Shown in pieces: positions 1-64,000 of a DNA stretch of 64,000 nt. Position numbers and translations under genes: made by a program. The notes below the pieces were generated by a model. That model was not told the origin of the DNA and searched no databases. It saw only the letters and a program-made list of their open reading frames with translations. Every line of letters starts with the position of its first letter. Position 1 is the stretch's first letter. Where the stretch lies: the NCBI RefSeq assembly GCF_002237555.1, contig NZ_CP022540.1, positions 1,240,001 to 1,304,000 on the forward strand, written 5' to 3'. The stretch is from Antarctobacter heliothermus (GTDB taxonomy: Bacteria; Pseudomonadota; Alphaproteobacteria; Rhodobacterales; Rhodobacteraceae).

Positions 1-263
1 GCATTCTGCCTATCGCCCTGCCGCGTGAGGCGGTCGATCTGCTGATGAAGGATGCCGAAAAGGGATCGAACGCACGTATGATCGTCGACCTTGAGGCGCA
101 GACCGTGACCTCTTCGGATGGTGAAAGTTTTTCGTTTGAGATCGACCCCTTCAAAAAGCACTGCCTGCTGAATGGTCTCGACGACATCGGTCTGTCGATG
201 GAGAAGGTTTCCTCCATCGACACGTTCGAGGTGCAGGCCGCTCAGGCACGTCCTTGGGTCTGA
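1..263 (+). CDS. leuD: 3-isopropylmalate dehydratase small subunit, C-terminal part (cut by window edge)
   Basis: This is the C-terminal ~86 residues of LeuD, the small subunit of isopropylmalate isomerase in leucine synthesis; the start lies outside the window. The visible residues run from ILPIALP through [21 protein letters not shown] to the stop at 261-263. The segment [21 protein letters not shown] is characteristic of the LeuD/AcnA swivel-domain C-terminus. leuB lies 4 kb downstream on the same strand, which supports the assignment. The large subunit leuC would be expected to the left of the window. A perfect hairpin follows the stop, so transcription may end before the next gene. Confidence 0.93.
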
Positions 264-273
264 CAGAGTGAAA

Positions 274-303
274 CGCCTCTCCCGCGGGTATGCGGGAGAG
301 GTG
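274..303 (+). terminator. Hairpin after leuD
   Basis: CCTCTCCCGC (276-285) pairs perfectly with GCGGGAGAGG (292-301) around a 6-nt loop, and two further pairs extend it to 274-303. It sits 10 nt after the leuD stop. The following tract (TGCATTTCC) is only weakly T-rich, so it is a terminator or an mRNA-end stabiliser. Confidence 0.6.
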
Positions 304-647
304 CATTTCCTGCGCCACAAGTCTTACTTGCCCAAATCGTTTCGAAACCGTAAACTGCTCATCGCCGTAGCTGCTGACCTTGTTGTGGTGAAATTTCCTT
401 TTACCACAACATATTGCGACGCACTCTTGAAGTGCCTAATTTGTGCCCGGGAAATGATGCAATCCCGCACCACTGCCTTCGTGAAACGGCCATGTTACTG
501 CGCAAGCCTTCCTTGACCGCTTGAGCAATTGAGGCAAAGGGGGCAAAACTTGGGCAAGATTGAGGCAACCCGCCACAAAGCGCGGGCTCGGGATGGAACA
601 AGGGCGCGGCATCGTATCGCGGCCGTCCGGATCGAAAGGGCAGAGCT
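304..647. other. Intergenic region leuD to membrane protein
   Basis: I see no convincing gene here. GTTGTGGT (382-389) and ACCACAAC (403-410) form an 8-bp inverted repeat around an AT-rich loop. The sequence TTGAGGCAA occurs twice in the right half (around 529 and 563). The AT-richer left half could hold the promoter of the downstream gene pair, but no clear -35/-10 was identified. Confidence 0.4.
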
Positions 648-1469
648 GTGATATCGCGAATGGTGGCCGCTGTAGCGCGGGCGTTCCTTGTTGCATTGCT
701 GGTGGCAACCCCGGCGCTGTTGTTGCCGGGGACTCGGGTCGAAACCACACAAATAATTGCCCTGATCGGCTTGCTCGCCGCGATCCTCACCTTTGTCGAA
801 TACGTCGCAGAGTCGCCCTCCTTGATCGAGTTCCGCGCTGCGCCGCCATTCAACCGCATCCGGTTTGCGTCTATTGCAATCACAGTGGGATTGTTGACCC
901 TGATTTGCCGGGGCGACACGGTGCCAACCCCTTTGACAGAGGCGTTGGTCGGTTTTGGTACGATGATCGGTGCGGCGATGGATTTCCCGTTTTCGCCGGT
1001 GCGTCTGATGCTGCTGGTGGCGTCAGATGATGGGGCAACCGATAAGATCCGGTCCCTTGCCGGGCTGGCCTATGTCATCTCACTTGTCACTCTGCTGAGC
1101 TTTGTCGCCCTTGTTCGGCTGCTCGATTGGCCGTTGCGTTCGGGGGCCTTCAACTTCTGGATCAACCTGCCGCTGTTTGACCCCACGACCGGCGGGGACA
1201 TCCTGATGCGGCTCAAGCGCGACAGTCACGTTAACGTCGCCTTAGGGTTTCTTCTGCCATTCATGATCCCGGCGGTCCTGAAGGCCGCAGCGGTCTATGC
1301 AACTCCGCTTGCGCTGGCCGATCCGCAAACGTTGATTTGGACGATAAGTGCATGGGCCTTTCTGCCAGCAAGCCTGATCATGAGGGGGGTGGCGCTGATG
1401 CGTATCGCGGATCTGATCGAGGAGAAGCGTCGCCGCGCCTACGCCCAGGCGGATTTGCAGGTGGCCTGA
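648..1469 (+). CDS. Conserved integral membrane protein of unknown function
   Basis: This is a 273-residue protein with about six hydrophobic segments: near residues 8-27, 33-52, 75-92, 145-167, 195-220 and 228-250. It has a basic C-terminal tail (EEKRRRAYAQ). No enzymatic motif is visible and I do not recognise a named family. The GTG start at 648 is preceded by AAAGGG (635-640) at a good distance; an ATG at 660 is the alternative. The stop overlaps the likely start of the next gene, so the two are probably translationally coupled. From memory, this pair commonly sits between leuD and leuB in Rhodobacteraceae. Confidence 0.75.
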   Translation: MISRMVAAVARAFLVALLVATPALLLPGTRVETTQIIALIGLLAAILTFVEYVAESPSLIEFRAAPPFNRIRFASIAITVGLLTLICRGDTVPTPLTEALVGFGTMIGAAMDFPFSPVRLMLLVASDDGATDKIRSLAGLAYVISLVTLLSFVALVRLLDWPLRSGAFNFWINLPLFDPTTGGDILMRLKRDSHVNVALGFLLPFMIPAVLKAAAVYATPLALADPQTLIWTISAWAFLPASLIMRGVALMRIADLIEEKRRRAYAQADLQVA

Positions 1470-2413
1470 TCCTGTTCCTCAGTTACTTGCTGGTAGCCTG
1501 CGCGGCATGCGCGGACCCGTTGCGGGTTGCAACTTGGCATGGCGACTTCAGTCGCAAGGGGCCCGGGTTGATGCTGGCTGATTTCGACAAGGTCGTGCCG
1601 GACCTGTCGCCAATCATGTCAACAGAACCTGATGTGCTGGTCCTGACTGATATCGACTATGACGCGGGTCTGGTCACCTTGTCCAAACTGCGCGATGTGC
1701 TGCAAGAGGCCGGATTGGATTATCCACACCAGCTGTCCGTGCGACCTAATACCGGGATGCCGACGGATTTGGACATTGACGGCGACGGGCGACGCGGCGG
1801 CCCACGGGATGCACAGGGATTCGGCTGGTTTTCCGGGCAGGGGGGCATGGCGGTCCTGTCGCGGTTTCCAGTCGATCTCTTGGCCGACCATAGCAAAGTC
1901 CTGTGGAAGGATACCCACGACAGCACCATTGCAAAGGATGATCCGGCCTTCGCAATTCAGCGCCTGTCCAGTTCGACCTTCTGGGCGGTGCGTGTTGCAG
2001 CGCCTGACGGGGATCTGACCCTTCTGACGCTGGGGGCCACACCGCCGGTTTTTGACGGCCCAGACGACCGCAACGGGCGGCGCAACCGGGACGAAGTGTT
2101 GTTTTGGGCGCATGTACTGAATGGCGATCACGGACCAATCCCCGAAGGGCCTGTTGCGGTGATCGGCAATCTCAACCTTGATCCGGAGCGCGGCAATGGC
2201 CTGCACGAGGCGGCAAGGACGCTGCTGACGCATCCACGCCTGCAAGACCCGATGCCGGGCGTTCAAACCGTCGCTTGGGATAGCACCGGCCCGATGCGGG
2301 TTAGCTATGTCCTGCCAGACCGCTCTGTGACCGTCGGCGAAAACGGGGTCACGCCGCCGTCGCCTGATCTTGGTCGGCATGGCCTTGTCTGGGTCGATCT
2401 GGCCCTGCGCTGA
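1466..2413 (+). CDS. Endonuclease/exonuclease/phosphatase-like secreted protein
   Basis: This is an exonuclease-endonuclease-phosphatase (EEP) fold protein of about 315 residues. A signal-peptide-like segment (LILFLSYLLVACAACA) precedes the core that begins LRVATWHGDF. EEP landmarks are present in altered form: DVLVLTDIDYD where most members have a QEV-type Glu, VIGNLNLDPERG in place of GDFN, and GRHGLVWVDL in place of SDHxPV. The usual metal and catalytic residues therefore look partly substituted, and the activity is uncertain. The start is unclear. An ATG at 1337 or 1352 would add residues unlike the family, whereas CTG 1466 overlaps the upstream stop and TTG 1487 is another option. The 3' end overlaps the convergent epimerase gene by 65 bp. 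Confidence 0.68.
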   Translation: MILFLSYLLVACAACADPLRVATWHGDFSRKGPGLMLADFDKVVPDLSPIMSTEPDVLVLTDIDYDAGLVTLSKLRDVLQEAGLDYPHQLSVRPNTGMPTDLDIDGDGRRGGPRDAQGFGWFSGQGGMAVLSRFPVDLLADHSKVLWKDTHDSTIAKDDPAFAIQRLSSSTFWAVRVAAPDGDLTLLTLGATPPVFDGPDDRNGRRNRDEVLFWAHVLNGDHGPIPEGPVAVIGNLNLDPERGNGLHEAARTLLTHPRLQDPMPGVQTVAWDSTGPMRVSYVLPDRSVTVGENGVTPPSPDLGRHGLVWVDLALR

Positions 2414-3272
2414 GGACCGGCGCAATCGCCGAGGCCAGCGCCTCAGCCACGTCTGTTTCGACAAAGCCGGGCAAAAGCGCATCGAAATTGTCACGGGACA
2501 GGTGGTGCGGTTTGTCCCAGAGATAGCGCATTTCCAGCAGTTTTGCGCCCATCCTCCAGACCGGGCTGACCAGCCGCAGCGGCCACCACGCCATGCGCCT
2601 GATTCGGACCGGGCGGTCCAGAATCTTGCTACACTGCGCCGCCATTTCCCGGCCCGTCAGGGTAAGACCGGGGAAGGCGATATCGGCAAATCGGGGCAGA
2701 CGCTCACGCCTCTCTGCCAGCGCGACAACGGCGCGCGCCATGTCAGGTAGATAGGCCCAGGCATGCGGTACATCTGGATTGCCTGGATAGGTCAGCACTC
2801 CTTTGCGGAGCGACGGGGCCATTTGCAGGTCAAACCAGTTGCCTGAGGCGGCAGTGTCCAGAAAATCGCCCGCCCGCAGCAGGATCACAGGCACGCCGGA
2901 GGTGCGATACGCGGCCTCCATGTCCACCCGAATGCGGCCCAGCGGATTTCGTGCGTCATGGGGGGTATTGGGGCCGAACGCCTCGGGGGCATCTTTGCCA
3001 AATACATAGACGTTGCCCGGAACGATCACAGTCGCGCCAGCCGTGCGCGCCGCCGCGATCACCTGCTGCGTCAGCACCGGAACCTGAGCCGCCCAGTCGC
3101 GGTAGGCGGGGTTCCAGCCGTTCACGATCACATCCGCGCCCTGCGCCGCTTGTGCAAGGTCGTCGCTGGCGCGATCAAACAGACGGATATGCCAGCCAGC
3201 GTTCCAGAACGCCTCTGCCACATTGCGTCCAAAGCGACCGCTCCCACCCAGAATCAAGACTGTTCCAACCAC
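2349..3272 (-). CDS. NAD(P)-dependent epimerase/dehydratase family protein
   Basis: This is an extended short-chain dehydrogenase/reductase of about 307 residues. The Rossmann nucleotide motif VLILGGSGRFGRNVA lies at the N-terminus, and VIVPGNVYVFG follows in the middle of the domain. The substrate is unknown. I place the start at GTG 3272, which has GGAGG (3281-3285 on this strand) 8 nt upstream. An ATG at 3359 would add 29 residues before the Rossmann strand and would run through the operator-like repeats. The gene is transcribed divergently from an adjacent LysR regulator, which is its likely controller. Together they interrupt the leu region. The 3' end overlaps the phosphatase-like gene tail to tail. 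Confidence 0.82.
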   Translation of the reverse strand: MVGTVLILGGSGRFGRNVAEAFWNAGWHIRLFDRASDDLAQAAQGADVIVNGWNPAYRDWAAQVPVLTQQVIAAARTAGATVIVPGNVYVFGKDAPEAFGPNTPHDARNPLGRIRVDMEAAYRTSGVPVILLRAGDFLDTAASGNWFDLQMAPSLRKGVLTYPGNPDVPHAWAYLPDMARAVVALAERRERLPRFADIAFPGLTLTGREMAAQCSKILDRPVRIRRMAWWPLRLVSPVWRMGAKLLEMRYLWDKPHHLSRDNFDALLPGFVETDVAEALASAIAPVLSAGPDRPRQGHADQDQATAA

Positions 3273-3310
3273 AACTGCATCCTCCCATCTGGCTTGAGCG
3301 AACCATCGGC

Positions 3311-3363
3311 TATTCATGAGATTCGAGGAATTGCCAGAATGCGCAGGGCGTGTATTCATGAAT
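3311..3363. promoter_or_regulatory. Candidate LysR operator, paired TATTCATGA repeats
   Basis: TATTCATGA occurs at 3311-3319 and again at 3353-3361. The start-to-start distance is exactly 42 bp, about four helical turns. The second copy is part of a perfect palindrome, ATTCATGAAT (3354-3363), which abuts the LysR start codon. The position in the 93-bp divergent gap fits binding of a LysR tetramer on one DNA face. This is inference from spacing and symmetry only. Confidence 0.5.
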
Positions 3364-3365
3364 GA

Positions 3366-4262
3366 ATGGATGGCGCTCTTGCAAAACTCGACTGGTCTTT
3401 GGTCCAGACCTTTTTGACGGTGGCAGACACCGGCTCTTTGTCCGAGGCGGCTCGGAAACTGGCAATCTCTCAGCCCACAGCGGGACGTCAGATCCGACAG
3501 ATCGAGACTACGCTGGAGTTAGAGCTGTTTCAGCGTCAACCACGCGGGTTGTCGCTGACCGATGCAGGCGCGGCGCTGGTGCCGCACGCGCGCCGGATGG
3601 CCGAGGGGATGCAGGGGTTTAGCCTTGCCGCCGCCGGACGATCTCAAAAACTGTCCGGCCCGGTCCGTATCACCGCCAGCGTCTTTACCGCGCAGCATTA
3701 CTTGCCCGTCATCCTGGCAAAGCTGCGTGAGGAAGAGCCCGACATCACGATTGATCTTGTCCCAACTGACCGCTCTGAAAACCTGTTGTACCGCGAGGCT
3801 GACATCGCCGTGCGCATGTACCGCAGCGAGCAATTGGACATTGTGACCCGCCATTTGGGAGAGTTGAGTCTGGGCCTGTTCGCGGCCAAAACCTATTTGG
3901 ATCGCCGCGGCCGTCCGGCGGGTTTCCACGAGTTCTTTGACCACGATCTTGTTGGGTATGATCAATCCGACCTGATCCTGCGGGGGCTGCGCGAGATGGG
4001 GATGGATGCGCAGCGCGAATGGTTCGCTACGCGCACCGACCATCACAGCGTCTATTGGGAAATGGTCCGGGCGGGGTGTGGCATCGGTGTTGCCCAGTTG
4101 CGCGTGGGTTTGGCAGAACCTGTTGTAGAGCGGGTGCTGCCAGAGGTGCCGCTGCCGACGCTGCCGCTATGGCTGGCCGCGCATGAGGCGGTGCGGCAGA
4201 CTCCGCGCATCCGACGCGTGTGGGACGCGCTGGCCGAAGGGCTGCTGGCGCAGGTGGACTGA
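3366..4262 (+). CDS. LysR family transcriptional regulator
   Basis: This is a 298-residue LysR-type regulator. The N-terminal winged helix-turn-helix is clear: FLTVADTGSLSEAARKL, then AISQPTAGRQIRQIE and LFQRQPRGLSLTDAG. A periplasmic-binding-protein-like effector domain runs from about residue 95 to the end. The ATG at 3366 is chosen because the HTH then begins at the usual distance (about residue 14). The gene is divergent from the NAD-dependent epimerase, and the short gap carries two TATTCATGA repeats. Regulators of this family usually control the divergent neighbour and themselves. The effector is unknown. Confidence 0.9.
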   Translation: MDGALAKLDWSLVQTFLTVADTGSLSEAARKLAISQPTAGRQIRQIETTLELELFQRQPRGLSLTDAGAALVPHARRMAEGMQGFSLAAAGRSQKLSGPVRITASVFTAQHYLPVILAKLREEEPDITIDLVPTDRSENLLYREADIAVRMYRSEQLDIVTRHLGELSLGLFAAKTYLDRRGRPAGFHEFFDHDLVGYDQSDLILRGLREMGMDAQREWFATRTDHHSVYWEMVRAGCGIGVAQLRVGLAEPVVERVLPEVPLPTLPLWLAAHEAVRQTPRIRRVWDALAEGLLAQVD

Positions 4263-4340
4263 GCCGGCAAACAGCGGGGGTTATTGACCCGACGGCGCGC
4301 GCGGGCTACGCCCCAAGCGTTATGAACAGGAGAGCCGACC

Positions 4341-5444
4341 ATGCCCAACCCTTCGATTCTTATCCTGCCCGGAGACGGCATTGGCCCCGAAGTCATGGCC
4401 GAGGTCCGCAAGGTCATCGACTGGTACGGCACCAAGCGCGACCTGGCCTTTGACGTGTCCGAGGATTTGGTCGGCGGTGCCGCCTATGACGCGCATGGAA
4501 CTCCGCTGACCGATGAAACGATGGCCAAGGCACAAGAGGTCGACGCGGTACTGCTGGGGGCTGTGGGTGGTCCAAAGTACGACGCACTGGACTTTTCGGT
4601 CAAACCAGAGCGCGGATTGCTGCGCCTGCGCAAGGAAATGGATCTATTCGCCAACCTGCGCCCGGCCCAGTGCTTTGACGCACTTGCGGATTTCTCGTCG
4701 CTGAAAAAAGACGTGGTGGCCGGTCTGGATATCATGATCGTCCGTGAACTGACATCCGGCATTTACTTTGGTGAGCCGCGCGGCATCATCGAAGAGGGCA
4801 ACGAACGGGTCGGCATTAACACCCAGCGGTACACGGAATCGGAAATCGACCGGGTCGCACGGTCGGCGTTCGAGTTGGCGATGCGCCGGGGCAAAAAGCT
4901 GTGCTCGATGGAAAAGGCCAACGTCATGGAGTCCGGCGTGCTCTGGCGCGAGGTCGTGACCGAGGTGGGCAAGGATTACCCCGAGGTCGAGCTGTCGCAC
5001 ATGTATGCCGACGCTGGTGCCATGCAGCTGTGCCGCTGGCCCAAACAGTTCGACGTGATCGTGACCGACAACCTGTTTGGTGACCTACTGTCCGACGCCG
5101 CCGCCATGCTGACCGGCAGCCTTGGCATGTTGCCTTCTGCGTCGCTGGGCAAGCCGATGGCAAACGGCCGCCCCAAGGCATTGTACGAACCGGTCCATGG
5201 GTCGGCACCGGACATCGCAGGGCAGGGTAAGGCGAACCCGATCGCCTGTATTCTGTCGTTCGCAATGGCGCTGCGCTACAGCTTTGACAACGGGGACGAG
5301 GCCACGCGTCTTGAGGATGCGATTGAAAAGGTGCTGGCCGACGGTTTCCGCACCGCCGATCTTCTGGGCGAAGAAGGCGTTGACCCGATATCGACCACCC
5401 AGATGGGCGATGCCGTCATTGCGGCACTGGACGCCTCTTTATAA
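4341..5444 (+). CDS. leuB: 3-isopropylmalate dehydrogenase
   Basis: LeuB oxidatively decarboxylates 3-isopropylmalate to 2-oxoisocaproate in leucine synthesis. The protein is 367 residues, the usual length. It starts [17 protein letters not shown], has substrate-binding arginines in [18 protein letters not shown], the [15 protein letters not shown] segment, the YADAGAMQL metal-binding region and the C-terminal [18 protein letters not shown] signature. AGGAGAG at 4328-4334 is a strong ribosome-binding site before ATG 4341. It is separated from leuD by four inserted genes, so it probably has its own promoter. Confidence 0.98.
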
Positions 5445-5517
5445 AGACGCGCTTTGCGCACTGGACGGCGGTGCAGCGGTTGGTCAGGCTGGTTCTGACC
5501 AACCGAAAGGATTCCTC

Positions 5518-5904
5518 ATGCGCCGCCTTCTTTTGTCTGCTTGTCTCTTGGCCAGTCCTTTGGCCGCCCAGACAGTCCAGATCCTGCCTGGGTATTCCGA
5601 TTTCCGACTTCCGGCGACACAGGTCGTTGATCAGCCCATGACCCTGATGATGAATTGGCTGCTGTCCTTTCCCGAAAGCGCCGAGGGGCGCCCCCAGATT
5701 GACCTGTTGGCGAAAGTCGAGGAGGGGCGTCTGGCGATCGTGTTCACCGACTCGGGCGGTGGTGACGATTCGGTGAAGGCAATCCAGCGACGGATGGAAT
5801 TTCTCCAAACCGAAGACTGGAGATGGCGACTGGTGGCCTATGGCTTTCGGCAGCAATGCTGGCGTGGCGAATCCGACGATTGGACAGACCGCCCCTGCCC
5901 TTGA
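5518..5904 (+). CDS. Small secreted protein of unknown function
   Basis: This is a 128-residue protein with a signal peptide (MRRLLLSACLLASPLAAQ, cleavage probably after AAQ or LAA). Two cysteines near the C-terminus (QQCW and RPCP) could form a disulfide in the periplasm. ATG 5518 is preceded by AAAGGA (5506-5511) at 6 nt. I recognise no functional family. It lies 73 bp after leuB on the same strand and may share its transcript. Confidence 0.72.
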   Translation: MRRLLLSACLLASPLAAQTVQILPGYSDFRLPATQVVDQPMTLMMNWLLSFPESAEGRPQIDLLAKVEEGRLAIVFTDSGGGDDSVKAIQRRMEFLQTEDWRWRLVAYGFRQQCWRGESDDWTDRPCP

Positions 5905-6014
5905 ACAGGCTGCGAGACGGAAAAAGCCGCCGCCCCCCTTGCCATCGGTGCCCGTCCCGCATGTGATTGCGGTAACATGCGCCTCGGCACCGACTCTAGT
6001 TCACGGAATCCCCT

Positions 6015-6989
6015 ATGTCCCCGAATGCCAAAGGCGCTGTGATGGCGCTGCTCGCTTTTGCTACATATTCGTTTCACGATGTAATCGTGAAATTGCTGGG
6101 GGCGAACTATAGCCCAGTGCAGATTGTGTTCTTTAGCGGACTGTTCGCCTTTCCTCTGGTGACCCTGATTCTGATCCGCGATTCTCAACCCGGAACCTTG
6201 CGACCGGTCCATCCGTGGTGGACGTTGACGCGGACTGTGTCCGCCGTGATCACCGGTTTTTCTGCCTTCTACGCCTTTTCGGTCCTGCCGCTGGCACAGG
6301 TCTACGCGATCCTCTTTGCCGCGCCGCTGGTGATTACCCTGCTGTCGATCCCAATTCTGGGCGAAAGGGTCGGCATACGTCGTGGCGCGGCCGTGATGGT
6401 CGGCCTGTGTGGCGTCCTTGTTGTGTTGCGACCGGGGGCCACGGACTTCAGCCTTGGGCACCTTGCTGCGTTGGCGGCGGCCTTTGCCAGTTCATTGGCC
6501 TCGATCATCGTGCGCAAGATCGGGCAGGACGAGCGCAGCGTCGTTTTGCTGTTCTACCCGATCCTGTGCAACTTTCTGGTCATGGGGGCGGCGCTGCCGT
6601 TTGTTTATGTGCCGATGCCGGCGATCGACTTGGGTGGCATGGCGCTGATGTCGGCGATGGCCTTTGCCGCCTCGGCGATGCTGATCATGGCCTACAAGTC
6701 TGGTGAGGCGGTGGTCGTCGCGCCGATGCAGTATTCGCAGATCATCTGGGCGGCCTTCACAGGGGCGTTTTTCTTTGATGAGTTTCCCGACAGGTGGACC
6801 ATGGTAGGTGCTGGGATCATCATTGCCAGCGGCGTCTACATCGTGCTGCGCGAGGGGGGCAAATCACAGACCAACCGCCCGGTTTTGCGGTCGCGTACGC
6901 GGTTTGAGACCGGCATAATACCGCGCGTCCGGTTTTTCCGACGCGACCGGGGCGAAGGCTTGAAAGACAGCGGTCCCAAAGTCGATTGA
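6015..6989 (+). CDS. DMT superfamily (EamA) transporter
   Basis: This is a 324-residue inner-membrane protein with about ten transmembrane helices arranged as two EamA repeats (roughly residues 7-140 and 150-285). Typical features are the first-helix FATYSFHDVIVKLLG, the repeat-end ILGERVGIRRGAAVMVGLCGVLVVLRPG, and the second repeat's FDEFPDRWTMVGAGIIIASG. A hydrophilic basic C-terminal tail of about 40 residues follows the last helix. Such carriers export or import small metabolites; the substrate cannot be told from sequence. ATG 6015 follows a weak GGAAT. The tRNA-Pro gene begins 44 bp downstream. Confidence 0.88.
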   Translation: MSPNAKGAVMALLAFATYSFHDVIVKLLGANYSPVQIVFFSGLFAFPLVTLILIRDSQPGTLRPVHPWWTLTRTVSAVITGFSAFYAFSVLPLAQVYAILFAAPLVITLLSIPILGERVGIRRGAAVMVGLCGVLVVLRPGATDFSLGHLAALAAAFASSLASIIVRKIGQDERSVVLLFYPILCNFLVMGAALPFVYVPMPAIDLGGMALMSAMAFAASAMLIMAYKSGEAVVVAPMQYSQIIWAAFTGAFFFDEFPDRWTMVGAGIIIASGVYIVLREGGKSQTNRPVLRSRTRFETGIIPRVRFFRRDRGEGLKDSGPKVD

Positions 6990-7033
6990 GCCTTGCCAAA
7001 ACACCGTGGCTCGGCTATCCCGCCCGCCACGGT

Positions 7034-7110
7034 CGGAGTGTAGCTCAGCTTGGTAGAGCACTGTCTTCGGGAGGCAGGGGCCGGAGGTTCGAATCCTCTC
7101 ACTCCGACCA
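7034..7110 (+). tRNA. tRNA-Pro (anticodon CGG)
   Basis: This is a 77-nt cloverleaf. The acceptor stem CGGAGTG pairs with CACTCCG, followed by A and an encoded CCA. The anticodon stem CTGTC/GGCAG holds the loop TTCGGGA, giving anticodon CGG, which reads CCG. The T arm is GGAGG-TTCGAAT-CCTCT with an end mismatch. The C1-G72 pair is typical of bacterial tRNA-Pro. Confidence 0.97.
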
Positions 7111-7117
7111 TTTAGAC

Positions 7118-7141
7118 AAGGGTCTCATTAGGCCCTTTTTT
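7118..7141 (+). terminator. Rho-independent terminator after tRNA-Pro
   Basis: AAGGGTCT (7118-7125) pairs with AGGCCCTT (7130-7137), with one G-T pair and a CATT loop. Further T residues follow to 7141. It starts 8 nt after the tRNA. Confidence 0.8.
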
Positions 7142-7727
7142 GTGGCGGGTGTTTTTTTTGACCCTATCTGCGAGTTGTATTGGTCGCAAGCTGGGTAAAC
7201 TCGCGCGCCTCCATTGAAAATTCGAGTCACCACGATCTCGGCAAATGGGCCATCGCAACCTCCTTTAGAACTGCGTCGTTCCAATAGCGCATGCGGTTTT
7301 GGAGTGCGGTTCATGTTTCCTTGGAACGTGTCTTTCCTTGTTGTGCGGTCCCAAACTTTTGACAGCGTGCGGGACCGCAAGGAATGCGTCTTGCTCTGTC
7401 GGTATGGCGTCCTCGACCGGATTCTCAATTCCTCAGCGCGTTCGCCTCAAATTGACGAAAATTGGATCGTCTGGGACGTATGCTGCTTGCGATTTCTGAT
7501 CGGTGCCAGCTGCAGACTGCTTGCCTGAACCTTGATGTCGGTCATTGTGCGCGGGTCCTTGAAATCGTTTTGCTTATTCCGTTGGCTTTGTCCCTTTTTT
7601 GCAAGGCAAGCCCAACCTGATACATACTAAAGAATGTGGACATGCTGGGTTGGGCTCTGTATGCATACGAAAGAGGGCTGTTCCGTAAGGTTTAGGCAAT
7701 CGATTCTGTACGAGCTGTGATCCGAAA
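7142..7727. other. Long leader region before the first repeat protein
   Basis: No convincing gene is visible. The right part holds an inverted repeat, AGCCCAACC (7609-7617) and GGTTGGGCT (7648-7656). It encloses the GATACATACTAAAG motif that recurs elsewhere in this locus. The stretch is richer in A+T than its surroundings and looks like a regulated promoter/leader region. Confidence 0.5.
7619..7632. promoter_or_regulatory. Locus motif copy 1 (GATACATACTAAAG)
   Basis: This is the first of four copies of a GATACATACTTTAG-like motif in the window, here with TAAAG for TTTAG. It lies 95 nt before the GTG start of the 41-repeat protein, inside the loop of a 9-bp inverted repeat. It is a candidate binding site for the LuxR-type regulator encoded at 21664-22302, which is inference. 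Confidence 0.5.
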
Positions 7728-10700
7728 GTGGACCTTAGAGAAAGGAATGCCCAGTTGGGTGCCAGCAGGGATAAAAACGACTCGACGAGCAAACCGCTCG
7801 CGGTTGAGGGGTCGCAAGATCTGCCTTATCTGGCCCGCGATCGCGATGGCTCTGCTTCCACGCGTGTGGAGTCCGGCCAGTCCGGGATAGCAGCCATCTC
7901 CGGTGCGGTTGGAATGGGTCTGGCCACGCAGAGCGCAACTGCTGAGGGTCAAATTGCTTTGCAGGGCGCTCCCGTTGCGGATGAGGTGCCCCACAAGAAG
8001 GTAGCTCCGCAGTCCGGCTCCAAAGGACCCGACGGTGTCGGGGTCAAGGGTGACGCGGTCGGAGTAGGCGGCCATGATCCGTCGGAGTCGCTGGCAGGGC
8101 CTGATGTTGCGCGTCCTGCGCTGGAAGCTGCCGAGATAACCTCAGATGACACGATCGAGATTGATGTCGGCGCGGGACCTTTTCCATTCGCAGATGTGAG
8201 GGATGAAGACGATCCGACGCCGGTAGACATCGCAAGGGCCGCAGTGGCGGATGCGATCGGCGCGGTTCCTACTTCGAAAGCTCCGCTAGAGGTGGCCGCG
8301 GATGTGCCACCCGTAACCGGTACTGCCGACTTGGATCTCCTAGAAGAAGTTGAGATCGCATCGGTTCAATTGCCTAAAGCCGAACCGAAAACGAGTATCG
8401 AACCCATCGCCGACAAGGCGGACATCGTTGTGGGCGACGATGGCGTTCTGGACACGGTGACCGGTGACGGCGGCATCGTCGACGCGGTTGTCGGCGAAGA
8501 CGGTCTGCTGGACGGAGTTGTTGGCGAGGATGGCCTCGTGGACAGCGTTCTGGACACGGTGACCGGTGATGGCGGCATTGTCGACGCGGTTGTCGGCGAA
8601 GACGGTCTGCTGGACGGAGTTGTGGGCGAGGATGGCCTCGTGGACAGCGTTCTGGACACGGTGACGGGTGACGGCGGCATCGTCGACGCGGTTGTCGGCG
8701 AGGACGGTCTGCTGGACGGAGTTGTTGGCGAGGATGGCCTCGTGGACAGCGTTCTGGACACGGTGACCGGTGATGGCGGCATTGTCGACGCGGTTGTCGG
8801 CGAAGACGGTCTGCTGGACGGAGTTGTTGGCGAGGATGGCCTCGTGGACAGCGTTCTGGACACGGTGACCGGCGACGGCGGCATTGTCGACGCGGTGGTC
8901 GGCGAGGACGGTCTGCTGGACGGAGTTGTTGGCGAGGATGGCCTCGTGGACAGCGTTCTGGACACGGTGACCGGCGACGGCGGCATTGTCGACGCGGTGG
9001 TCGGCGAAGACGGTCTGCTGGACGGAGTCGTTGGCGAGGATGGCCTCGTGGACAGCGTTCTGGACACGGTGACGGGTGACGGCGGCATCGTCGACGCGGT
9101 TGTCGGCGAGGACGGTCTGCTGGACGGAGTTGTTGGCGAGGATGGCCTCGTGGACAGCGTTCTGGACACGGTGACCGGTGATGGCGGCATTGTCGACGCG
9201 GTTGTCGGCGAAGACGGTCTGCTGGACGGAGTCGTTGGCGAGGATGGCCTCGTGGACAGCGTTCTGGACACGGTGACGGGTGACGGCGGCATCGTCGACG
9301 CGGTTGTCGGCGAGGACGGTCTGCTGGACGGAGTTGTTGGCGAGGATGGCCTCGTGGACAGCGTTCTGGACACGGTGACCGGTGATGGCGGCATTGTCGA
9401 CGCGGTTGTCGGCGAAGACGGTCTGCTGGACGGAGTTGTGGGCGAGGATGGCCTCGTGGACAGCGTTCTGGACACGGTGACCGGCGACGGCGGCATTGTC
9501 GACGCGGTTGTCGGCGAGGACGGTCTGCTGGACGGAGTTGTTGGCGAGGATGGCCTCGTGGACAGCGTTCTGGACACGGTGACCGGTGATGGCGGCATTG
9601 TCGACGCGGTTGTCGGCGAAGACGGTCTGCTGGACGGAGTTGTTGGCGAGGATGGCCTCGTGGACAGCGTTCTGGACACGGTGACCGGTGACGGCGGCAT
9701 CGTCGACGCGGTGGTCGGCGAAGACGGTCTGCTGGACGGAGTTGTGGGCGAGGATGGCCTCGTGGACAGCGTTCTGGACACGGTGACCGGTGATGGCGGC
9801 ATTGTCGACGCGGTTGTCGGCGAAGACGGTCTGCTGGACGGAGTTGTGGGCGAGGATGGCCTCGTGGACAGCGTTCTGGACACGGTGACGGGTGACGGCG
9901 GCATCGTCGACGCGGTTGTCGGCGAGGACGGTCTGCTGGACGGAGTTGTTGGCGAGGATGGCCTCGTGGACAGCGTTCTGGACACGGTGACCGGTGATGG
10001 CGGCATTGTCGACGCGGTTGTCGGCGAAGACGGTCTGCTGGACGGAGTTGTTGGCGAGGATGGCCTCGTGGACAGCGTTCTGGACACGGTGACCGGCGAC
10101 GGCGGCATTGTCGACGCGGTGGTCGGCGAGGACGGTCTGCTGGACGGAGTTGTTGGCGAGGATGGCCTCGTGGACAGCGTTCTGGACACGGTGACCGGCG
10201 ACGGCGGCATTGTCGACGCGGTGGTCGGCGAAGACGGTCTGCTGGACGGAGTCGTTGGCGAGGATGGCCTCGTGGACAGCGTTCTGGACACGGTGACGGG
10301 TGACGGCGGCATCGTCGACGCGGTTGTCGGCGAGGACGGTCTGCTGGACGGAGTTGTTGGCGAGGATGGCCTCGTGGACAGCGTTCTGGACACGGTGACC
10401 GGCGACGGCGGCATTGTCGACGCGGTGGTCGGCGAAGACGGTCTGCTGGACGGAGTCGTTGGCGAGGATGGCCTCGTGGACAGCGTTCTGGACACGGTGA
10501 CGGGTGACGGCGGCATCGTCGACGCGGTTGTCGGCGAGGACGGTCTGCTGGACGGAGTTGTTGGCGAGGATGGCCTCGTGGACAGCGTTCTGGACACGGT
10601 GACCGGTGATGGCGGCATTGTCGACGCGGTTGTCGGCGAAGACGGTCTGCTGGACGGAGTCGTTGGCGAGGATGGCCTCGTGGACAGCGTTCTGGACACG

Positions 10701-13286
10701 GTGACGGGTGACGGCGGCATCGTCGACGCGGTTGTCGGCGAGGACGGTCTGCTGGACGGAGTTGTTGGCGAGGATGGCCTCGTGGACAGCGTTCTGGACA
10801 CGGTGACCGGTGATGGCGGCATTGTCGACGCGGTTGTCGGCGAAGACGGTCTGCTGGACGGAGTTGTGGGCGAGGATGGCCTCGTGGACAGCGTTCTGGA
10901 CACGGTGACCGGCGACGGCGGCATTGTCGACGCGGTTGTCGGCGAGGACGGTCTGCTGGACGGAGTTGTTGGCGAGGATGGCCTCGTGGACAGCGTTCTG
11001 GACACGGTGACCGGTGATGGCGGCATTGTCGACGCGGTTGTCGGCGAAGACGGTCTGCTGGACGGAGTTGTTGGCGAGGATGGCCTCGTGGACAGCGTTC
11101 TGGACACGGTGACCGGTGACGGCGGCATCGTCGACGCGGTGGTCGGCGAAGACGGTCTGCTGGACGGAGTTGTGGGCGAGGATGGCCTCGTGGACAGCGT
11201 TCTGGACACGGTGACCGGTGATGGCGGCATTGTCGACGCGGTTGTCGGCGAGGACGGTCTGCTGGACGGAGTTGTTGGCGAGGATGGCCTCGTGGACAGC
11301 GTTCTGGACACGGTGACCGGTGATGGCGGCATTGTCGACGCGGTTGTCGGCGAAGACGGTCTGCTGGACGGAGTTGTTGGCGAGGATGGCCTCGTGGACA
11401 GCGTTCTGGACACGGTGACCGGTGACGGCGGCATCGTCGACGCGGTTGTCGGCGAAGACGGTCTGCTGGACGGAGTTGTTGGCGAGGATGGCCTCGTGGA
11501 CAGCGTTCTGGACACGGTGACCGGTGATGGCGGCATTGTCGACGCGGTGGTCGGCGAAGACGGTCTGCTGGACGGAGTTGTTGGCGAGGATGGCCTCGTG
11601 GACAGCGTTCTGGACACGGTGACCGGTGATGGCGGCATTGTCGACGCGGTTGTCGGCGAAGACGGTCTGCTGGACGGAGTTGTTGGCGAGGATGGCCTCG
11701 TGGACAGCGTTCTGGACACGGTGACCGGCGACGGCGGCATTGTCGACGCGGTGGTCGGCGAGGACGGTCTGCTGGACGGAGTTGTTGGCGAGGATGGCCT
11801 CGTGGACAGCGTTCTGGACACGGTGACCGGTGATGGCGGCATTGTCGACGCGGTTGTCGGCGAAGACGGTCTGCTGGACGGAGTTGTGGGCGAGGATGGC
11901 CTCGTGGACAGCGTTCTGGACACGGTGACCGGCGACGGCGGCATTGTCGACGCGGTGGTCGGCGAGGACGGTCTGCTGGACGGAGTTGTTGGCGAGGATG
12001 GCCTCGTGGACAGCGTTCTGGACACGGTGACCGGTGATGGCGGCATTGTCGACGCGGTTGTCGGCGAAGACGGTCTGCTGGACGGAGTTGTGGGCGAGGA
12101 TGGCCTCGTGGACAGCGTTCTGGACACGGTGACCGGCGACGGCGGCATTGTCGACGCGGTGGTCGGCGAGGACGGTCTGCTGGACGGAGTTGTTGGCGAG
12201 GATGGCCTCGTGGACAGCGTTCTGGACACGGTGACCGGTGATGGCGGCATTGTCGACGCGGTTGTCGGCGAAGACGGTCTGCTGGACGGAGTTGTTGGCG
12301 AGGATGGCCTCGTGGACAGCGTTCTGGACACGGTGACCGGTGATGGCGGCATTGTCGACGCGGTGGTCGGCGAAGACGGTCTGCTGGACGGAGTTGTGGG
12401 CGAGGATGGCCTCGTGGACAGCGTTCTGGACACGGTGACCGGCGACGGCGGCATTGTCGACGCGGTGGTCGGCGAGGACGGTCTGCTGGACGGAGTTGTT
12501 GGCGAGGATGGCCTCGTGGACAGCGTTCTGGACACGGTGACCGGCGACGGCGGCATTGTCGACGCGGTGGTCGGCGAGGACGGTCTGCTGGACGGAGTCG
12601 TTGGCGAGGATGGCCTCGTGGACAGCGTTCTGGACACGGTGACGGGTGACGGCGGCCTTCTGGGCGGTCTTTTGGGCGGCGTGTTGAATACAGTGAAGGG
12701 CGACGGCGGTCCGGTGGACGTGGCTCTGGGCGAGGACGCGCCGCTTGGCGCCGTTGTTGGCAGCGACACGGTCGAGACCTCAGTTGTGGACGACATCGAA
12801 AGTGTCGATGACGAAGGTTTTGTCGATACGCTGATCGCCTCTGACGGTGAAGAGGATATCCTTACCGGGTTGGTCGGGGACGATGACGTTTATGGAATAG
12901 ATGTAGCGCCGGACCCCGTGGACAACGTAGACGACCTTTCGGCAGGCCTGCCTTGGCGGGGCGGATCGCTGGTCGATCAGGGTCTTCTGTCCGACACTGT
13001 CGCAACGGACGATGAAATCGACGGTCTGCTGAATGAGATCCTTGGCAGCGCGGTAGATGGCGATGTTTTGAGCAGCGGGCCGGGGACTTTCGACTTGCTG
13101 GTTGAGGAAACGGACCTTCCCGGGGATGCTATGGTCGACACCGGCGATTCCAGTCTACTGGGTGATACTGCGATCGACGATGCGATGTCGTCGTTGTTCG
13201 ACACTGGCGAAAGCTTGCTTGGTGGTGGTTTGCTGGGCGGCGGATTGCTTGGCGGATTGTCGTCGCCGGATGACGAGAATGCCTAG
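7728..13286 (+). CDS. Giant acidic repeat protein (41 x 34 residues), probable type I secreted adhesin
   Basis: This is an 1852-residue protein without a signal peptide. Residues 1-239 are non-repetitive, with an Ala/Gly-rich patch near 52-66. Residues 240-1633 are 41 tandem copies of one 34-residue unit made of three sub-units: GDGGIVDAVV, GEDGLLDGVV and GEDGLVDSVLDTVT. In the translation every copy is identical. The C-terminal ~219 residues are acidic and end LLGGGLLGGLSS-PDDENA, resembling the end of the second repeat protein (LLGGLSGDSSEEFS). Unlike that protein it lacks the BapA-like prefix domain. A complete type I secretion system follows. I infer a secreted surface or matrix protein, with Ca2+ binding by the many Asp possible. 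The start is uncertain: GTG 7728 has a weak ribosome site, while TTG 7755 has AAAGGAA at 7741-7747. Confidence 0.82.
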   Translation: MDLRERNAQLGASRDKNDSTSKPLAVEGSQDLPYLARDRDGSASTRVESGQSGIAAISGAVGMGLATQSATAEGQIALQGAPVADEVPHKKVAPQSGSKGPDGVGVKGDAVGVGGHDPSESLAGPDVARPALEAAEITSDDTIEIDVGAGPFPFADVRDEDDPTPVDIARAAVADAIGAVPTSKAPLEVAADVPPVTGTADLDLLEEVEIASVQLPKAEPKTSIEPIADKADIVVGDDGVLDTVTGDGGIVDAVVGEDGLLDGVVGEDGLVDSVLDTVTGDGGIVDAVVGEDGLLDGVVGEDGLVDSVLDTVTGDGGIVDAVVGEDGLLDGVVGEDGLVDSVLDTVTGDGGIVDAVVGEDGLLDGVVGEDGLVDSVLDTVTGDGGIVDAVVGEDGLLDGVVGEDGLVDSVLDTVTGDGGIVDAVVGEDGLLDGVVGEDGLVDSVLDTVTGDGGIVDAVVGEDGLLDGVVGEDGLVDSVLDTVTGDGGIVDAVVGEDGLLDGVVGEDGLVDSVLDTVTGDGGIVDAVVGEDGLLDGVVGEDGLVDSVLDTVTGDGGIVDAVVGEDGLLDGVVGEDGLVDSVLDTVTGDGGIVDAVVGEDGLLDGVVGEDGLVDSVLDTVTGDGGIVDAVVGEDGLLDGVVGEDGLVDSVLDTVTGDGGIVDAVVGEDGLLDGVVGEDGLVDSVLDTVTGDGGIVDAVVGEDGLLDGVVGEDGLVDSVLDTVTGDGGIVDAVVGEDGLLDGVVGEDGLVDSVLDTVTGDGGIVDAVVGEDGLLDGVVGEDGLVDSVLDTVTGDGGIVDAVVGEDGLLDGVVGEDGLVDSVLDTVTGDGGIVDAVVGEDGLLDGVVGEDGLVDSVLDTVTGDGGIVDAVVGEDGLLDGVVGEDGLVDSVLDTVTGDGGIVDAVVGEDGLLDGVVGEDGLVDSVLDTVTGDGGIVDAVVGEDGLLDGVVGEDGLVDSVLDTVTGDGGIVDAVVGEDGLLDGVVGEDGLVDSVLDTVTGDGGIVDAVVGEDGLLDGVVGEDGLVDSVLDTVTGDGGIVDAVVGEDGLLDGVVGEDGLVDSVLDTVTGDGGIVDAVVGEDGLLDGVVGEDGLVDSVLDTVTGDGGIVDAVVGEDGLLDGVVGEDGLVDSVLDTVTGDGGIVDAVVGEDGLLDGVVGEDGLVDSVLDTVTGDGGIVDAVVGEDGLLDGVVGEDGLVDSVLDTVTGDGGIVDAVVGEDGLLDGVVGEDGLVDSVLDTVTGDGGIVDAVVGEDGLLDGVVGEDGLVDSVLDTVTGDGGIVDAVVGEDGLLDGVVGEDGLVDSVLDTVTGDGGIVDAVVGEDGLLDGVVGEDGLVDSVLDTVTGDGGIVDAVVGEDGLLDGVVGEDGLVDSVLDTVTGDGGIVDAVVGEDGLLDGVVGEDGLVDSVLDTVTGDGGIVDAVVGEDGLLDGVVGEDGLVDSVLDTVTGDGGIVDAVVGEDGLLDGVVGEDGLVDSVLDTVTGDGGIVDAVVGEDGLLDGVVGEDGLVDSVLDTVTGDGGIVDAVVGEDGLLDGVVGEDGLVDSVLDTVTGDGGIVDAVVGEDGLLDGVVGEDGLVDSVLDTVTGDGGIVDAVVGEDGLLDGVVGEDGLVDSVLDTVTGDGGIVDAVVGEDGLLDGVVGEDGLVDSVLDTVTGDGGLLGGLLGGVLNTVKGDGGPVDVALGEDAPLGAVVGSDTVETSVVDDIESVDDEGFVDTLIASDGEEDILTGLVGDDDVYGIDVAPDPVDNVDDLSAGLPWRGGSLVDQGLLSDTVATDDEIDGLLNEILGSAVDGDVLSSGPGTFDLLVEETDLPGDAMVDTGDSSLLGDTAIDDAMSSLFDTGESLLGGGLLGGGLLGGLSSPDDENA
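8445..12626 (+). repeat. 41 exact-period tandem repeats of 102 bp
   Basis: The stretch is 4182 bp, exactly 41 x 102 bp with no length change, followed by a partial 42nd copy (VLDTVTGDGG) at 12627-12656. Differences between copies fall at third positions, for example GGT/GGC, GAA/GAG, GTT/GTC/GTG and ACC/ACG, so the protein is unchanged. Blocks of variants recur in the same order, which suggests duplication of multi-copy segments. Copy number may be unreliable if the assembly used short reads. Confidence 0.95.
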
Positions 13287-13292
13287 AACCGG

Positions 13293-13317
13293 TGCCCAGC
13301 AGTCAGTTTGCTGGGCA
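13293..13317 (+). terminator. Hairpin after the 41-repeat protein
   Basis: TGCCCAGCA (13293-13301) and TGCTGGGCA (13309-13317) form a perfect 9-bp stem with a 7-nt loop, just after the stop at 13284-13286. There is no T tract, so it could be a weak terminator or an mRNA-end structure. Confidence 0.55.
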
Positions 13318-13514
13318 ACATGTGAATATTATGCAACTTTTAGGCGTAGATGTTTACAAGGGGGCTTGCAGCAAATAGTTCTATCGCGAACCATCCGTAA
13401 GCACGGGACGAAATTCGAACCAGAACGATCTAGAGGTGTGTAAACTTTGTTCTTTTTCGATGAGTTCCCGACTGGCCCTGACGTGATAGGTCTTGTTTCG
13501 TAGGGAGTGGCTGA

Positions 13515-14324
13515 ATGTCTATCGAGCTGTCCGTGCGCGGAATAGGGCAAGATCAATCGCAATCGCTGGTTGTCGACACTGGAATTGCATTGTCGCGCGC
13601 GACAGAGATCACGCTCCCTACGGGTACTCCCGCCATTGTCCGGCATGAGAAGTTTGGTCGCGATCTTGCTGTTCAGTTCGAAGATGGACAAACGCTGCGC
13701 ATCGAGAATTTCTTCGTTATGGATCCCGAGGGCGAGTTCAGCCGGTTCCTAGATGAGGACGGGGGTACGAAAGTCACAGGACTGATCGCTCCCGAACCCT
13801 CGATGGAAGACATGGGCGATGGGATCGAAGCGGATCCTGCTGGCGGGAGCGAAGGGGGTGACGCCACGCCGCAACACGCATTTGTGCCCGGCGCGGGCGA
13901 CGATGGCGGTGGCGGATTTTTCGGCGAAAGCTCGACGATCCTTAGCGCCGGAGCGGGGCTGGCCGCGGGGTACGGCTCGATGAGTCTATTGTCTTCTGAA
14001 GGAGATGATGGCGATAGCGAAAGCCGCAGCGCGTCGACCGCAGCCGCAGTTCCAAGCGATGACGACGCCGGTTTGTTAGAGCAAGACCTAGAGGCGCTTC
14101 TGGGTGCACCGGCGGCCGAGGATGACCTGATGCTCGCCTTGGCAGCCGAACTCGAGAGCGCGGCTTTTGTCGACGACGCCCTAGGTGCGCCCGGTGATTT
14201 GGTCGCTCCCCTGCTAGATGGCGGCTTGGCCGGGCCGTTATTTGCAGAAACCTCTCCGATGCCGATCGAGATGCACGCCGAATCTGATCTGCTTCTGCCT
14301 CTGACCGCCGAAGGTGACACATGA
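13515..14324 (+). CDS. BapA-prefix-like acidic protein encoded with the type I secretion system
   Basis: This is a 269-residue, strongly acidic protein without a signal peptide. Residues about 40-95 (IVRHEKFGRDLAVQFEDGQTL, then RIENFFV) resemble the prefix domain of Bap/LapF-type adhesins, also present in the repeat protein at 25404-28766. A Gly/Ala hydrophobic stretch follows (ILSAGAGLAAGYGSMSLLS, about 142-160), then an acidic tail. It looks like an adhesin N-terminus without the repeats. AGGGAG (13502-13507) precedes ATG 13515. Its stop overlaps the start of the TolC-like gene (ATGA), so it is the first gene of the secretion operon. It may be a small type I substrate, an accessory or retention protein, or a regulator of export; none of these is established. 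Confidence 0.7.
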   Translation: MSIELSVRGIGQDQSQSLVVDTGIALSRATEITLPTGTPAIVRHEKFGRDLAVQFEDGQTLRIENFFVMDPEGEFSRFLDEDGGTKVTGLIAPEPSMEDMGDGIEADPAGGSEGGDATPQHAFVPGAGDDGGGGFFGESSTILSAGAGLAAGYGSMSLLSSEGDDGDSESRSASTAAAVPSDDDAGLLEQDLEALLGAPAAEDDLMLALAAELESAAFVDDALGAPGDLVAPLLDGGLAGPLFAETSPMPIEMHAESDLLLPLTAEGDT

Positions 14325-15607
14325 CGCCACGCCGCCCCAAAACAATCGCTAACAGCCTGGCCGCGCGCTGTGCCCGGCTGGTCGCGGCATCGGTGTTGGC
14401 CGCAGGCCTTTTGTCCGCCCCGGCCTTGGCGCAGATGTCGCTGAAAGAGGCGGCTCAACTTGCGCCAGAGTTGGATCCTAACGTGACCGCGTTGCGACAA
14501 CAGGTTAGCAGCCGCACCCTTGGTATAAAACAGGCGCGCGACGGCTATTACCCTTCTGTCAGCCTGTCCAGCGACACCAGCACCACGGATGCGGACGGTC
14601 CGGGAATTTCTTTGACGATCTCGCAGGTTCTGTACGATTGGGGCTTGATCCGAAGTGAGATCAAGGCCGCGACGCAGGCACGCGTGCAGGCAATCTCTGA
14701 TTTGAAGACTTCGGTCGAAGACCTTACTCTTTTAGTATCCGAGACTTTTCTTGACGTAGAAATCGCCCAAAATAAGATACAGCTAACGCGAGAGTACATG
14801 GCGTTCGCCAATCGTTTGTCAACTCAGGCCGAGGTCCGCGCCCGTGCCGGGTTGGGCGACAACGGTGAAGTGGCGAGAGCCCGGCTAGAAGTGGCGCGGG
14901 CGCAGGACCGGATGAACAGCCTGGTGGCCGACCGGGACATGAGCCTCGCCCAGATTTCCTTTCTGACGGGACGCAAGACGGTGGCCGTACTACCGCCCCC
15001 TGCGATCAATTATGCCCAGCGGTACAACAGCGCGGCAAAGATCCAGTCTGCTGTCCGCATTGCACCGGATTACATCGCAGGACGTGCCCGCGCGGCCGAG
15101 GCAGAGGCGAACGTCGATCGTGCCAAGGCCGCACGGCTACCGACCATTCAGCTGCAGGCGCAGGGCCGGACCGACCTGAACGGCGGGCGCACCAGCACGG
15201 CGTTGGGGTTGTCGGCGGGTGTCGATCTCAACGCCGGCGGTCTGGGAGGGCGTGCCATTCAGGTGGCGCGCGCTGACGCTGCTGCTGCGGCATCCTCCCT
15301 GCGCGGAATCGAGCGCCAGATGACCAACACTGCGCAGACCGCGCTGAAGCACATCGCGACTTTGCGGACGGCTGAACGGTCCCGGGTCACACAGTTGGAA
15401 CAGGCCGCGCGCGTACTGGCGAACTACGAGGATCAGTTCGTAGCCGGGCAGCGAGAGTTGATCGATGTCCTGACCACGGGGCGCGATTTGTATGATGCAA
15501 GGATCGACCAAGTTGACACCTATGAAGAGCGAAAGCGGACAGAATATCAGGCTGCACGCGATCTAGGTGTGTTGGGCACACTGATCCTCGCCTCCAGCGG
15601 TTCTTAG
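14321..15607 (+). CDS. TolC-family outer membrane protein of a type I secretion system
   Basis: This is a 428-residue outer membrane channel. A signal peptide (LVAASVLAAGLLSAPALA, cleaved before QMSLKEAA) precedes two TolC/OEP repeats, roughly residues 40-230 and 240-425. Typical features are SLKEAAQLAPELDPNVTALRQQ at the mature N-terminus, the repeat-2 stretch AAEAEANVDRAKAARLPTIQL, and a C-terminal coiled coil (RELIDVLTTGRDLYDARID). It would form the trans-periplasmic duct with the HlyD-like adaptor and ABC exporter encoded just downstream. The start overlaps the stop of the previous gene. Confidence 0.92.
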   Translation: MTPRRPKTIANSLAARCARLVAASVLAAGLLSAPALAQMSLKEAAQLAPELDPNVTALRQQVSSRTLGIKQARDGYYPSVSLSSDTSTTDADGPGISLTISQVLYDWGLIRSEIKAATQARVQAISDLKTSVEDLTLLVSETFLDVEIAQNKIQLTREYMAFANRLSTQAEVRARAGLGDNGEVARARLEVARAQDRMNSLVADRDMSLAQISFLTGRKTVAVLPPPAINYAQRYNSAAKIQSAVRIAPDYIAGRARAAEAEANVDRAKAARLPTIQLQAQGRTDLNGGRTSTALGLSAGVDLNAGGLGGRAIQVARADAAAAASSLRGIERQMTNTAQTALKHIATLRTAERSRVTQLEQAARVLANYEDQFVAGQRELIDVLTTGRDLYDARIDQVDTYEERKRTEYQAARDLGVLGTLILASSGS

Positions 15608-15638
15608 GGGGCAAAATGTTGCGCGGGAAAGACCAAAC

Positions 15639-17774
15639 ATGAACGTCCACCAGCACTTTGACCCACTTGTCGACGGTTTGATCGAACTCTGCCGTGCGCA
15701 GGGTATCGCCACGTCGGCGGCACGTTTGACCGACGGGCTTGGTTGGTCGCCGGATACGCCGATGTCCACCGACATGGCCCCGCAGGCGCTGCGCCGTATC
15801 AACATGAGCTGCCGCGTCACCTCGGCACCGCTACGGTCATTTCCGAACCACAGCCTGCCTGTGCTGCTGTTCCTCAAGGATGGCCGGACCGCCGTTCTGG
15901 AGAAATGGGCTGAAGAGGACGCGCAGATGATTCTGCCCGAAACCTCGGGTGGTCGCGTTTTCTGGAGCAGGCAAGAACTGGCCGCTCAGCACGACGGGCG
16001 CATCCTCGTGTCCAAGCCGATCGACATCGTGTCGGACCGGCTGGATGAGCCGAACCCCAGTCGCTCCCACTGGATGACTGGGCCGTTGCTCAAGAACTGG
16101 TGGATCTATCGCGACGTCGTTTTCGCCTCATTTGCGGCGAACCTGCTGGCAATCGCCACGGCGCTGTTTTCGATGCAAGTCTATGACCGGGTCGTGCCCA
16201 GCAATGCATTCGATACCCTTTGGATTCTTGCAAGTGGCGTCGGGCTCGCCATCGTGTTGGAACTGATTCTGAGGACGACACGCGCCGCACTGGTCGACGT
16301 TTCGGGCCGCGATCTGGATTTGCAGCTGTCGTCGCAACTATTCGACAAGGTTGCCAATATGCGGCTGGCCCATAAACCGGCGTCGACCGGGGTCTTCGCC
16401 AACCAAGTTCGCGAATTCGCAACGGTTAGGGAGTTCTTTACCTCCGGCACCGTGACAGCGCTTTGCGATATCCCGTTTGTGGCAATTTTCCTTTTGGTGA
16501 TCTGGTTCATCGGCGGGCCAGTCGCCATCGTGACTCTACTTGGGGTCATCATGACGATCGTTCCGGGCATGCTAATGCAGGGGCGTCTCGCCCGCGCCTC
16601 GCGCGAGAACGCAAGGGAAGCAGCGGCTTTGAACGGCCTCCTTCTGGAAACGATCTCCAACCTTGAGACGGTTAAGGCTTCGCGCGCCGAGGGCCGGCTA
16701 CAGCGGTCCTACGCGCAACTTTCAGCGACCATGGCGAACACGGCGGTTCGGACCCGTGGTCTGACCACCACGATGACCCAGTTGGTCAGCGGCGTACAGA
16801 AAGTCACCTATGCAGGTGTCATTATCGCCGGCGTCTATCTTATAAGCTCTGGTGCTCTGACTGTCGGCAGCCTGATCGCCTGTACGATCCTATCAAGCCG
16901 CACCCTGACGCCTATGGGGCAGGTGGCTGGCTTGCTGGCCCGTTGGCAGCAGGTCCGTGCGGCGTTGGAGGGACTGGACCGGATCATGGGATTGCCCCAA
17001 GAACGTCCCGCCGACCGACATTTCGTGCGCGCCTCCGACCTTCACGGAGAGTTCAAGTTGGAAGACGTGGTCTTTCGCCACGATCCGGCGGCCCCTCCAG
17101 TGGTCAATATCCGAGAATTGCACATCAAACCCGGAGAGCGGATCGCGCTTTTGGGCGGAAACGGTGCAGGGAAGTCCAGCTTCATGCGGCTCATTGCCGG
17201 GTTGGTCGATCCGCAGGAGGGCTCTGTCCTTCTCGACAGTCTTGCGCTCAGCCAGATCGACCCGATCGACCGGCGTCGCCAAATCGGCTATCTGCCACAA
17301 TCGGTGGCGTTGTTTCAGGGTACGCTGCGCGACAACCTTCTGCTGGATCACGGCCTGCATTCCGACGACCAACTGCTAGAGGCGCTGGACGCCGTCGGGC
17401 TGGGTGCCTTCGTCCGCCGCCATGTCCGGGGGCTGGATCTTGTGATCCATGGCAACGGCAACGTTTCGGGCGGTCAGCGCCAGGCCATCGGCCTTGCGCG
17501 GATCCTGCTTCAAGATCCCAAGATCGTGTTGCTGGATGAACCCACTGCCGCCTTTGACCACATCACCGAAAAGCAGGTCATTACGCATCTGAACACATGG
17601 CTCGAAGGCCGCACGGCGATCATCTCGACCCACAAGCGCGAGTTGCTTGCCCTGACCCAACGGACACTGGTTCTGAAAGAAGGCAAGATCGCGCGCGACG
17701 GTGATCTCTTGCAGATCCTGAACAAGGCTCGCTCCAATACGGTCCAGAAAACGCAGGTCAAAGCGGTGAAATGA
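15639..17774 (+). CDS. Type I secretion ABC transporter (permease/ATPase, LapB-like)
   Basis: This is a 711-residue exporter half-transporter. Residues about 1-130 form a C39-peptidase-like domain without an evident catalytic Cys-His pair, as in LapB/HlyB-type exporters of adhesins. About six transmembrane helices span ~150-420, with TALFSMQVYDRVVPSNAFDT typical of the type I exporter family. The nucleotide-binding domain has Walker A GGNGAGKSS near residue 507, the signature SGGQRQ, Walker B KIVLLDEPTAAFD and the H-loop ISTHKRE. It would energise export of unfolded substrates. Its stop overlaps the ATG of the HlyD-like gene. Confidence 0.94.
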   Translation: MNVHQHFDPLVDGLIELCRAQGIATSAARLTDGLGWSPDTPMSTDMAPQALRRINMSCRVTSAPLRSFPNHSLPVLLFLKDGRTAVLEKWAEEDAQMILPETSGGRVFWSRQELAAQHDGRILVSKPIDIVSDRLDEPNPSRSHWMTGPLLKNWWIYRDVVFASFAANLLAIATALFSMQVYDRVVPSNAFDTLWILASGVGLAIVLELILRTTRAALVDVSGRDLDLQLSSQLFDKVANMRLAHKPASTGVFANQVREFATVREFFTSGTVTALCDIPFVAIFLLVIWFIGGPVAIVTLLGVIMTIVPGMLMQGRLARASRENAREAAALNGLLLETISNLETVKASRAEGRLQRSYAQLSATMANTAVRTRGLTTTMTQLVSGVQKVTYAGVIIAGVYLISSGALTVGSLIACTILSSRTLTPMGQVAGLLARWQQVRAALEGLDRIMGLPQERPADRHFVRASDLHGEFKLEDVVFRHDPAAPPVVNIRELHIKPGERIALLGGNGAGKSSFMRLIAGLVDPQEGSVLLDSLALSQIDPIDRRRQIGYLPQSVALFQGTLRDNLLLDHGLHSDDQLLEALDAVGLGAFVRRHVRGLDLVIHGNGNVSGGQRQAIGLARILLQDPKIVLLDEPTAAFDHITEKQVITHLNTWLEGRTAIISTHKRELLALTQRTLVLKEGKIARDGDLLQILNKARSNTVQKTQVKAVK

Positions 17775-18943
17775 GCAGTTCAGAGCTCTTTGATCCTAGC
17801 CATGTGGACGGCAGTTATCGGCAGCAGACGCTCCGCAAGTCGCGTCTGACGATCCATATTGTTGTTTTCTCTCTCATTGCGGCCATCGCCTGGGCCACGA
17901 TTGCACAGGTCAACGAGGTTACGCGGGGCGACGGCATCGTTATTCCGGCTCGGCGCATGCAGACGATTCAAAGCCTCGAAGGCGGAATCCTTGGGGAATT
18001 ACTGGTGGCCGAAGGGGACATCGTCGTCGCGGGACAAGTATTGGCGCGACTGGATGCCACGCGGTCGCGCTCTGCCTTCATGGCTGCCGAAAGTCAGATC
18101 ACTGCCCTGACGGCCGAGGTTGCCCGATTGGAGGCTGAAGTGCTGGAACAGCCCAGGTTGGATTTTGGCCCGACCCCCAACGCTGCCGAACAGACCGAAC
18201 TACGGCTTTTCACGGCGCGCCGGACCAAGTTGGAAGCCTCGCTTGCGGCACTCAACAGTGAGCGCGCGGCAATCGAAGAGCAGATTGCTATCACTGCACC
18301 GCTTGCCGAAAGCGGCTCTGTCAGCCGAATCAACTTGTTGCAATTGCAGCAAAAAAAGGCAGAGCTTGACGGCAAAATCGGGGACACTCGAAACGCCTAC
18401 GTGCAGGACGCTTATAAGGATCTCGCGCAGCGCCGCTCACGTCTCAGCGCCTTGTCCGAAGAGGCCGTGCAGAAACAGGACGAATTACAGCGTACGTCGA
18501 TCCGCTCTCCTGTGGCCGGGCGCGTGAATGATATCGCGATTACCACGCTGGGCGGCGTCATTCAGCCGGGTGAGCCGATCATGGAAATCACGCCTATCGA
18601 TGACCAGTTGGTGATCGAGACAAAGGTCCTGCCGCGAGATGTGGCCTTTCTTGCTCCCGGCATGCCCGCAAGCGTCAAGATCACCGCATATGATTTTGCC
18701 ACTTACGGCGACCTGCGCGGCACGGTTATGCGGATCTCTGAAGACACGGTAGAGGAAGATACGCGGCAAGGGCCGCAAAACTTCTACCGCGTCATGATTG
18801 TGACCGATCACAACTACCTTGAACGCGCAAGCGAGAAATTTGCGATCCGGCCCGGCATGGTGGCACAGGTCGATATCGAAAGCGGCAAGCGGTCGGTTCT
18901 GAGCTATCTCACGCGTCCGTTGTTGAACGCCCGCCTCCGCTAA
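17771..18943 (+). CDS. HlyD-family type I secretion periplasmic adaptor
   Basis: This is a 390-residue membrane fusion protein. It has a short cytoplasmic N-terminus, one transmembrane helix (about 26-46), and a lipoyl-like half-motif (GDGIVIPARRMQTIQSLEGG). A long alpha-helical hairpin (about 90-250) is followed by the second lipoyl half and barrel: RTSIRSPVAGRVNDIAI, then GGVIQPGEPIMEITP. The C-terminal FAIRPGMVAQVDIESGKRSV is typical of the family. It bridges the ABC exporter and the TolC-like channel. ATG 17771 overlaps the upstream stop, indicating coupled translation. Confidence 0.94.
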   Translation: MSSSELFDPSHVDGSYRQQTLRKSRLTIHIVVFSLIAAIAWATIAQVNEVTRGDGIVIPARRMQTIQSLEGGILGELLVAEGDIVVAGQVLARLDATRSRSAFMAAESQITALTAEVARLEAEVLEQPRLDFGPTPNAAEQTELRLFTARRTKLEASLAALNSERAAIEEQIAITAPLAESGSVSRINLLQLQQKKAELDGKIGDTRNAYVQDAYKDLAQRRSRLSALSEEAVQKQDELQRTSIRSPVAGRVNDIAITTLGGVIQPGEPIMEITPIDDQLVIETKVLPRDVAFLAPGMPASVKITAYDFATYGDLRGTVMRISEDTVEEDTRQGPQNFYRVMIVTDHNYLERASEKFAIRPGMVAQVDIESGKRSVLSYLTRPLLNARLR

Positions 18944-18989
18944 AGTAGGTCCCTCCCACGAACTGCCGTGAAGTCAAAGGAATGCCTCT

Positions 18990-20300
18990 GTGCCGCGCGT
19001 CTGCCAAACCCCTCTTCGCCGGGAGCTTTTGCTTGCCCTCGCTCTGATGTCTGTGACTGCCCCAGTATCTGCACGTGTGTTCGAAACGGTCGAGGTTCGC
19101 GGAGCCCAATTCATTCCTGCCGAAGATATCCGCATGACCTGCGGCGCTATGCCAAACATCGACTACGCATCTTACGAATTGCGTGCGATAGAGGATTGCC
19201 TCATGCTCACTGGTGTTTTCGAAGCCGTGAGCCTGTATCCAGAGGGCGACGCGCTGATCATCGACGTGGCCGAGATTGACGACCGACCCGGCCGGATCGA
19301 AGCGGCGTTGTCCTATGTGTCGGACCACGGGGTCGTGGGCGAGTTGTCCTTTGAGCAGTACAATCTTTTTCCCGGCACATACGGTGCACTCAACCTGTCG
19401 TTCAATTCAGAGGTAAAGTCACTCGAAGCGCACTTATACCGCGCCGACGCATTCAATGAGACGCTGGATTTTGGCGTTGACCTGTTCGCGCTCGAGTCGG
19501 ATCTGGATGACACCGGCTATTCCGAACAGGGCGTCCGGGCAGAGCCCTACTTGGCGTGGACGCCGTACGACCATGCACGGTTGGAAATGGGCATAGGATG
19601 GCGCAGCTACCGGATGTACGATGTGGATGCCTCTGCTAGCGCCCTGTTGTTTAAAGAGGAAACTGACGAGATTTCTGCTCCCTACCTGCGAATTTCGGCA
19701 GTATATTCCGGTGGGGGAGAACAGCAGGATGTGCCTGATGGCGTTGAAAGCCTGGAATACGGGCTGCGTCTTGATCAGTACTTGTGGAATATCGGTAGTG
19801 AAGACGTGCTTTCCGACAGCCGGCTGGAAGCAAACCTGATACAGCCTTTTGGAGAGGGCTATCGTTTTCTGGGCACGCTGCGTGCAGGCAGCGTCACCGG
19901 CCTATCGGGAAACGATACGCGTGCCATCGATCGGTTTTTCCCGGGTGCGGACACCTTCCGCGGTTTCGCGCCACGCGGCATCGGCCCACGCGACGGCGGC
20001 GGCAGTTTGGGCGGCAACCACTACCTTGTGGGGTCGATTGAAGTGCAGCGCGACATTGGCCACGTGTTGTCCATGCCAATGCAAGCCGGTCTCTTTGTTG
20101 AGGCTGGAAGTTCTTGGGGCCTTGACGATACCTTGTCTGGTCGCATCGACGACAGTTGGCACAGCCGTGTCAGCACGGGCCTGTCCCTGACTTTTGAGGT
20201 CGCTAATACACCTGTGTCCCTTTACGTCGCCACTCCGCTACGCAAGTTTGCCGGCGACACAACACAGACCTTTGGCCTGAGCTTTACGACCCGTTTCTGA
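18990..20300 (+). CDS. Omp85/BamA-like outer membrane protein with a single POTRA-like region
   Basis: This is a 436-residue outer membrane protein. A signal peptide (LLLALALMSVTAPVSA) precedes one POTRA-like region (VFETVEVRGAQFIPAEDI through ALIIDVAE, about 30-105). A C-terminal beta barrel follows with the Omp85 loop-6 motif FRGF (in DTFRGFAPRGIGPRD) and a terminal aromatic strand ending LSFTTRF. GTG 18990 has AAAGGA (18976-18981) upstream. It follows the HlyD-like gene by 46 bp on the same strand, so it is probably the last gene of the secretion operon. Omp85 barrels insert or translocate proteins at the outer membrane, and a role in anchoring or assembling the secreted repeat proteins is inference. 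Its end overlaps the convergent glycosyltransferase by 17 bp. Confidence 0.83.
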   Translation: MPRVCQTPLRRELLLALALMSVTAPVSARVFETVEVRGAQFIPAEDIRMTCGAMPNIDYASYELRAIEDCLMLTGVFEAVSLYPEGDALIIDVAEIDDRPGRIEAALSYVSDHGVVGELSFEQYNLFPGTYGALNLSFNSEVKSLEAHLYRADAFNETLDFGVDLFALESDLDDTGYSEQGVRAEPYLAWTPYDHARLEMGIGWRSYRMYDVDASASALLFKEETDEISAPYLRISAVYSGGGEQQDVPDGVESLEYGLRLDQYLWNIGSEDVLSDSRLEANLIQPFGEGYRFLGTLRAGSVTGLSGNDTRAIDRFFPGADTFRGFAPRGIGPRDGGGSLGGNHYLVGSIEVQRDIGHVLSMPMQAGLFVEAGSSWGLDDTLSGRIDDSWHSRVSTGLSLTFEVANTPVSLYVATPLRKFAGDTTQTFGLSFTTRF

Positions 20301-21540
20301 TCCGGGCTTGCCGCTTTTCGGCGGCCAGCCGGAACAGCCCAAGGTAGCGCGGCGCGACAGCTTGGACGCTATATAAAAGACGCGCCCGGGCGCGGGCTGC
20401 CTGCCCATATCGATACCGCCGCTCAGGATCTTCTGACAGGGCGATGATCTCTTGGATCCACGCGCCATCGTCGTCCGGCAAAAGGCGTCCGTTGACATCG
20501 TCCTGAATTAGTTCGGCGGGATAGCCTCGGTCTGGCGCCAGAACGCAGCCACCTCGCCCAAGGATCTCAACTAGGCCCCAGTTCGCGACGCCGAACCGCA
20601 ACGGATAGAGAAAGATATCGATGTCGGCGAGCTTTTGGACAAAGTCGTCATAGGGTAACTTGCCCGGGAATTCGATCACCTCAGCGGCGCGCGGATAGAT
20701 CTTCATCAGGTGGTCCCGAAAGCTGTCGACGGCACCGCTATACTTTCGTTCAACCCATTGCTGTTCATAGCCATAGGTGCTGCCCGTGCTTCCACCGAGG
20801 GCGACGAAATTGGCTTTCAGACCCCGTTCAACCAATTTGTCGACAAGCCGCACGTAGGTGTCAAACCCCTTGGCATTCGACAGGTCGCGGGCGGAAAAGC
20901 CGATAGTCAGGGGGGCGGAACGTTCTTTCAGCTCTAGTGCTTTGGTGTCCTCAAAAGCAAAGCCTTCTAGCTGCACCTCGATGTTGGATTGGAGGGCCTC
21001 AGGGAACATGGATTTGGCGTGCTGACTTGGGCAGATCACCAGATCGCTGCAAAGGGCTTGGTGAAAGTTGAGCATTTCCGTGTTGCGGTCGACCATCCGC
21101 TGCGCCTGATCCGGGGGGTAGGCTGGGTCCCATCCATGTGCCCGAAAGCTGGGAAATTCAATGTAGCTGACAATGGCGGCATCGATCTCATCGTATAGAA
21201 AATGCGGGGCACCCCACAGTGAGTGTGTCACGACCACGTCGATCTTTTTGTGCCTTTCAAACTGCTGCAGCGCACTGAGCAGCCCTCGACCAATATGCGC
21301 AGAGCGTTCCAGCTTTGCCGTATAATAGTAGCGTTGCGCCCCGGTCACCGGGCCGTCGGGCTTGAAACCTAGGATATGCTTGCCGCGATGCGCATTCTTT
21401 GCCTGATGGCCCGGCGTCGTCAGAAAATAGGTCTCAGCTAGACCTGCCGCGCGCAAGTAGTCGCACAAGGCCCCGAACTGGCCGGGGTAGACCGCTCCGG
21501 CGAAGACGATCACTGGTTTTGCCATTTGCACGTTTCCCAT
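20284..21540 (-). CDS. Glycosyltransferase, GT4-like
   Basis: This is an approximately 418-residue GT-B fold glycosyltransferase. The N-terminal domain begins KPVIVFAGAVYPGQFGALCDYL. The C-terminal half has LTIGFSARDLSNAKGFDTYVRL and a nucleotide-sugar-site-like region (ADIDIFLYPLRFGVANWGLVEILGRG), matching the GT4 E-x7-E area only loosely. No signal peptide or membrane segment is seen, so it is cytoplasmic. The start is ATG 21540 or ATG 21525. A longer frame from 21645 would run across the locus motif at 21608-21621. The locus suggests it glycosylates a surface polymer or the Thr-rich repeat protein, which is speculative. Confidence 0.8.
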   Translation of the reverse strand: MGNVQMAKPVIVFAGAVYPGQFGALCDYLRAAGLAETYFLTTPGHQAKNAHRGKHILGFKPDGPVTGAQRYYYTAKLERSAHIGRGLLSALQQFERHKKIDVVVTHSLWGAPHFLYDEIDAAIVSYIEFPSFRAHGWDPAYPPDQAQRMVDRNTEMLNFHQALCSDLVICPSQHAKSMFPEALQSNIEVQLEGFAFEDTKALELKERSAPLTIGFSARDLSNAKGFDTYVRLVDKLVERGLKANFVALGGSTGSTYGYEQQWVERKYSGAVDSFRDHLMKIYPRAAEVIEFPGKLPYDDFVQKLADIDIFLYPLRFGVANWGLVEILGRGGCVLAPDRGYPAELIQDDVNGRLLPDDDGAWIQEIIALSEDPERRYRYGQAARARARLLYSVQAVAPRYLGLFRLAAEKRQARIRNGS

Positions 21541-21607
21541 ATCCGAACCACGACAGTCGGGCGCGCGCGGCGCCCGGTCTTGCCTGTCTAAGGGAGAATG
21601 GAACCGA

Positions 21608-21621
21608 GATACATACTTTAG
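21608..21621. promoter_or_regulatory. Locus motif copy 2 (GATACATACTTTAG)
   Basis: This is the consensus form of the four-copy motif. It lies 67 nt upstream of the glycosyltransferase start at 21540 (reverse strand) and 42 nt after the end of the response-regulator gene. It is a candidate operator/promoter element for the glycosyltransferase. Confidence 0.55.
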
Positions 21622-21663
21622 GTGGTGGTTTCTCGTGTCGATCACTTCCGGTGCACCGGTGGA

Positions 21664-22302
21664 TCAGATCATATTCATGTCCCGGGCGACGATCACGGCT
21701 TGGGTCCGGTTGCTGGCCTCCAGCTTTGTACAGACCGCTTTGACATGCATCTTGACCGTCGCTTCCTTGAGGCCAAGCGCTGTACCTATGTCACGGTTTG
21801 ATTTGCCCTCAGACAGTTCAGCAAGCACGTCCATCTCTCTTTCTGACAGAGGGACGTTCACGTGATCCTTAGGGACAACGCGTTTACGCTCGATCAGCTC
21901 GACCGGGATATAACGTTCTCCCGCAGCCATAAAGCGCACTTCATTATAAAAGCTGCGCAGAGACGTTGTTTTCAACACGAACCCAGCACCGCCCATGTCT
22001 AGCACTTCGGGCACGAGATGGGCGGGTGGATTACTGGTCAGCAGTGCAACCGGCTTTCCGCCGTTCCGCGCGATTGCCTCGCGCATGCCATCAAGACCGT
22101 TCATGCCGGGCATGTTGAGATCGACGAGCACGAGATCGAAGGCGCCTTGGCTGTCGATAATATCCAGCGCGGTATTAAGGTCCGGAGCCGTCATCGCGGT
22201 CACGTCAGGAACGCCGGAGATGAATTGCTCGAACATCTCCAGCACCATCGCGTGATCGTCCGCGATCAGGATTCTGATCGGTGCGGTTTCCTCTGAGACC
22301 AT
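21664..22302 (-). CDS. LuxR/NarL-type response regulator
   Basis: This is a 212-residue two-component regulator. The N-terminal receiver has the acidic pair D15-D16, the phosphoacceptor D61 in VLVDLNMPG, T89 and K111. The C-terminal LuxR-type helix-turn-helix (about 148-210) reads LSEREMDVLAELSEGKSNRD, then IGTALGLKEATVKMHVKAV. It lies next to a hybrid histidine kinase on the same strand (147-bp gap), its likely partner. It is a natural candidate for recognising the GATACATACTTTAG motif around this locus, which has not been shown. Confidence 0.92.
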   Translation of the reverse strand: MVSEETAPIRILIADDHAMVLEMFEQFISGVPDVTAMTAPDLNTALDIIDSQGAFDLVLVDLNMPGMNGLDGMREAIARNGGKPVALLTSNPPAHLVPEVLDMGGAGFVLKTTSLRSFYNEVRFMAAGERYIPVELIERKRVVPKDHVNVPLSEREMDVLAELSEGKSNRDIGTALGLKEATVKMHVKAVCTKLEASNRTQAVIVARDMNMI

Positions 22303-22449
22303 TTCTCTACTTTCGTACTCTGGCGGCGTTCTGCGTGCCTCCCAATCATACGGTGGGCGGCACGACGGTCGCGTTTACGTTCGTCAGGTAGGTAGGGCAA
22401 TACTGCCCGAGTCACGCCTATACAGGAAGTGTACACTGCGGACCTCACG

Positions 22450-24498
22450 TCAACTGGTTTGTGGCTCGGTTCCCAGCGCCTTGATGGCCTTGGCTGTGCG
22501 GGTCAGCGCATCGGTCACGGTTGCGATTTCTTCAGATAGGTCGGTCTTGCCCGACTTCACCGCATCCTCCAGAACACGCATGCGCGTGTCTAAAAGGGCC
22601 AGTCCAGTCAGGCCGCAAGCGCCGGTTGCAGCATGCATCGTGCAGTCGATCCGGTCGGTCACCCCATTACATTTCAGGCTGACCAACGCGGTGCTGGCTT
22701 CCCCCAGGGCACGTGACATGAATTTCCGAGCCCCTTCTGGCCCTAGGCCAGAGACAAGTTCCGTTACCACACTGTCGTTGAGTACCGCACCTTCTTGTCG
22801 CGGCGGCTTCGCGGCCTTGGTCTTCTTCGACACCTTGGCGGGTGGGGGCGACGTGGGAGGCATAGGGGCGGGTATCGTCGGCGCATCCAAAGCCTCTCGG
22901 GCCGCGTGGCACAGCGGCCCGGGTCGAATCGGTTTTTCCAACACGCGCTGCATTCCTGCCTGAAGACACGCATCCTGGATACGCTCGTCGATATGCGCCG
23001 TCAGGCCCAAAACGCGGGGGGCGGGGTTGATGCTGCCTGACGCAATACCCGATGCAATGCGTCGCGCCAGTTCGACACCGCTCATCTGCGGTAGGGTGAC
23101 GTCGGACAGGACAAGGTCGATGCCGCGCCCCGTCGGATTCTCTAAGACGCTAAGCGCAGCTTTACCGCTGCCAGCGACCTGAACCTCGGCCCCGGCGGCT
23201 TGCAAGACGTGGCTCAGCCACGCTTGGCTTGCAGGGCTGTCCTCGACCACCAAAAGGGTCTTGCCGCGTAGCAGTCCGTCGGTGTCCTGCGGCATTGTTT
23301 CGATTGCGGCTGTCTCGGACGTTTCGGCGGCTGGCAGGCTGAACACCGCCCGTAGGATGGTGCCCACGACCTCTTCGCCCTCAGAAACGGCTCGCTCGCC
23401 GTCTGCGCCGCGGTCCAACAGGCTCAGATGCCCGCCAAGTTGCGTCAACGCGTGGGCTAGGACATTCATGCCGCCAGAGGGGCGTTTCTGTGCCTCTTGT
23501 GGCGCGGGTGACGTGACGCTGCCGCCCTGACCAAGCGCTTGGCGCAGCCGGTCCTTCTGATTCTCAGGAAGGCCGCCGCCCTGATCGCGAACCTCAAGCG
23601 TGATTTCCAGACGCGATTCCTTGGCCCGCAGGTCATCTATCCCGGCGCGCAGCGGTGCCACGGTCAAGGCGACCTCGACCGCCGCGCCGCCGTGTTTGAC
23701 GGCATTATCGATCATGTTCTGAAACAGTGCGCGGACGAACCGCACGGGACCAATAACGCGCGTATCTGAGTCCTCGGGCAATGAAAGCGTCATGGATACA
23801 TTGCGACGGTCGGCGATGGGATGGATGATGTCGATCAGTTGGCCAAGCTCATCCTTCAGCGAAAAAACCTCGTCCCGGCGGGCCGCTGCTGCGCTTTGTT
23901 CGCCGCGGATCACTGCGAGGACATTGCTGATGTGATCCAGCGAAAGGTCCGCCACTCTGCGCAGCCGATCTAGGGCGTCGTCCCCGCGGTCCTGTTGCTG
24001 GAGCAATATCTCGGCACTGGCAAGAAGGGATTGAATAGGCGTGCGCAGGTCATGCGTAACGCGCAAAAGCGTCGCCGCGCGCGCCCGGTTCCGTAGCCAC
24101 AGCGCCTCGTCATCGGTTTCGGAGAGACGCAAATAATAGCCCGAGGCGGGCCCCAGCGGTAAAAGCACCAACTCGCCTTCAAGGGCGACCCCTTCAATAG
24201 AGACGGAAACAGATGCGCTTCCGGCGCGTTTCACAACAGTGCAGAGATCGGGCCAATCGAGGTGTTTCCGCAAGTCCCGATCAAGGCCAAGCCGCTTGGC
24301 CGGGGCGTTTGCCAGCAGGACTTCGCCGGCCTCGTTGGCCAAGAGGACGGCGCGCCGGTCTGACGCGATCAAACGGGCCACCGTCTGCAGGACCGGGCGA
24401 TAGGATGCGTGAACTCCATCGACAGCCTTCGCGGGTTTCGGTCCTTGATCGATGCCCGCCTCGGGCGTTTCGCCGTTTTCATTTCCTGGTGTGCTCAA
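22450..24498 (-). CDS. Hybrid sensor histidine kinase with receiver and HPt-like domain
   Basis: This is a 682-residue cytoplasmic hybrid kinase without transmembrane helices. In order: a PAS-like sensor (about 35-130), HisKA with phospho-His H149 in RVTHDLRTP, HATPase (N-box FQNMIDNAVKHGG, then RDQGGGLPE), a receiver with D466 in LVLSDVTLP, a proline/lysine-rich linker and a C-terminal HPt-like bundle with H622 in MHAATGACG. I place the start at TTG 24498 because GGAGGA (24505-24510 on this strand) lies 6 nt upstream. An ATG at 24687 has no ribosome site and would add 63 residues lacking domain similarity. A multi-step phosphorelay to the neighbouring LuxR-type regulator is likely. Confidence 0.86.
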   Translation of the reverse strand: MSTPGNENGETPEAGIDQGPKPAKAVDGVHASYRPVLQTVARLIASDRRAVLLANEAGEVLLANAPAKRLGLDRDLRKHLDWPDLCTVVKRAGSASVSVSIEGVALEGELVLLPLGPASGYYLRLSETDDEALWLRNRARAATLLRVTHDLRTPIQSLLASAEILLQQQDRGDDALDRLRRVADLSLDHISNVLAVIRGEQSAAAARRDEVFSLKDELGQLIDIIHPIADRRNVSMTLSLPEDSDTRVIGPVRFVRALFQNMIDNAVKHGGAAVEVALTVAPLRAGIDDLRAKESRLEITLEVRDQGGGLPENQKDRLRQALGQGGSVTSPAPQEAQKRPSGGMNVLAHALTQLGGHLSLLDRGADGERAVSEGEEVVGTILRAVFSLPAAETSETAAIETMPQDTDGLLRGKTLLVVEDSPASQAWLSHVLQAAGAEVQVAGSGKAALSVLENPTGRGIDLVLSDVTLPQMSGVELARRIASGIASGSINPAPRVLGLTAHIDERIQDACLQAGMQRVLEKPIRPGPLCHAAREALDAPTIPAPMPPTSPPPAKVSKKTKAAKPPRQEGAVLNDSVVTELVSGLGPEGARKFMSRALGEASTALVSLKCNGVTDRIDCTMHAATGACGLTGLALLDTRMRVLEDAVKSGKTDLSEEIATVTDALTRTAKAIKALGTEPQTS

Positions 24499-24697
24499 GC
24501 CGGTTCCTCCGCTCTGCGCGTGGCCACCCGGTGACGGCACCGGGGTGTCCCGGTGGCGCACGGCGTGGTGGCGGCAGGTCAAACAAGCCGCGTTGCCTGC
24601 AGGTACAGCCAGAGCGGGTAGCGCCGAAACGACTTCATGTACAGGAAAATTACGCCTTGGACATGCGCCCGGTGAGAATATAGCCATTTGTGTGACA

Positions 24698-24711
24698 TTT
24701 ACATACTTAAG
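24698..24711. promoter_or_regulatory. Locus motif copy 3 (TTTACATACTTAAG)
   Basis: This is the most diverged copy, keeping TACATACTT-AG. It lies about 200 nt upstream of the kinase TTG start (reverse strand). That suggests a long kinase leader or autoregulation of the two-component system. Confidence 0.42.
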
Positions 24712-25307
24712 TTTGTCTTTTGATGTGTGCTCGGCACCCTGGCTGGCGCTCAGGTGAACGGGTTGGCCACACTATTTGCGTCGCGGTCGGGCGCGGGGGC
24801 GTACTTCCCATCGTTCCGACGACGTGGCTCGCCAACCGCCGGGCGGCAAGGCGGTGGTGTTCGGAACGGCCTCGGGCGAGTCGAATCGCGAGCCGGAAGT
24901 CCATACGCTGACAGCCTCGGTATGGCCGCCGACACATCGGCCGACTTGAAGAATGTCGATTGCACGTCTCCCTGTACGCACCTGACGAGTCGGGTCCATA
25001 TAAGCAGCTGTCAAATAAGTATATTGTCTTGATCAGGGTGCTGAGGCTGACAGCCTGTTTGAGTCAGTGACCGACAACGATAGCGCCCTCAGTTTCTTTA
25101 GTTGGGGCCCAAAGGACGCATTGCAACGTGACTGGTTTGGATTGTTCAGCTGGATACGGGGTCGGGCACGACACAGCTCTGGGCCGAGGGCGACGCGTAG
25201 CGGTAGCCAGTTCGACGCCGATGTGACGGGTGAAACCGGCAAACCGAAGTGATGCGTCCAAAATCAGAAACAGATAATTTCACCGGACAGCTCTCGTGGA
25301 GGTTGAC

Positions 25308-25321
25308 GATACATACTTTAG
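25308..25321. promoter_or_regulatory. Locus motif copy 4 (GATACATACTTTAG)
   Basis: This copy is identical to copy 2. It ends 82 nt before the ATG of the second repeat protein, similar to the 95 nt seen for copy 1. It directly overlaps the last base of a TTGACG hexamer. Confidence 0.55.
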
Positions 25322-25403
25322 AGTGTTCATTACCGACTAAAGGCGACTCTTGCGCTTTCTAACATGTGCGCCGTGGCGCGCAAACGGGACAGAGGAAAGA
25401 ACA

Positions 25404-28400
25404 ATGGCTGACAGCGTGATCCAGACCGGGTCTGAAATTGCAATTCGAATTGATGCAGATCGGGCGGATATCTCGCGCTTTCTGCGGCAGGGAGACGATT
25501 TGGTCGTCGAATTGCGCAATGGCGACCGGATTATCGTGCAGGGATATCATGTCCCTCACGAAAGCGGTTCCCTGCACAGCCTCGTCTTTGGCGACACTGT
25601 AGTGACGGACGTTGAGATTGAAGAGGGTGGCGCGGGTCTTGGCTTGAACATGGAAGACGGACTGGCACTTGCTGCAGCGGGTGTAAGCGGTCTGGGCCTG
25701 GCTCTCAGCGGCGGTGGTGACGGTGATAGCGACGGTGACCCGACCGATTTTACTGACTTCACGGACCCGACCGATGGCACGGACCCGACCGATGGCACGG
25801 ACCCGACTGACGGTACAGACCCGACTGACGGCACGGACCCGACTGACGGTACAGACCCGACCGATGGCACGGACCCGACCGATGGCACGGACCCGACCGA
25901 TGGCACGGACCCGACCGATGGCACGGACCCGACCGATGGCACGGACCCGACCGATGGCACGGACCCGACCGATGGCACGGACCCGACCGATGGCACGGAC
26001 CCGACCGATGGCACGGACCCGACCGACGGTACAGACCCGACCGATGGCACGGACCCGACCAACGGTACAGACCCGACCGATGGCACGGACCCGACCGACG
26101 GTACAGACCCGACCGACGGTACAGACCCGACCGATGGCACGGACCCGACCGATGGCACGGACCCGACTGACGGTACGGACCCGACTGACGGTACGGACCC
26201 GACCGATGGCACGGACCCGACTGACGGTACGGACCCGACTGACGGTACGGACCCGACTGACGGTACGGACCCGACTGACGGTACGGACCCGACCGATGGC
26301 ACGGACCCGACCGACGGTACAGACCCGACCGACGGTACAGACCCGACCGATGGTACGGACCCGACTGACGGTACGGACCCGACTGACGGTACGGACCCGA
26401 CTGACGGTACGGACCCGACCGATGGTACGGACCCGACCGATGGTACGGACCCGACCGACGGTACGGACCCGACTGACGGTACGGACCCGACTGACGGTAC
26501 GGACCCGACCGATGGTACGGACCCGACCGATGGTACGGACCCGACTGACGGTACGGACCCGACCGACGGTACAGACCCGACTGACGGTACGGACCCGACC
26601 GACGGTACAGACCCGACCGACGGTACGGACCCGACCGACGGTACAGACCCGACCGACGGTACAGACCCGACCGACGGTACAGACCCGACCGACGGTACAG
26701 ACCCGACCGACGGTACAGACCCGACCGATGGCACGGACCCGACCGATGGCACGGACCCGACTGACGGTACGGACCCGACTGACGGTACGGACCCGACCGA
26801 TGGTACGGACCCGACTGACGGTACAGACCCGACTGACGGTACGGACCCTGCTGGCGAGCAAGGTTTCCTGGATCCGATCATTGGCGATGAGGGCTTGCTT
26901 GGCGACCTGACCGGCAATGACGGCCTGCTGGGAGATGTCACCGGATCCGACGGCCTGCTGGGCGATCTTGTCGGCTCGGACGGTGCGCTTGGCGACCTTG
27001 GGGAAGACCTCTTGGGTCAGCCAATACTGGGCGACGGAACTGTATCGGAAGACATCGGCCTGCTTGATGGCATCATCGCTGATGAGGGCTTGCTTGGCGA
27101 TGTAACCGGCAACGACGGTCTGCTTGGCGACATCACCGGATCGGATGGTCTGCTGGGTGATCTGGTCGGCAACGACGGAGTGTTGTCCGACATTACCGGA
27201 AGCGACGGCCTTGTCGGCTCCCTGACCGGGACTGGTGTGCTAGGAGACGATACGGTCACCGGTGACGACGGCGGCCTGACCGACGGCTTGCTGGGAGAAG
27301 ACGGCCTTGTGGGCGGTCTGCTCGGTGGAGACGGAGGCCTGCTCGATGGTGTGATCGCGGACGGTGGTCTGCTCGGCGATGTGACCGGCAACGATGGCTT
27401 GCTTGGAGACGTCACCGGTTCGGATGGCCTGGTCGGCGATCTGGTCGGCGATGACGGTCTGCTGGCAGATGTGACTGGCAGCGACGGGCTTGTCGGCTCT
27501 CTGACCGGAGGCGGTCTGCTGGGTGACGGAGGTGATCTGACTGACGGACTGCTGGGCGACGATGGCCTGGTCGGTGGTCTGCTGGGTGATGACGGCCTGG
27601 TTGGCGGTCTGCTCGGTGGCGGCGATGGCCTGACCGATGGTCTGCTGGGTGAGGACGGCCTGGTTGGCGGTCTGCTCGGTGGCGAGGATGGCCTGACCGA
27701 TGGCTTGCTGGGTGATGACGGCCTGGTTGGCGGTCTGCTCGGCGGCGGCGATGGCCTGACCGATGGTCTGCTGGGTGAGGACGGCCTGGTTGGCGGTCTG
27801 CTCGGCGGCGGCGATGGCTTGACCGACGGTCTGCTGGGTGAGGACGGCCTTGTAGGTGGTCTGCTCGGCGGCGGCGATGGCCTGACCGACGGTCTGCTGG
27901 GTGAGGACGGCTTGGTTGGCGGTCTGCTCGGTGGCGAGGATGGCCTGACTGACGGCTTGCTGGGTGACGATGGCCTGGTTGGCGGTCTGCTCGGTGGCGA
28001 GGATGGCCTGGCCGACGGCTTGCTGGGTGAGGACGGCCTTGTAGGTGGTCTGCTCGGCGGCGGCGATGGCCTGACCGACGGTCTGCTGGGTGAGGACGGC
28101 CTTGTAGGTGGTCTGCTCGGCGGCGGCGATGGCCTGACCGACGGACTGCTGGGTGAGGACGGCCTGGTTGGCGGTCTGCTCGGTGGCGAGGATGGCCTGG
28201 CCGACGGCTTGCTGGGTGAGGACGGCCTTGTAGGTGGTCTGCTCGGCGGCGGCGATGGCCTGACCGACGGTCTGCTGGGTGAGGACGGCCTTGTAGGTGG
28301 TCTGCTCGGCGGCGGCGATGGCCTGACCGACGGACTGCTGGGTGAGGACGGCCTGGTTGGCGGTCTGCTCGGTGGCGAGGATGGCCTGGCCGACGGCTTG

Positions 28401-28766
28401 CTGGGTGAGGACGGCCTGGTTGGCGGTCTGCTCGGCGGCGGCGATGGCCTGACCGACGGTCTGCTGGGTGAGGACGGCCTGGTTGGCGGTCTGCTGGGTG
28501 AGGACGGCCTTGTAGGTGGTCTGCTCGGCGGCGGCGATGGCCTGACCGATGGTCTGCTGGGAGAAGACGGCCTGGTTGGCGGTCTGCTCGGCGGCGGCGA
28601 TGGCCTGACCGACGGTCTGCTGGGTGACGAAGGCTTGGTTGGCGGTCTGCTCGGTGGCGAGGATGGCCTGACCGATGGCTTGCTGGGTGACGATGGCCTG
28701 GTTGGCGGTCTTGTGGGTGGCCTGCTTGGTGGCCTGTCCGGCGATAGTTCTGAGGAGTTCAGCTAA
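25404..28766 (+). CDS. BapA-prefix repeat protein (60 x TDPTDG plus 17 x 21 residues), probable type I secreted adhesin
   Basis: This is an 1120-residue acidic protein without a signal peptide. Residues 1-75 are a BapA/LapF prefix-like domain (ISRFLRQGDDLVVELRNGD, then RIIVQGYHV). A Gly/Ala hydrophobic stretch (LALAAAGVSGLGLALSGGG, 87-105) follows, as in other Bap-type N-termini. Residues 120-479 are 60 copies of TDPTDG, one being TDPTNG. Residues 480-737 are degenerate 10-residue units such as TGNDGLLGDV. Residues 738-1104 are 17 copies of a 21-residue unit, and the end is LLGGLSGDSSEEFS. ATG 25404 has GAGGAAAG at 25392-25399; an upstream TTG at 25350 is less likely. The nearby type I system and the ending shared with the first repeat protein suggest co-export. 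Confidence 0.85.
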   Translation: MADSVIQTGSEIAIRIDADRADISRFLRQGDDLVVELRNGDRIIVQGYHVPHESGSLHSLVFGDTVVTDVEIEEGGAGLGLNMEDGLALAAAGVSGLGLALSGGGDGDSDGDPTDFTDFTDPTDGTDPTDGTDPTDGTDPTDGTDPTDGTDPTDGTDPTDGTDPTDGTDPTDGTDPTDGTDPTDGTDPTDGTDPTDGTDPTDGTDPTDGTDPTDGTDPTNGTDPTDGTDPTDGTDPTDGTDPTDGTDPTDGTDPTDGTDPTDGTDPTDGTDPTDGTDPTDGTDPTDGTDPTDGTDPTDGTDPTDGTDPTDGTDPTDGTDPTDGTDPTDGTDPTDGTDPTDGTDPTDGTDPTDGTDPTDGTDPTDGTDPTDGTDPTDGTDPTDGTDPTDGTDPTDGTDPTDGTDPTDGTDPTDGTDPTDGTDPTDGTDPTDGTDPTDGTDPTDGTDPTDGTDPTDGTDPTDGTDPTDGTDPTDGTDPTDGTDPAGEQGFLDPIIGDEGLLGDLTGNDGLLGDVTGSDGLLGDLVGSDGALGDLGEDLLGQPILGDGTVSEDIGLLDGIIADEGLLGDVTGNDGLLGDITGSDGLLGDLVGNDGVLSDITGSDGLVGSLTGTGVLGDDTVTGDDGGLTDGLLGEDGLVGGLLGGDGGLLDGVIADGGLLGDVTGNDGLLGDVTGSDGLVGDLVGDDGLLADVTGSDGLVGSLTGGGLLGDGGDLTDGLLGDDGLVGGLLGDDGLVGGLLGGGDGLTDGLLGEDGLVGGLLGGEDGLTDGLLGDDGLVGGLLGGGDGLTDGLLGEDGLVGGLLGGGDGLTDGLLGEDGLVGGLLGGGDGLTDGLLGEDGLVGGLLGGEDGLTDGLLGDDGLVGGLLGGEDGLADGLLGEDGLVGGLLGGGDGLTDGLLGEDGLVGGLLGGGDGLTDGLLGEDGLVGGLLGGEDGLADGLLGEDGLVGGLLGGGDGLTDGLLGEDGLVGGLLGGGDGLTDGLLGEDGLVGGLLGGEDGLADGLLGEDGLVGGLLGGGDGLTDGLLGEDGLVGGLLGEDGLVGGLLGGGDGLTDGLLGEDGLVGGLLGGGDGLTDGLLGDEGLVGGLLGGEDGLTDGLLGDDGLVGGLVGGLLGGLSGDSSEEFS
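25761..26840 (+). repeat. 60 tandem copies of an 18-bp unit (TDPTDG)
   Basis: The stretch is 1080 bp, exactly 60 x 18 bp, followed by a diverged TDPAGE. One copy near 26050-26060 encodes TDPTNG. Codons vary synonymously (GGC/GGT, ACG/ACA, ACC/ACT, GAT/GAC). The region is hydrophilic, with regularly spaced Asp, Thr and Pro. It resembles an extended stalk, possibly glycosylated or ion-binding. Confidence 0.95.
26868..27614 (+). repeat. Degenerate ~30-bp repeats encoding GLLGD-type decapeptides
   Basis: Units such as GNDGLLGDVT and GSDGLLGDLV recur with about 10-residue period and are more diverged than the flanking arrays. They share the G-x-D-G-L-[LV] core with the first repeat protein, indicating common ancestry. 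Confidence 0.8.
27615..28715 (+). repeat. 17 copies of a 63-bp (21-residue) unit
   Basis: Units read GG[GE]DGL[TA]DGLLG[ED] followed by DGLVGGLL. One extra 10-residue half unit is inserted after copy 14. Variants alternate G/E at position 3 and T/A at position 7 in a recurring order, suggesting block duplication. Confidence 0.9.
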
Positions 28767-28831
28767 CCCACTCACGGATGTTGAACTCCCGGCCTGTCCC
28801 GACCCCCAATACCCCCAGATGGGGCAGGCAT

Positions 28832-28862
28832 CCGGACAGGGCAAACTTTTTGCCCTGTCCGG
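28832..28862 (+). terminator. Strong hairpin after the second repeat protein
   Basis: A perfect 14-bp stem, CCGGACAGGGCAAA (28832-28845) and TTTGCCCTGTCCGG (28849-28862), has a 3-nt loop and begins 66 nt after the stop. No T tract follows, so it may end, slow or protect the transcript. It separates the adhesin from the response-regulator gene. Confidence 0.65.
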
Positions 28863-28902
28863 GACAACTCCCAACGCGTGCAACCAATGATAGGAGCCGG
28901 AC

Positions 28903-29895
28903 ATGAGAATTCTCGCGGTAGACGACAGTCCCATTTCCCGAGACTTGATACCTATGATTTTCGCGACTTCCGGTTTCCCACCCGTTCACGTTGCCGAAAG
29001 TGGCCATATGGCCTTGTCCATCCTCAGCAACGGGGATGAGCAATTCGATTGTCTCGTTCTGGATATCGAAATGCCGGAAATGGACGGGATAGAACTGTGC
29101 GCCCGTATCCGGAGGCTGCCACGCTATCGTGACACGCCCATTATCATGCTTACGGCCCGCGACGACGCTGACACCATCGAAGCCGCCTTTGCCGCCGGAG
29201 CAAATGACTACATTTTCAAACGCTCTACCGCGAAAGACTTGGTCGGGCGCGTACACGTCGCAAAGCGGATGTTGCACCGCAATGACTGCATGGTATTGCA
29301 GAACATGGACCGCGATCACGGCCCTCAGGCCCGATCCCTCCGCTCTGGCCGCCACAAGTTCGCTCTTTCGGACAGTCTTTTGGTGGAGGGTGTCGAAAGA
29401 CTGATCCTTCCGTTCTCGCTAGGTAACTACCTGACGCAGCTGCCCAGCGAGGCCTTGTCGGACGTCCGCCTCTTTGGCGTCCAGATCGAGGATCCAATCC
29501 GTCATTACTACGACAATACAACACCGGATTTTGTCGACATCCTTGAACGGTGCGCTGGCGGAATTCGGGCGACCGTAAACACCGAGCGCCTGTTGATGGC
29601 ATACCAAGGGAACGGGGCTTTTTATTGCATCGCACGCAATATCGACCCGGGTTATCCGCCGGAGCTGGAAGCAGGCATAAACAGCTACCTCGAAACCTGC
29701 GAGAATGCGAGCGCACTCGCGGCGTTGCAATCCGTGAGGGTTTGCGTCGGAACGCCGATCACCCCCAATGCACGACGTGGACAACGTGTGCGCCTGTCCT
29801 TCGATCGTGTGCAAGAGCGTATGGATGCTCGGACCAAGATAGGCGCTACAATACAGCCGCTTCAATCAGAACAGGAGACTGCAGGATGGCGATAA
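28903..29895 (+). CDS. Response regulator with degenerate GGDEF-like output domain
   Basis: This is a 330-residue protein. The receiver (1-122) has D7/D8, phosphoacceptor D54 in LVLDIEMPEMDG, T84 and K106 in IFKRST. The output region (about 160-315) has no HTH. Its layout resembles a diguanylate cyclase fold: LLMAYQGNGAFYCIARN at 231-246 sits where the GGDEF signature would be (here GNGAF), and the tail SVRVCVGTP plus RLSFDRVQERMDARTK matches the usual end. Active-site acidic residues are missing, so no cyclase activity is expected. A degenerate c-di-GMP sensor or a protein-interaction domain is possible. The GGDEF assignment is tentative. Confidence 0.75.
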   Translation: MRILAVDDSPISRDLIPMIFATSGFPPVHVAESGHMALSILSNGDEQFDCLVLDIEMPEMDGIELCARIRRLPRYRDTPIIMLTARDDADTIEAAFAAGANDYIFKRSTAKDLVGRVHVAKRMLHRNDCMVLQNMDRDHGPQARSLRSGRHKFALSDSLLVEGVERLILPFSLGNYLTQLPSEALSDVRLFGVQIEDPIRHYYDNTTPDFVDILERCAGGIRATVNTERLLMAYQGNGAFYCIARNIDPGYPPELEAGINSYLETCENASALAALQSVRVCVGTPITPNARRGQRVRLSFDRVQERMDARTKIGATIQPLQSEQETAGWR

Positions 29896-30101
29896 TCATT
29901 TATATGCTCAGTAGCTTCATCGGCTTGTTCGCCGCCATCGTCGGGTATGTGTTTTTTGGACTAAATTTTGCAGATGCCTTTCTGGTCTATAGCGCCGGTT
30001 CTATCGCATTGGGAACTCTGATTGTTTCGGGCAGTCTCTTGCTGGGTGAGACGCCACATTCAAGTGCTCATGACCACCGAAAAAGGCAGACGACTTCCTG
30101 A
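29886..30101 (+). CDS. Small two-helix membrane protein
   Basis: This is a 71-residue protein that starts inside the end of the response-regulator gene (10-nt overlap), with AGGAG about 10 nt before ATG 29886. Two hydrophobic helices (about 3-22 and 29-52) are followed by a short polar, His-rich tail (HSSAHDHRKRQ). I recognise no family. Its coupling to the regulator suggests it works with it, perhaps as a membrane partner. Confidence 0.65.
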   Translation: MAIIIYMLSSFIGLFAAIVGYVFFGLNFADAFLVYSAGSIALGTLIVSGSLLLGETPHSSAHDHRKRQTTS

Positions 30102-30721
30102 ACTCGCTCCCCTCATGTGCCCGAACTGAGGCTACGCTCCTCTTCGAATTTCGGGCACAGACAAAAGCTATGATTTTCCTAATCGCTGGTCTTCGCCGAG
30201 AAGAAGCGCGAGCCAGCAAAAATGATCCCATAGAAGGGTCAATCGACGTCCAAAACGACAGGCATAGATCGATGGTCTTCATACTCCCTGGCCGTCGGAC
30301 GTTAGTTTTGGATTTTGCGTGCGTGAACGATTTCCAGGATCGCCGCGCAAGCTGATACGACAAGACGCCTATCGAGCAGAACTTGCATGAGTTGCGGCAC
30401 AGCGTTCGCAAGATCATTCGGGCAGCCAGCAATGAGCTGACCTACGGGCGTAGTCCTCATTCCGCCTACGGCTGTCCCAAGGCAGCACAATAGTCTCACT
30501 TCACCCACCGGCCACAAATGCTCTGCAGACAGAATGTCCGAGTGATTTGGGTAATCGTGGCGGAGCTCTGCGCGTTTTGCGCGCGCTAGATTAAAATCCG
30601 GCGGAAGAGGCAAAGAAAGCCATTTTACTGCGACGGGAACCTGTGCGTCTAGAGTAGAGCTCCTAAAAAACCACTTGGTGGCCAATTGGCGCCGGCATGG
30701 CAATTCTGCGGACCAACTTGA
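30102..30721. other. Gene-poor stretch before the decayed efflux operon
   Basis: I see no supported gene. GTGCCCGAA (30117-30125) and TTCGGGCAC (30150-30158) form a 9-bp inverted repeat with a 24-nt loop soon after the small membrane-protein gene, a possible terminator. The rest shows no coding character I trust and probably is decayed sequence, since the next two genes are pseudogenes. Confidence 0.4.
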
Positions 30722-31498
30722 ATGAAAACGATTATCTCCAGCTTGGTTGGGGTGGCAATTATTGCGCTGGCTTGGGTCCTGACTTTTGGGATGCCCGGCA
30801 AACAGGCGGATGCGGCTGCGGCCAGCGGACCCGTTGGCGCATCGGCAACGTCTGGTGCGCTTGGGCCCGGCGAGGATGGCGGTCGCCGTGGCGGCGGGGC
30901 CACCGTTGTCACGGTCCCCGACCAGTCGGTCCTGACGGTTGAGTTTGGTCTGTCGGATCGCGCGGCGCCGGTTGTTCAGGTGGGGTAAAAGGTCCGGTTG
31001 ATGACGGCCTCCTTGCCGGGGCGCGTTTTCGAAGGGATCGTGGAGGGGTTCGAACGGCAGATCGACAGCACCACTCGCACGATCAAGGTTCGCGCTACGG
31101 CCAACAATGCAGAAGGGCTGATGCTGCCGGGCATGATTATTAACGTAGTTCTGTCGCGCGACAATGCACCGCTGCCGAGTGTGCCTGCAGTTGCCCTGAC
31201 GTGGAGCCGTGCGGGCGCGCCGGTCTGGGTTGTCGAAGACGGCAAGGCCCAGACTGTCAGCGCTGCCATTCGTCATCGAGCTAACGATACTGTCTGGCTA
31301 GAGGCCGATCTGAAACCGGGCCAGTAAGTGGTTGTCAAGGGCGTTCAAAAGCTGCGCGAAGGGGCTGCGGTTGTCACTGGGAGTGGACCACATGCGTCTG
31401 GACCCGCTGACATAAGCGATGCGGGTGCGCCACCTGCCACGAGCCGGCTGTTGACGCGTCACAATTCGGGACCCCTGACACGCTTGCCAAGCGCGTGA
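30722..31498 (+). pseudogene. Decayed RND efflux membrane fusion protein
   Basis: This is the remnant of an AcrA/HlyD-like adaptor of an RND pump. The frame begins MKTIISSLVGVAIIALAW, an N-terminal membrane anchor. The middle, including the lipoyl and hairpin regions, is missing. The C-terminal half is recognisable (GRVFEGIVEGFERQIDSTTR, then IKVRATANNAEGLMLPGM). In-frame TAA stops at 30986-30988 and 31325-31327 break it, with family-like sequence continuing after each (KVRLMTASLPG; VVVKGVQKLREGAAVV). A working member is about 380 residues. It lies directly before the RND pump remnant, as in intact operons. Confidence 0.82.
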
Positions 31499-31502
31499 AC
31501 TG

Positions 31503-33852
31503 ATGTCGATTCAACAGATCCGCAGCGGGATTGCCGATACATTTGTCGCGCGTCCCGTGCTGGCCATTGTGCTGAACCTTGTGATCGCCTTCGCCGGGTT
31601 TGCGGCGCCGAACGGCGTCGAAGTGCGCGAAATGCCCAATGTTGATCAACCTGTGCTGTCTGTCACGGTAACATGGGATGGCACCGCGCTGGAAACGGTC
31701 GATGCCGAGGTCACTGCAGTCATTGAGGACGTTTTGGGGTAGCTTGATGGTATGAAATCTGTTTCGGCCTCTTCCAGCTATGGCCGCAGCAGGCTGACGA
31801 TTGATCTCAACGACGGCAATATCAATATCGCTGCCAGCGAGGTCAGTGAAATCTTGACCCGAACCGAACGGCAACTGCTTGAAGGGATCGACGACCCAAC
31901 AGTCACAAAGAACGATTCTGACGTCGCTCCCATCATCCGCCTCGCCCTCATGGGAGATGCGTCGATGAAGGATTTGACGGACATGGCCGAGAGTCTGATC
32001 ACCGAGCGGCTTTCGTCATTCGCAGGCATGGCGGAATTTCAGGTGGCAGGTGCCCAGGCGAATGAATTCCCGATCGGAGTACCGCTGCCCTCACTTCCAA
32101 CACCATAACATTGTTGGCGTTGGTTCTGGCGACCGGCATGGTGGTGGATGACGCCATCGTCGTGATCGTAAACATCGTGCGCCGTCGCCATTAGGGTATG
32201 GGGGCACGCGTGCTGCGGCCAGCGGCACAAATGAGGTGTTTTTCGCCGTAATTTCGACCACTGCAACGCTTGCAGCAGTGTCTATCCCGATTTCGCTTTT
32301 GCCGGGGCAGGCAGGGGGGATCTTTTCCGAATTTGGGTTTGTCCTCGCGTTCTGCGTGTTGCTGTCGTCTTTTGTTGCGCAGACGTTGGCGCTGGTGCTT
32401 GCCGCGCCAGCCATCGCGATCGGCGCCGACGTCGCCTTTGCCATCGTGTCGTTTGGCACCTATTCAAATCTGTCGTCGACGCTGACCCCGGCCGAGGACC
32501 GCGGCGCATTTTTAATTCGCGGCACTGCGCCGTCGGCTGCAAGCCTGTCTTTCACGGACGAGCAGATGCAAAAGGTCGAGGCCTTTTTGCAGCCCTATGT
32601 TGACAGCGGAGAGATCGCAGCCGTGCAAACGCTGATCGGCCGGGGCGGAACGTCCAGCGCGACGGTCATAGTGCGCCTTACCGATTGGGAGGACTGCGAC
32701 CGCAGCCAGCGAGAAATTCTAGCCGAACTGAATCCAAGGTTAAGCACCATACCCGGCATCTCTGTCTTCGCGATTTCGCCCAACAGACTGGGTATCCGTG
32801 GCGCCGGGCGGGGGTTGCAGTTTGCCTTTTTGGGCAACGACTATGCCCGCCTTGCCGCCGAGGGCGACGCGCTTGTCGCGCCGATGGAGGCGGATCGCGC
32901 CTTGTCAAACCCGAACCTGCCCTATGACGCGACCACGCCGCTTATGAACGTTGAAATCGACCGGGAAATGGCGACGGAACTTGGTCTGTCGCCCGCCAGC
33001 ATCGCAACAACAATCAACACGCTGACTCAGGGCATTACAGCAACAGAGGTCTTTGTCGAGGGTGAGAAAACGGATGTTCGGCTCGTGCCCGGCGGCAAAC
33101 CGATCCGGGACCCGTCAGACATTGAGAACGTCTGGATCCGCAGAAAGGACGGTGCCTTTGTGCCCCTTTCAGCCGTTGTGACACTGACACCGACCTCAAC
33201 CGTGTCCAGCCTTGCCCGCGAGGATTTTGCTTGCGCGGTTCCGGGCGAGACCAATCTGGGCGCTGGTGTCAGTCTGGGGGTGCCGCCGCGCGCGCCGAGG
33301 TACTGGCCGCAGAGGTCCTGTCCAACGATGTGCGCTTTGTCTTTCGCGGCGAGGCGGTGACGCTGGAAGATGCGCAATCCGGCACGGCCATGGTCTTTGG
33401 TATCGCGCTTGTTGTTCTGCTGGTGCTGGCAGCCCAATTCGAAAGCTTTGCCTCTGCGGTAGTCATCATGCTGACTGTGCCCTTTGGGCTAGGCGCGGCG
33501 GTGCTAGCGATCTGGCTGACAGGCGGGACGCTCAACTACTACAGTCAGATTGGCCTTGTGATTCTGAACGGGATCATGGCCAAGAGCGGTATCCTGATTG
33601 TCGAGTTTGCCAATCAGTCGCGAGAGCAGGGCCGTGATCTGGACAGCGCAATCCGCGATGCGATGCGGTGCGCCTGCGCCCGGTGATGATGACGGCGGTG
33701 TCGACAGTTGTCGGCGGGTTGGCTTTGCTACCGTCTTCACCCTGTTCCTGACGCTGGTCTTTTTCCGTCTCATTGCCCCGTTGGGGGCAACCCCCGGCCG
33801 TGCGGCGCATAAACTGACCGCTGAAAAGGACGCAGTATTGGTCGGAACGTAA
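31503..33852 (+). pseudogene. Decayed RND (HAE1/AcrB-type) efflux pump
   Basis: Pieces of one RND transporter lie in order across several frames. The N-terminus is ARPVLAIVLNLVIAFAG. An in-frame TAG at 31740-31742 precedes the pore-domain start. A large deletion near 32100 is followed by TLLALVLATGMVVDDAIVV with another stop (32192-32194). The next piece is NEVFFAVISTTATLAAVSIP and the second porter domain. Frameshifts near 33270 and 33670 precede the last helices and the C-terminal FTLFLTLVFFRLIAPLG. The span of about 2.35 kb is short of the ~3.1 kb of an intact gene. At least two stops, two deletions and several frameshifts make it non-functional. Confidence 0.88.
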
Positions 33853-33908
33853 TGTTGCGGAAGGCCCAAGTTTGTCCTGAAATGCTGACTCCTGGTGGCA
33901 GGGGCAAC

Positions 33909-33944
33909 ATAAATCGCCCCGGGTTTTGACCCGGGGCGATTTAT
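33909..33944. terminator. Strong bidirectional hairpin
   Basis: ATAAATCGCCCCGGGT (33909-33924) pairs perfectly over 16 bp with 33929-33944, with a 4-nt loop (TTTG). It ends 3 nt from the stop of the monooxygenase gene on the reverse strand and lies 56 nt past the pump remnant. It ends in A/T-rich arms on both sides, which fits termination in either direction. Confidence 0.8.
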
Positions 33945-33947
33945 GCG

Positions 33948-35747
33948 TCAGCTTAAATGATGCACCTCTTGTAGACCGTAGACCGGCGTTTCCAGCCCCT
34001 CTAGCCGCGCTTTCAATTGCAAGGCCAAATATAACGAATAATGCCGCGATTGGTGCAGGTTGCCGCCGTGCATCCATAGGTTCTGCTGCTGAGTCGGTTT
34101 CCACATGTTGCGCTGTTCACCTTCCCAAGGACCGGGGTCTTTGGTGGTGTCCGATCCCAGCCCCCAAACCTTGCCAATCTTGTCCGCGACGTCCTGACTG
34201 ATGAGGTCGGCGGCCCACCCGTTCATTGATCCGTAGCCCGTTGCCATCACCACCAGATCAGCTTCCAACCGGGTGCCATCTGCAAGAACGACAGCATCCG
34301 CCTCGAAGTGATCGACCTGTCCATGAGCCAACTTTATCTCGCCATCAATGATCAACTGGCTTGCGCCGACGTCGATGTAGTATCCCGACGCCCGACGCAG
34401 GTATTTCATGAACAAGCCCGAACCATCGTCGCCCCAGTCATGCTCAAACCCGGCTTTTTCCAGTCCGGCGTAGAACTCTGCGTCGCGCTCGCGGATCTGG
34501 TCGTATACGGGGATCTGGAATTCATGCATGATGCGGTAGGGCAAAGAGGCAAAGATCATATCCGCCTTTTCCGTGGTCACACCATTGGCCACCGCTTCCT
34601 CGGAATACAGCGCACCAAGCCCGATCTCCATCAACGATTCTGACCGCACGATATGGGTCGAGGACCGCTGAACCATCGTCACATCGACATCGTGTTCCCA
34701 CAGCGCGGCACAGATATCATGCGCCGAATTGTTGGAACCAATGACGACCACCTTTTTGCCGGTCCAGGCATCCGGCCCGTCGTGTTGCGAGGAATGCTGG
34801 ATCGTGCCGGCGAAGCTTTCCATGCCCGCGAACTCTGGCACAAAGGCCTTGCCCGACATGCCGGTCGCAAGCACCAGTTGTGTCGGTTTCAACACCACTT
34901 TTTCGCCGTCACGATTAACCTCGATGGTCCATTCGTTGGCGACCTCGTCAAAGCTGGCTTTGGTCACTTCTGACCGCGACCAATAGTTCAGCTCCATCAC
35001 TTTGGTGTACATTTCCAGCCAATCACCGACCTTGTCCTTGGGGGTGAAAACCGGCCAGTTGTCGGGAAACTTGAGATAGGGCAGGTGATCGTACCAGACA
35101 GGGTCATGCAGGCTAAGCGATTTATAGCGGTTGCGCCATTGGTCGCCGGGACGGTCGTGCTTGTCCAAAACGATTGTCGGCACGCCGAGTTGGCGCAGCC
35201 GTGCGCCCAAGGCGATGCCGCCCTGCCCGCCGCCGATGATCACGGTGTAGGGCTGGGTGTCATAGCCAAGGCTCGCGGCTTCAGCCTCTCTTTCCTCTTT
35301 CCACGTGGTGCGGTTTTTGCCCGCCCCGTGTTTCGCCCCCATCGGGCGCCGTTTACCGCGCGGTTCCTCAAACCCCTTGAGTTCCTGCAAGGCTGTCAGC
35401 AGCGTCCAGATGCGTTCGTCTTTCAGTCGCATCAGGCCCCAGCCGCGTCCTGTCGCGGTTTCAAACGTGATCCACGCTGTGGTGATCCCGCCCTCCTCCG
35501 TGGGGACCTCACCGTCTTGCAGCTGAAAGTTTTCGGGTTTGACTGTCGCCAATTGGCTGTGCAGCATCGCACCGATGTCATCTGGGCCCTCGGCCGTCTT
35601 GAGGTTCCATGTAAAGGCAACCAGATCGCGCCAATAGCTGTCGGTTGCAAACTGCGCCTTGATCCGGTCCACGTCTTCAGCGGCAAATGCCGCGTTCAAT
35701 GTGTCCAGCACCTCCTGCGTGCGGGTCGTCACTGTGGTATCGAGCAT
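33948..35747 (-). CDS. FAD-dependent monooxygenase with N-terminal SnoaL/NTF2-like domain
   Basis: This is a 599-residue two-part protein. Residues 1-130 look like a SnoaL/NTF2 fold (VLDTLNAAFAAEDVDRIKAQF, then SYWRDLVAFTW). Residues 165-599 are a flavin-containing monooxygenase/TrkA-type oxidoreductase: FAD motif VIIGGGQGGIALGARL, the FMO fingerprint-like FAGTIQHSSQHDG, the NADPH motif VVVIGSNNSAHDICAAL and the late ATGYGSMNGW. It probably oxygenates a small organic substrate in the cytoplasm; the substrate is unknown. The sigma-54-type regulator encoded just upstream on the same strand is the likely controller. Confidence 0.88.
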   Translation of the reverse strand: MLDTTVTTRTQEVLDTLNAAFAAEDVDRIKAQFATDSYWRDLVAFTWNLKTAEGPDDIGAMLHSQLATVKPENFQLQDGEVPTEEGGITTAWITFETATGRGWGLMRLKDERIWTLLTALQELKGFEEPRGKRRPMGAKHGAGKNRTTWKEEREAEAASLGYDTQPYTVIIGGGQGGIALGARLRQLGVPTIVLDKHDRPGDQWRNRYKSLSLHDPVWYDHLPYLKFPDNWPVFTPKDKVGDWLEMYTKVMELNYWSRSEVTKASFDEVANEWTIEVNRDGEKVVLKPTQLVLATGMSGKAFVPEFAGMESFAGTIQHSSQHDGPDAWTGKKVVVIGSNNSAHDICAALWEHDVDVTMVQRSSTHIVRSESLMEIGLGALYSEEAVANGVTTEKADMIFASLPYRIMHEFQIPVYDQIRERDAEFYAGLEKAGFEHDWGDDGSGLFMKYLRRASGYYIDVGASQLIIDGEIKLAHGQVDHFEADAVVLADGTRLEADLVVMATGYGSMNGWAADLISQDVADKIGKVWGLGSDTTKDPGPWEGEQRNMWKPTQQQNLWMHGGNLHQSRHYSLYLALQLKARLEGLETPVYGLQEVHHLS

Positions 35748-35892
35748 CGCGTCTCCTCCTCATTCGCGCCTCTGATGCAGGACTATCCGGCACGACTGTC
35801 CCGTCGCGCTACAGCGATGGGCCGAATTTTCAGATGCAGCGTGAGAAAAGCGGGGCAGACGTTGCGCGCGCAACGTCGTGCAACATCCGCAA

Positions 35893-37653
35893 TCAGGCAG
35901 GTGCGATCAGACCGGCGCGGCGCATTCGGCGCAACACGGTTGACCGATTGACACCCAGTCGCCGGGCAGCCTGCGCCATGTTCCATCCGCAAGCATTCAG
36001 CACCTCCTCCAGAGAGTCGCCGCCGGTGGGCGCGCTGACATCCGTGGCCGGAGGCGGTAAATCGGGTAGGTCGATCACATCGCCGTCCCGCAGGGCGATG
36101 GCGGCATCCAGAACGCGTTCCAGCTCATGCAGGTTGCCGGGCCAGACGCGACCGGTCAGATCAGCCCGCGCAGCGGGTGACAGGCGCAGGTCATCAGGAG
36201 CGCGGCGGCGCAGAAGTCGGTCGACCAACCATCCCAGATCCTGCCGTTTTCGCAGCGGAGGCAAGGCAAGTGGAGCACCAGACAGGCGATAGAACAGCGG
36301 TTTGTGAAAAGAGCCGTCGCGGATCATTTGCCCCAAATCAACGCAGGACGTGGCAACCGTGCGCAAACCGGGTCGCTCGTCCAGAAGTGACGGCAACAAT
36401 GCTTGCGCATCTGGGGGCAGGTCTTCGATGCGGCGCAGAAGTACTGTGGCAAGGGTCGGGCCCGACGGCCCCAGTGTTTCGATCAGACGGCCAGCGGTTT
36501 GCGCCGCGCATTCGACGGTCACCAAGCGGCGGTCCGGGCCGGCTGCGACGTGGATCGCGCGCGCCAGCCTTGTCTTGCCGGTTCCGGTTTCTCCGGTCAG
36601 CAGTAGGGGCACATCCGTCAACGCCAGTCGTTCAGCCTGTTTCAACAGACGCTGCATCACTGGATCTGGGCCCGCCAGACCGCCCAGTGCGCCCCCGCTC
36701 TGGCGTTGTCGCCCGGTCAGAGGCCCCGGCGATCTGGGCGCTTTGGGCGCGATGGCATGACCGAACAGCGCGCCACCCTCGCGGATATTGACCACTCGGT
36801 CTTCGGTCGGACGGTCCCGCATTAGATCGGGCAGATCGTCGACCGAAAGATCCAGAATGGAATCGATCCTCTGTCCCAGCAAAGAGCCGGTTTCGCCCCT
36901 GAACAGCATGTCGGCGGCACGGGTAAACCCGATGATCCGCCCCGATCCATCCAGTGTCAGCGCGGCCTCGGGGTCGACATCCAGAAATTCAGGGCTGGCA
37001 GACAAGCGCAGCACCCAGTCCCGCCGACTTTGCGCCATCAGGTTGGCCATTTCGACCCGACGGGCCGAGGCGGTCACCAGGCTCATCGCAAGGTTCTGGC
37101 TGGACTTTGGAGAGGGGGATTGCAGCAGTGAAATGTCCAGCACGGCCGCTAGTTGGCCCATACTGTCATAGATCGGGGCAGCTGTGCAGGACAGGGCCGT
37201 ATGGGCGTTGCCGAAATGGTCATCCTGATGAATGGTCACGGGCTCTCCGGTGACGATACAGGCCCCGGCGGCAGAGGTTCCGGTCAGATCCTCGGCCCAA
37301 TGCGCGCCCATAAACAGCCCGGAGGTGCGCAGTTCTCGCTCAAATTCGGGATCGCCGAAGAAGTCGACACAGACGCCTTTGGCATCGGTCAGAAGCACGG
37401 TGTAGTTTTGACGGGCCACCTGTCGGAACAGGTTTTGCAACCCGGATCGTGCAGAGGAAATCAGTCGCTCCGCCTGCATGCGGTGCTCTTTGAGTTCGGT
37501 TTCGGTAACGATATGCGCCGGATCCGTCCGCGCTGGGTCCAAGCCATAGATCTCGACGCATCGCTTCCACGAGTCAGCAACCTGACGGTCGCGTCCCGTG
37601 GTGCGCCCTTCCAGAACGCGTTCTATTTCCTCGACGTGATGACGTGTTATCAT
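35893..37653 (-). CDS. AcoR-like (GAF / AAA+ / Fis) transcriptional regulator lacking GAFTGA
   Basis: This is a 586-residue regulator. An N-terminal region with a GAF-like domain (about 70-180; VLLTDAKGVCVDFFGDP, GAHWAEDLTGTSAAG) is typical of AcoR. A PAS-like segment follows (ALTLDGSGRIIGFTRAAD), then an AAA+ domain with Walker A LTGETGTGKTRLA and a C-terminal Fis-type HTH (NMAQAARRLGVNRSTVLRRM). After ECAAQ the usual GAFTGA loop is absent, and the Walker B region reads GPTLATVLLRRIEDLP without the DE pair. It therefore may not remodel sigma-54 holoenzyme. It is encoded 145 bp upstream of the monooxygenase gene. Confidence 0.88.
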   Translation of the reverse strand: MITRHHVEEIERVLEGRTTGRDRQVADSWKRCVEIYGLDPARTDPAHIVTETELKEHRMQAERLISSARSGLQNLFRQVARQNYTVLLTDAKGVCVDFFGDPEFERELRTSGLFMGAHWAEDLTGTSAAGACIVTGEPVTIHQDDHFGNAHTALSCTAAPIYDSMGQLAAVLDISLLQSPSPKSSQNLAMSLVTASARRVEMANLMAQSRRDWVLRLSASPEFLDVDPEAALTLDGSGRIIGFTRAADMLFRGETGSLLGQRIDSILDLSVDDLPDLMRDRPTEDRVVNIREGGALFGHAIAPKAPRSPGPLTGRQRQSGGALGGLAGPDPVMQRLLKQAERLALTDVPLLLTGETGTGKTRLARAIHVAAGPDRRLVTVECAAQTAGRLIETLGPSGPTLATVLLRRIEDLPPDAQALLPSLLDERPGLRTVATSCVDLGQMIRDGSFHKPLFYRLSGAPLALPPLRKRQDLGWLVDRLLRRRAPDDLRLSPAARADLTGRVWPGNLHELERVLDAAIALRDGDVIDLPDLPPPATDVSAPTGGDSLEEVLNACGWNMAQAARRLGVNRSTVLRRMRRAGLIAPA

Positions 37654-37868
37654 GTCTTCCGTCCAAAAATTTGCTGCGAAAGTTAAGCACGGACAGGCAG
37701 GCTTGGCGACGCGCCTAAAGTCGGTGTTGTTTTGGGCGCCTCCAAGAGGTCCGCATATGGGGAACGTCCAAGATCATGGGATCGCCATCGGAACAGGCGA
37801 TCAGGGACGCGCAGTGCCGTCTGGGTTCTCTGTGGTGACATGACTGCCATGCACGGCCATTCGGGGTC

Positions 37869-37908
37869 TTGCTAAGATCATCAGTTCCATTATACATGAA
37901 GTATGGAA
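37869..37908 (+). promoter_or_regulatory. Promoter and candidate operator of the ars operon
   Basis: TTGCTA (37869-37874), a 16-bp spacer and TATACA (37891-37896) make a reasonable promoter. An imperfect 24-bp palindrome at 37885-37908, with arms TTCCAT and ATGGAA and 9 of 12 positions paired, covers the -10. That is where an ArsR repressor would block transcription. Confidence 0.5.
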
Positions 37909-38274
37909 AAGATGGACGCAATCTCTAGCCTCGCCGCACTTGCCCACGACATGCGGATTGATGTTTTCCGCCTGTTGATCCGGGCCGGGGCCGACGGTGT
38001 CGCCGCCGGTCAAATTGCCAAGACGTTGCAAATTCGCCCGAACACGCTGTCCAACAACCTCACTATCCTGTCTGCAGCGGGCCTTGTCACCTCACAGCGC
38101 GAAGGCCGATCGGTCCGGTATTTTGCCAATATGGACGGGATGCGCACGTTGCTGTCCTTTTTGATGGAGGATTGCTGCGGCGGGCGGGCGGAACTGTGCC
38201 AACCCGTCCTTGACCAGATCGCTTGCCCATCCACCGCTAACTGCAAGATACGACCCAGGGAAACCGAAATATGA
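37903..38274 (+). CDS. arsR: ArsR-family arsenic-responsive repressor
   Basis: This is a 123-residue winged-helix repressor that would release DNA on binding arsenite. The HTH is [19 protein letters not shown], followed by the wing [14 protein letters not shown]. Metalloid-binding cysteines are in the C-terminal part (C91, C92, C99, with C108 and C114 also present). The CC-x6-C arrangement resembles the A. ferrooxidans ArsR type rather than the E. coli one. ATG 37903 lies almost at the predicted transcription start, and ATG 37912 is an alternative. The stop overlaps the acr3 start (ATGA), so the operon is arsR-acr3-arsH. Confidence 0.92.
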
Positions 38275-39308
38275 CTGATACGACCCCCTCTGACAGTGCC
38301 CTTGGTACCTTTGAACGCTATCTGACCTTGTGGGTCGCGCTGGCCATGATCGCCGGGTTGGCGATCGGCACGCTGGCCCCCGGGTTGGTGCAGGCTATTG
38401 CGGCGGCCGAGGTCGCCAACATCAACTTGGTCGTCGCTGTGCTGATCTGGGCGATGGTTTACCCGATGATGGTGGGCGTGGATTTCGGTGCCGTGGCGGG
38501 CGTTGCCCGACAACCGCGCGGCTTGATCGTGACACTGGTGGTCAATTGGCTGATCAAGCCCTTCACCATGGCGCTGCTGGCGGTTCTGTTCTTTAACTAC
38601 GTCTTTGCGCCATGGATCGCGCCCGAGGACGCCGCCCAATACACAGCCGGGTTGATCCTGTTGGGGGCGGCCCCCTGCACGGCGATGGTCTTTGTCTGGT
38701 CGCAACTGACGCGCGGGGACGCCACCTATACGCTGGTGCAGGTATCTGTGAACGATCTGATCATGGTTGTCGCCTTTGCGCCCATCGTGGCCTTTCTACT
38801 GGGCGTGACAGAGATATCAGTGCCGTGGGAAACACTGGTTCTGGCGACGGTGCTTTACGTTGTACTGCCGCTGGTCGCAGGTTTGCTGACACGGCGGGCG
38901 CTGGGCAGCCCGAAGGCGATTGAAGCGTTCACCGCGCGGGTCAAACCGTGGTCCGTGGTCGGCCTGATTGCAACCGTCGCCATCCTGTTCGGTCTGCAAG
39001 GCGAGGTGATCCTATCGCGCCCATTGGTGATTGCCCTGATCGCTGTGCCAATCGTTATCCAAAGCTATGGCATTTTTGCGCTGGCCTATGGCGCGGCCTA
39101 CGCGCTGAAGGTGCCGCACAAGATCGCTGCCCCCTGCGCAATGATCGGCACCTCCAACTTTTTCGAACTGGCCGTAGCCGTCGCGATCAGCCTGTTCGGC
39201 CTCAACTCTGGTGCGGCGCTGGCCACTGTTGTCGGCGTGCTGGTCGAGGTGCCGGTGATGTTGTCACTTGTCTATTTCGCCAACCGCACGCGCGCCCGTT
39301 TCGCCTGA
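38271..39308 (+). CDS. acr3: ACR3-family arsenite efflux carrier
   Basis: This is a 345-residue inner-membrane protein with about ten helices that exports arsenite. Family features are the [20 protein letters not shown] start, the conserved cysteine C136 in [13 protein letters not shown], and the helix-9 segment [18 protein letters not shown] with its conserved Glu. Length and topology are normal for ACR3. Its start overlaps arsR by 4 nt, and arsH follows within 30 nt. Confidence 0.95.
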
Positions 39309-39336
39309 AATTCTCTCAATTCCCGGACTGACCTCG

Positions 39337-40056
39337 ATGAATGATATGCCCCAACTGAACGACGATAGCGTTTTGCCAATCACGGTCGAGACTTTGTTTC
39401 CCAAGACGCCCAGCACCCATGCGCCGCGCATCCTGATCCTGTACGGATCGCTGCGCGAGCGCAGTTATGCCCGCCTTAGCGCTGAAGAGGCCGCGCGCAT
39501 CCTAACCCGCTTTGGTGCAGAGGTGCGCGTCTTTGACCCGCGCGGACTGCCGCAGGTCGATACAGAAGAGCCAGATCACCCCAAGGTCGCTGAGTTGCGC
39601 GAACTCGTCACATGGTCTGAGGGCATGGTGTGGTCTTCTCCTGAACGGCATGGCGCGATGACCGGGCTGATGAAATCGCAGATTGACTGGATTCCGCTGT
39701 CGATGGGCGGCGTGCGTCCAACACAAGGCAAGACACTAGCCGTGATGCAGGTCTGCGGCGGTAGCCAAAGTTTCAATACCGTCAACCAGTTGCGCATCCT
39801 TGGCCGTTGGATGCGCTTGCTGACTATTCCGAACCAATCGTCGATTGCGCGGGCATGGGATGAGTTTGATGATGCGGGCCGGATGAAGCCCTCGCCTTTT
39901 TACAACCGGATCGTCGATGTGATGGAGGAACTGGTCAAGTTCACCCTGCTCACGCGCGATATCCGCGACCATCTGGTTGATCGCTATTCGGAACGGGTCG
40001 AAAGCCGGGCCGAATTGTCAAAGCGGGTCAATCAGGCTCAGGCGGTCGGCAGCTAA
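39337..40056 (+). CDS. arsH: ArsH, NADPH-dependent FMN organoarsenical oxidase
   Basis: This is a 239-residue flavodoxin-like FMN reductase. [20 protein letters not shown] binds the FMN phosphate, and [19 protein letters not shown] plus [20 protein letters not shown] are hallmark ArsH sequences. Known ArsH proteins oxidise trivalent methylated or aromatic arsenicals to less toxic pentavalent forms. ATG 39337 is chosen because it lies past the acr3 stop; ATG 39346 is an alternative. Confidence 0.94.
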
Positions 40057-40068
40057 CCGGGGAGGGGA

Positions 40069-40833
40069 TCACAGCGAGGCTGTGATGCCTCCATCCACAT
40101 ACAACGTGTGCCCGTTGACAAAGCTCGACGCGTCCGAGGACAGGAAGACACAAGCGCCCACCAGTTCCTCAACGTTGCCCCAGCGACCTGCGGGCGTGCG
40201 TTTTTCCAGCCATGCGGAAAACTCGGGGTCATCAACCAGCGCCTTGTTCAAGGGTGTGTCGAAATAACCGGGCGCAATCGCGTTGCACTGCAACCCGTGT
40301 CGCGCCCAATCGGTTGCCATGCCCTTGGTCAGATTGCCGACTGCGCCCTTGGTCGTGGTGTAGGGCGCGATGCCGGGACGGGCGAGCGCGGTCTGAACAG
40401 AGGCGATATTGATGATCTTGCCGCGCCCGCGTTCGATCATGTGACGGGCGCAGGCCTGCCCGACGTGAAAAACACTGGCCACGTTGGTTTGCAGCAGCTT
40501 TTCGAACATCTCTGCGGGGAAATCTTCTAGCGGTGTGCGGTGCTGCATCCCGGCGTTGTTCACAAGGATGTCGATGGCCCCGTGGTCCGCCTCAAACCCG
40601 TCAACAGCGGCGCGCACGCCCGCGTGGTCGGTGGCGTCGAACGCGAGTTCAAACACTGTTGCGCCCTCATCCCGCAGGGTTGCGGCTGCGGCGGACAGCT
40701 TGGCCGTGTCGCGCCCGTTCAGCACAACCTCGGCGCCCGCCTGTGCCAGCCCGCGCGTCAGCGCCAGCCCGATGCCTTGTGATGATCCGGTGATCAGCGC
40801 GCGCCGACCGTTCAGCGAAAACAGACCTGACAT
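40069..40833 (-). CDS. SDR oxidoreductase, gluconate 5-dehydrogenase-like
   Basis: This is a 254-residue classical short-chain dehydrogenase. The N-terminus FSLNGRRALITGSSQGIGLAL carries the TGxxxGIG cofactor motif, NNAG lies in the middle, and the catalytic Ser/Tyr/Lys are in IASVQTALARPGIAPYTTTK (YxxxK). The start and GRD motif (LNGRD) match gluconate 5-dehydrogenases best. A strong GAGGAGGGG ribosome site precedes ATG 40833. It is the last gene of the iclR-ABC ATPase-SDR operon of the galactoside cluster, so a hexose or hexonate substrate is likely. A galactose or galactonate role is possible. Confidence 0.85.
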   Translation of the reverse strand: MSGLFSLNGRRALITGSSQGIGLALTRGLAQAGAEVVLNGRDTAKLSAAAATLRDEGATVFELAFDATDHAGVRAAVDGFEADHGAIDILVNNAGMQHRTPLEDFPAEMFEKLLQTNVASVFHVGQACARHMIERGRGKIINIASVQTALARPGIAPYTTTKGAVGNLTKGMATDWARHGLQCNAIAPGYFDTPLNKALVDDPEFSAWLEKRTPAGRWGNVEELVGACVFLSSDASSFVNGHTLYVDGGITASL

Positions 40834-40902
40834 GAAACCCCTCCTCATTTTCCTTGCTCGGGATTGCGCGCAGCGCCGAGGAGGGATGTCAAGCCGAAGG
40901 TG

Positions 40903-41961
40903 TTACCGCAAACGGGCCTCTGTCGAGCCGTCAAAGAACAGCGCATCGGCCGGGTCAAAGGTCACGTCCACCGCGCTGCTTTCCGGGATGTCCTCGTCGC
41001 CGCGCGTCTCAACAATCATCTTGCCGCCATCCGGTGTCAGAATGTGGTCATAGGCCACGCCCCCCAACCGCTCACGGATGTCCAGTGTCAGGCCACCGCC
41101 CTCCACAACAGTCAAGTTCTGCGGGCGGACCCCCACCAGCACCGCGCTGCCCTCGGCGGGCAGAGTGACATTGGCGGATACCTCACGGCCCCCCAACGCG
41201 GGGACCGTCACCGCGTTGCCCGTCACCGTTCCGGCTAGAAAGTTCATGCTGGGAGAGCCGATAAATCCGGCGACAAAGCGGTTGTCCGGGTCTTTGTACA
41301 GATGCATCGGCGCGCCGACCTGTTCAATCTGGCCGGCGCGCAGCACCACGATCTTGTCGGCAAGGGTCATCGCCTCGACTTGATCATGGGTGACATAGAT
41401 CATCGTCGCACCGATTTCCTTGTGCAGGCGGGCGATTTCCACCCGCATGTCGACACGCAGTTCAGCGTCTAGGTTCGACAGTGGCTCATCAAACAGGAAT
41501 ACCTCTGGCCCGCGCACAATGGCGCGCCCGATGGCGACCCGCTGGCGTTGACCACCGGACAGCGCCTTGGGCTTGCGTTTCAGGTAATCGTCCAGTTTCA
41601 GAATGCGCGATGCTTCTGCCACCTTTTCCTTGATCTCGGCCTTTGGGTGGCCGTTCATCCGCAGCCCAAACCCCATGTTTTCCTCGACCGACATGTGTGG
41701 ATACAGGGCGTAGGTCTGGAACACCATTGCCACGCCGCGCTCTGCTGGTTCGGCGCGGGTTACATCCCGCACGCCGATCTCGACCTTGCCGTCAGTCGTC
41801 TCTTCGAGACCCGCGATCATCCGCAACAACGTCGATTTTCCGCAGCCCGATGGACCGACAAAGACGCAAAATTCCCCTTCCTCGATCCCTAGCGAGACTT
41901 CGTGGATGACTTTTGTCTCCCCGTATTTCTTGACGACGTTCGTCAAAGTGACACCGGACAT
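40903..41961 (-). CDS. Sugar ABC transporter ATP-binding protein (UgpC/MsmX type)
   Basis: This is a 352-residue ATPase for a CUT1 sugar importer. Motifs are Walker A GPSGCGKST, Q-loop VFQTYALYPHMSVEEN, signature LSGGQRQRVAIGRAIV, Walker B VFLFDEPLSNLD, and the H-loop THDQVEAMTLAD. A C-terminal TOBE-type regulatory domain spans about 240-350. It probably energises the two permeases encoded at 44293-46097. It lies 16 bp after the IclR gene on the same strand. Confidence 0.95.
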   Translation of the reverse strand: MSGVTLTNVVKKYGETKVIHEVSLGIEEGEFCVFVGPSGCGKSTLLRMIAGLEETTDGKVEIGVRDVTRAEPAERGVAMVFQTYALYPHMSVEENMGFGLRMNGHPKAEIKEKVAEASRILKLDDYLKRKPKALSGGQRQRVAIGRAIVRGPEVFLFDEPLSNLDAELRVDMRVEIARLHKEIGATMIYVTHDQVEAMTLADKIVVLRAGQIEQVGAPMHLYKDPDNRFVAGFIGSPSMNFLAGTVTGNAVTVPALGGREVSANVTLPAEGSAVLVGVRPQNLTVVEGGGLTLDIRERLGGVAYDHILTPDGGKMIVETRGDEDIPESSAVDVTFDPADALFFDGSTEARLR

Positions 41962-41977
41962 GGGCGCTCCTCCCCCG

Positions 41978-42760
41978 TTAACCCGGAAACTGCCAGGTGC
42001 TGGCAGCCTCGGAAATCTCTTCGGCCGTTTTCAGAAGGGCGGGCCGAAATGCGGCCAACCCCTCCAGCGAATTGCGTTGTGTCGAATTGGTGATCGACAG
42101 CGCGCCAATCACCCGCCCCGCGCCGGACAGGATCGGGGCGGCGATGCAGATGATGCCCGGCTCATGTTCTTCGCGGTCATAGGCGATGCCCGCCTCCCGG
42201 ATGGCATCCAGTTCGGCGCGAAATGTGGCGGCATCGGTCAGGGTTGCGGGTGTGTGGCGGTAAAAGGACTGTCGCGCGATCGCGGTTTCCCGGTCCGGCT
42301 CTGCTAGGTGGGCGATCATCGCCTTGCCGACGCCGGTGCAATAGCCCGGTCCCACCTTGCCAGCAGCGGAAAACATCTCGATCGGGCGCACGGCGTTGCG
42401 TTTGTCGACATACAGCACCTGCCCCTCGTCCAACTGGGCCAGGTGGATCGTTTCCCCAACCTGTCGCGACAGATCATCCAGAAACGGTCGCGCCACCGGG
42501 GCCAAAGAGCTTTGCCGCCACGCGGTATGCGCCAGCCGTACCAGCCGTAGCCCCGGCGCATAGGTCTGCGAGGCGTCGTCGTAACGCAGCATCCCTTGGT
42601 TCACGAGCGTTTGCAGCAGGCGGTATAGCGTGGCCTTTGGGTGGTTCGATGCCTCCAGAACCTCGCCGAACCGTACGGGACGGTCAAACCCGGCCACCTG
42701 TTCCAGCACCTCAAGCGCCTTGCCAACGGTGCCGTCGCCCGCGCGTCCTTGCTGGTTCAT
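41978..42760 (-). CDS. IclR-family transcriptional regulator
   Basis: This is a 260-residue regulator. An N-terminal winged HTH (VGKALEVLEQVAGFDRPVRF, then GEVLEASNHPKATLYRLLQTL) is followed by a GAF-like effector domain (about 80-255) with GKAMIAHL and the late AAPILSGAGRVIGALSI. It is divergent from the sugar-binding protein gene. The gap contains two tandem IclR-like palindromes. It most likely represses the galactoside operon until a sugar or sugar acid binds. Confidence 0.92.
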   Translation of the reverse strand: MNQQGRAGDGTVGKALEVLEQVAGFDRPVRFGEVLEASNHPKATLYRLLQTLVNQGMLRYDDASQTYAPGLRLVRLAHTAWRQSSLAPVARPFLDDLSRQVGETIHLAQLDEGQVLYVDKRNAVRPIEMFSAAGKVGPGYCTGVGKAMIAHLAEPDRETAIARQSFYRHTPATLTDAATFRAELDAIREAGIAYDREEHEPGIICIAAPILSGAGRVIGALSITNSTQRNSLEGLAAFRPALLKTAEEISEAASTWQFPG

Positions 42761-42825
42761 GGTGTCCTCCCCTGTCGCCGGTCGAGCCGACGAGACTGTT
42801 GACAGCGATAGCCTGAATCGGTCAT

Positions 42826-42864
42826 GGTTTCAATAGTTGGAAATAGGTTTCATTATGTGGAACC
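42826..42864. promoter_or_regulatory. Tandem IclR-type operators
   Basis: Two related imperfect palindromes, GGTTTCAATAGTTGGAAAT (42826-42844) and GGTTTCATTATGTGGAACC (42846-42864), start 20 bp apart. Each has GGTTTCA and TGGAA arms around an AT-rich 5-bp centre, the usual layout of IclR-family sites. TTGACA at 42799-42804 could be the -35 of the sugar-operon promoter; the -10 is not clear. Confidence 0.65.
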
Positions 42865-42886
42865 GTCCGGCATTTGGGAGGATACC

Positions 42887-44137
42887 ATGCTGAAGACTTT
42901 CACGCGCGCCGCCGGTGCGCTTGTTCTGACCACCGCGCTTGCACAACCGGCCTACGCCGATCTGTCGGGCACACTCCGGATCATGTCGGACATGTCGAAC
43001 CCGGCGCCCCGCGCCATCATCGAAGGGTTGGCCGCTGATTTTGACGCGATGCACCCCGATCTCACGGTTGAGGTTGACGTGGTCGACCGCGAGGCTTGGA
43101 AAAGCCAGATCCGCAATGCTCTGACCGCCGATGCGCCAGATGTAATCAACTGGTACGCCGCAAACCGCATGGGCCCCTATGTCCGCGCGGGCCTGTTCGA
43201 GGACATCACGGACATGTGGGAAAACGGCGATCTGACCGGCCTCGACAGCGTCAAGGGCGCGATGACGATGGACGGCAAGCAGTGGGGCGTGCCCTATACC
43301 TACTACCAGTGGGGCATCTACTACCGCGAAGACATCTTTGATGAACTCGGCCTGACAGAGCCTGCGACCTTCGAAGAAGAGATCGCCAACTGCCAGAAAA
43401 TCCTCGATTCAGGTCGCAAGTGCTACACCATCGGGACCAAGTTCCTGTGGACCGCGGGCGGCTGGTTCGATTACCTCAATATGCGCACCAACGGCTTTGA
43501 CCACCACATGGCACTGGCCCGGGGTGAGTTGTCATGGACAGAGGACGAAGGCGTGCGCGCCACCTTTGCCAACTGGCGCAAGCTGATCGACATGGGCGCC
43601 TTCATCGACGATCACCAAACCTATTCTTGGCAAGAGGCGCTGCCCTTCTTCGTCAAGGGTGAGGCAACGGCCTACCTGATGGGGAACTTCGTGGTGCCGC
43701 ACCTGCGCGAGGCTGGACTGACCGACGATCAGATCGACTTTTACCAATTCCCCAAGATCGGCGATCATCCGATGGGCGAAGACGCACCGACGGACACCTT
43801 CCACATCGCGTCGAACGCCAAGAACAAAGAGGCCGCGCGCGCCTTCCTGCAATATGTGACCTCGCCCGAGGTGCAGACCAAAATCAACGCCGCCGATGGT
43901 CTGGGCCAACTTCCGGTCAACTCAAACGCAACCGTTGGCGACGATGAATTCCTGCAGCAGGGCTTTGTCATGCTGTCGCAAAACGCGACCGGCGGAATTG
44001 CCCAGTTCTTTGACCGCGACTTCCCGGCAGAGATGGCCAAGACCGGCATGGAGGGCCTGCAAGAGTTCATGGTGTTCCCTGACAACCTTGACGACATCCT
44101 TGAGCGGCTCGAGTTCACCCGGCAAGACGTCTATTGA
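42887..44137 (+). CDS. Extracellular sugar-binding protein of an ABC importer
   Basis: This is a 416-residue periplasmic solute-binding protein of family 1 (CUT1). A signal peptide (TFTRAAGALVLTTALAQPAYA) precedes LSGTLRIMSDMSNP. The domain shows typical INWYAANRMGPYVRAGLFEDI and GKQWGVPYTYYQWGIYYRED. GGGAGGA (42876-42882) is a strong ribosome site before ATG 42887. It delivers the sugar, probably an alpha- and/or beta-galactoside given the downstream enzymes, to the permeases. It is the first gene of the operon divergent from IclR. Confidence 0.94.
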   Translation: MLKTFTRAAGALVLTTALAQPAYADLSGTLRIMSDMSNPAPRAIIEGLAADFDAMHPDLTVEVDVVDREAWKSQIRNALTADAPDVINWYAANRMGPYVRAGLFEDITDMWENGDLTGLDSVKGAMTMDGKQWGVPYTYYQWGIYYREDIFDELGLTEPATFEEEIANCQKILDSGRKCYTIGTKFLWTAGGWFDYLNMRTNGFDHHMALARGELSWTEDEGVRATFANWRKLIDMGAFIDDHQTYSWQEALPFFVKGEATAYLMGNFVVPHLREAGLTDDQIDFYQFPKIGDHPMGEDAPTDTFHIASNAKNKEAARAFLQYVTSPEVQTKINAADGLGQLPVNSNATVGDDEFLQQGFVMLSQNATGGIAQFFDRDFPAEMAKTGMEGLQEFMVFPDNLDDILERLEFTRQDVY

Positions 44138-44140
44138 CGG

Positions 44141-44260
44141 CGCGGCGGGGCAATCCCGCCCTCTCGTCACGGGTCCGGACATGTGCCGGGCCCGTACATC
44201 TTCCCCGGCAGCCATTTCTTCTTGGCTCAAATACTCCGGGGGTTTGGGGGCTGGCCCCCA
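44141..44260 (+). repeat. Intercistronic hairpins and family-type element after the binding-protein gene
   Basis: Three structures lie between the binding protein and the first permease. GGCGGG/CCCGCC flanks GCAAT (44143-44159). ACGGGTCCGG/CCGGGCCCGT has one G-T pair (44169-44195). TGGGGGC/GCCCCCA is at 44245-44260. TTCTTCTTGGC-TCAAATACTC at 44217-44236 recurs inverted at 45212-45232. Such hairpins after a binding-protein gene often raise its mRNA level relative to the permeases. Confidence 0.55.
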
Positions 44261-44292
44261 CACCGACACCTCCAAACGCGCAGGGTCCGTTC

Positions 44293-45195
44293 ATGTCGAT
44301 CGTCAAAGCCAACCGCCGCTGGAATCCCCAGATCGTCACACCGATCCTGTTCCTGCTGCCCGGAGTGCTGTTCTTTCTGCTCTATGTGATCATTCCCATC
44401 GGGCAGAGCTTTAACATCTCGTTCTATAAATGGGACGGGTTGGGAGAGGCCGAATGGGTCGGTCTGCGCAACTATGAACGCCTGATGCAGGACCGCGCCT
44501 TTGAGGTATCGCTCTGGAACAACATGAAATGGTTGGTGCTGTATCTGCTGGCGATCCCGGCGGGCCTGTTAATCGCTCTGTTCCTCAACCAGACAGTGAC
44601 CGGCATCCGCCTGTATAAATCACTGTTCTTCTTTCCCTTTGTCATCAGCCAAGTGGTCGTGGGTCTTGTTTTCTCGTGGTTCTACTTGCCACGAGAGGGG
44701 TTGTTAAACGCAGTCATCACCACCTTTGGGATGGAGCCAATCAATGTACTGGGTGATCCAGTCCTGGCCACATACGGCGTCATCGCCGCCGGGCTTTGGC
44801 CGCAGACCGCCTATTGCATGATCTTGTATCTGACAGGTCTGAACGCGGTGGACCCCGAACAGATCGAGGCCGGTCGGTTGGACGGGGCCAAGCGTTGGCG
44901 GATGTTGTGGCATATCATCCTGCCGCAACTGCGCCCTGCAACGTTCATTGCCTTTGTCGTTACGATCATCGGTGCGTTGCGGTCCTTTGACCTGATTTCG
45001 ATCATGACCAACGGCGGACCGTTCGGATCAACACGCGTGTTGTCGTTCTACATGTTCGAAAAGGCGCTGTCGGAATACGGGTTCCGCATGGGCTACGGCT
45101 CGGCCATCGCGGTGGTGCTGTTTCTGATCATGCTGGTCTTTATCGCCTACTTCCTGTGGTCGATGTGGCGCGAAGAACGGGCAGGGCGGCACTGA
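44293..45195 (+). CDS. Sugar ABC transporter permease (MalF-type)
   Basis: This is a 300-residue inner-membrane permease with six helices. The N-terminal FLLPGVLFFLLYVIIPIGQS is typical of CUT1 permease 1. The ATPase-coupling EAA loop is IEAGRLDGAKRWRMLWHIIL. ATG 44293 is chosen because a longer frame from 44134 would translate the intercistronic hairpins. It pairs with the next permease. Confidence 0.94.
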   Translation: MSIVKANRRWNPQIVTPILFLLPGVLFFLLYVIIPIGQSFNISFYKWDGLGEAEWVGLRNYERLMQDRAFEVSLWNNMKWLVLYLLAIPAGLLIALFLNQTVTGIRLYKSLFFFPFVISQVVVGLVFSWFYLPREGLLNAVITTFGMEPINVLGDPVLATYGVIAAGLWPQTAYCMILYLTGLNAVDPEQIEAGRLDGAKRWRMLWHIILPQLRPATFIAFVVTIIGALRSFDLISIMTNGGPFGSTRVLSFYMFEKALSEYGFRMGYGSAIAVVLFLIMLVFIAYFLWSMWREERAGRH

Positions 45196-45211
45196 TGGCA
45201 CCGTTGCAGAT

Positions 45212-45232
45212 GAGTATTTTTGCCAAGAAGAA
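45212..45232 (-). repeat. Inverted copy of the 44217-44236 element
   Basis: GAGTATTTTTGCCAAGAAGAA is the near-exact reverse complement of the element after the binding-protein gene (about 19 of 21 positions). The two copies flank the first permease gene. I recognise this kind of AAATACTC...CTTCTT element as frequent in Rhodobacteraceae intergenic DNA. Its function is unknown. Confidence 0.5.
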
Positions 45233-45248
45233 GCAGGGGGCCTGAGCC

Positions 45249-46097
45249 ATGTTTCCAACACCGATCCAGAAACAGAGCACGGCGGTGCAGGTCTCTTATC
45301 AGGCGTTGTTGCCACTGGCGTTGATCATGTGGCTGCTGCCGTTGATCGCCGTGGCCCTGTTTTCGATCCGCCCCTTGGCGGATTTCACCAACGGCAACTA
45401 TTGGGGCATGCCCTCGTCGTTCGAATTCTTCGAGAACTACGGCAAGGTGTTTTTTGAGTCAGACATGCCGCGATACCTGTGGAATTCGGTGCTGATCACT
45501 GTGCCGACGGTGATCGGCGCGGTGGCGCTATCCTGCATGACGGGTTTTGCGCTGGGCATCTACCGGTTCAAGGGCAACCTGCTGATTTTCTTCATGTTCA
45601 TTGCGGGCAACTTCGTGCCGTTCCAGATCCTCATGGTACCGGTGCGTGACCTGACCGTGTCGATTGGTTTGTACGATACAAAACTGGGTCTGATCCTGTT
45701 CCATGTCGCGTTTCAGACCGGGTTTTGCACGCTCTTCATGCGGAACTTTATCCGAGCGTTGCCACATGAATTGATCGAGGCGGCGCGGGTCGAGGGCGTC
45801 GCCGAATGGCGTATCTTCTGGTTTGTGGTGCTGCCGCTCATGCGGCCCGCCATCGCGGCGCTGTCAGTGCTGATTTTCACCTTTATCTGGAACGATTACT
45901 TCTGGGCGTTGGTGTTGACGCAAGGGCCAGGGGCGCAGCCTGTGACTGCTGGCATTACCTCGTTCAACTCCCAGTTTGTGGCGCAGTATCATCTGATGAG
46001 CGCGGGCAGCATCGTGGCCGCCCTGCCGCCAGTGGCGATGTTCTTTCTGATGCAGCGGCACTTTATCGCCGGGCTGACCCTAGGGGCCGTCAAGTGA
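45249..46097 (+). CDS. Sugar ABC transporter permease (MalG-type)
   Basis: This is a 282-residue permease with six helices. The N-terminal SYQALLPLALIMWLLPLIAV is followed by a periplasmic stretch. The EAA loop is IEAARVEGVAEWRIFWFVVL, and the C-terminus FIAGLTLGAVK matches the conserved G-L-T-x-GAVK ending of MalG-type proteins. The stop overlaps the GTG start of the alpha-galactosidase (GTGA), so translation is coupled. Confidence 0.94.
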   Translation: MFPTPIQKQSTAVQVSYQALLPLALIMWLLPLIAVALFSIRPLADFTNGNYWGMPSSFEFFENYGKVFFESDMPRYLWNSVLITVPTVIGAVALSCMTGFALGIYRFKGNLLIFFMFIAGNFVPFQILMVPVRDLTVSIGLYDTKLGLILFHVAFQTGFCTLFMRNFIRALPHELIEAARVEGVAEWRIFWFVVLPLMRPAIAALSVLIFTFIWNDYFWALVLTQGPGAQPVTAGITSFNSQFVAQYHLMSAGSIVAALPPVAMFFLMQRHFIAGLTLGAVK

Positions 46098-48157
46098 AGG
46101 CATGGAGGCTGGATGATCCGGGCCAGACGCTTGTTCTGGTGCAAGAAGGCTCGGTGCTGCCCGGTGTGATCTATTGGGGCGCGCCTTTGCCAGCGGATGA
46201 GGATCTGGCGACACTGGCCGCGTCACAGCGGCTGGATGTGACGGGTGGCATGATGGACGCCAACGCTCGCTTGTCGATCTGTCCAGAGGCGCGGCAGGGC
46301 TGGGCCGGTCAACCTGGTTTCGTGCTGATTGGCAGGGATGGGCGGCGTGTGATGCCGACATTTAGCGCCTCTGTTGAAGCAAGGGAAAGTGAGCTGCGGA
46401 TCACGGCCAAGGATGCGGACTGCGGTGTCGTCTATCACGCGCAGATCGCGCTGACCGATGACGGCATGTTGCAGACCTGGGCAAAGATCGACGCGCCGGG
46501 TTTGGCGATCGACTGGCTGGCGACGCCTGTGCTGCCGGTCTCGAGTGCCTCTGACGGGCTGATCGATTTCTCGGGTCGGTGGATTGGTGAGTTTCAGCGT
46601 CAACGCCATGACTGGCGTCCCGGTGTCCATATGCGCGAGGCGCGTATGGGGCGGTCCGGGCACGAACACCCGCCGTTCGCGATCCTCACCACACCCGGTA
46701 CGACCAATTCGCAAGGCGAGGCTTGGGCGTTGTCGTATGACTGGTCCGGCGGCCACCGCATGGTGGCCGAGGAACTGCCCGATGGGCGTCGCCAAATCCA
46801 GTTTGGTCATGCCCCTGGCAGCCATACATCCGGGCAGGCCTGCACGGCCGCGCTGACCGCTTGCTATAGCGCCGATGGGCTGAACGGTAGCGCGCGCGCC
46901 TTTCAACGCCACGTTCGCGGCCTGACTGAAGGGAATGCACGGCACCCCCGTCCGGTGCACTACAACTGCTGGGAAGCGATCTATTTTAACCATGATCCCG
47001 CCGAATTGCAGGACATCGCCCGCCGTGCCGCCGATCTGGGCGCAGAACGCTTTGTGCTGGACGATGGGTGGTTCGGGATGCGGGATGACGACACCACCAG
47101 TCTTGGCGACTGGGCCGTTGATCCGCGCAAATGGCCGGACGGATTACGTCCCTTTGCAGAGTATGTGCAGGCCCTTGGGATGGAGTTTGGCCTTTGGGTT
47201 GAACCGGAGATGATCAACAAGGATAGCGACCTGTTTCGCGCGCATTCCGATTGGTTGCTTGGACCCGTTGATCAGACGCCGGGGCGGCAGCAATTCGTTC
47301 TGGACCTGTCGCAACGGGCGGTCTGCGATTACCTCTTTGATCGGCTAAACGCAGTGCTGAACGACGCGCCAATCGGCTATCTGAAATGGGATCACAACCG
47401 GTTGTTGCCGGTCGTCGATGAGCGCCAAGTGCTGATGCTGAACGCCTTGTTGGGGCGTCTGCGCACCGCGCATCCGGGGGTTGAGATTGAAAGTTGCGCC
47501 TCTGGCGGGGGGCGGATTGACCTCAACATCCTGCAACACACAGGCCGCGTCTGGTTGTCTGACAGCAACGACGCAGCTGAACGCCTGCGGATCCAGCATG
47601 ACGCCGCGCTGTTCCTGCCCGCTAGCGTCACCGGCAGCCATGTCGGCCCGCGCAAATGCCACACGTCGGGCCGTATCCACGACATCCGGTTCCGCGCCTG
47701 GGTGGCCGCGCAACGCCACATGGGGTTCGAGATGGACCCGCGCGAGCTGACCGAGGAAGAGGCGCAGGTGCTGAAATCCGTTACGGCCTGGTGGAAGTCC
47801 AATCGCGATTGGCGCATGGACGCCGCCATTCTCCAGCTGGATCATGCCGACCCGGCGGTGATTGCCGAATTGCAACTGGCGCAGGACGGCAGTCGCTTTG
47901 TCGCCTTTGTCGGGCAGTCAGCGACGTCATCCCAAATCTTGCCGCGTCCGCTGTGCCTGACCGGGCTCGACCCGCAGGCGCGCTACCGGATCACCCTGCT
48001 CAATGCTGATGAGGCACCGGGCTTGTCGCGCGGCGCGCCTGCACTGAAATACGACTCCCTGACGTTATCCGGGCAGGCGCTGATGCGACAGGGCGTGGCC
48101 TTGCCCTGGCGCTTTCCGGATGGGATCTGGGTGCTGGAAGGAGAACGCCTGCCATGA
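46094..48157 (+). CDS. Alpha-galactosidase, GH36
   Basis: This is a 687-residue glycoside hydrolase that removes terminal alpha-galactosyl units. An N-terminal beta-sandwich precedes the catalytic barrel, with FVLDDGWFGMRDDDTTSLGDW typical of GH36. The nucleophile is D433 in LKWDHNR; the acid/base is in WLSDSND (D490 or D493), and SCASGGGRID precedes it. No signal peptide is seen, so it acts in the cytoplasm on imported oligosaccharides. GTG 46094 overlaps the permease stop; an upstream in-frame start would lie deep in the permease gene. Confidence 0.94.
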   Translation: MKAWRLDDPGQTLVLVQEGSVLPGVIYWGAPLPADEDLATLAASQRLDVTGGMMDANARLSICPEARQGWAGQPGFVLIGRDGRRVMPTFSASVEARESELRITAKDADCGVVYHAQIALTDDGMLQTWAKIDAPGLAIDWLATPVLPVSSASDGLIDFSGRWIGEFQRQRHDWRPGVHMREARMGRSGHEHPPFAILTTPGTTNSQGEAWALSYDWSGGHRMVAEELPDGRRQIQFGHAPGSHTSGQACTAALTACYSADGLNGSARAFQRHVRGLTEGNARHPRPVHYNCWEAIYFNHDPAELQDIARRAADLGAERFVLDDGWFGMRDDDTTSLGDWAVDPRKWPDGLRPFAEYVQALGMEFGLWVEPEMINKDSDLFRAHSDWLLGPVDQTPGRQQFVLDLSQRAVCDYLFDRLNAVLNDAPIGYLKWDHNRLLPVVDERQVLMLNALLGRLRTAHPGVEIESCASGGGRIDLNILQHTGRVWLSDSNDAAERLRIQHDAALFLPASVTGSHVGPRKCHTSGRIHDIRFRAWVAAQRHMGFEMDPRELTEEEAQVLKSVTAWWKSNRDWRMDAAILQLDHADPAVIAELQLAQDGSRFVAFVGQSATSSQILPRPLCLTGLDPQARYRITLLNADEAPGLSRGAPALKYDSLTLSGQALMRQGVALPWRFPDGIWVLEGERLP

Positions 48158-49053
48158 CCGAGACACCAAAATGGATTGCGGCCGATTGGGGTACTTCGCA
48201 TCTGCGACTCTGGCCGATGGGAAATGACGACCGACCGCTGCGTCGGATAGATTCAGACCTTGGTATGTCGCGGCTGTCGTCAGAGGACTATGAACCTGCT
48301 TTGCTCAACCTGTTGGGGGATGATCTGCCCGAAGCGTTACCGGTGATCATCTGCGGCATGGCCGGATCGCGGCAGGGATGGGCAGAGGCGCCCTATGTCG
48401 AAACCCCCTGTGCCGTCCCGTTTGAGGGGACGCAGGTGACCACACGCGACCCGCGGTTGCGCCTCCATATCCTGCCTGGGATCAAGCAGATGCGCCCGCC
48501 GGACGTGATGCGCGGCGAGGAGACCCAGATCGGCGGGTTTCTGGCGAAAGAGCCCGGTTTCGATGGGGTGCTCTGCCTGCCCGGCACACACAACAAATGG
48601 GTGCATATCAGCGCCCATGAGATTGTTTCTTTCCGGACCTTCATGACCGGAGAACTGTTTGCCCTGCTTGGCGGCCAATCGGTTCTGCGCCATTCACTGG
48701 GCGGGGAAGGGTGGGACAGCGCCGCCTTCGCCGATGCGGTCAGCAACACGCTTTCGCGCCCCGCGACGCTGACGTCTTCTCTGTTCACACTGCGCGCTGA
48801 CTCTTTGCTGAACGGCACCGGGGCAGATGTGACCCGCGCGCGCCTTTCGGGCCTGTTGATCGGCGCGGAACTGGCGGCGGCGCGGCCCTATTGGTTGGGG
48901 CAGGACATCGTCATTCTGGGCGAGGACGCAGTGGCCGCGGCTTATCGCGACGCACTGGCCGCGCAGGGGGCCGCCGCACGGCTCGTGCCTGCGGGCGACA
49001 TCACGCTGGCGGGTCTGACCGCCGCCTACCATCATCTGAAAGACAAGATATGA
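48154..49053 (+). CDS. dgoK: 2-dehydro-3-deoxygalactonokinase
   Basis: This is a 299-residue kinase that phosphorylates 2-keto-3-deoxygalactonate in the De Ley-Doudoroff pathway. It begins WIAADWGTSHLRLW, an actin/hexokinase-like phosphate motif, and has CLPGTHNKWVHI and FMTGELFALL, characteristic of DgoK. The start overlaps the alpha-galactosidase stop, and its stop overlaps the dgoA start (both ATGA), so the genes are tightly coupled. Confidence 0.95.
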   Translation: MTETPKWIAADWGTSHLRLWPMGNDDRPLRRIDSDLGMSRLSSEDYEPALLNLLGDDLPEALPVIICGMAGSRQGWAEAPYVETPCAVPFEGTQVTTRDPRLRLHILPGIKQMRPPDVMRGEETQIGGFLAKEPGFDGVLCLPGTHNKWVHISAHEIVSFRTFMTGELFALLGGQSVLRHSLGGEGWDSAAFADAVSNTLSRPATLTSSLFTLRADSLLNGTGADVTRARLSGLLIGAELAAARPYWLGQDIVILGEDAVAAAYRDALAAQGAAARLVPAGDITLAGLTAAYHHLKDKI

Positions 49054-49655
49054 CCCGAGAAATTATTGCCATCCTGCGCGGACTGACAACGGCGGAGGCT
49101 GAACCGGTTGCCGACGCGCTGATCAATGCCGGCATTACCAAGATCGAGGTGCCGCTGAACTCTCCCGATCCGTTCGAAACCATACGCCGCATGATTGTGC
49201 ATGCGGGGAATCGCGCGTTGATTGGTGCGGGTACGGTACTCGACCCCGTACAGGTGGGGCAGCTGCGTGAGATAGGGGCCGGGATGGTTGTTTCCCCCGA
49301 CTGCAATCCACGCGTGATTGCAGCGACCAAGGCAGCGGGAATGCTGTCTTATCCGGGCGTCATGACCGCGACAGAGGCGTTTACCGCTCTGCGCAACGGG
49401 GCCGACGGGCTGAAATTCTTTCCGGCGTTCAAGCTTGGACTGGACGGGCTGTCCGCGCTCAAGGCCGTTCTGCCGCCAGAGGCCGCCACTTATGCGGTCG
49501 GCGGCGTCGGTCCGGCAGAGTTCGGCGCATGGCTCAAGGCCGGGATCACGGGTTTCGGCATCGGGTCGGCGCTGTTCAAACCGGGCATGTCCGTGCCCGA
49601 GATCGCCGACCGAGCTGCTGAAATGGTGGCAGCATGGGACGCGGCGACGGGTTGA
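49050..49655 (+). CDS. dgoA: 2-dehydro-3-deoxy-6-phosphogalactonate aldolase
   Basis: This is a 201-residue class I aldolase that splits KDPGal into pyruvate and glyceraldehyde 3-phosphate. The N-terminus IIAILRGLTTAEAEPVADAL has the catalytic Glu/Arg region. GAGTVL and the Schiff-base lysine in GLKFFPA are visible, followed by GGVGPAEFGAWLKAG. Length is normal for KDPG/KDPGal aldolases. ATG 49050 overlaps dgoK by 4 nt. Confidence 0.95.
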   Translation: MTREIIAILRGLTTAEAEPVADALINAGITKIEVPLNSPDPFETIRRMIVHAGNRALIGAGTVLDPVQVGQLREIGAGMVVSPDCNPRVIAATKAAGMLSYPGVMTATEAFTALRNGADGLKFFPAFKLGLDGLSALKAVLPPEAATYAVGGVGPAEFGAWLKAGITGFGIGSALFKPGMSVPEIADRAAEMVAAWDAATG

Positions 49656-49698
49656 CCGCCTGTCGCACCCGTAAGACCTGTCCGCGAAAGACGCCCCG

Positions 49699-51606
49699 AT
49701 GAAACGTACACTCGGCACCTGCTATTATCCCGAACACTGGCCCGAAGAGATGTGGGAGGCGGATGCCGCCCGCATGGCTGGCCTTGGTCTGACTTGGGTC
49801 CGGATCGGAGAATTTGCATGGTCGGTGATCGAACCCGCGCCGGGCGATCTGCGGTTCGACTGGCTGGACCGTGCGATCGAGATATTGGGGCATCACGGGC
49901 TAAAGGTGGTGCTGGGCACGCCCACCGCGACGCCGCCGCGTTGGATGCTGGATCGCTATCCCGATATGGTGGCTGTCGATGCTGAGGGGCGCGCGCGCGG
50001 CTTTGGCTCACGTCGTCACTACTGTTTTTCGCACAATGGGTATTTCGAGGAATCGAAACGCATCACCCGTTTGTTGGCAGAACGGTATGGTCGCAATCCC
50101 CATGTGGCCGCATGGCAGACGGACAATGAATACGGCTGCCACGACACGACGCTGAGCTATTCCGATGCGGCACGCCGGGCGTTTCAGGACTGGTGTGCGC
50201 AGCGGTATCAATCGACCGATGCGTTGAACCGGGCGTGGGGCAACGTCTTTTGGTCGATGATTTACGATGACTTTGACCAGATCGGCCTGCCCAACCTGAC
50301 GGTGACGGAGCCCAATCCAGCGCATGTGATGGCCTTTCGCCGGTTTTCGTCCGATCAGGTGGTCCGTTTTAACCGCGCGCAGGTGGACATTATCCGCGCC
50401 CATTCCGACGCGCCGATTGCGCACAACTACATGGGGCGCGTGACGGAATTCGACCACTACAAGGTGGGCGCCGATCTGGATATCGCCTCATGGGACAGCT
50501 ATCCGCTGGGATTTCTGGAGGACCGCGTTGGGCGCCCCGTCGCGGAGCAACGCGACTATGCGCGTCAGGGGGATCCGGATTTTCAAGCTTTCCATCACGA
50601 TCTGTACCGCGCCGTGGGCAGGAACGGGCGTTGGTGGGTGATGGAACAACAGCCCGGTCCGGTGAACTGGGCCCCTTACAACCCCTCGCCGTTTCCCGGC
50701 ATGGTACGTCTTTGGACGTGGGAAGCCTTTGCTCACGGGGCAGAGGCGGTGTGTTATTTCCGGTGGCGGCAGGCCCCGATGGCGCAGGAACAGATGCACG
50801 CGGGCTTGTTACGCCCTGACAGCGTCGAGGCCCCCGCCTGTGACGAGGTGCGACAGGTCGCTGTCGAGATTACCGATGCGCCCGAGGTGTCCCCCGCGCA
50901 GGCGTCTGTCGGGCTGGTCTTTGACTATGAAGCGGAATGGATGTGGGCGATTCAGCCTCATGCCAAGGGCGCGTCCTACTTCTCGCTTGTCTTCGACACC
51001 TACCGCGCGTTGCGGCGGGCCGGGCTGGACGTGGATATACTGCCACCTCAGGCCAAGTCGTTGGCGGGCTACAAGCTGCTTCTTGCGCCGGGGCTGATGC
51101 ATCTGCCGGAGGCGTTGCAAACGGCGCTGCTGGCCAGCAATGCGCAGGTTGTGCTGGGGCCGCGCACTGCCGCGCGTGACGTGGATTTCCGCATTCCTCT
51201 GCCCCTGCCGCCCGCAGTTCCCGGCCTGCCAGTGACGGTGACGCGAGTCGAAAGCCTGCGGCCCGATATGCCAGTGCCGTTGCGCGGTGGCGGTGCGGTG
51301 CAGACGTATCTGGAAGAGTTGGAAACCACCGCCGAACCCTTGCTTGAGACCGAAACCGGTACGCCCGTCGCCGCCGGGGTAGACACTATGATCTACTTGG
51401 GCGGCTGGCTGGACGATGCGGGTCTGGATCGCTTGACGCGGGCATTGTGCGCACGCGCCGGTCTGGAGACGGTCGATCTGCCCGAAGGTGTGCGCACCCG
51501 CACCACCACGATGGAACGTTTCTGGTTTAATCACAGCTTGCAGGATCGGCAGGTTGCCGGGATCACCTTGGCACCAGCGGGCGTTCTGCGGGTGCCATTG
51601 GCGTGA
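49699..51606 (+). CDS. Beta-galactosidase, GH42
   Basis: This is a 635-residue retaining beta-galactosidase. The barrel starts LGTCYYPEHWPEEMWEAD and TWVRIGEFAWS. The acid/base is E144 in WQTDNEYGCHD and the nucleophile E316 in WWVMEQQPGPVNW, spaced as in known GH42 enzymes. The trimerisation and C-terminal beta domains follow. No signal peptide is present, so it is cytoplasmic. It is the last gene of the galactoside operon, 43 bp after dgoA. With the alpha-galactosidase it can release galactose from both anomeric linkages. Confidence 0.95.
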   Translation: MKRTLGTCYYPEHWPEEMWEADAARMAGLGLTWVRIGEFAWSVIEPAPGDLRFDWLDRAIEILGHHGLKVVLGTPTATPPRWMLDRYPDMVAVDAEGRARGFGSRRHYCFSHNGYFEESKRITRLLAERYGRNPHVAAWQTDNEYGCHDTTLSYSDAARRAFQDWCAQRYQSTDALNRAWGNVFWSMIYDDFDQIGLPNLTVTEPNPAHVMAFRRFSSDQVVRFNRAQVDIIRAHSDAPIAHNYMGRVTEFDHYKVGADLDIASWDSYPLGFLEDRVGRPVAEQRDYARQGDPDFQAFHHDLYRAVGRNGRWWVMEQQPGPVNWAPYNPSPFPGMVRLWTWEAFAHGAEAVCYFRWRQAPMAQEQMHAGLLRPDSVEAPACDEVRQVAVEITDAPEVSPAQASVGLVFDYEAEWMWAIQPHAKGASYFSLVFDTYRALRRAGLDVDILPPQAKSLAGYKLLLAPGLMHLPEALQTALLASNAQVVLGPRTAARDVDFRIPLPLPPAVPGLPVTVTRVESLRPDMPVPLRGGGAVQTYLEELETTAEPLLETETGTPVAAGVDTMIYLGGWLDDAGLDRLTRALCARAGLETVDLPEGVRTRTTTMERFWFNHSLQDRQVAGITLAPAGVLRVPLA

Positions 51607-51828
51607 TCCACTGCCTGTCCCGGGGCCTTTTTCTTTGTACCGCGCTGGCCTAAGACTGCGGCGGCTCATAGCTGACTTTGGGATATTTTCCATGCGGAGT
51701 TTCTTCCGGCCGGCGGAAATGGGGTCTACGGATGCCCAGTTCCCATTTGACGCGCGTTGCGCACGCTCTAACCGGCGGTCACGGACTGGTTCGTCTGACG
51801 GGCGCAACATTCTTAGAGGTTTGAGTGG

Positions 51829-52509
51829 ATGAGCCTGTCGTTGAATCTGTCTGACCTGACCGTTGTCGCGGGCGCGCGGACCTTGCTGCGGGTGCCATCG
51901 CTGTCGCTGCCCGCGGGATCGTTGATTGGTGTGCGCGGACCATCTGGCGCCGGCAAATCGACGCTGCTTTACGCGCTCAGCGGGCTGCTGGCGGCCAAAG
52001 GCAGCGTGCGCTGGGGGCAGACCGATCTGGCACAATTGTCTGCTGAACGGCGCACCGCCTTTCGGGCGGCGCATATGGGGCTGATCTTTCAAGACTACCT
52101 ATTGTTCGAAGAACTGTCGCCGCGCGCAAATGCCAGCCTTGCGGCGCTGTTCTCGACATCCGGGGATCGGGCGCAGGTCAATGCTCGTGCCGCGGATCGG
52201 CTGGATCGGTTGGGTGTTCCACGGGACAGCCGTTCGGTGGCGTCGTTTTCCGGTGGTGAACGGCAGCGCGTGGCGGTGGCGCGCGCCTTAGCAACCGATC
52301 CGGCAATCCTGCTGGCAGACGAACCGACCGCCAGCCTTGATCGCCCGGCTGCGGACCAGTTGATCGACGATCTTGTGGCGTTGGTGCGTGACAGCGGCAA
52401 GACGTTGATCGCAGTAAGCCACGATTTGCATCTGCTTGACCGTTTAGACCGAGTGTTGACCATCCGGGACGGTCAATTGACTGACGACACCAGGGTTGGC
52501 ACCGCATGA
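51829..52509 (+). CDS. ABC transporter ATP-binding protein, LolD/MacB-type
   Basis: This is a 226-residue ATPase. Motifs are Walker A GPSGAGKST, Q-loop LIFQDYLLFEEL, signature SFSGGERQRVAVARAL, Walker B ILLADEPTASLD and the H-loop VSHDLHLLDR. The overall form matches ATPases that work with FtsX-like permeases. It pairs with the permease gene 37 bp downstream. The substrate is unknown. Confidence 0.9.
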   Translation: MSLSLNLSDLTVVAGARTLLRVPSLSLPAGSLIGVRGPSGAGKSTLLYALSGLLAAKGSVRWGQTDLAQLSAERRTAFRAAHMGLIFQDYLLFEELSPRANASLAALFSTSGDRAQVNARAADRLDRLGVPRDSRSVASFSGGERQRVAVARALATDPAILLADEPTASLDRPAADQLIDDLVALVRDSGKTLIAVSHDLHLLDRLDRVLTIRDGQLTDDTRVGTA

Positions 52510-52546
52510 TCGGCCCGAATACCCATTTCAGAAGTGATCCGACCGC

Positions 52547-53860
52547 ATGACAGAGTACGGGAACTCGTTGCCCGTCCTTGCGCAGGACATGCTGATTGCT
52601 GCTGTATTGCTGTTGCCGTTGTTGGGTGTCGGGGTCGCGCTGCTGCGCGGTTTTCAACCCATGCCTCTGGTGGGCGCGCTGCTCTGGCGGTTTCGCTGGG
52701 CCAACGTGATGTTCGTTGTGCTGATTGCAGTGTCTATTGGTATGGGCATCGGGTTGATCGCTCAGGAGCGGGGCCTTCGCGTGGGCAGCGCGCGGGCGGC
52801 GGAAAAGTTTGATCTTGTGGTGGCCGCCCCCGGCTCTGAGTTGACGCTGATGCTGGCCTCGGTGTTTCTGCAATCCTCTGCGGTGCCGTTGCTGGATGGC
52901 GCGGTCTATGATCGGATTGCCAGCCATCCGAGGGTCGAGATCGCGGCCCCCATTGCCTTTGGCGACAGTCATAACGGCGCGCCAGTTGTCGGAACCATCG
53001 CGGAGTTTGTCACCTATCTGTCCGACGGTCAGATAGAGGGGCGCCTGTTTGCCCGCACCGGCGAGGCGGTTGTCGGCGCTTCTATCGACCTGCAAGTGGG
53101 GGACCATTTTTCGCCGGCACACGGAGTGGGTGATGAGGCCGAACATGACTCGCACGAAGCGTTTGAAATAGAGGTGGTGGGCCGAATGGCGCGCAGTGGA
53201 TCGCCATGGGACCGTGCCATCCTGATCCCGATCGAAACGGTATGGGAGGTGCACGGACTAGCCAATGGCCATCCGTTTGAGGAAGGCGACAAGATCGGCC
53301 CGCCCTTTGATCCGGCCCTGTTCCCCGGCACGCCAGCGGTGATCGTGCGGGCCTCTGATATGTCGGCAACCTACGCGCTGCGGTCCACATTCACCGAGGC
53401 AGGAGAGACCATGGCGTTTTTTCCCGGCACGGTTCTGGCCAGCCTGTATCGGGTGATGGGCGATGTCCGGCAAGCCATGCAGGTTATGTCGATCGTGACC
53501 CAGATGCTGGTCGCGGCCTCGGTCCTGTTGGGAATGTTCATACTGTCGCGACTGTTTCAACGGCAACTGGCCATGCTGCGCGCGCTGGGCGCGCCGCGCC
53601 GATTTGTGATGGCGGTGGTCTGGGGCTACGGCGTTTCACTGCTGGCGGCAGGGACGGCGTTGGGTCTGGTATGTGGGTTTGGTGCGACCGCTGTGCTGTC
53701 ACGGATCGTGACGGCGCGCACCGACATCCTTGTTTCGGCGACGATCACCTGGTCCGAGGTCAACCTTGCGCTTGGCTTTCTCTCGGTCACCTCGATCTTG
53801 TCCCTGCTTCCGGCACTGCTCGTGCTGACCCGACCGGTTGTGCAGGGACTCCGGCACTGA
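52547..53860 (+). CDS. FtsX-like ABC transporter permease
   Basis: This is a 437-residue permease. Helices are near residues 15-35 and 50-75, a large periplasmic domain spans about 80-310, and three C-terminal helices form the FtsX unit (VTQMLVAASVLLGMFILSRL; FVMAVVWGYGVSLLAAGTAL; LGFLSVTSILSLLPALLVL). The periplasmic part includes a short His/acidic stretch (GVGDEAEHDSHEAFE). With the LolD-like ATPase it forms an exporter or mechanotransmission complex, such as MacB or LolCDE-type machines. Adjacency to copper genes hints at metal stress, which is weak evidence. Confidence 0.85.
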   Translation: MTEYGNSLPVLAQDMLIAAVLLLPLLGVGVALLRGFQPMPLVGALLWRFRWANVMFVVLIAVSIGMGIGLIAQERGLRVGSARAAEKFDLVVAAPGSELTLMLASVFLQSSAVPLLDGAVYDRIASHPRVEIAAPIAFGDSHNGAPVVGTIAEFVTYLSDGQIEGRLFARTGEAVVGASIDLQVGDHFSPAHGVGDEAEHDSHEAFEIEVVGRMARSGSPWDRAILIPIETVWEVHGLANGHPFEEGDKIGPPFDPALFPGTPAVIVRASDMSATYALRSTFTEAGETMAFFPGTVLASLYRVMGDVRQAMQVMSIVTQMLVAASVLLGMFILSRLFQRQLAMLRALGAPRRFVMAVVWGYGVSLLAAGTALGLVCGFGATAVLSRIVTARTDILVSATITWSEVNLALGFLSVTSILSLLPALLVLTRPVVQGLRH

Positions 53861-53877
53861 AAGGCCCTTGGGAGGGA

Positions 53878-54267
53878 TCACGACCCTTCGGCGAGATCCT
53901 GCAAGATAGGACAGTCGGGCCGGTCGTCGCCGTGGCAGGCCTGAACCAGAGTCGACAGTGTCGCGCGCATGCCCTGTAGCTGGGCAATTTTGTCGTCGAT
54001 GCTGGCGAGATGTTCCAAAGCCAGCTGTTTGACGTCCGCGCTGGCGCGGCTTTCATCCTCGTACAGACCCATCAGCAGGCGGCATTCCTCGATCGAAAAG
54101 CCCAAGGCACGGGCACGGGCGAGAAAGGCGAGCTTGTGCAGGTCGGCCTCTCGGAAGGCGCGATAGCCGTTGGTGTCGCGTGGCGGTGTTACCAGGCCAA
54201 TGTCTTCATAGTAGCGGATCGTCTTGGCGGGCAGGCCCGAGCGTGTGGCGACCTCTCCGATGTTCAT
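53878..54267 (-). CDS. cueR: Copper-responsive MerR regulator
   Basis: This is a 129-residue CueR that activates copA when Cu(I) binds. The MerR HTH is MNIGEVATRSGLPAKTIRYYE with the wing DTNGYRAF. A long dimerisation helix follows, and the metal loop holds C111 and C119 (CHGDDRPDC), spaced as C112/C120 of E. coli CueR. ATG 54267 overlaps the copA stop (ATGA), so cueR is the second gene of the copA-cueR operon and is autoregulated through the copA promoter. Confidence 0.95.
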   Translation of the reverse strand: MNIGEVATRSGLPAKTIRYYEDIGLVTPPRDTNGYRAFREADLHKLAFLARARALGFSIEECRLLMGLYEDESRASADVKQLALEHLASIDDKIAQLQGMRATLSTLVQACHGDDRPDCPILQDLAEGS

Positions 54268-56732
54268 GCGGTCACCTCCTGCGGTTTGATTGGGTCTGGG
54301 GCGGCGGCCTCATTCTGCGCGCTTTGCAGGCGGCGCAGACGCAGGGCGTTGGTCAAGACAAAGACGGACGACAGCGCCATCGCCCCGGCGGCCAGCATCG
54401 GGGACAAAAGCAGGCCGGTAAATGGATAGAGCACCCCCGCCGCCACTGGGATCAGTGCCACGTTATAGCCAAAGGCCCAGACAAGGTTCTGCCGGATATT
54501 ACGCATCACGGCGCGGCTGACGTGAAGCGCGTTGACCGCGCCTGCAACCGCACCTGACGATAGCACGACATCTGCGCTTTCAATGGCGACGTCGGTGCCG
54601 GTGCCGATTGCAAGGCCAACCTCGGCCTCCGCCAAGGCGGGCGCATCGTTGATACCATCCCCGACAAAGGCCACAGGTCCGAATTTTTCGCGCAACACGC
54701 GGATCGCGTCGACTTTGCCCTCTGGCAACACCTCGGCCTCGACGTGGTCGATGCCCAGATCTCGGGCGATGGCCTCTGCCACGGCGCGGGCATCGCCCGA
54801 GATCATGGCAACCTGAATGCCCTCATGTTTCAAAGCAGCTATCGCAGCCCGTGCGCCGGGTTTGACCTTGTCCGCGACGGCAAAGGCGGCGGCAATGACC
54901 CCGTCCACCGCAACAAGGACAGGTGTCTGCGCGTCGGTTTCCATATTGTACAAGGCGTCGGACACCCCGGTCATGTCGACGCCTTCGCGCGCCATCAAGC
55001 GGGCGTTTCCGACCAGCAGGTCCTGCCCTTCGACGCGGGCGCGCAGGCCGTGGCCGGGGATGGCCGTGACCTCTTCGGGGGCGGGGGCGTTCTGAGTTGC
55101 GTCCAGCAGGGCACGGGCGATGGGGTGCTCGGAGCCTTGTTCGGCGCTGGCGGCGAGGCGCAGGACCATGTCGGCGTCGAAACCAGTCGCAGCGACGGCG
55201 CGGACCAAGGCCGGGCGGCCCTCTGTCAGCGTGCCGGTCTTGTCAAAAGCCATGACGCGGGCCGAGTCGAGCCGTTGCAGCGCCTCGCCCTTGCGGAACA
55301 ATACGCCAATTTCAGCGGCGCGCCCGGTGCCGACCATGATCGACACCGGCGTGGCAAGACCCATGGCACAAGGACAGGCGATGATGAGAACGGACACCCC
55401 GGCGACCAGCGCGTGCGTCAGGCCGGGGCCAAAGGCCAGTAAGATACCCACCGTCAACGCGGCGATGACCAGCACGGCGGGCACAAACCACAGCACCACC
55501 TTGTCGGCCAGCGCCTGAATGGGCAGCTTTGCGCCCTGCGCCTGTTCGACCATGGCGACGATACGCGACAGTACGGTGTCCGCGCCAACCGCTTCGGCCT
55601 GCACCCGCAAGGCACCTGCGCCGTTGACCGTGCCGCCGATCACCTGCCCGCCTGCCGATTTCTCGACCGGGGCCGGTTCGCCAGTGACCATGCTTTCCTC
55701 GACATAGGACCGGCCCGTGAGGACAACGCCGTCGGTGGCGATACGCTCACCGGGTCGGATTTGCAGGATGTCGCCCTTTTGCAGGTCGGCAAAGGGGATC
55801 TCGACCGTGGTGTTGTCGCGTTCGACGCGGGCCAGATCGGGCCGCAGGTTCAGCAGGTGGCGGATGGCCGCGCCAGTGCGACCCTTGGCGCGCGCCTCTA
55901 GCCAGCGACCCAGTAGGATCAGTGTGACGATGACGGCTGCGGCCTCGAAATAGACGTCTCGGGCGGTTTCGGGCAGTAGGGTTGGGGCAAAAAGGGCCAC
56001 TGTCGAATAGCCCCATGCGGCCAGCGTGCCCAATGCAACCAGCGAATTCATATCCGGCGTGCCCTTGGCCAGCAGCGGCAGGCCGATGCGATAGAACCGC
56101 CGACCGGGGCCGATCAGGACCAGCGTTGTCAGGACAAATTGCACCAACCACCACCCGGACTGTCCAAGTGCACCGTTGATCCAGTGGTGAAGCGCAGGAA
56201 CCAGATGCCCGCCCATGACCCCTAGGAACACGGGCAGCGTTAGTGCGGCGGCGATCAGGGTCTGGCGTTTCAGCGCGGTGGCCTCGGTTGCCTGACGTTC
56301 AGCGGCATCGGGGGCGCTGTTACCTTCCAGCGGTTGTGCCGGATACCCGGCCTTGGTGACTGTATCAGCAAGGGACTGTGCCGTGACGGTTCCGGTCAAC
56401 ACCTGAACATCGGCGGTTTGCGTGGTGAGGTTCACGCGGGCGGTCAACACTCCGGGCAGGTTGGACAGCGCCGTTTCGACGCGGCCCACGCAAGAGGCAC
56501 AGCTCATGCCGTCGATGGTCAGGCGAATGTGGGTTTCCGCAGCGGGGTAGCCAGCGGTCTTCAGCGTGTCGCGAAGGTCACTGGCGGGCCGGTCAGTGTC
56601 CACTGTCGCCATGCGATTGGCGAGATTGACAGAGGCGCTGGTTACGCCCTCGACCCCGACCAACGCACGTTCAGCCCGTCCGGCGCATCCGCCACAGGTC
56701 ATCCCAGTTACTTCGAAACGTAAAACAGCCAT
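54264..56732 (-). CDS. copA: Copper-exporting P1B-type ATPase
   Basis: This is an 822-residue Cu(I) pump of the inner membrane. Two N-terminal metal-binding domains carry C13-x2-C16 (GMTCGGC) and C78-x2-C81 (GMSCASC). Eight helices, the TGEP actuator motif (VTGEPAPVEK), the CPC ion site (C453-P-C455 in IIACPCAMGLATP), the phosphorylation motif D497KTGT and GDGINDAPAL follow. It exports cytoplasmic copper to the periplasm. CAGGAGG precedes ATG 56732. Expression is probably controlled by CueR through the promoter at 56754-56784. Confidence 0.97.
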   Translation of the reverse strand: MAVLRFEVTGMTCGGCAGRAERALVGVEGVTSASVNLANRMATVDTDRPASDLRDTLKTAGYPAAETHIRLTIDGMSCASCVGRVETALSNLPGVLTARVNLTTQTADVQVLTGTVTAQSLADTVTKAGYPAQPLEGNSAPDAAERQATEATALKRQTLIAAALTLPVFLGVMGGHLVPALHHWINGALGQSGWWLVQFVLTTLVLIGPGRRFYRIGLPLLAKGTPDMNSLVALGTLAAWGYSTVALFAPTLLPETARDVYFEAAAVIVTLILLGRWLEARAKGRTGAAIRHLLNLRPDLARVERDNTTVEIPFADLQKGDILQIRPGERIATDGVVLTGRSYVEESMVTGEPAPVEKSAGGQVIGGTVNGAGALRVQAEAVGADTVLSRIVAMVEQAQGAKLPIQALADKVVLWFVPAVLVIAALTVGILLAFGPGLTHALVAGVSVLIIACPCAMGLATPVSIMVGTGRAAEIGVLFRKGEALQRLDSARVMAFDKTGTLTEGRPALVRAVAATGFDADMVLRLAASAEQGSEHPIARALLDATQNAPAPEEVTAIPGHGLRARVEGQDLLVGNARLMAREGVDMTGVSDALYNMETDAQTPVLVAVDGVIAAAFAVADKVKPGARAAIAALKHEGIQVAMISGDARAVAEAIARDLGIDHVEAEVLPEGKVDAIRVLREKFGPVAFVGDGINDAPALAEAEVGLAIGTGTDVAIESADVVLSSGAVAGAVNALHVSRAVMRNIRQNLVWAFGYNVALIPVAAGVLYPFTGLLLSPMLAAGAMALSSVFVLTNALRLRRLQSAQNEAAAPDPIKPQEVTA

Positions 56733-56753
56733 CTGTGGTGCCTCCTGCGACTG

Positions 56754-56784
56754 GATATAGGGGTTCCAGTCACGGGAAGGTAAA
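56754..56784 (-). promoter_or_regulatory. CueR-controlled copA promoter with 19-bp spacer
   Basis: On the reverse strand, -35 TTTACC, a 19-bp spacer and -10 TATATC are visible, 22 nt upstream of the copA start. The overlong spacer is the hallmark of MerR-family promoters. The spacer holds ACCTTCC-N7-GGAACCC, a near-palindrome like known CueR sites. Confidence 0.85.
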
Positions 56785-56812
56785 GGCCCGCGCGCAATTT
56801 ATTTTCGCCGGA

Positions 56813-57997
56813 TCAGGAGAGGCCGGTTTCCTGCGCGATTTGGGCGCGGGACTTGCGCGCGCGCTCTGTCGCCGATTTCAATTGTCCGCAGGCGGCCATG
56901 ATGTCCTCGCCGCGCGGGGTGCGGATGGGAGAGGCGTAGCCCGCCTTGTAGATGATGTCGGCGAACTTTTCGATCCGCGACCAGTCGCTGCGCTGGTATG
57001 GCGCGCCGGGCCATTCGTTGAAGGGGATCAGGTTGATCTTGGCTGGAATGCCCTTGATCAGGGTGACCAGACGCCGCGCATCGTCGTCCGTGTCATTCAC
57101 GTCCTTCAGCATCACATACTCAAAGGTGATGCGTTCCGAATTCGACAGGCGCGGGTATTCACGCAGCGTGTTCAGCAGAGTTTCGATGTTCCACCGTTTG
57201 TTGATCGGCACCAGCTTGTCGCGGACCTCATCGGTGGTGGCGTGAAAGCTGACCGCAAGTTGACAGCCGATTTCCTCGGCGGCGCGGGCGATTTCCGGCA
57301 CCACACCTGAGGTGGACAGGGTAATGCGGCGACGCGACAGGGCGATGCCCTCGCCGTCCATGGCGATTTTCATCGCGTCACGAACGCCCTCAAAGTTATA
57401 TAGCGGCTCTCCCATACCCATCAGGACGATGTTCGACAGAAAACGCGGGCCGTCTACACCGGTGCCGGTGCCCGGTGCGGGCCATTCGTCCAGATCGTCG
57501 CGCGCCAACATGATCTGGCCGACGATTTCGCCGGGCGTCAGGTTGCGGACCAGTTTCTGCGTTCCAGTGTGGCAGAAGGAACAGGTCAGCGTGCAGCCCA
57601 CCTGGCTGGAGATACACAGCGTGCCGCGATCCGCCTCGGGGATATAGACCACCTCGACTTCATGTCCGCCGGCGATACGCACAAGGTACTTGCGCGTGCC
57701 ATCGGCAGAGACCTGCTTTGACACCACCTCTGGCAAGGCGATCACAAAGTTTTCGGCCAGCATGGCGCGGTACGGCTTTGCCAGATTGGTCATCGATTCA
57801 AAGTCGCGTACGCCCCAGTGGTACAACCACTGCCACAGCTGGTTGACCCGCATCTTGATCTGTTTTTCCGGCGTGCCAGCGGTCAACAACGCCTCACGCA
57901 ACAGCGGGCGGGTCAATCCGATCAGGTTCACGGGCCCCTCCGGCAGCTTGCGGGGGATGGTTACGAGATCCTGAGTGATGGGCGTCGTCGCGGTCAT
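56813..57997 (-). CDS. rlmN: 23S rRNA (adenine-2503-C2) methyltransferase, radical SAM
   Basis: This is a 394-residue RlmN, which methylates A2503 of 23S rRNA and A37 of some tRNAs. The N-terminal helical domain ([20 protein letters not shown]) precedes the radical-SAM cluster motif CTLTCSFC in [27 protein letters not shown] and the substrate region with [18 protein letters not shown] follow. The conserved second cysteine for the methyl intermediate lies in the C-terminal [13 protein letters not shown] 57997 with AGGAG upstream is preferred; the ATG at 58072 sits inside a terminator hairpin. Confidence 0.96.
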
Positions 57998-58056
57998 GCG
58001 AGGGGCTCCTGTCTGGCGCGAAGCCTGCCGTATACAGGATTCGCGGGCGAATGCCA

Positions 58057-58089
58057 AAGGGCCGGATGACACGAGGTCATGCGGCCCTT
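58057..58089 (-). terminator. Terminator of the IalB-like gene
   Basis: AAGGGCCGGATGAC (58057-58070) pairs with 58076-58089, with one mismatch in 14 and a 5-nt loop. It lies 53 nt after the IalB-like stop on the reverse strand and ends in a short T run on that strand. Confidence 0.7.
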
Positions 58090-58141
58090 ACTGTGTTTGT
58101 CGTCATATCATCATCCGATCCGAATTGGGCCGGACGCAGTG

Positions 58142-58669
58142 TCAGGAACAGCGTTTGTCCGCGTCTTCGATCGCAGCGGTAAAGCCAAGCAAGGAAAAGG
58201 TGTCCTTGGTCTCTGTCCCGCGGCTGGACACGGCGGTGACAACGGCATCAGCACCACGTTTCATCGCGGTGATCAGTTTGACGTCGTCCTGCGGGGTCGC
58301 GGGCCAGGCCCATTCACCTTCGGTGTACAGTTCAAACTCGGTTTCGCCGATGGCGATGTTGACTGTCGATCCGGGAGCAAAGGGATACCCGCCGGTAAAC
58401 GCCACCTGGCCTTTTACGCCCGCTTCTGGGCGGTAGAAGACCATCAACAGGATCTCGCCCCGCGTCACGGCAACGACGCGACCGTCCTTGGTGTTCACGC
58501 TTTCCTTGTAGGTGGTCACCGCCCAGCATTCGCGCGGGCTGGCCTCTTCAAAGACCGACCAGTCCGTCATGGCGTCCACGCGCGCCGTGCTGCTATCCTG
58601 AGCGCCTGCTGCGGAGGCGCTCAGCACCACCGCCAGTGCGCCCAAACCCCGACCAAGACCTGACATCAT
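58142..58669 (-). CDS. Invasion-associated locus B (IalB)-like periplasmic protein
   Basis: This is a 175-residue secreted protein with a signal peptide (GLGALAVVLSASAAGAQ). The mature part starts DWSVFEEASPRECWAVT and contains YPFAPGSTVNIAIGETEFELYTEGEWAWP, matching the IalB-like family found widely in alphaproteobacteria. Two cysteines (C48 and the penultimate residue) may form a disulfide. Its role outside Bartonella is unknown. GGAGG lies 8 nt before ATG 58669. Confidence 0.85.
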   Translation of the reverse strand: MMSGLGRGLGALAVVLSASAAGAQDSSTARVDAMTDWSVFEEASPRECWAVTTYKESVNTKDGRVVAVTRGEILLMVFYRPEAGVKGQVAFTGGYPFAPGSTVNIAIGETEFELYTEGEWAWPATPQDDVKLITAMKRGADAVVTAVSSRGTETKDTFSLLGFTAAIEDADKRCS

Positions 58670-58837
58670 TCCTGCCGCCTCCAGCGTTCTCTACCTCAAA
58701 TGTCCCGCACGTTCCGCACGTCCCGAATGCAGGATGCATTACTGGGTTTTTATCTCGACGGCGGGACAATAGCCTGAAAGAACCGAGGCGTAAAAGCCCC
58801 AGTGGCAGATATTCGCTCAAGTCTTGGAGGTCATGAC

Positions 58838-59833
58838 ATGACAGCGGTTCCGATGGTCGAAATTCATCGCGGCCCAGTGGTCGAAAGCTGGCATTCGGGG
58901 CATGCGGTGATCTGCGACGGGACGGGGCAGATTGTCGACTGTTGGGGGGATCCGGGGGCTGTAGTGCTGCCGAGAAGCTCTTCGAAGATGATTCAGGCGT
59001 TGCCACTAGTGGCGTCGGGGGCGGCGCGTGAGGCTGGACTGGGCGCGGATCGGCTGGCGCTGGCCTGCGCCAGTCATGAGGGCGCGCCACTGCACACGCG
59101 GCTTGTCGGGGCGTGGTTGGCAGAGCGTGGCTTGTCCGAGGATGATCTGATTTGCGGCCCGCAAGCCTCCAGAGACAAGGAATTGCGCCACGCGATGATT
59201 CGCGAGGGGCACGCACCCGGACGGGTGCACAACAACTGTTCGGGTAAACACACCGGTTTCCTGACGTTGACGCAGCACCTGAAGGCGGGAGCGGACTATG
59301 TCGATCCCGCGCATCCGGTGCAGATCGCCTGTCGCACGGCGTTCGAAGAGGTGACGGGCGAAGCCAGCCCCGGTTTCGGGATCGACGGGTGTTCGGCCCC
59401 AAATTTCGCCACCACCATGACCGGCATGGCACGGGCGATGGCATTTTTCGCCAGCGCCGGGGCGCGGGGCGATGCCCAGTCGCGGGCGGCGGCGACGTTG
59501 GTCGACGCGATGATGGCCTATCCGCTGTTGGTGGCCGGTGAGGGACGAGCCTGCACGCTGCTGATGCAAGCCGCGACAGAGCCTGTCGCCATCAAGACCG
59601 GGGCTGAGGGCTTTTTTGTCGCGATCCTGCCCAAACGCGGCATGGGGATCGCGGTCAAGATCGCCGACGGCGCGACGCGGGCAGCGGAATGTGCGATCGC
59701 GGCCTTGCTGGTGCGGCTAGGCGTGCTGGAGGCCGGGCACCCGGATGTGGGGCGGTTCCTGAACCCGCCGGTACGTAACTGGGATGGGTTGGTTACCGGT
59801 GAGATCCGGCCTGTGGCCGGGTTGGCGGGGTAA
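58838..59833 (+). CDS. Asparaginase, Rhizobium etli AnsA type
   Basis: This is a 331-residue protein of the asparaginase II family (the R. etli type, unrelated in sequence to E. coli AnsB). It begins VEIHRGPVVESWHSGHAVI. Hallmarks are PRSSSKMIQALPL, ACASHEGAPLHTRLV, HNNCSGKHTGFL and GIDGCSAPNFATTM, covering the Ser-Ser-Lys and Cys-coordinated active site of this family. It hydrolyses asparagine to aspartate and ammonia, probably in the cytoplasm. ATG 58838 has GGAGG at 58826-58830. It is divergent from the IalB-like gene. Confidence 0.93.
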   Translation: MTAVPMVEIHRGPVVESWHSGHAVICDGTGQIVDCWGDPGAVVLPRSSSKMIQALPLVASGAAREAGLGADRLALACASHEGAPLHTRLVGAWLAERGLSEDDLICGPQASRDKELRHAMIREGHAPGRVHNNCSGKHTGFLTLTQHLKAGADYVDPAHPVQIACRTAFEEVTGEASPGFGIDGCSAPNFATTMTGMARAMAFFASAGARGDAQSRAAATLVDAMMAYPLLVAGEGRACTLLMQAATEPVAIKTGAEGFFVAILPKRGMGIAVKIADGATRAAECAIAALLVRLGVLEAGHPDVGRFLNPPVRNWDGLVTGEIRPVAGLAG

Positions 59834-59910
59834 GGTTTGCGGCTCGCGCCTCGGGCTTGACCCAGGGCCTGTGCCAGCCTTGTATAGGGATTGTCCGGCG
59901 CACTGTTGAG

Positions 59911-59931
59911 GCCCCGGATCAAGTCCGGGGC
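59911..59931. terminator. Hairpin between the convergent asparaginase and serB genes
   Basis: GCCCCGGA and TCCGGGGC pair around TCAAG (59911-59931). The CCCCGGATCAAGTCCGGGG core is a very common alphaproteobacterial intergenic palindrome. A degenerate relative (CTCGGGCTTGACCCAGGG) lies at about 59851-59868. It could terminate both genes. Confidence 0.65.
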
Positions 59932-59939
59932 GTGGGGCG

Positions 59940-60809
59940 TCAGGTCTTGATGAAATCGCTTTTGGCGTAGCCTTGCAGGTACAGCAGCGCCGTCAGATCG
60001 CCGTGGTTCACCCTTAGATCACATTCTGCCTGAACGCTGGGTTTGGCGTGCAGGGCGACACCCATGCCCGCGCGGCCCAGCATGCCAAGGTCATTGGCAC
60101 CGTCGCCCACGGCGATGACATCCGCCTCTGTGATGTCTTGCCGGGCGGTGATCTCGGCGAGGGCCTGAATCTTGGCTTCACGTCCCAGAATTGGGCGTCC
60201 GACTTCACCCGTGAGTTTGCCGTCTTTGATGAGCAGCGTGTTGGCGCGGTGTTCGTCGAAACCCAGCAGGGCCGAGACACGGCTGGTGAAGGCGGTGAAC
60301 CCGCCTGAGACGAGCACACAGCGCGCGCCCCGCGCGTGCATCGTGTCCAACAGGGTCTTGCCACCGGGCATCAAGGTGATGCGGGTTTGGACCACCTTGT
60401 CGATCACTGATTCCGGCAAGCCCTGCAGGAGCTTGACCCGTTCGATCAGCGCTGCCTCGAAGTCCAGTTCGCCGTTCATGGCGCGGGCGGTGATGTCCTT
60501 GACGTGAGCACCGACGCCGGCCTCTTCGGCCAGCTCATCTATGCATTCCTGCTGGATCATGGTGCTGTCCATATCCGCCAGCAGCATTTTCTTGCGTCGG
60601 TTTTCAGCGGGCAGGATATTGAGATCGGCCATGTCGGCGATTGAAGTGCGGATTTCTTCGAGGTTGGCGGGCGATGTTTGCAGCGGAAATTCCGCAGCCT
60701 CATCGGGGCAAAGCCAGTCCGCACTGCCGCCGCCAAGCGCGTTGCGCAGGGTGTCTACCAACGTGGGATCGAGATGCCCGGGTTTGGTGATGAGTGAGGC
60801 AATGAACAT
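59940..60809 (-). CDS. serB: Phosphoserine phosphatase
   Basis: This is a 289-residue HAD-family enzyme catalysing the last step of serine synthesis. The nucleophile motif is DMDSTMIQQECIDELA, followed by the Ser motif VLVSGGFTAF, the Lys region (EVGRPILGREAKIQAL) and the final AVGDGANDLGMLGRAGMGVAL. An N-terminal ACT-like region of about 80 residues is present, as in longer SerB proteins. Confidence 0.96.
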   Translation of the reverse strand: MFIASLITKPGHLDPTLVDTLRNALGGGSADWLCPDEAAEFPLQTSPANLEEIRTSIADMADLNILPAENRRKKMLLADMDSTMIQQECIDELAEEAGVGAHVKDITARAMNGELDFEAALIERVKLLQGLPESVIDKVVQTRITLMPGGKTLLDTMHARGARCVLVSGGFTAFTSRVSALLGFDEHRANTLLIKDGKLTGEVGRPILGREAKIQALAEITARQDITEADVIAVGDGANDLGMLGRAGMGVALHAKPSVQAECDLRVNHGDLTALLYLQGYAKSDFIKT

Positions 60810-60870
60810 GGACGGCGCTCCTTTTGTCGGAGCGCTTTTGGCATGGGTGGACGTGCTTGGCCAGTGGCGG

Positions 60871-60930
60871 CGGGGGCGCTGCCCCCGTCTCCCTTTGGTC
60901 GACTCCCCCGGGATATTTCAGGACAGAAGA
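60871..60930. repeat. Hairpin plus family-type element between serB and imuB
   Basis: CGGGGGC and GCCCCCG pair around GCT (60871-60887). It is followed by CCCGGGATATTTCAGGACAG and AAGAAG, a weaker relative of the 44217/45212 elements. Hairpins with this trailing motif are frequent at gene ends in Rhodobacteraceae. It could terminate imuB, whose stop is nearby on the reverse strand. Confidence 0.45.
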
Positions 60931-60944
60931 AGCGCGGTAGGTCG

Positions 60945-62600
60945 TCAGGCAAAACTGCCGTGGCAGAACCAGCCGGGTGAGGTGCTGCCGCCGTGGGCGT
61001 AGAACAGCCAGAGCCGGTCGCCGCGGTCAGTGTCGATGCGCCAGTAGTCGCGCGGGCCCGAGCGCCATTCGGGAGTGTCGAGCCACCATTCCGGCGCGAT
61101 CCGTTCCGGCCCGCTTTGCGCCTTGGACTGCCAGTTGCGACCGCGCCAGCGAAAGGCCTGTGGCGGGTTGGGGCGATCAGATGTGGACACCGGCTCTGGC
61201 GGCCAGAGCAGCAGCGGGCGGGTCATGTGTGGTGTGGGCCAGTCGTACGCGGCCTCTGACCATGCGGCGGCGAGGATCAGGGCGGATTTCTCGGGGATAT
61301 GGCTGGCCGCGGGGGCGCGGCGGGTGATCGCCTCCATGCCCAGCCGTGCGCCGAGGCGGCTGGTCAGATCCTCCAGTGCGGCACCGCTTTGCAAGCGGCG
61401 GGTGCCGTGTTGGGCGGCCTCCAGGTGGCCGCTGCGGGTGAGGACGTGTTGGGGTTCATGGTGGGCGGCCTCTATCCGGAGCATGTCGATGCCGGGGCCT
61501 GCGTCAATCTGGTCAAGCTTGAGTCGGATGAGCGGCATCAGCCGGTGCGCTTGTGCGTTGGCGGTGGCACTGGTGACGGTGAACCATTGCATCAGGTGGT
61601 CACAGCGGTGCGCCTCTATCCGCAGGGTGCGGACGCCGCGCGCCTTGGCGTCGAGCGTGGCGCAGAGCCTTTGTGTCATGCGCGAAAGGGCCTCTGCCAC
61701 GTCGTCCTCTAACCCGATAGGATCGGGAAAGGACATGCGCACGGCAAAGCGGTCAGGCGGGGCGGCGGGTGAGACGGGTTCGGGCACGGCCCCGGTGGCC
61801 TGATCCAGACGGTCCACAAGACCCTGGCCAAAGCGGCGGGCCAGAGGCGCGCGGGGCTGAATCAGCAGATCACCGACGCGGCGCAGCCCGAGGCGGGCAA
61901 GCTGTTCGGTCACCGGCGGGTCAAATCGGAGCGCAGCGACGGGCAGGGGCACCAGCGCATCGCGGGTTTGGCCGGTCGGGGCGATGCGGGAGTTCGTGTC
62001 GAGGGATGTCCGAGATGTGGGGACGGTGCCGCCGCGGTCCCAGTGGCGGCGTTTGCCCGCCCGGGCGCGAGTGGCGGGGGCCTCTTGATCGATGGCATCG
62101 CCAGAGCGGGCGTGGCCTGCGTCCTGTCTTGAGAACCGCGCCAGTGCCCAGGCCCCGCCCAGCGTGTCGGCGATACCAAAACAAACCGTCAGGCCCAGAT
62201 CGGCGCAATCCTGTGTCACCTGTTTTGCCAGTCCCTCCTCTCCGCCAAACAAATGCGCGCAGCCGGTGAGGTCGATCACCAGCCCGTCCGGCGCATCGGG
62301 GGCGACCCATGGCGAAAATTTTCCCGCCCAACGGTGCAATGTGCCCAGAAACGCCGCTTCGCGCTGCGGCTGGGCGGGGCGGGTGATCAGCCCGGCGCAC
62401 ATGGCGTGGGCGTCGCGCAGCGGCTGGCCACCTCGCAGCCCGGCCTGCGAGGCGGTCAGAGACAGCGCGCCCAGCACCTGAGCGGCACCGTTCTGGGCGA
62501 CGGTGGCAAAGGGGACCTCTGCCAGATGTGGCTCAACCCGGATCAGCCGTTCGGCGCCGAGGCGGGGAAACCAGAGCGAGAGGATGCGGCGGTTGGGCAT
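60945..62600 (-). CDS. imuB: ImuB, Y-family polymerase-like mutagenesis protein
   Basis: This is a 551-residue member of the ImuB branch of Y-family polymerases. It begins [18 protein letters not shown]. Residues about 90-170 contain the fold core ([20 protein letters not shown]), but the catalytic acidic residues of active polymerases are not all evident, as in other ImuB. The little-finger-like part ([21 protein letters not shown]) and C-terminal domain ([11 protein letters not shown]) follow. ImuB normally links ImuA and DnaE2 to the beta clamp in SOS mutagenesis; neither partner is adjacent here. ATG 62600 is chosen because a start at 62639 would lie across the LexA box. Confidence 0.92.
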
Positions 62601-62617
62601 GGGACTCGGGACTATTT

Positions 62618-62632
62618 GTTCTCTTTTTGTTC
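62618..62632 (-). promoter_or_regulatory. LexA (SOS) box of imuB
   Basis: GTTC-TCTTTTT-GTTC (62618-62632 on the + strand; GAAC-N7-GAAC on the gene strand) exactly matches the alphaproteobacterial LexA site GTTC-N7-GTTC. It lies 17 nt upstream of ATG 62600. Confidence 0.85.
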
Positions 62633-62748
62633 TAGTCATGAGGTGGCGCAGAGTCGAGTCCGGCGGCGGACCTGTCGAGGCGGTGCTTGCGACCCCGGAA
62701 GGATTGCCGCAGTGTCAGGGCAAACCGCAACACCGAAGGAAACAGGAC

Positions 62749-63861
62749 ATGCGCACACGGGCCGCAGTGGCATTGGAAGCGGGCAAACCGCTGGAAATCA
62801 TGGAAGTGAACCTAGAAGGCCCGAAGGCGGGTGAGGTTCTGGTCGAGATCAAGGCGACGGGCATTTGCCACACCGATGAGTTCACCCGGTCCGGCGCGGA
62901 CCCGGAAGGCCTGTTCCCCGCGATCCTTGGACATGAGGGCGCGGGCGTGGTGCTGGAGGTGGGCGAGGGCGTGACCAGCCTGAAGCCGGGGGATCATGTG
63001 ATCCCGCTGTACACCCCCGAATGCCGTCAGTGCGAATACTGTCTGAACCCCAAGACCAACCTTTGTCAGGCGATCCGGACGACGCAAGGCCAAGGCGTGA
63101 TGCCGGACGGCACCTCACGGTTTTCGATGCTCGATGGGACGCCGATCCTGCACTACATGGGCTGTTCGACCTTTGCCAACCACACCGTCCTGCCGGAAAT
63201 CGCGCTGGCCAAGATCAACCCGGACGCGCCCTTTGACAAGGTCTGCTACATCGGCTGCGGTGTCACCACCGGCATCGGCGCGGTGATCAACACCGCCAAG
63301 GTCGAGATCGGCTCACGCGCCATTGTCTTTGGTCTGGGCGGGATCGGGTTGAATGTCGTGCAAGGGTTGCGGTTGGCCGGGGCCGACCAGATTGTCGGAG
63401 TCGATCTGAACAACGACAAGCAGGCCATGGCCGAACATTTCGGCATGACTGATTTCGTGAACCCCTCAGAGGTCGACGGCGATTTGGTGGCGCATCTGGT
63501 CGAACTGACCAAGGGTGGGGCCGATTACACCTTTGATGCCACAGGCAATGTCAACGTCATGCGCACGGCGCTGGAGGCGGCGCACAAGGGGTGGGGTGAA
63601 TCCATCGTCATCGGCGTTGCCCCTGCGGGGGCCGAAATCAGCACCCGACCGTTCCAGCTGGTGACGGGCCGGGTTTGGCGCGGAACCGCCTTTGGCGGGG
63701 CAAGCGGACGGACGGATGTGCCCAAGATCGTCGACTGGTATATGGACGGCAAGATCGAAATCGACCCGATGATCACCCACACGCTGACGCTGGACGAGAT
63801 CAACAAGGGATTTGACCTGATGCACGCGGGGGAATCGATCCGCGCGGTTGTGGTATTTTGA
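62749..63861 (+). CDS. frmA: S-(hydroxymethyl)glutathione dehydrogenase (class III alcohol dehydrogenase)
   Basis: This is a 370-residue zinc alcohol dehydrogenase that oxidises the formaldehyde-glutathione adduct. Catalytic zinc ligands are in [19 protein letters not shown] and [13 protein letters not shown]. The four structural-zinc cysteines are in [17 protein letters not shown]. The NAD motif is [34 protein letters not shown] and [10 protein letters not shown] are class III features. AAGGA with GGAC precedes ATG 62749. It is divergent from imuB. Confidence 0.96.
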
Positions 63862-63898
63862 ACCGGGCAGCGGGGTGAACTCCGCCTAACGCCAACTG

Positions 63899-63934
63899 GA
63901 AACGCCGGACCCGTGAGGGGCCGGCGTTTCGTTT
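63899..63934 (+). terminator. Rho-independent terminator of frmA
   Basis: GAAACGCCGG (63899-63908) pairs perfectly with CCGGCGTTTC (63921-63930), with three more G-C pairs inside and a GTGA loop. GTTTTG follows. It lies 37 nt after the stop. Confidence 0.85.
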
Positions 63935-64000
63935 TGTGGGGCATATCCGCCAGACAAGGCGATTTGTCAGTTAAAGTGGAGATGTGGCGACAAAAATCTG
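63935..64000. other. Right edge, no gene identified
   Basis: No start codon with a ribosome site or recognisable coding sequence is visible in the last 66 bases. Confidence 0.5.

Follow-up and report, generated by a model that had tools for sequence, protein, structure and literature searches.

A probable self-contained, apparently mobile locus for giant acidic repeat proteins in Antarctobacter heliothermus, with a type I exporter and a conserved control site

Gene Content, Conservation and Genomic Island

The genome of Antarctobacter heliothermus contains a gene cluster that probably represents a self-contained, horizontally transferred adhesin system; it appears to encode giant acidic repeat proteins, the machinery for their export and the switch that turns them on. 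The cluster occupies 7.6–30.1 kb of the window, the 64,000-nucleotide stretch analysed here (contig NZ_CP022540.1, positions 1,240,001 to 1,304,000), and all of the parts named in an earlier sequence-only reading are found in the order given there (Table 1). That reading regarded the locus as uninterrupted, and no gene of unrelated look was seen between 7.6 and 30.1 kb. Within its proposed span, 7142..30101, the stretch 7142–7727 is intergenic and contains the first control site. The open reading frame 29550–30101 probably codes for a 71-aa membrane protein with a start at 29886. A description of this cluster was not found in the open literature searched, including the accessible portions of PMC5588039, PMC13235738, PMC4104836, and PMC7419079.

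Table 1. Positions of the genes, repeats, control sites and island borders in the window.
Feature	Position	Strand	Evidence or remark
tRNA-Pro (CGG), left island border	7034..7110	+	ARAGORN
Genomic island	7111..37870	.	comparison with two congeners
Control site 1, ACATACTAAAGAATGT	7622..7637	.	~90 bp 5' of REP1 gene
REP1, 1852 aa	7728..13286	+	without recognised domain; conserved C-terminal region
REP1 tandem array, 41 copies of 102-bp / 34-aa unit	8490..12671	+	
BapA-prefix-like protein without repeats, 269 aa	13515..14324	+	under the PF22783 cut-off (E 3.5e-5)
TolC-family outer membrane protein of type I exporter	14321..15607	+	PF02321
Type I secretion permease/ATPase, LssB type	15639..17774	+	TIGR03375
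HlyD-type membrane fusion protein	17771..18943	+	TIGR01843
Omp85 protein, one POTRA-like domain + barrel	18990..20300	+	PF01103
GT4 glycosyltransferase, soluble	20284..21540	-	PF12000, PF00534
Control site 2, ACATACTTTAGGTGGT	21611..21626	.	~70 bp 5' of glycosyltransferase start
NarL-type response regulator (REC-GerE)	21664..22302	-	Pfam
Hybrid histidine kinase, soluble	22450..24498	-	PF00512 (below cut-off), PF02518, PF00072
Control site 3, ACATACTTAAGTTTGT	24701..24716	.	~200 bp 5' of likely kinase start
Control site 4, ACATACTTTAGAGTGT	25311..25326	.	78-93 bp 5' of REP2 ATG
REP2, BapA-prefix adhesin, 1120 aa	25404..28766	+	NF033677
REC + degenerate GGDEF-like C-terminus	28903..29895	+	PF00072; GGDEF relation by eye
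Small membrane protein, 71 aa	29886..30101	+	sequence inspection

For comparison, 48 loci were chosen by the same Omp85 family, with 32 BamA loci as controls. The ABC exporter is present in 45 of these 48 loci, the regulator in 40, the kinase in 38 and a prefix adhesin in 35, while none of the controls contains an exporter, regulator, kinase or prefix adhesin. Independent scattering of the genes, named by the earlier reading as the refuting result, did not show in this Omp85-selected sample: most of the 48 loci, from many Rhodobacterales genera, keep the set in synteny. Homologues of the REP1 C terminus and of the 269-aa protein were each found in 24 loci, and the glycosyltransferase in 19. 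The REC/GGDEF-like protein, with homologues in 4/48 loci, is an accessory, lineage-specific addition. On one plasmid, the half comprising the exporter and Omp85 lies about 12 kb of other genes away from the half with the glycosyltransferase, regulator, kinase and adhesin. The cluster appears to be horizontally mobile and common to scattered marine and soil Rhodobacterales; in other hosts it is also found on plasmids.

In A. heliothermus the cluster is part of an island of about 30.7 kb, located 3' of the tRNA-Pro gene. Homology with all five congeners stops at 7110 or within 6 bases of it. Two of them carry the empty site, with tRNA-Pro about 100 bp from the homologue of window 37866 onward; among the remaining three, one has another insert and two contigs end too early. 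Entry by recombination at the tRNA end fits the borders, yet a search for a direct repeat of this end at the far border of the island found no copy, and this route was not retained. The island additionally holds broken RND efflux genes, a flavin monooxygenase and a sigma54 activator. By eye, an integrase-like gene was seen at this tRNA in one congener, and none was noticed in the window.

Exporter, Omp85 Protein and Glycosyltransferase

The two giant acidic repeat proteins and the complete type I secretion set claimed from the sequence are both present, as evidenced by repeat analysis and profile matches. The ABC permease/ATPase (TIGR03375, 808 bits against a cut-off of 693.1), the HlyD adaptor (TIGR01843, 316.9 bits against 208.65) and a TolC-like protein with a strong OEP domain (PF02321), scoring below the cut-off of TIGR01844, are encoded together.

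The Omp85 protein, with a probable signal peptide, combines a POTRA domain with an Omp85 barrel and is distinct from BamA itself. Its AlphaFold model (pLDDT 85) comprises 15 barrel strands of at least 3 residues and a short low-confidence C-terminal one, and the best PDB matches are BamA structures, among them the one-POTRA BamA 4c4v. At least 95 homologues of 376–470 aa, with 40–100% identity (the window's own protein included), stand apart from BamA-length matches, and the pair Cys51/Cys70 is invariant across 40 aligned sequences. The cluster protein coexists with BamA, as in the locus pairs L034 and L092, and L052 and L072, both members of a pair belonging to one strain. A BamA-like Omp85 subfamily with one to three POTRA domains is described in the accessible part of PMC4104836; the present protein shares with it the POTRA and barrel architecture and the occurrence beside BamA, and differs in its single POTRA with the invariant cysteine pair and in its close linkage to a type I exporter.

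The glycosyltransferase (418 aa, likely ATG at 21540) lacks a strongly hydrophobic stretch. This enzyme, the Omp85 protein or both could be hitch-hiking neighbours with no role in adhesin export or modification. We consider this unlikely, even though the enzyme is missing in 29/48 loci and Tad-pilus-type genes separate the exporter from Omp85 in some loci, showing that insertion is tolerated. On the other side stand the exporter in 45/48 Omp85 loci, the retention of Omp85 with the cluster over many genera and on plasmids, and what seems to be an operator belonging to the glycosyltransferase gene itself, with at least 9/14 motif matches within 160 bp in 14 of the 19 loci (1/19 for the reversed control).

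A functional link of the enzyme to the adhesin is suggested by the adhesin linkers. A linker score was obtained for 37 rows, drawn from the 48 loci plus the window; the other 12 loci were dropped for want of a scorable large prefix adhesin. A threonine linker was found in 20/20 rows with the enzyme versus 4/17 without it (Fisher p 7e-7), in a test for which both the idea and the scoring rule were derived from the same data and in which not all rows are independent, L024 and L026 coming from a single strain and having identical stretches, and further pairs being very close. The four exceptions, with a threonine linker and no enzyme, are L035 (doubtful by eye), L053, L058, and L061; L039, with TGDTGG, was scored as none by the script. 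Four further plasmid loci, in which a glycosyltransferase is annotated at the corresponding position, agree with the pattern and bring it to 24/24, these enzymes being placed by annotation and three of them coming from genera already scored or near kin. On a tree of the exporter ATPase, built by a quick method, the enzyme changes only five times, and the independent pairs give 2.5 changes the same way and none opposite (p 0.25). The association is suggestive only, because independent changes are few. Similarity of the enzyme to Sdg glycosyltransferases (E 0.02–0.04) falls far below the cut-off. Tentatively, the glycosyltransferase may O-glycosylate the (DPTDGT)n linker of the giant adhesin in the cytoplasm, before type I export, enzyme and linker being gained and lost together; clades without the enzyme would, by the same proposal, use threonine-poor (Asp-Ala)n, (Asp/Glu-Pro)n or (Asp-Gly)n linkers.

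Repeat Proteins

The REP1 gene starts near 7728 with a GTG codon, and its product carries a net charge of -442 (1852 aa). At the DNA level, 12 of the 41 copies in the tandem array share one sequence, and the most divergent copy has 10 of its 102 bases changed relative to the commonest. Pfam and curated profile scans, BapA prefix included, recognised no domain in REP1. The N terminus of REP2 is a BapA prefix domain, scoring 36.9 bits with NF033677 (cut-off 35) and 40.8 with PF22783 (cut-off 27); it is followed by 60 DPT(D/N)GT hexapeptides (linker 25764–26843) and by GLLG-type repeats, and the net charge is -268 (1138-aa frame). The match of the 269-aa protein to BapA_N remains under the curated cut-offs (23.9 of 27 bits and 23.5 of 35).

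In locus L025 a single open frame links a prefix domain through a (DA)n linker to the REP1 C terminus, and (Asp-Ala)n linkers are present in several REP2 relatives. RTX nonapeptide repeats (PF00353) had no window location among the genome matches listed, REP1 being without a Pfam match. In the AlphaFold model of the repeats (pLDDT 62, pTM 0.27) the confident part is the prefix domain only, and Foldseek found no match to this model at E 0.001 or better.

With the same exporter and switch, the repeat proteins could instead form a surface layer or a calcium-binding, mineral-nucleating polyanion coat. The extreme acidity of both proteins and the lack of a recognised adhesive domain are compatible with such a layer or coat, and PMC5588039, in its accessible part, also considers mineral nucleation for BapA. 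Nevertheless, the prefix domain and the relatives with Asp-Ala linkers indicate proteins of the Bap kind, and adhesin length and linker sequence differ strongly among loci, unlike in a lattice protein; a layer or coat is improbable. From the former proposal of "one biofilm or surface-layer system," the single system is supported by synteny, a biofilm role is suggested by P. denitrificans BapA as far as described in PMC5588039, and the surface layer gains no specific support.

Phosphorelay and Control Site

The regulator taken earlier for a LuxR-type protein is present, being, however, a NarL-type response regulator of REC-GerE architecture (phospho-Asp 61) and not a quorum sensor. The kinase probably starts at a TTG codon at 24498 behind GGAGG, the longest open frame beginning at 24687. 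An HPt domain in its C terminus is probable (His622 of the 682-aa form); it was recognised by eye, Pfam giving no HPt match, and a TorS-like profile alignment, below cut-off, reaches the C terminus.

A motif common to four transcription units had been noted, and all four sites were recovered with a longer sequence, a 16-bp inverted repeat ACATACT-WW-AGTATGT of 7-2-7, NarL-like geometry. Matches of at least 11/14 occur at just four places in the window, 7622, 21611, 24701, and 25311; the TolC operon has no such site. Over the 48 loci (897 kb) there are 95 sites; a Markov simulation predicts 4.8, and the reversed pattern yields 9. The 32 BamA control loci (592 kb) contain four sites and four reversed ones. 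Inverted 7-mers with a 2-bp spacer are preferred, any other spacer from 0 to 10 giving 7–30 sites and the direct and everted orientations 25 and 17. At 84/92 sites the two central bases, which the pattern leaves unspecified, are A/T-A/T, and 92/95 sites lie outside conserved coding matches. Recurrence across loci is clearest 5' of the REP2 gene, where 25/31 assigned sites sit 46–102 bp upstream of the extrapolated start. For 52/95 sites the blast criterion gives no conserved gene start within 700 bp; as judged by eye, many of these precede REP1-type genes.

Across the whole genome (5.33 Mb), a search for ACATACTWWAGNRTGT that allowed up to 2 mismatches gave 7 places; the cluster holds 4, among them all three with 0–1 mismatch. 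Genome-wide enrichment of the palindrome was ruled out as proof, the reversed control being commoner both in this genome (18 strand matches versus 11) and among 196 genomes (27 versus 12 with a near-perfect site, namely this one and 11/195 others). What supports an operator is that the sites are enriched locally, that one spacer and one orientation are preferred, and that the motif is linked to the regulator. The site is present in 38/40 loci having the regulator, and also in 4/8 loci without a regulator in view, three of these at contig ends. Homologues of the regulator occur in 97/196 genomes and of Omp85 in 4/196. In 4 of the 11 other genomes with a site, a regulator homologue lies within 10 kb; in two of them, from one genus, the site separates a hybrid kinase gene from the regulator gene, and flagellar genes are adjacent.

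ACATACTWWAGTATGT is the predicted target of the phosphorylated regulator. Service of the palindrome by another regulator, such as a related NarL-family protein, with the local kinase and regulator controlling other genes, has in its favour a second regulator encoded in the genome, 42% identical to that of the cluster, and is improbable given the 38/40 co-occurrence and the sites that, in other genomes, lie close to homologues of the regulator within flagellar and polysaccharide loci.

Proposed Mechanism and Relation to Known Systems

In the adhesin system that we propose, the soluble hybrid kinase would sense a cytoplasmic cue and pass phosphate to the NarL-type regulator through a His-Asp-His-Asp relay. 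As a dimer, the regulator would bind the 16-bp 7-2-7 repeats 5' of the REP1, REP2, kinase and glycosyltransferase genes, thus switching on the adhesins and the circuit together. The TolC/LssB/HlyD exporter would secrete REP2 and probably REP1, and before this step the glycosyltransferase may add sugar to threonines in the DPTDGT linker. The one-POTRA Omp85 most likely aids insertion of the outer membrane protein(s) of the system or adhesin presentation. Once exported, the proteins would be retained at the cell surface or close to it and, like BapA of Paracoccus denitrificans, bring about adhesion that depends on calcium.

BapA/LapA-type adhesins are controlled by LapG and LapD. The present system resembles them in the N-terminal BapA prefix domain and the LssB-type exporter, and differs in that control appears to be transcriptional, via the local phosphorelay. 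LapG control was ruled out, as PF06035 had no match at E 0.001 in the host genome (1/14 control genomes matched).

By description, the closest kind is the P. denitrificans BapA/BapBCD system, in which BapA contains 891 Asp-Ala repeats and biofilm formation is severely impaired in mutants that lack either BapA or the exporter (PMC5588039, accessible part). Both have a type I exporter adjoining a giant, extremely acidic, low-complexity repeat protein, and Asp-Ala linkers recur in REP2 relatives, a likeness of the linker only. Here, unlike in P. denitrificans as described there, two repeat proteins and a short prefix-like protein are encoded, and the exporter order is TolC-ABC-HlyD rather than ABC-fusion protein-outer membrane protein (by gene numbers). 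Beyond that description are also the one-POTRA Omp85, glycosyltransferase, dedicated kinase/regulator and operator. NarL binds two inverted 7-base elements with a 2-bp spacer (PMC7419079, accessible part); the 7-2-7 geometry is shared, and the half-site ACATACT and the locus-dedicated target set differ. New here are the operator with its phosphorelay, the one-POTRA Omp85, and a glycosyltransferase co-occurring with threonine-rich adhesin linkers.

A loose list of genes can now be tested as one unit, in which the export machinery and the giant acidic adhesins go with a dedicated phosphorelay linked to a single DNA site. Three questions can be put to this unit: by what means large acidic proteins stay at the cell surface when LapG is absent, which function a one-POTRA Omp85 has next to a type I exporter, and whether low-complexity linkers can replace one another or are each suited to a glycosyltransferase. 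If glycosylation of the linker is true, the cluster would be a dedicated, co-regulated glycosylated version of the Bap system. For other Rhodobacterales, the unit also predicts a binding site for those homologues of the regulator that are associated with flagellar and polysaccharide loci.

Gene Content, Conservation and Genomic Setting

The genome of Antarctobacter heliothermus (5.33 Mb, 4 contigs, rated 100 percent complete) encodes in this window, contig 1 from 1,240,001 to 1,304,000, a cluster beginning with REP1, a 269-aa prefix-like protein, TolC, ABC, HlyD and Omp85, in that order. Beyond Omp85 come three genes on the opposite strand, which encode a glycosyltransferase, the NarL-type response regulator and a hybrid kinase. 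REP2 is next, and the cluster closes with genes for the REC/degenerate-GGDEF protein and for a small membrane protein.

In a protein search at least 95 short Omp85 homologues, counting the one in the window, ranked above matches of BamA length; scoring was limited to the best-sharing candidates. The genome collection was scanned with an alignment of 40 short homologues; of the 200 loci confirmed, 80 were retained: 48 family loci at 38–77% identity and 32 BamA-looking controls at 25–30%. The family loci contained TolC (44), ABC (45), HlyD (45), regulator (40), kinase (38), prefix adhesin (35), the 269-aa protein (24), the REP1 C-terminus (24, undercounted by the blast criterion, which missed the P. 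versutus REP1 read by eye), glycosyltransferase (19) and REC/GGDEF protein (4); part of the absences are contig ends, and the loci are not independent, since L024 and L026 come from a single strain and have identical stretches, and a few further pairs are very close. None of the ten partner genes occurred in any of the 32 controls. The genes of the cluster, as the sequence-only reading had proposed, therefore belong together: exporter, regulator, kinase and prefix adhesin recur in most family loci. All loci were selected by Omp85, and the frequency of exporter or regulator without it lies outside that sample; regulator homologues (E 1e-40) were present in 97 of 196 genomes.

Hosts of the family loci include Roseivivax, Salipiger, Sulfitobacter, Celeribacter, Roseovarius, Paracoccus and Tritonibacter. 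Omp85 is rare: among genomes sampled across the order 4 of 196 had it, and among those sampled across the family 7 of 394, with the window genome included in each count. It is plasmid-borne in six genera, with the context inspected for five; on one Sulfitobacter plasmid the two halves of the cluster are about 12 kb apart, with other genes between. One record, JAFKDC010000027.1 (L016), is titled Enemella evansiae, presumably an actinobacterium judging by the name, and holds a Rhodobacterales contig; the assembly is probably mislabelled.

Omp85 was absent from all five congeners examined. Homology of the left flank to these congeners stops no more than 6 bases from the end of tRNA-Pro, and in two of them a homologue of the window from 37866 onward starts about 100 bp after tRNA-Pro; a third carries a different insert after tRNA-Pro, and the contigs of the other two end early. 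Because of this gap in congener homology, the intervening stretch is recognized as an island at the tRNA-Pro site. Its right part comprises broken RND efflux genes, which are a decayed operon, a flavin monooxygenase and a sigma54 activator. The tRNA-Pro gene looks like an integration hot spot.

Features located in the window and in loci from elsewhere
Feature	Locus	Coordinates	Description
Island	window	7111 to ~37870	at tRNA-Pro site
Gene cluster	window	7.7 to 30.1 kb	
REP1	window		acidic repeat protein, 1852 aa
REP2	window		prefix-domain repeat protein, 1120 aa
TolC, ABC, HlyD	window		components of type I exporter
RND efflux pump fragments	window	30302-33360	HlyD-like and AcrB-like pieces in different frames
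Integrase-like gene	L121 (G494, congener)	1430-2620	directly 3' of the same tRNA-Pro
Third BapA_N protein	L101 (same genome, contig 1, about 1.624 Mb)	4262-13766	1565 aa; coordinates span also its apparent type I exporter genes
Tad-pilus-type genes	L040	5487-9740	secretin, TadE/G; between exporter and Omp85
Tad-pilus-type genes	L132	8282-15686	as for L040
Tad-pilus-type genes	L054	7451-8758	as for L040
Receiver-like protein	L029	11837-12442	~190-200 aa, at or near glycosyltransferase position; palindrome ~300 bp upstream
Receiver-like protein	L037	11872-12441	as for L029
Receiver-like protein	L040	13104-13679	~190-200 aa, at or near glycosyltransferase position
Hybrid kinase/regulator pair	L104 (another genus)	6409-10334	palindrome between the two; flagellar genes adjoin
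Hybrid kinase/regulator pair	L105 (same genus as L104)	5984-9895	as for L104
Regulator homologue	L106	4678-14279	with RTX-like protein and polysaccharide genes, the latter preceded by palindrome

Omp85 Protein

The predicted model of Omp85 (pLDDT 85, pTM 0.74) combines a signal-like helix and a single POTRA-like domain with a barrel in which 15 strands are clear and an extra short low-confidence strand lies at the C-terminus; Omp85 barrels have 16 strands. The nearest folds were BamA and TamA, and Cys51 and Cys70 are invariant in 40 aligned sequences. BamA-like proteins with one to three POTRA domains form a described subfamily, thought to aid membrane protein assembly (PMC4104836). What is new in this Omp85 is its close linkage to a type I exporter. 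Omp85 presumably has a role in the cluster.

Candidate Operator and Regulatory Module

The motif that had been read as common to four transcription units does occur at four sites, upstream of REP1, glycosyltransferase, kinase and REP2, but it is longer than described, being part of a 16-bp palindrome, ACATACT-WW-AGTATGT. At a threshold of at least 11 of 14 matches, the 48 family loci contained 95 palindromes, against 4.8 in simulated sequence and 9 with the reversed pattern, while the 32 control loci contained 4 of each pattern. At least one was found in 42 of the 48 loci, and 92 of the 95 were outside conserved coding matches. By blast, 31 were assigned to REP2 (25 of them 46–102 bp upstream), 4 to the kinase, 2 to REP1 and one each to the 269-aa gene, TolC and the regulator; 3 fell within coding matches, and 52 had no conserved gene start within 700 bp. 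The 2-bp spacer was preferred (95 sites versus 7–30 for spacers of 0, 1 and 3–10), as was the inverted order of half-sites (95 versus 25 direct and 17 everted), and the central dinucleotide, free in the search pattern, was A/T at both positions in 84 of 92 palindromes. This 7-2-7 form is shared with NarL sites (PMC7419079). No genome-wide over-representation of the palindrome was found. The regulator may bind this candidate operator.

Near-perfect palindromes were present in 11 other genomes, four of which have a regulator homologue within 10 kb (p about 3e-6, if the chance in each genome is guessed at 1%). The first is a related Omp85 locus; in two, of one genus, the palindrome lies between hybrid kinase and regulator beside flagellar genes, and in the last it lies 9 kb from the regulator and precedes polysaccharide genes (flagellar and polysaccharide genes named by eye). 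The regulator and palindrome are thus linked outside the window too. From L104 and L105, the switch module seems to be reused for motility. Conserved Asp61 in the regulator and an HPt histidine read by eye are consistent with a phosphorelay.

Repeat Proteins and Adhesin Routes

REP1 contains one 34-aa unit 41 times, and the near identity of the DNA copies suggests recent unequal exchange among them. REP2 carries 60 DPT(D/N)GT hexapeptides followed by GLLG-type repeats. The prefix adhesins of the family have the prefix and GLLG repeats in common, with variable linkers: DPTDGT/DPT/DGT/DST, (DA)n, (DP/EP)n, and (GGD)n or (DG)n. Scored rows with the glycosyltransferase numbered 20, from 19 loci plus the window, and each had a threonine linker in at least one adhesin; of 17 rows lacking the enzyme, 4 did. 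Four more plasmid loci agree, and L025, which has the enzyme, encodes a (DA)n protein alongside threonine-linker adhesins. This association is not proof, because the hypothesis was formed on the same data that scored it and the tree has only five changes of the enzyme. No strongly hydrophobic stretch was found in the glycosyltransferase sequence; the enzyme may glycosylate the adhesin.

LapG was not found in the searched genome, so adhesin release, if any, probably proceeds by another route. The third BapA_N protein is adjoined by its own apparent type I exporter genes (read by eye), and therefore the cell has more than this one adhesin route. The genome is also very rich in RTX repeats, with 160 PF00353 matches and, on contig 4, an open frame 2898 aa long.

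A single open frame in L025 combines the REP1 C-terminus with a prefix domain and (DA)n, which supports the placement of REP1 in the same adhesin set. BapA of P. denitrificans contains 891 Asp-Ala repeats, which tie it to the (DA)n linkers of this family; BapA and its exporter are needed for normal biofilm, which calcium stimulates (PMC5588039). The type I exporter of the cluster would export the repeat proteins, which may function in adhesion.
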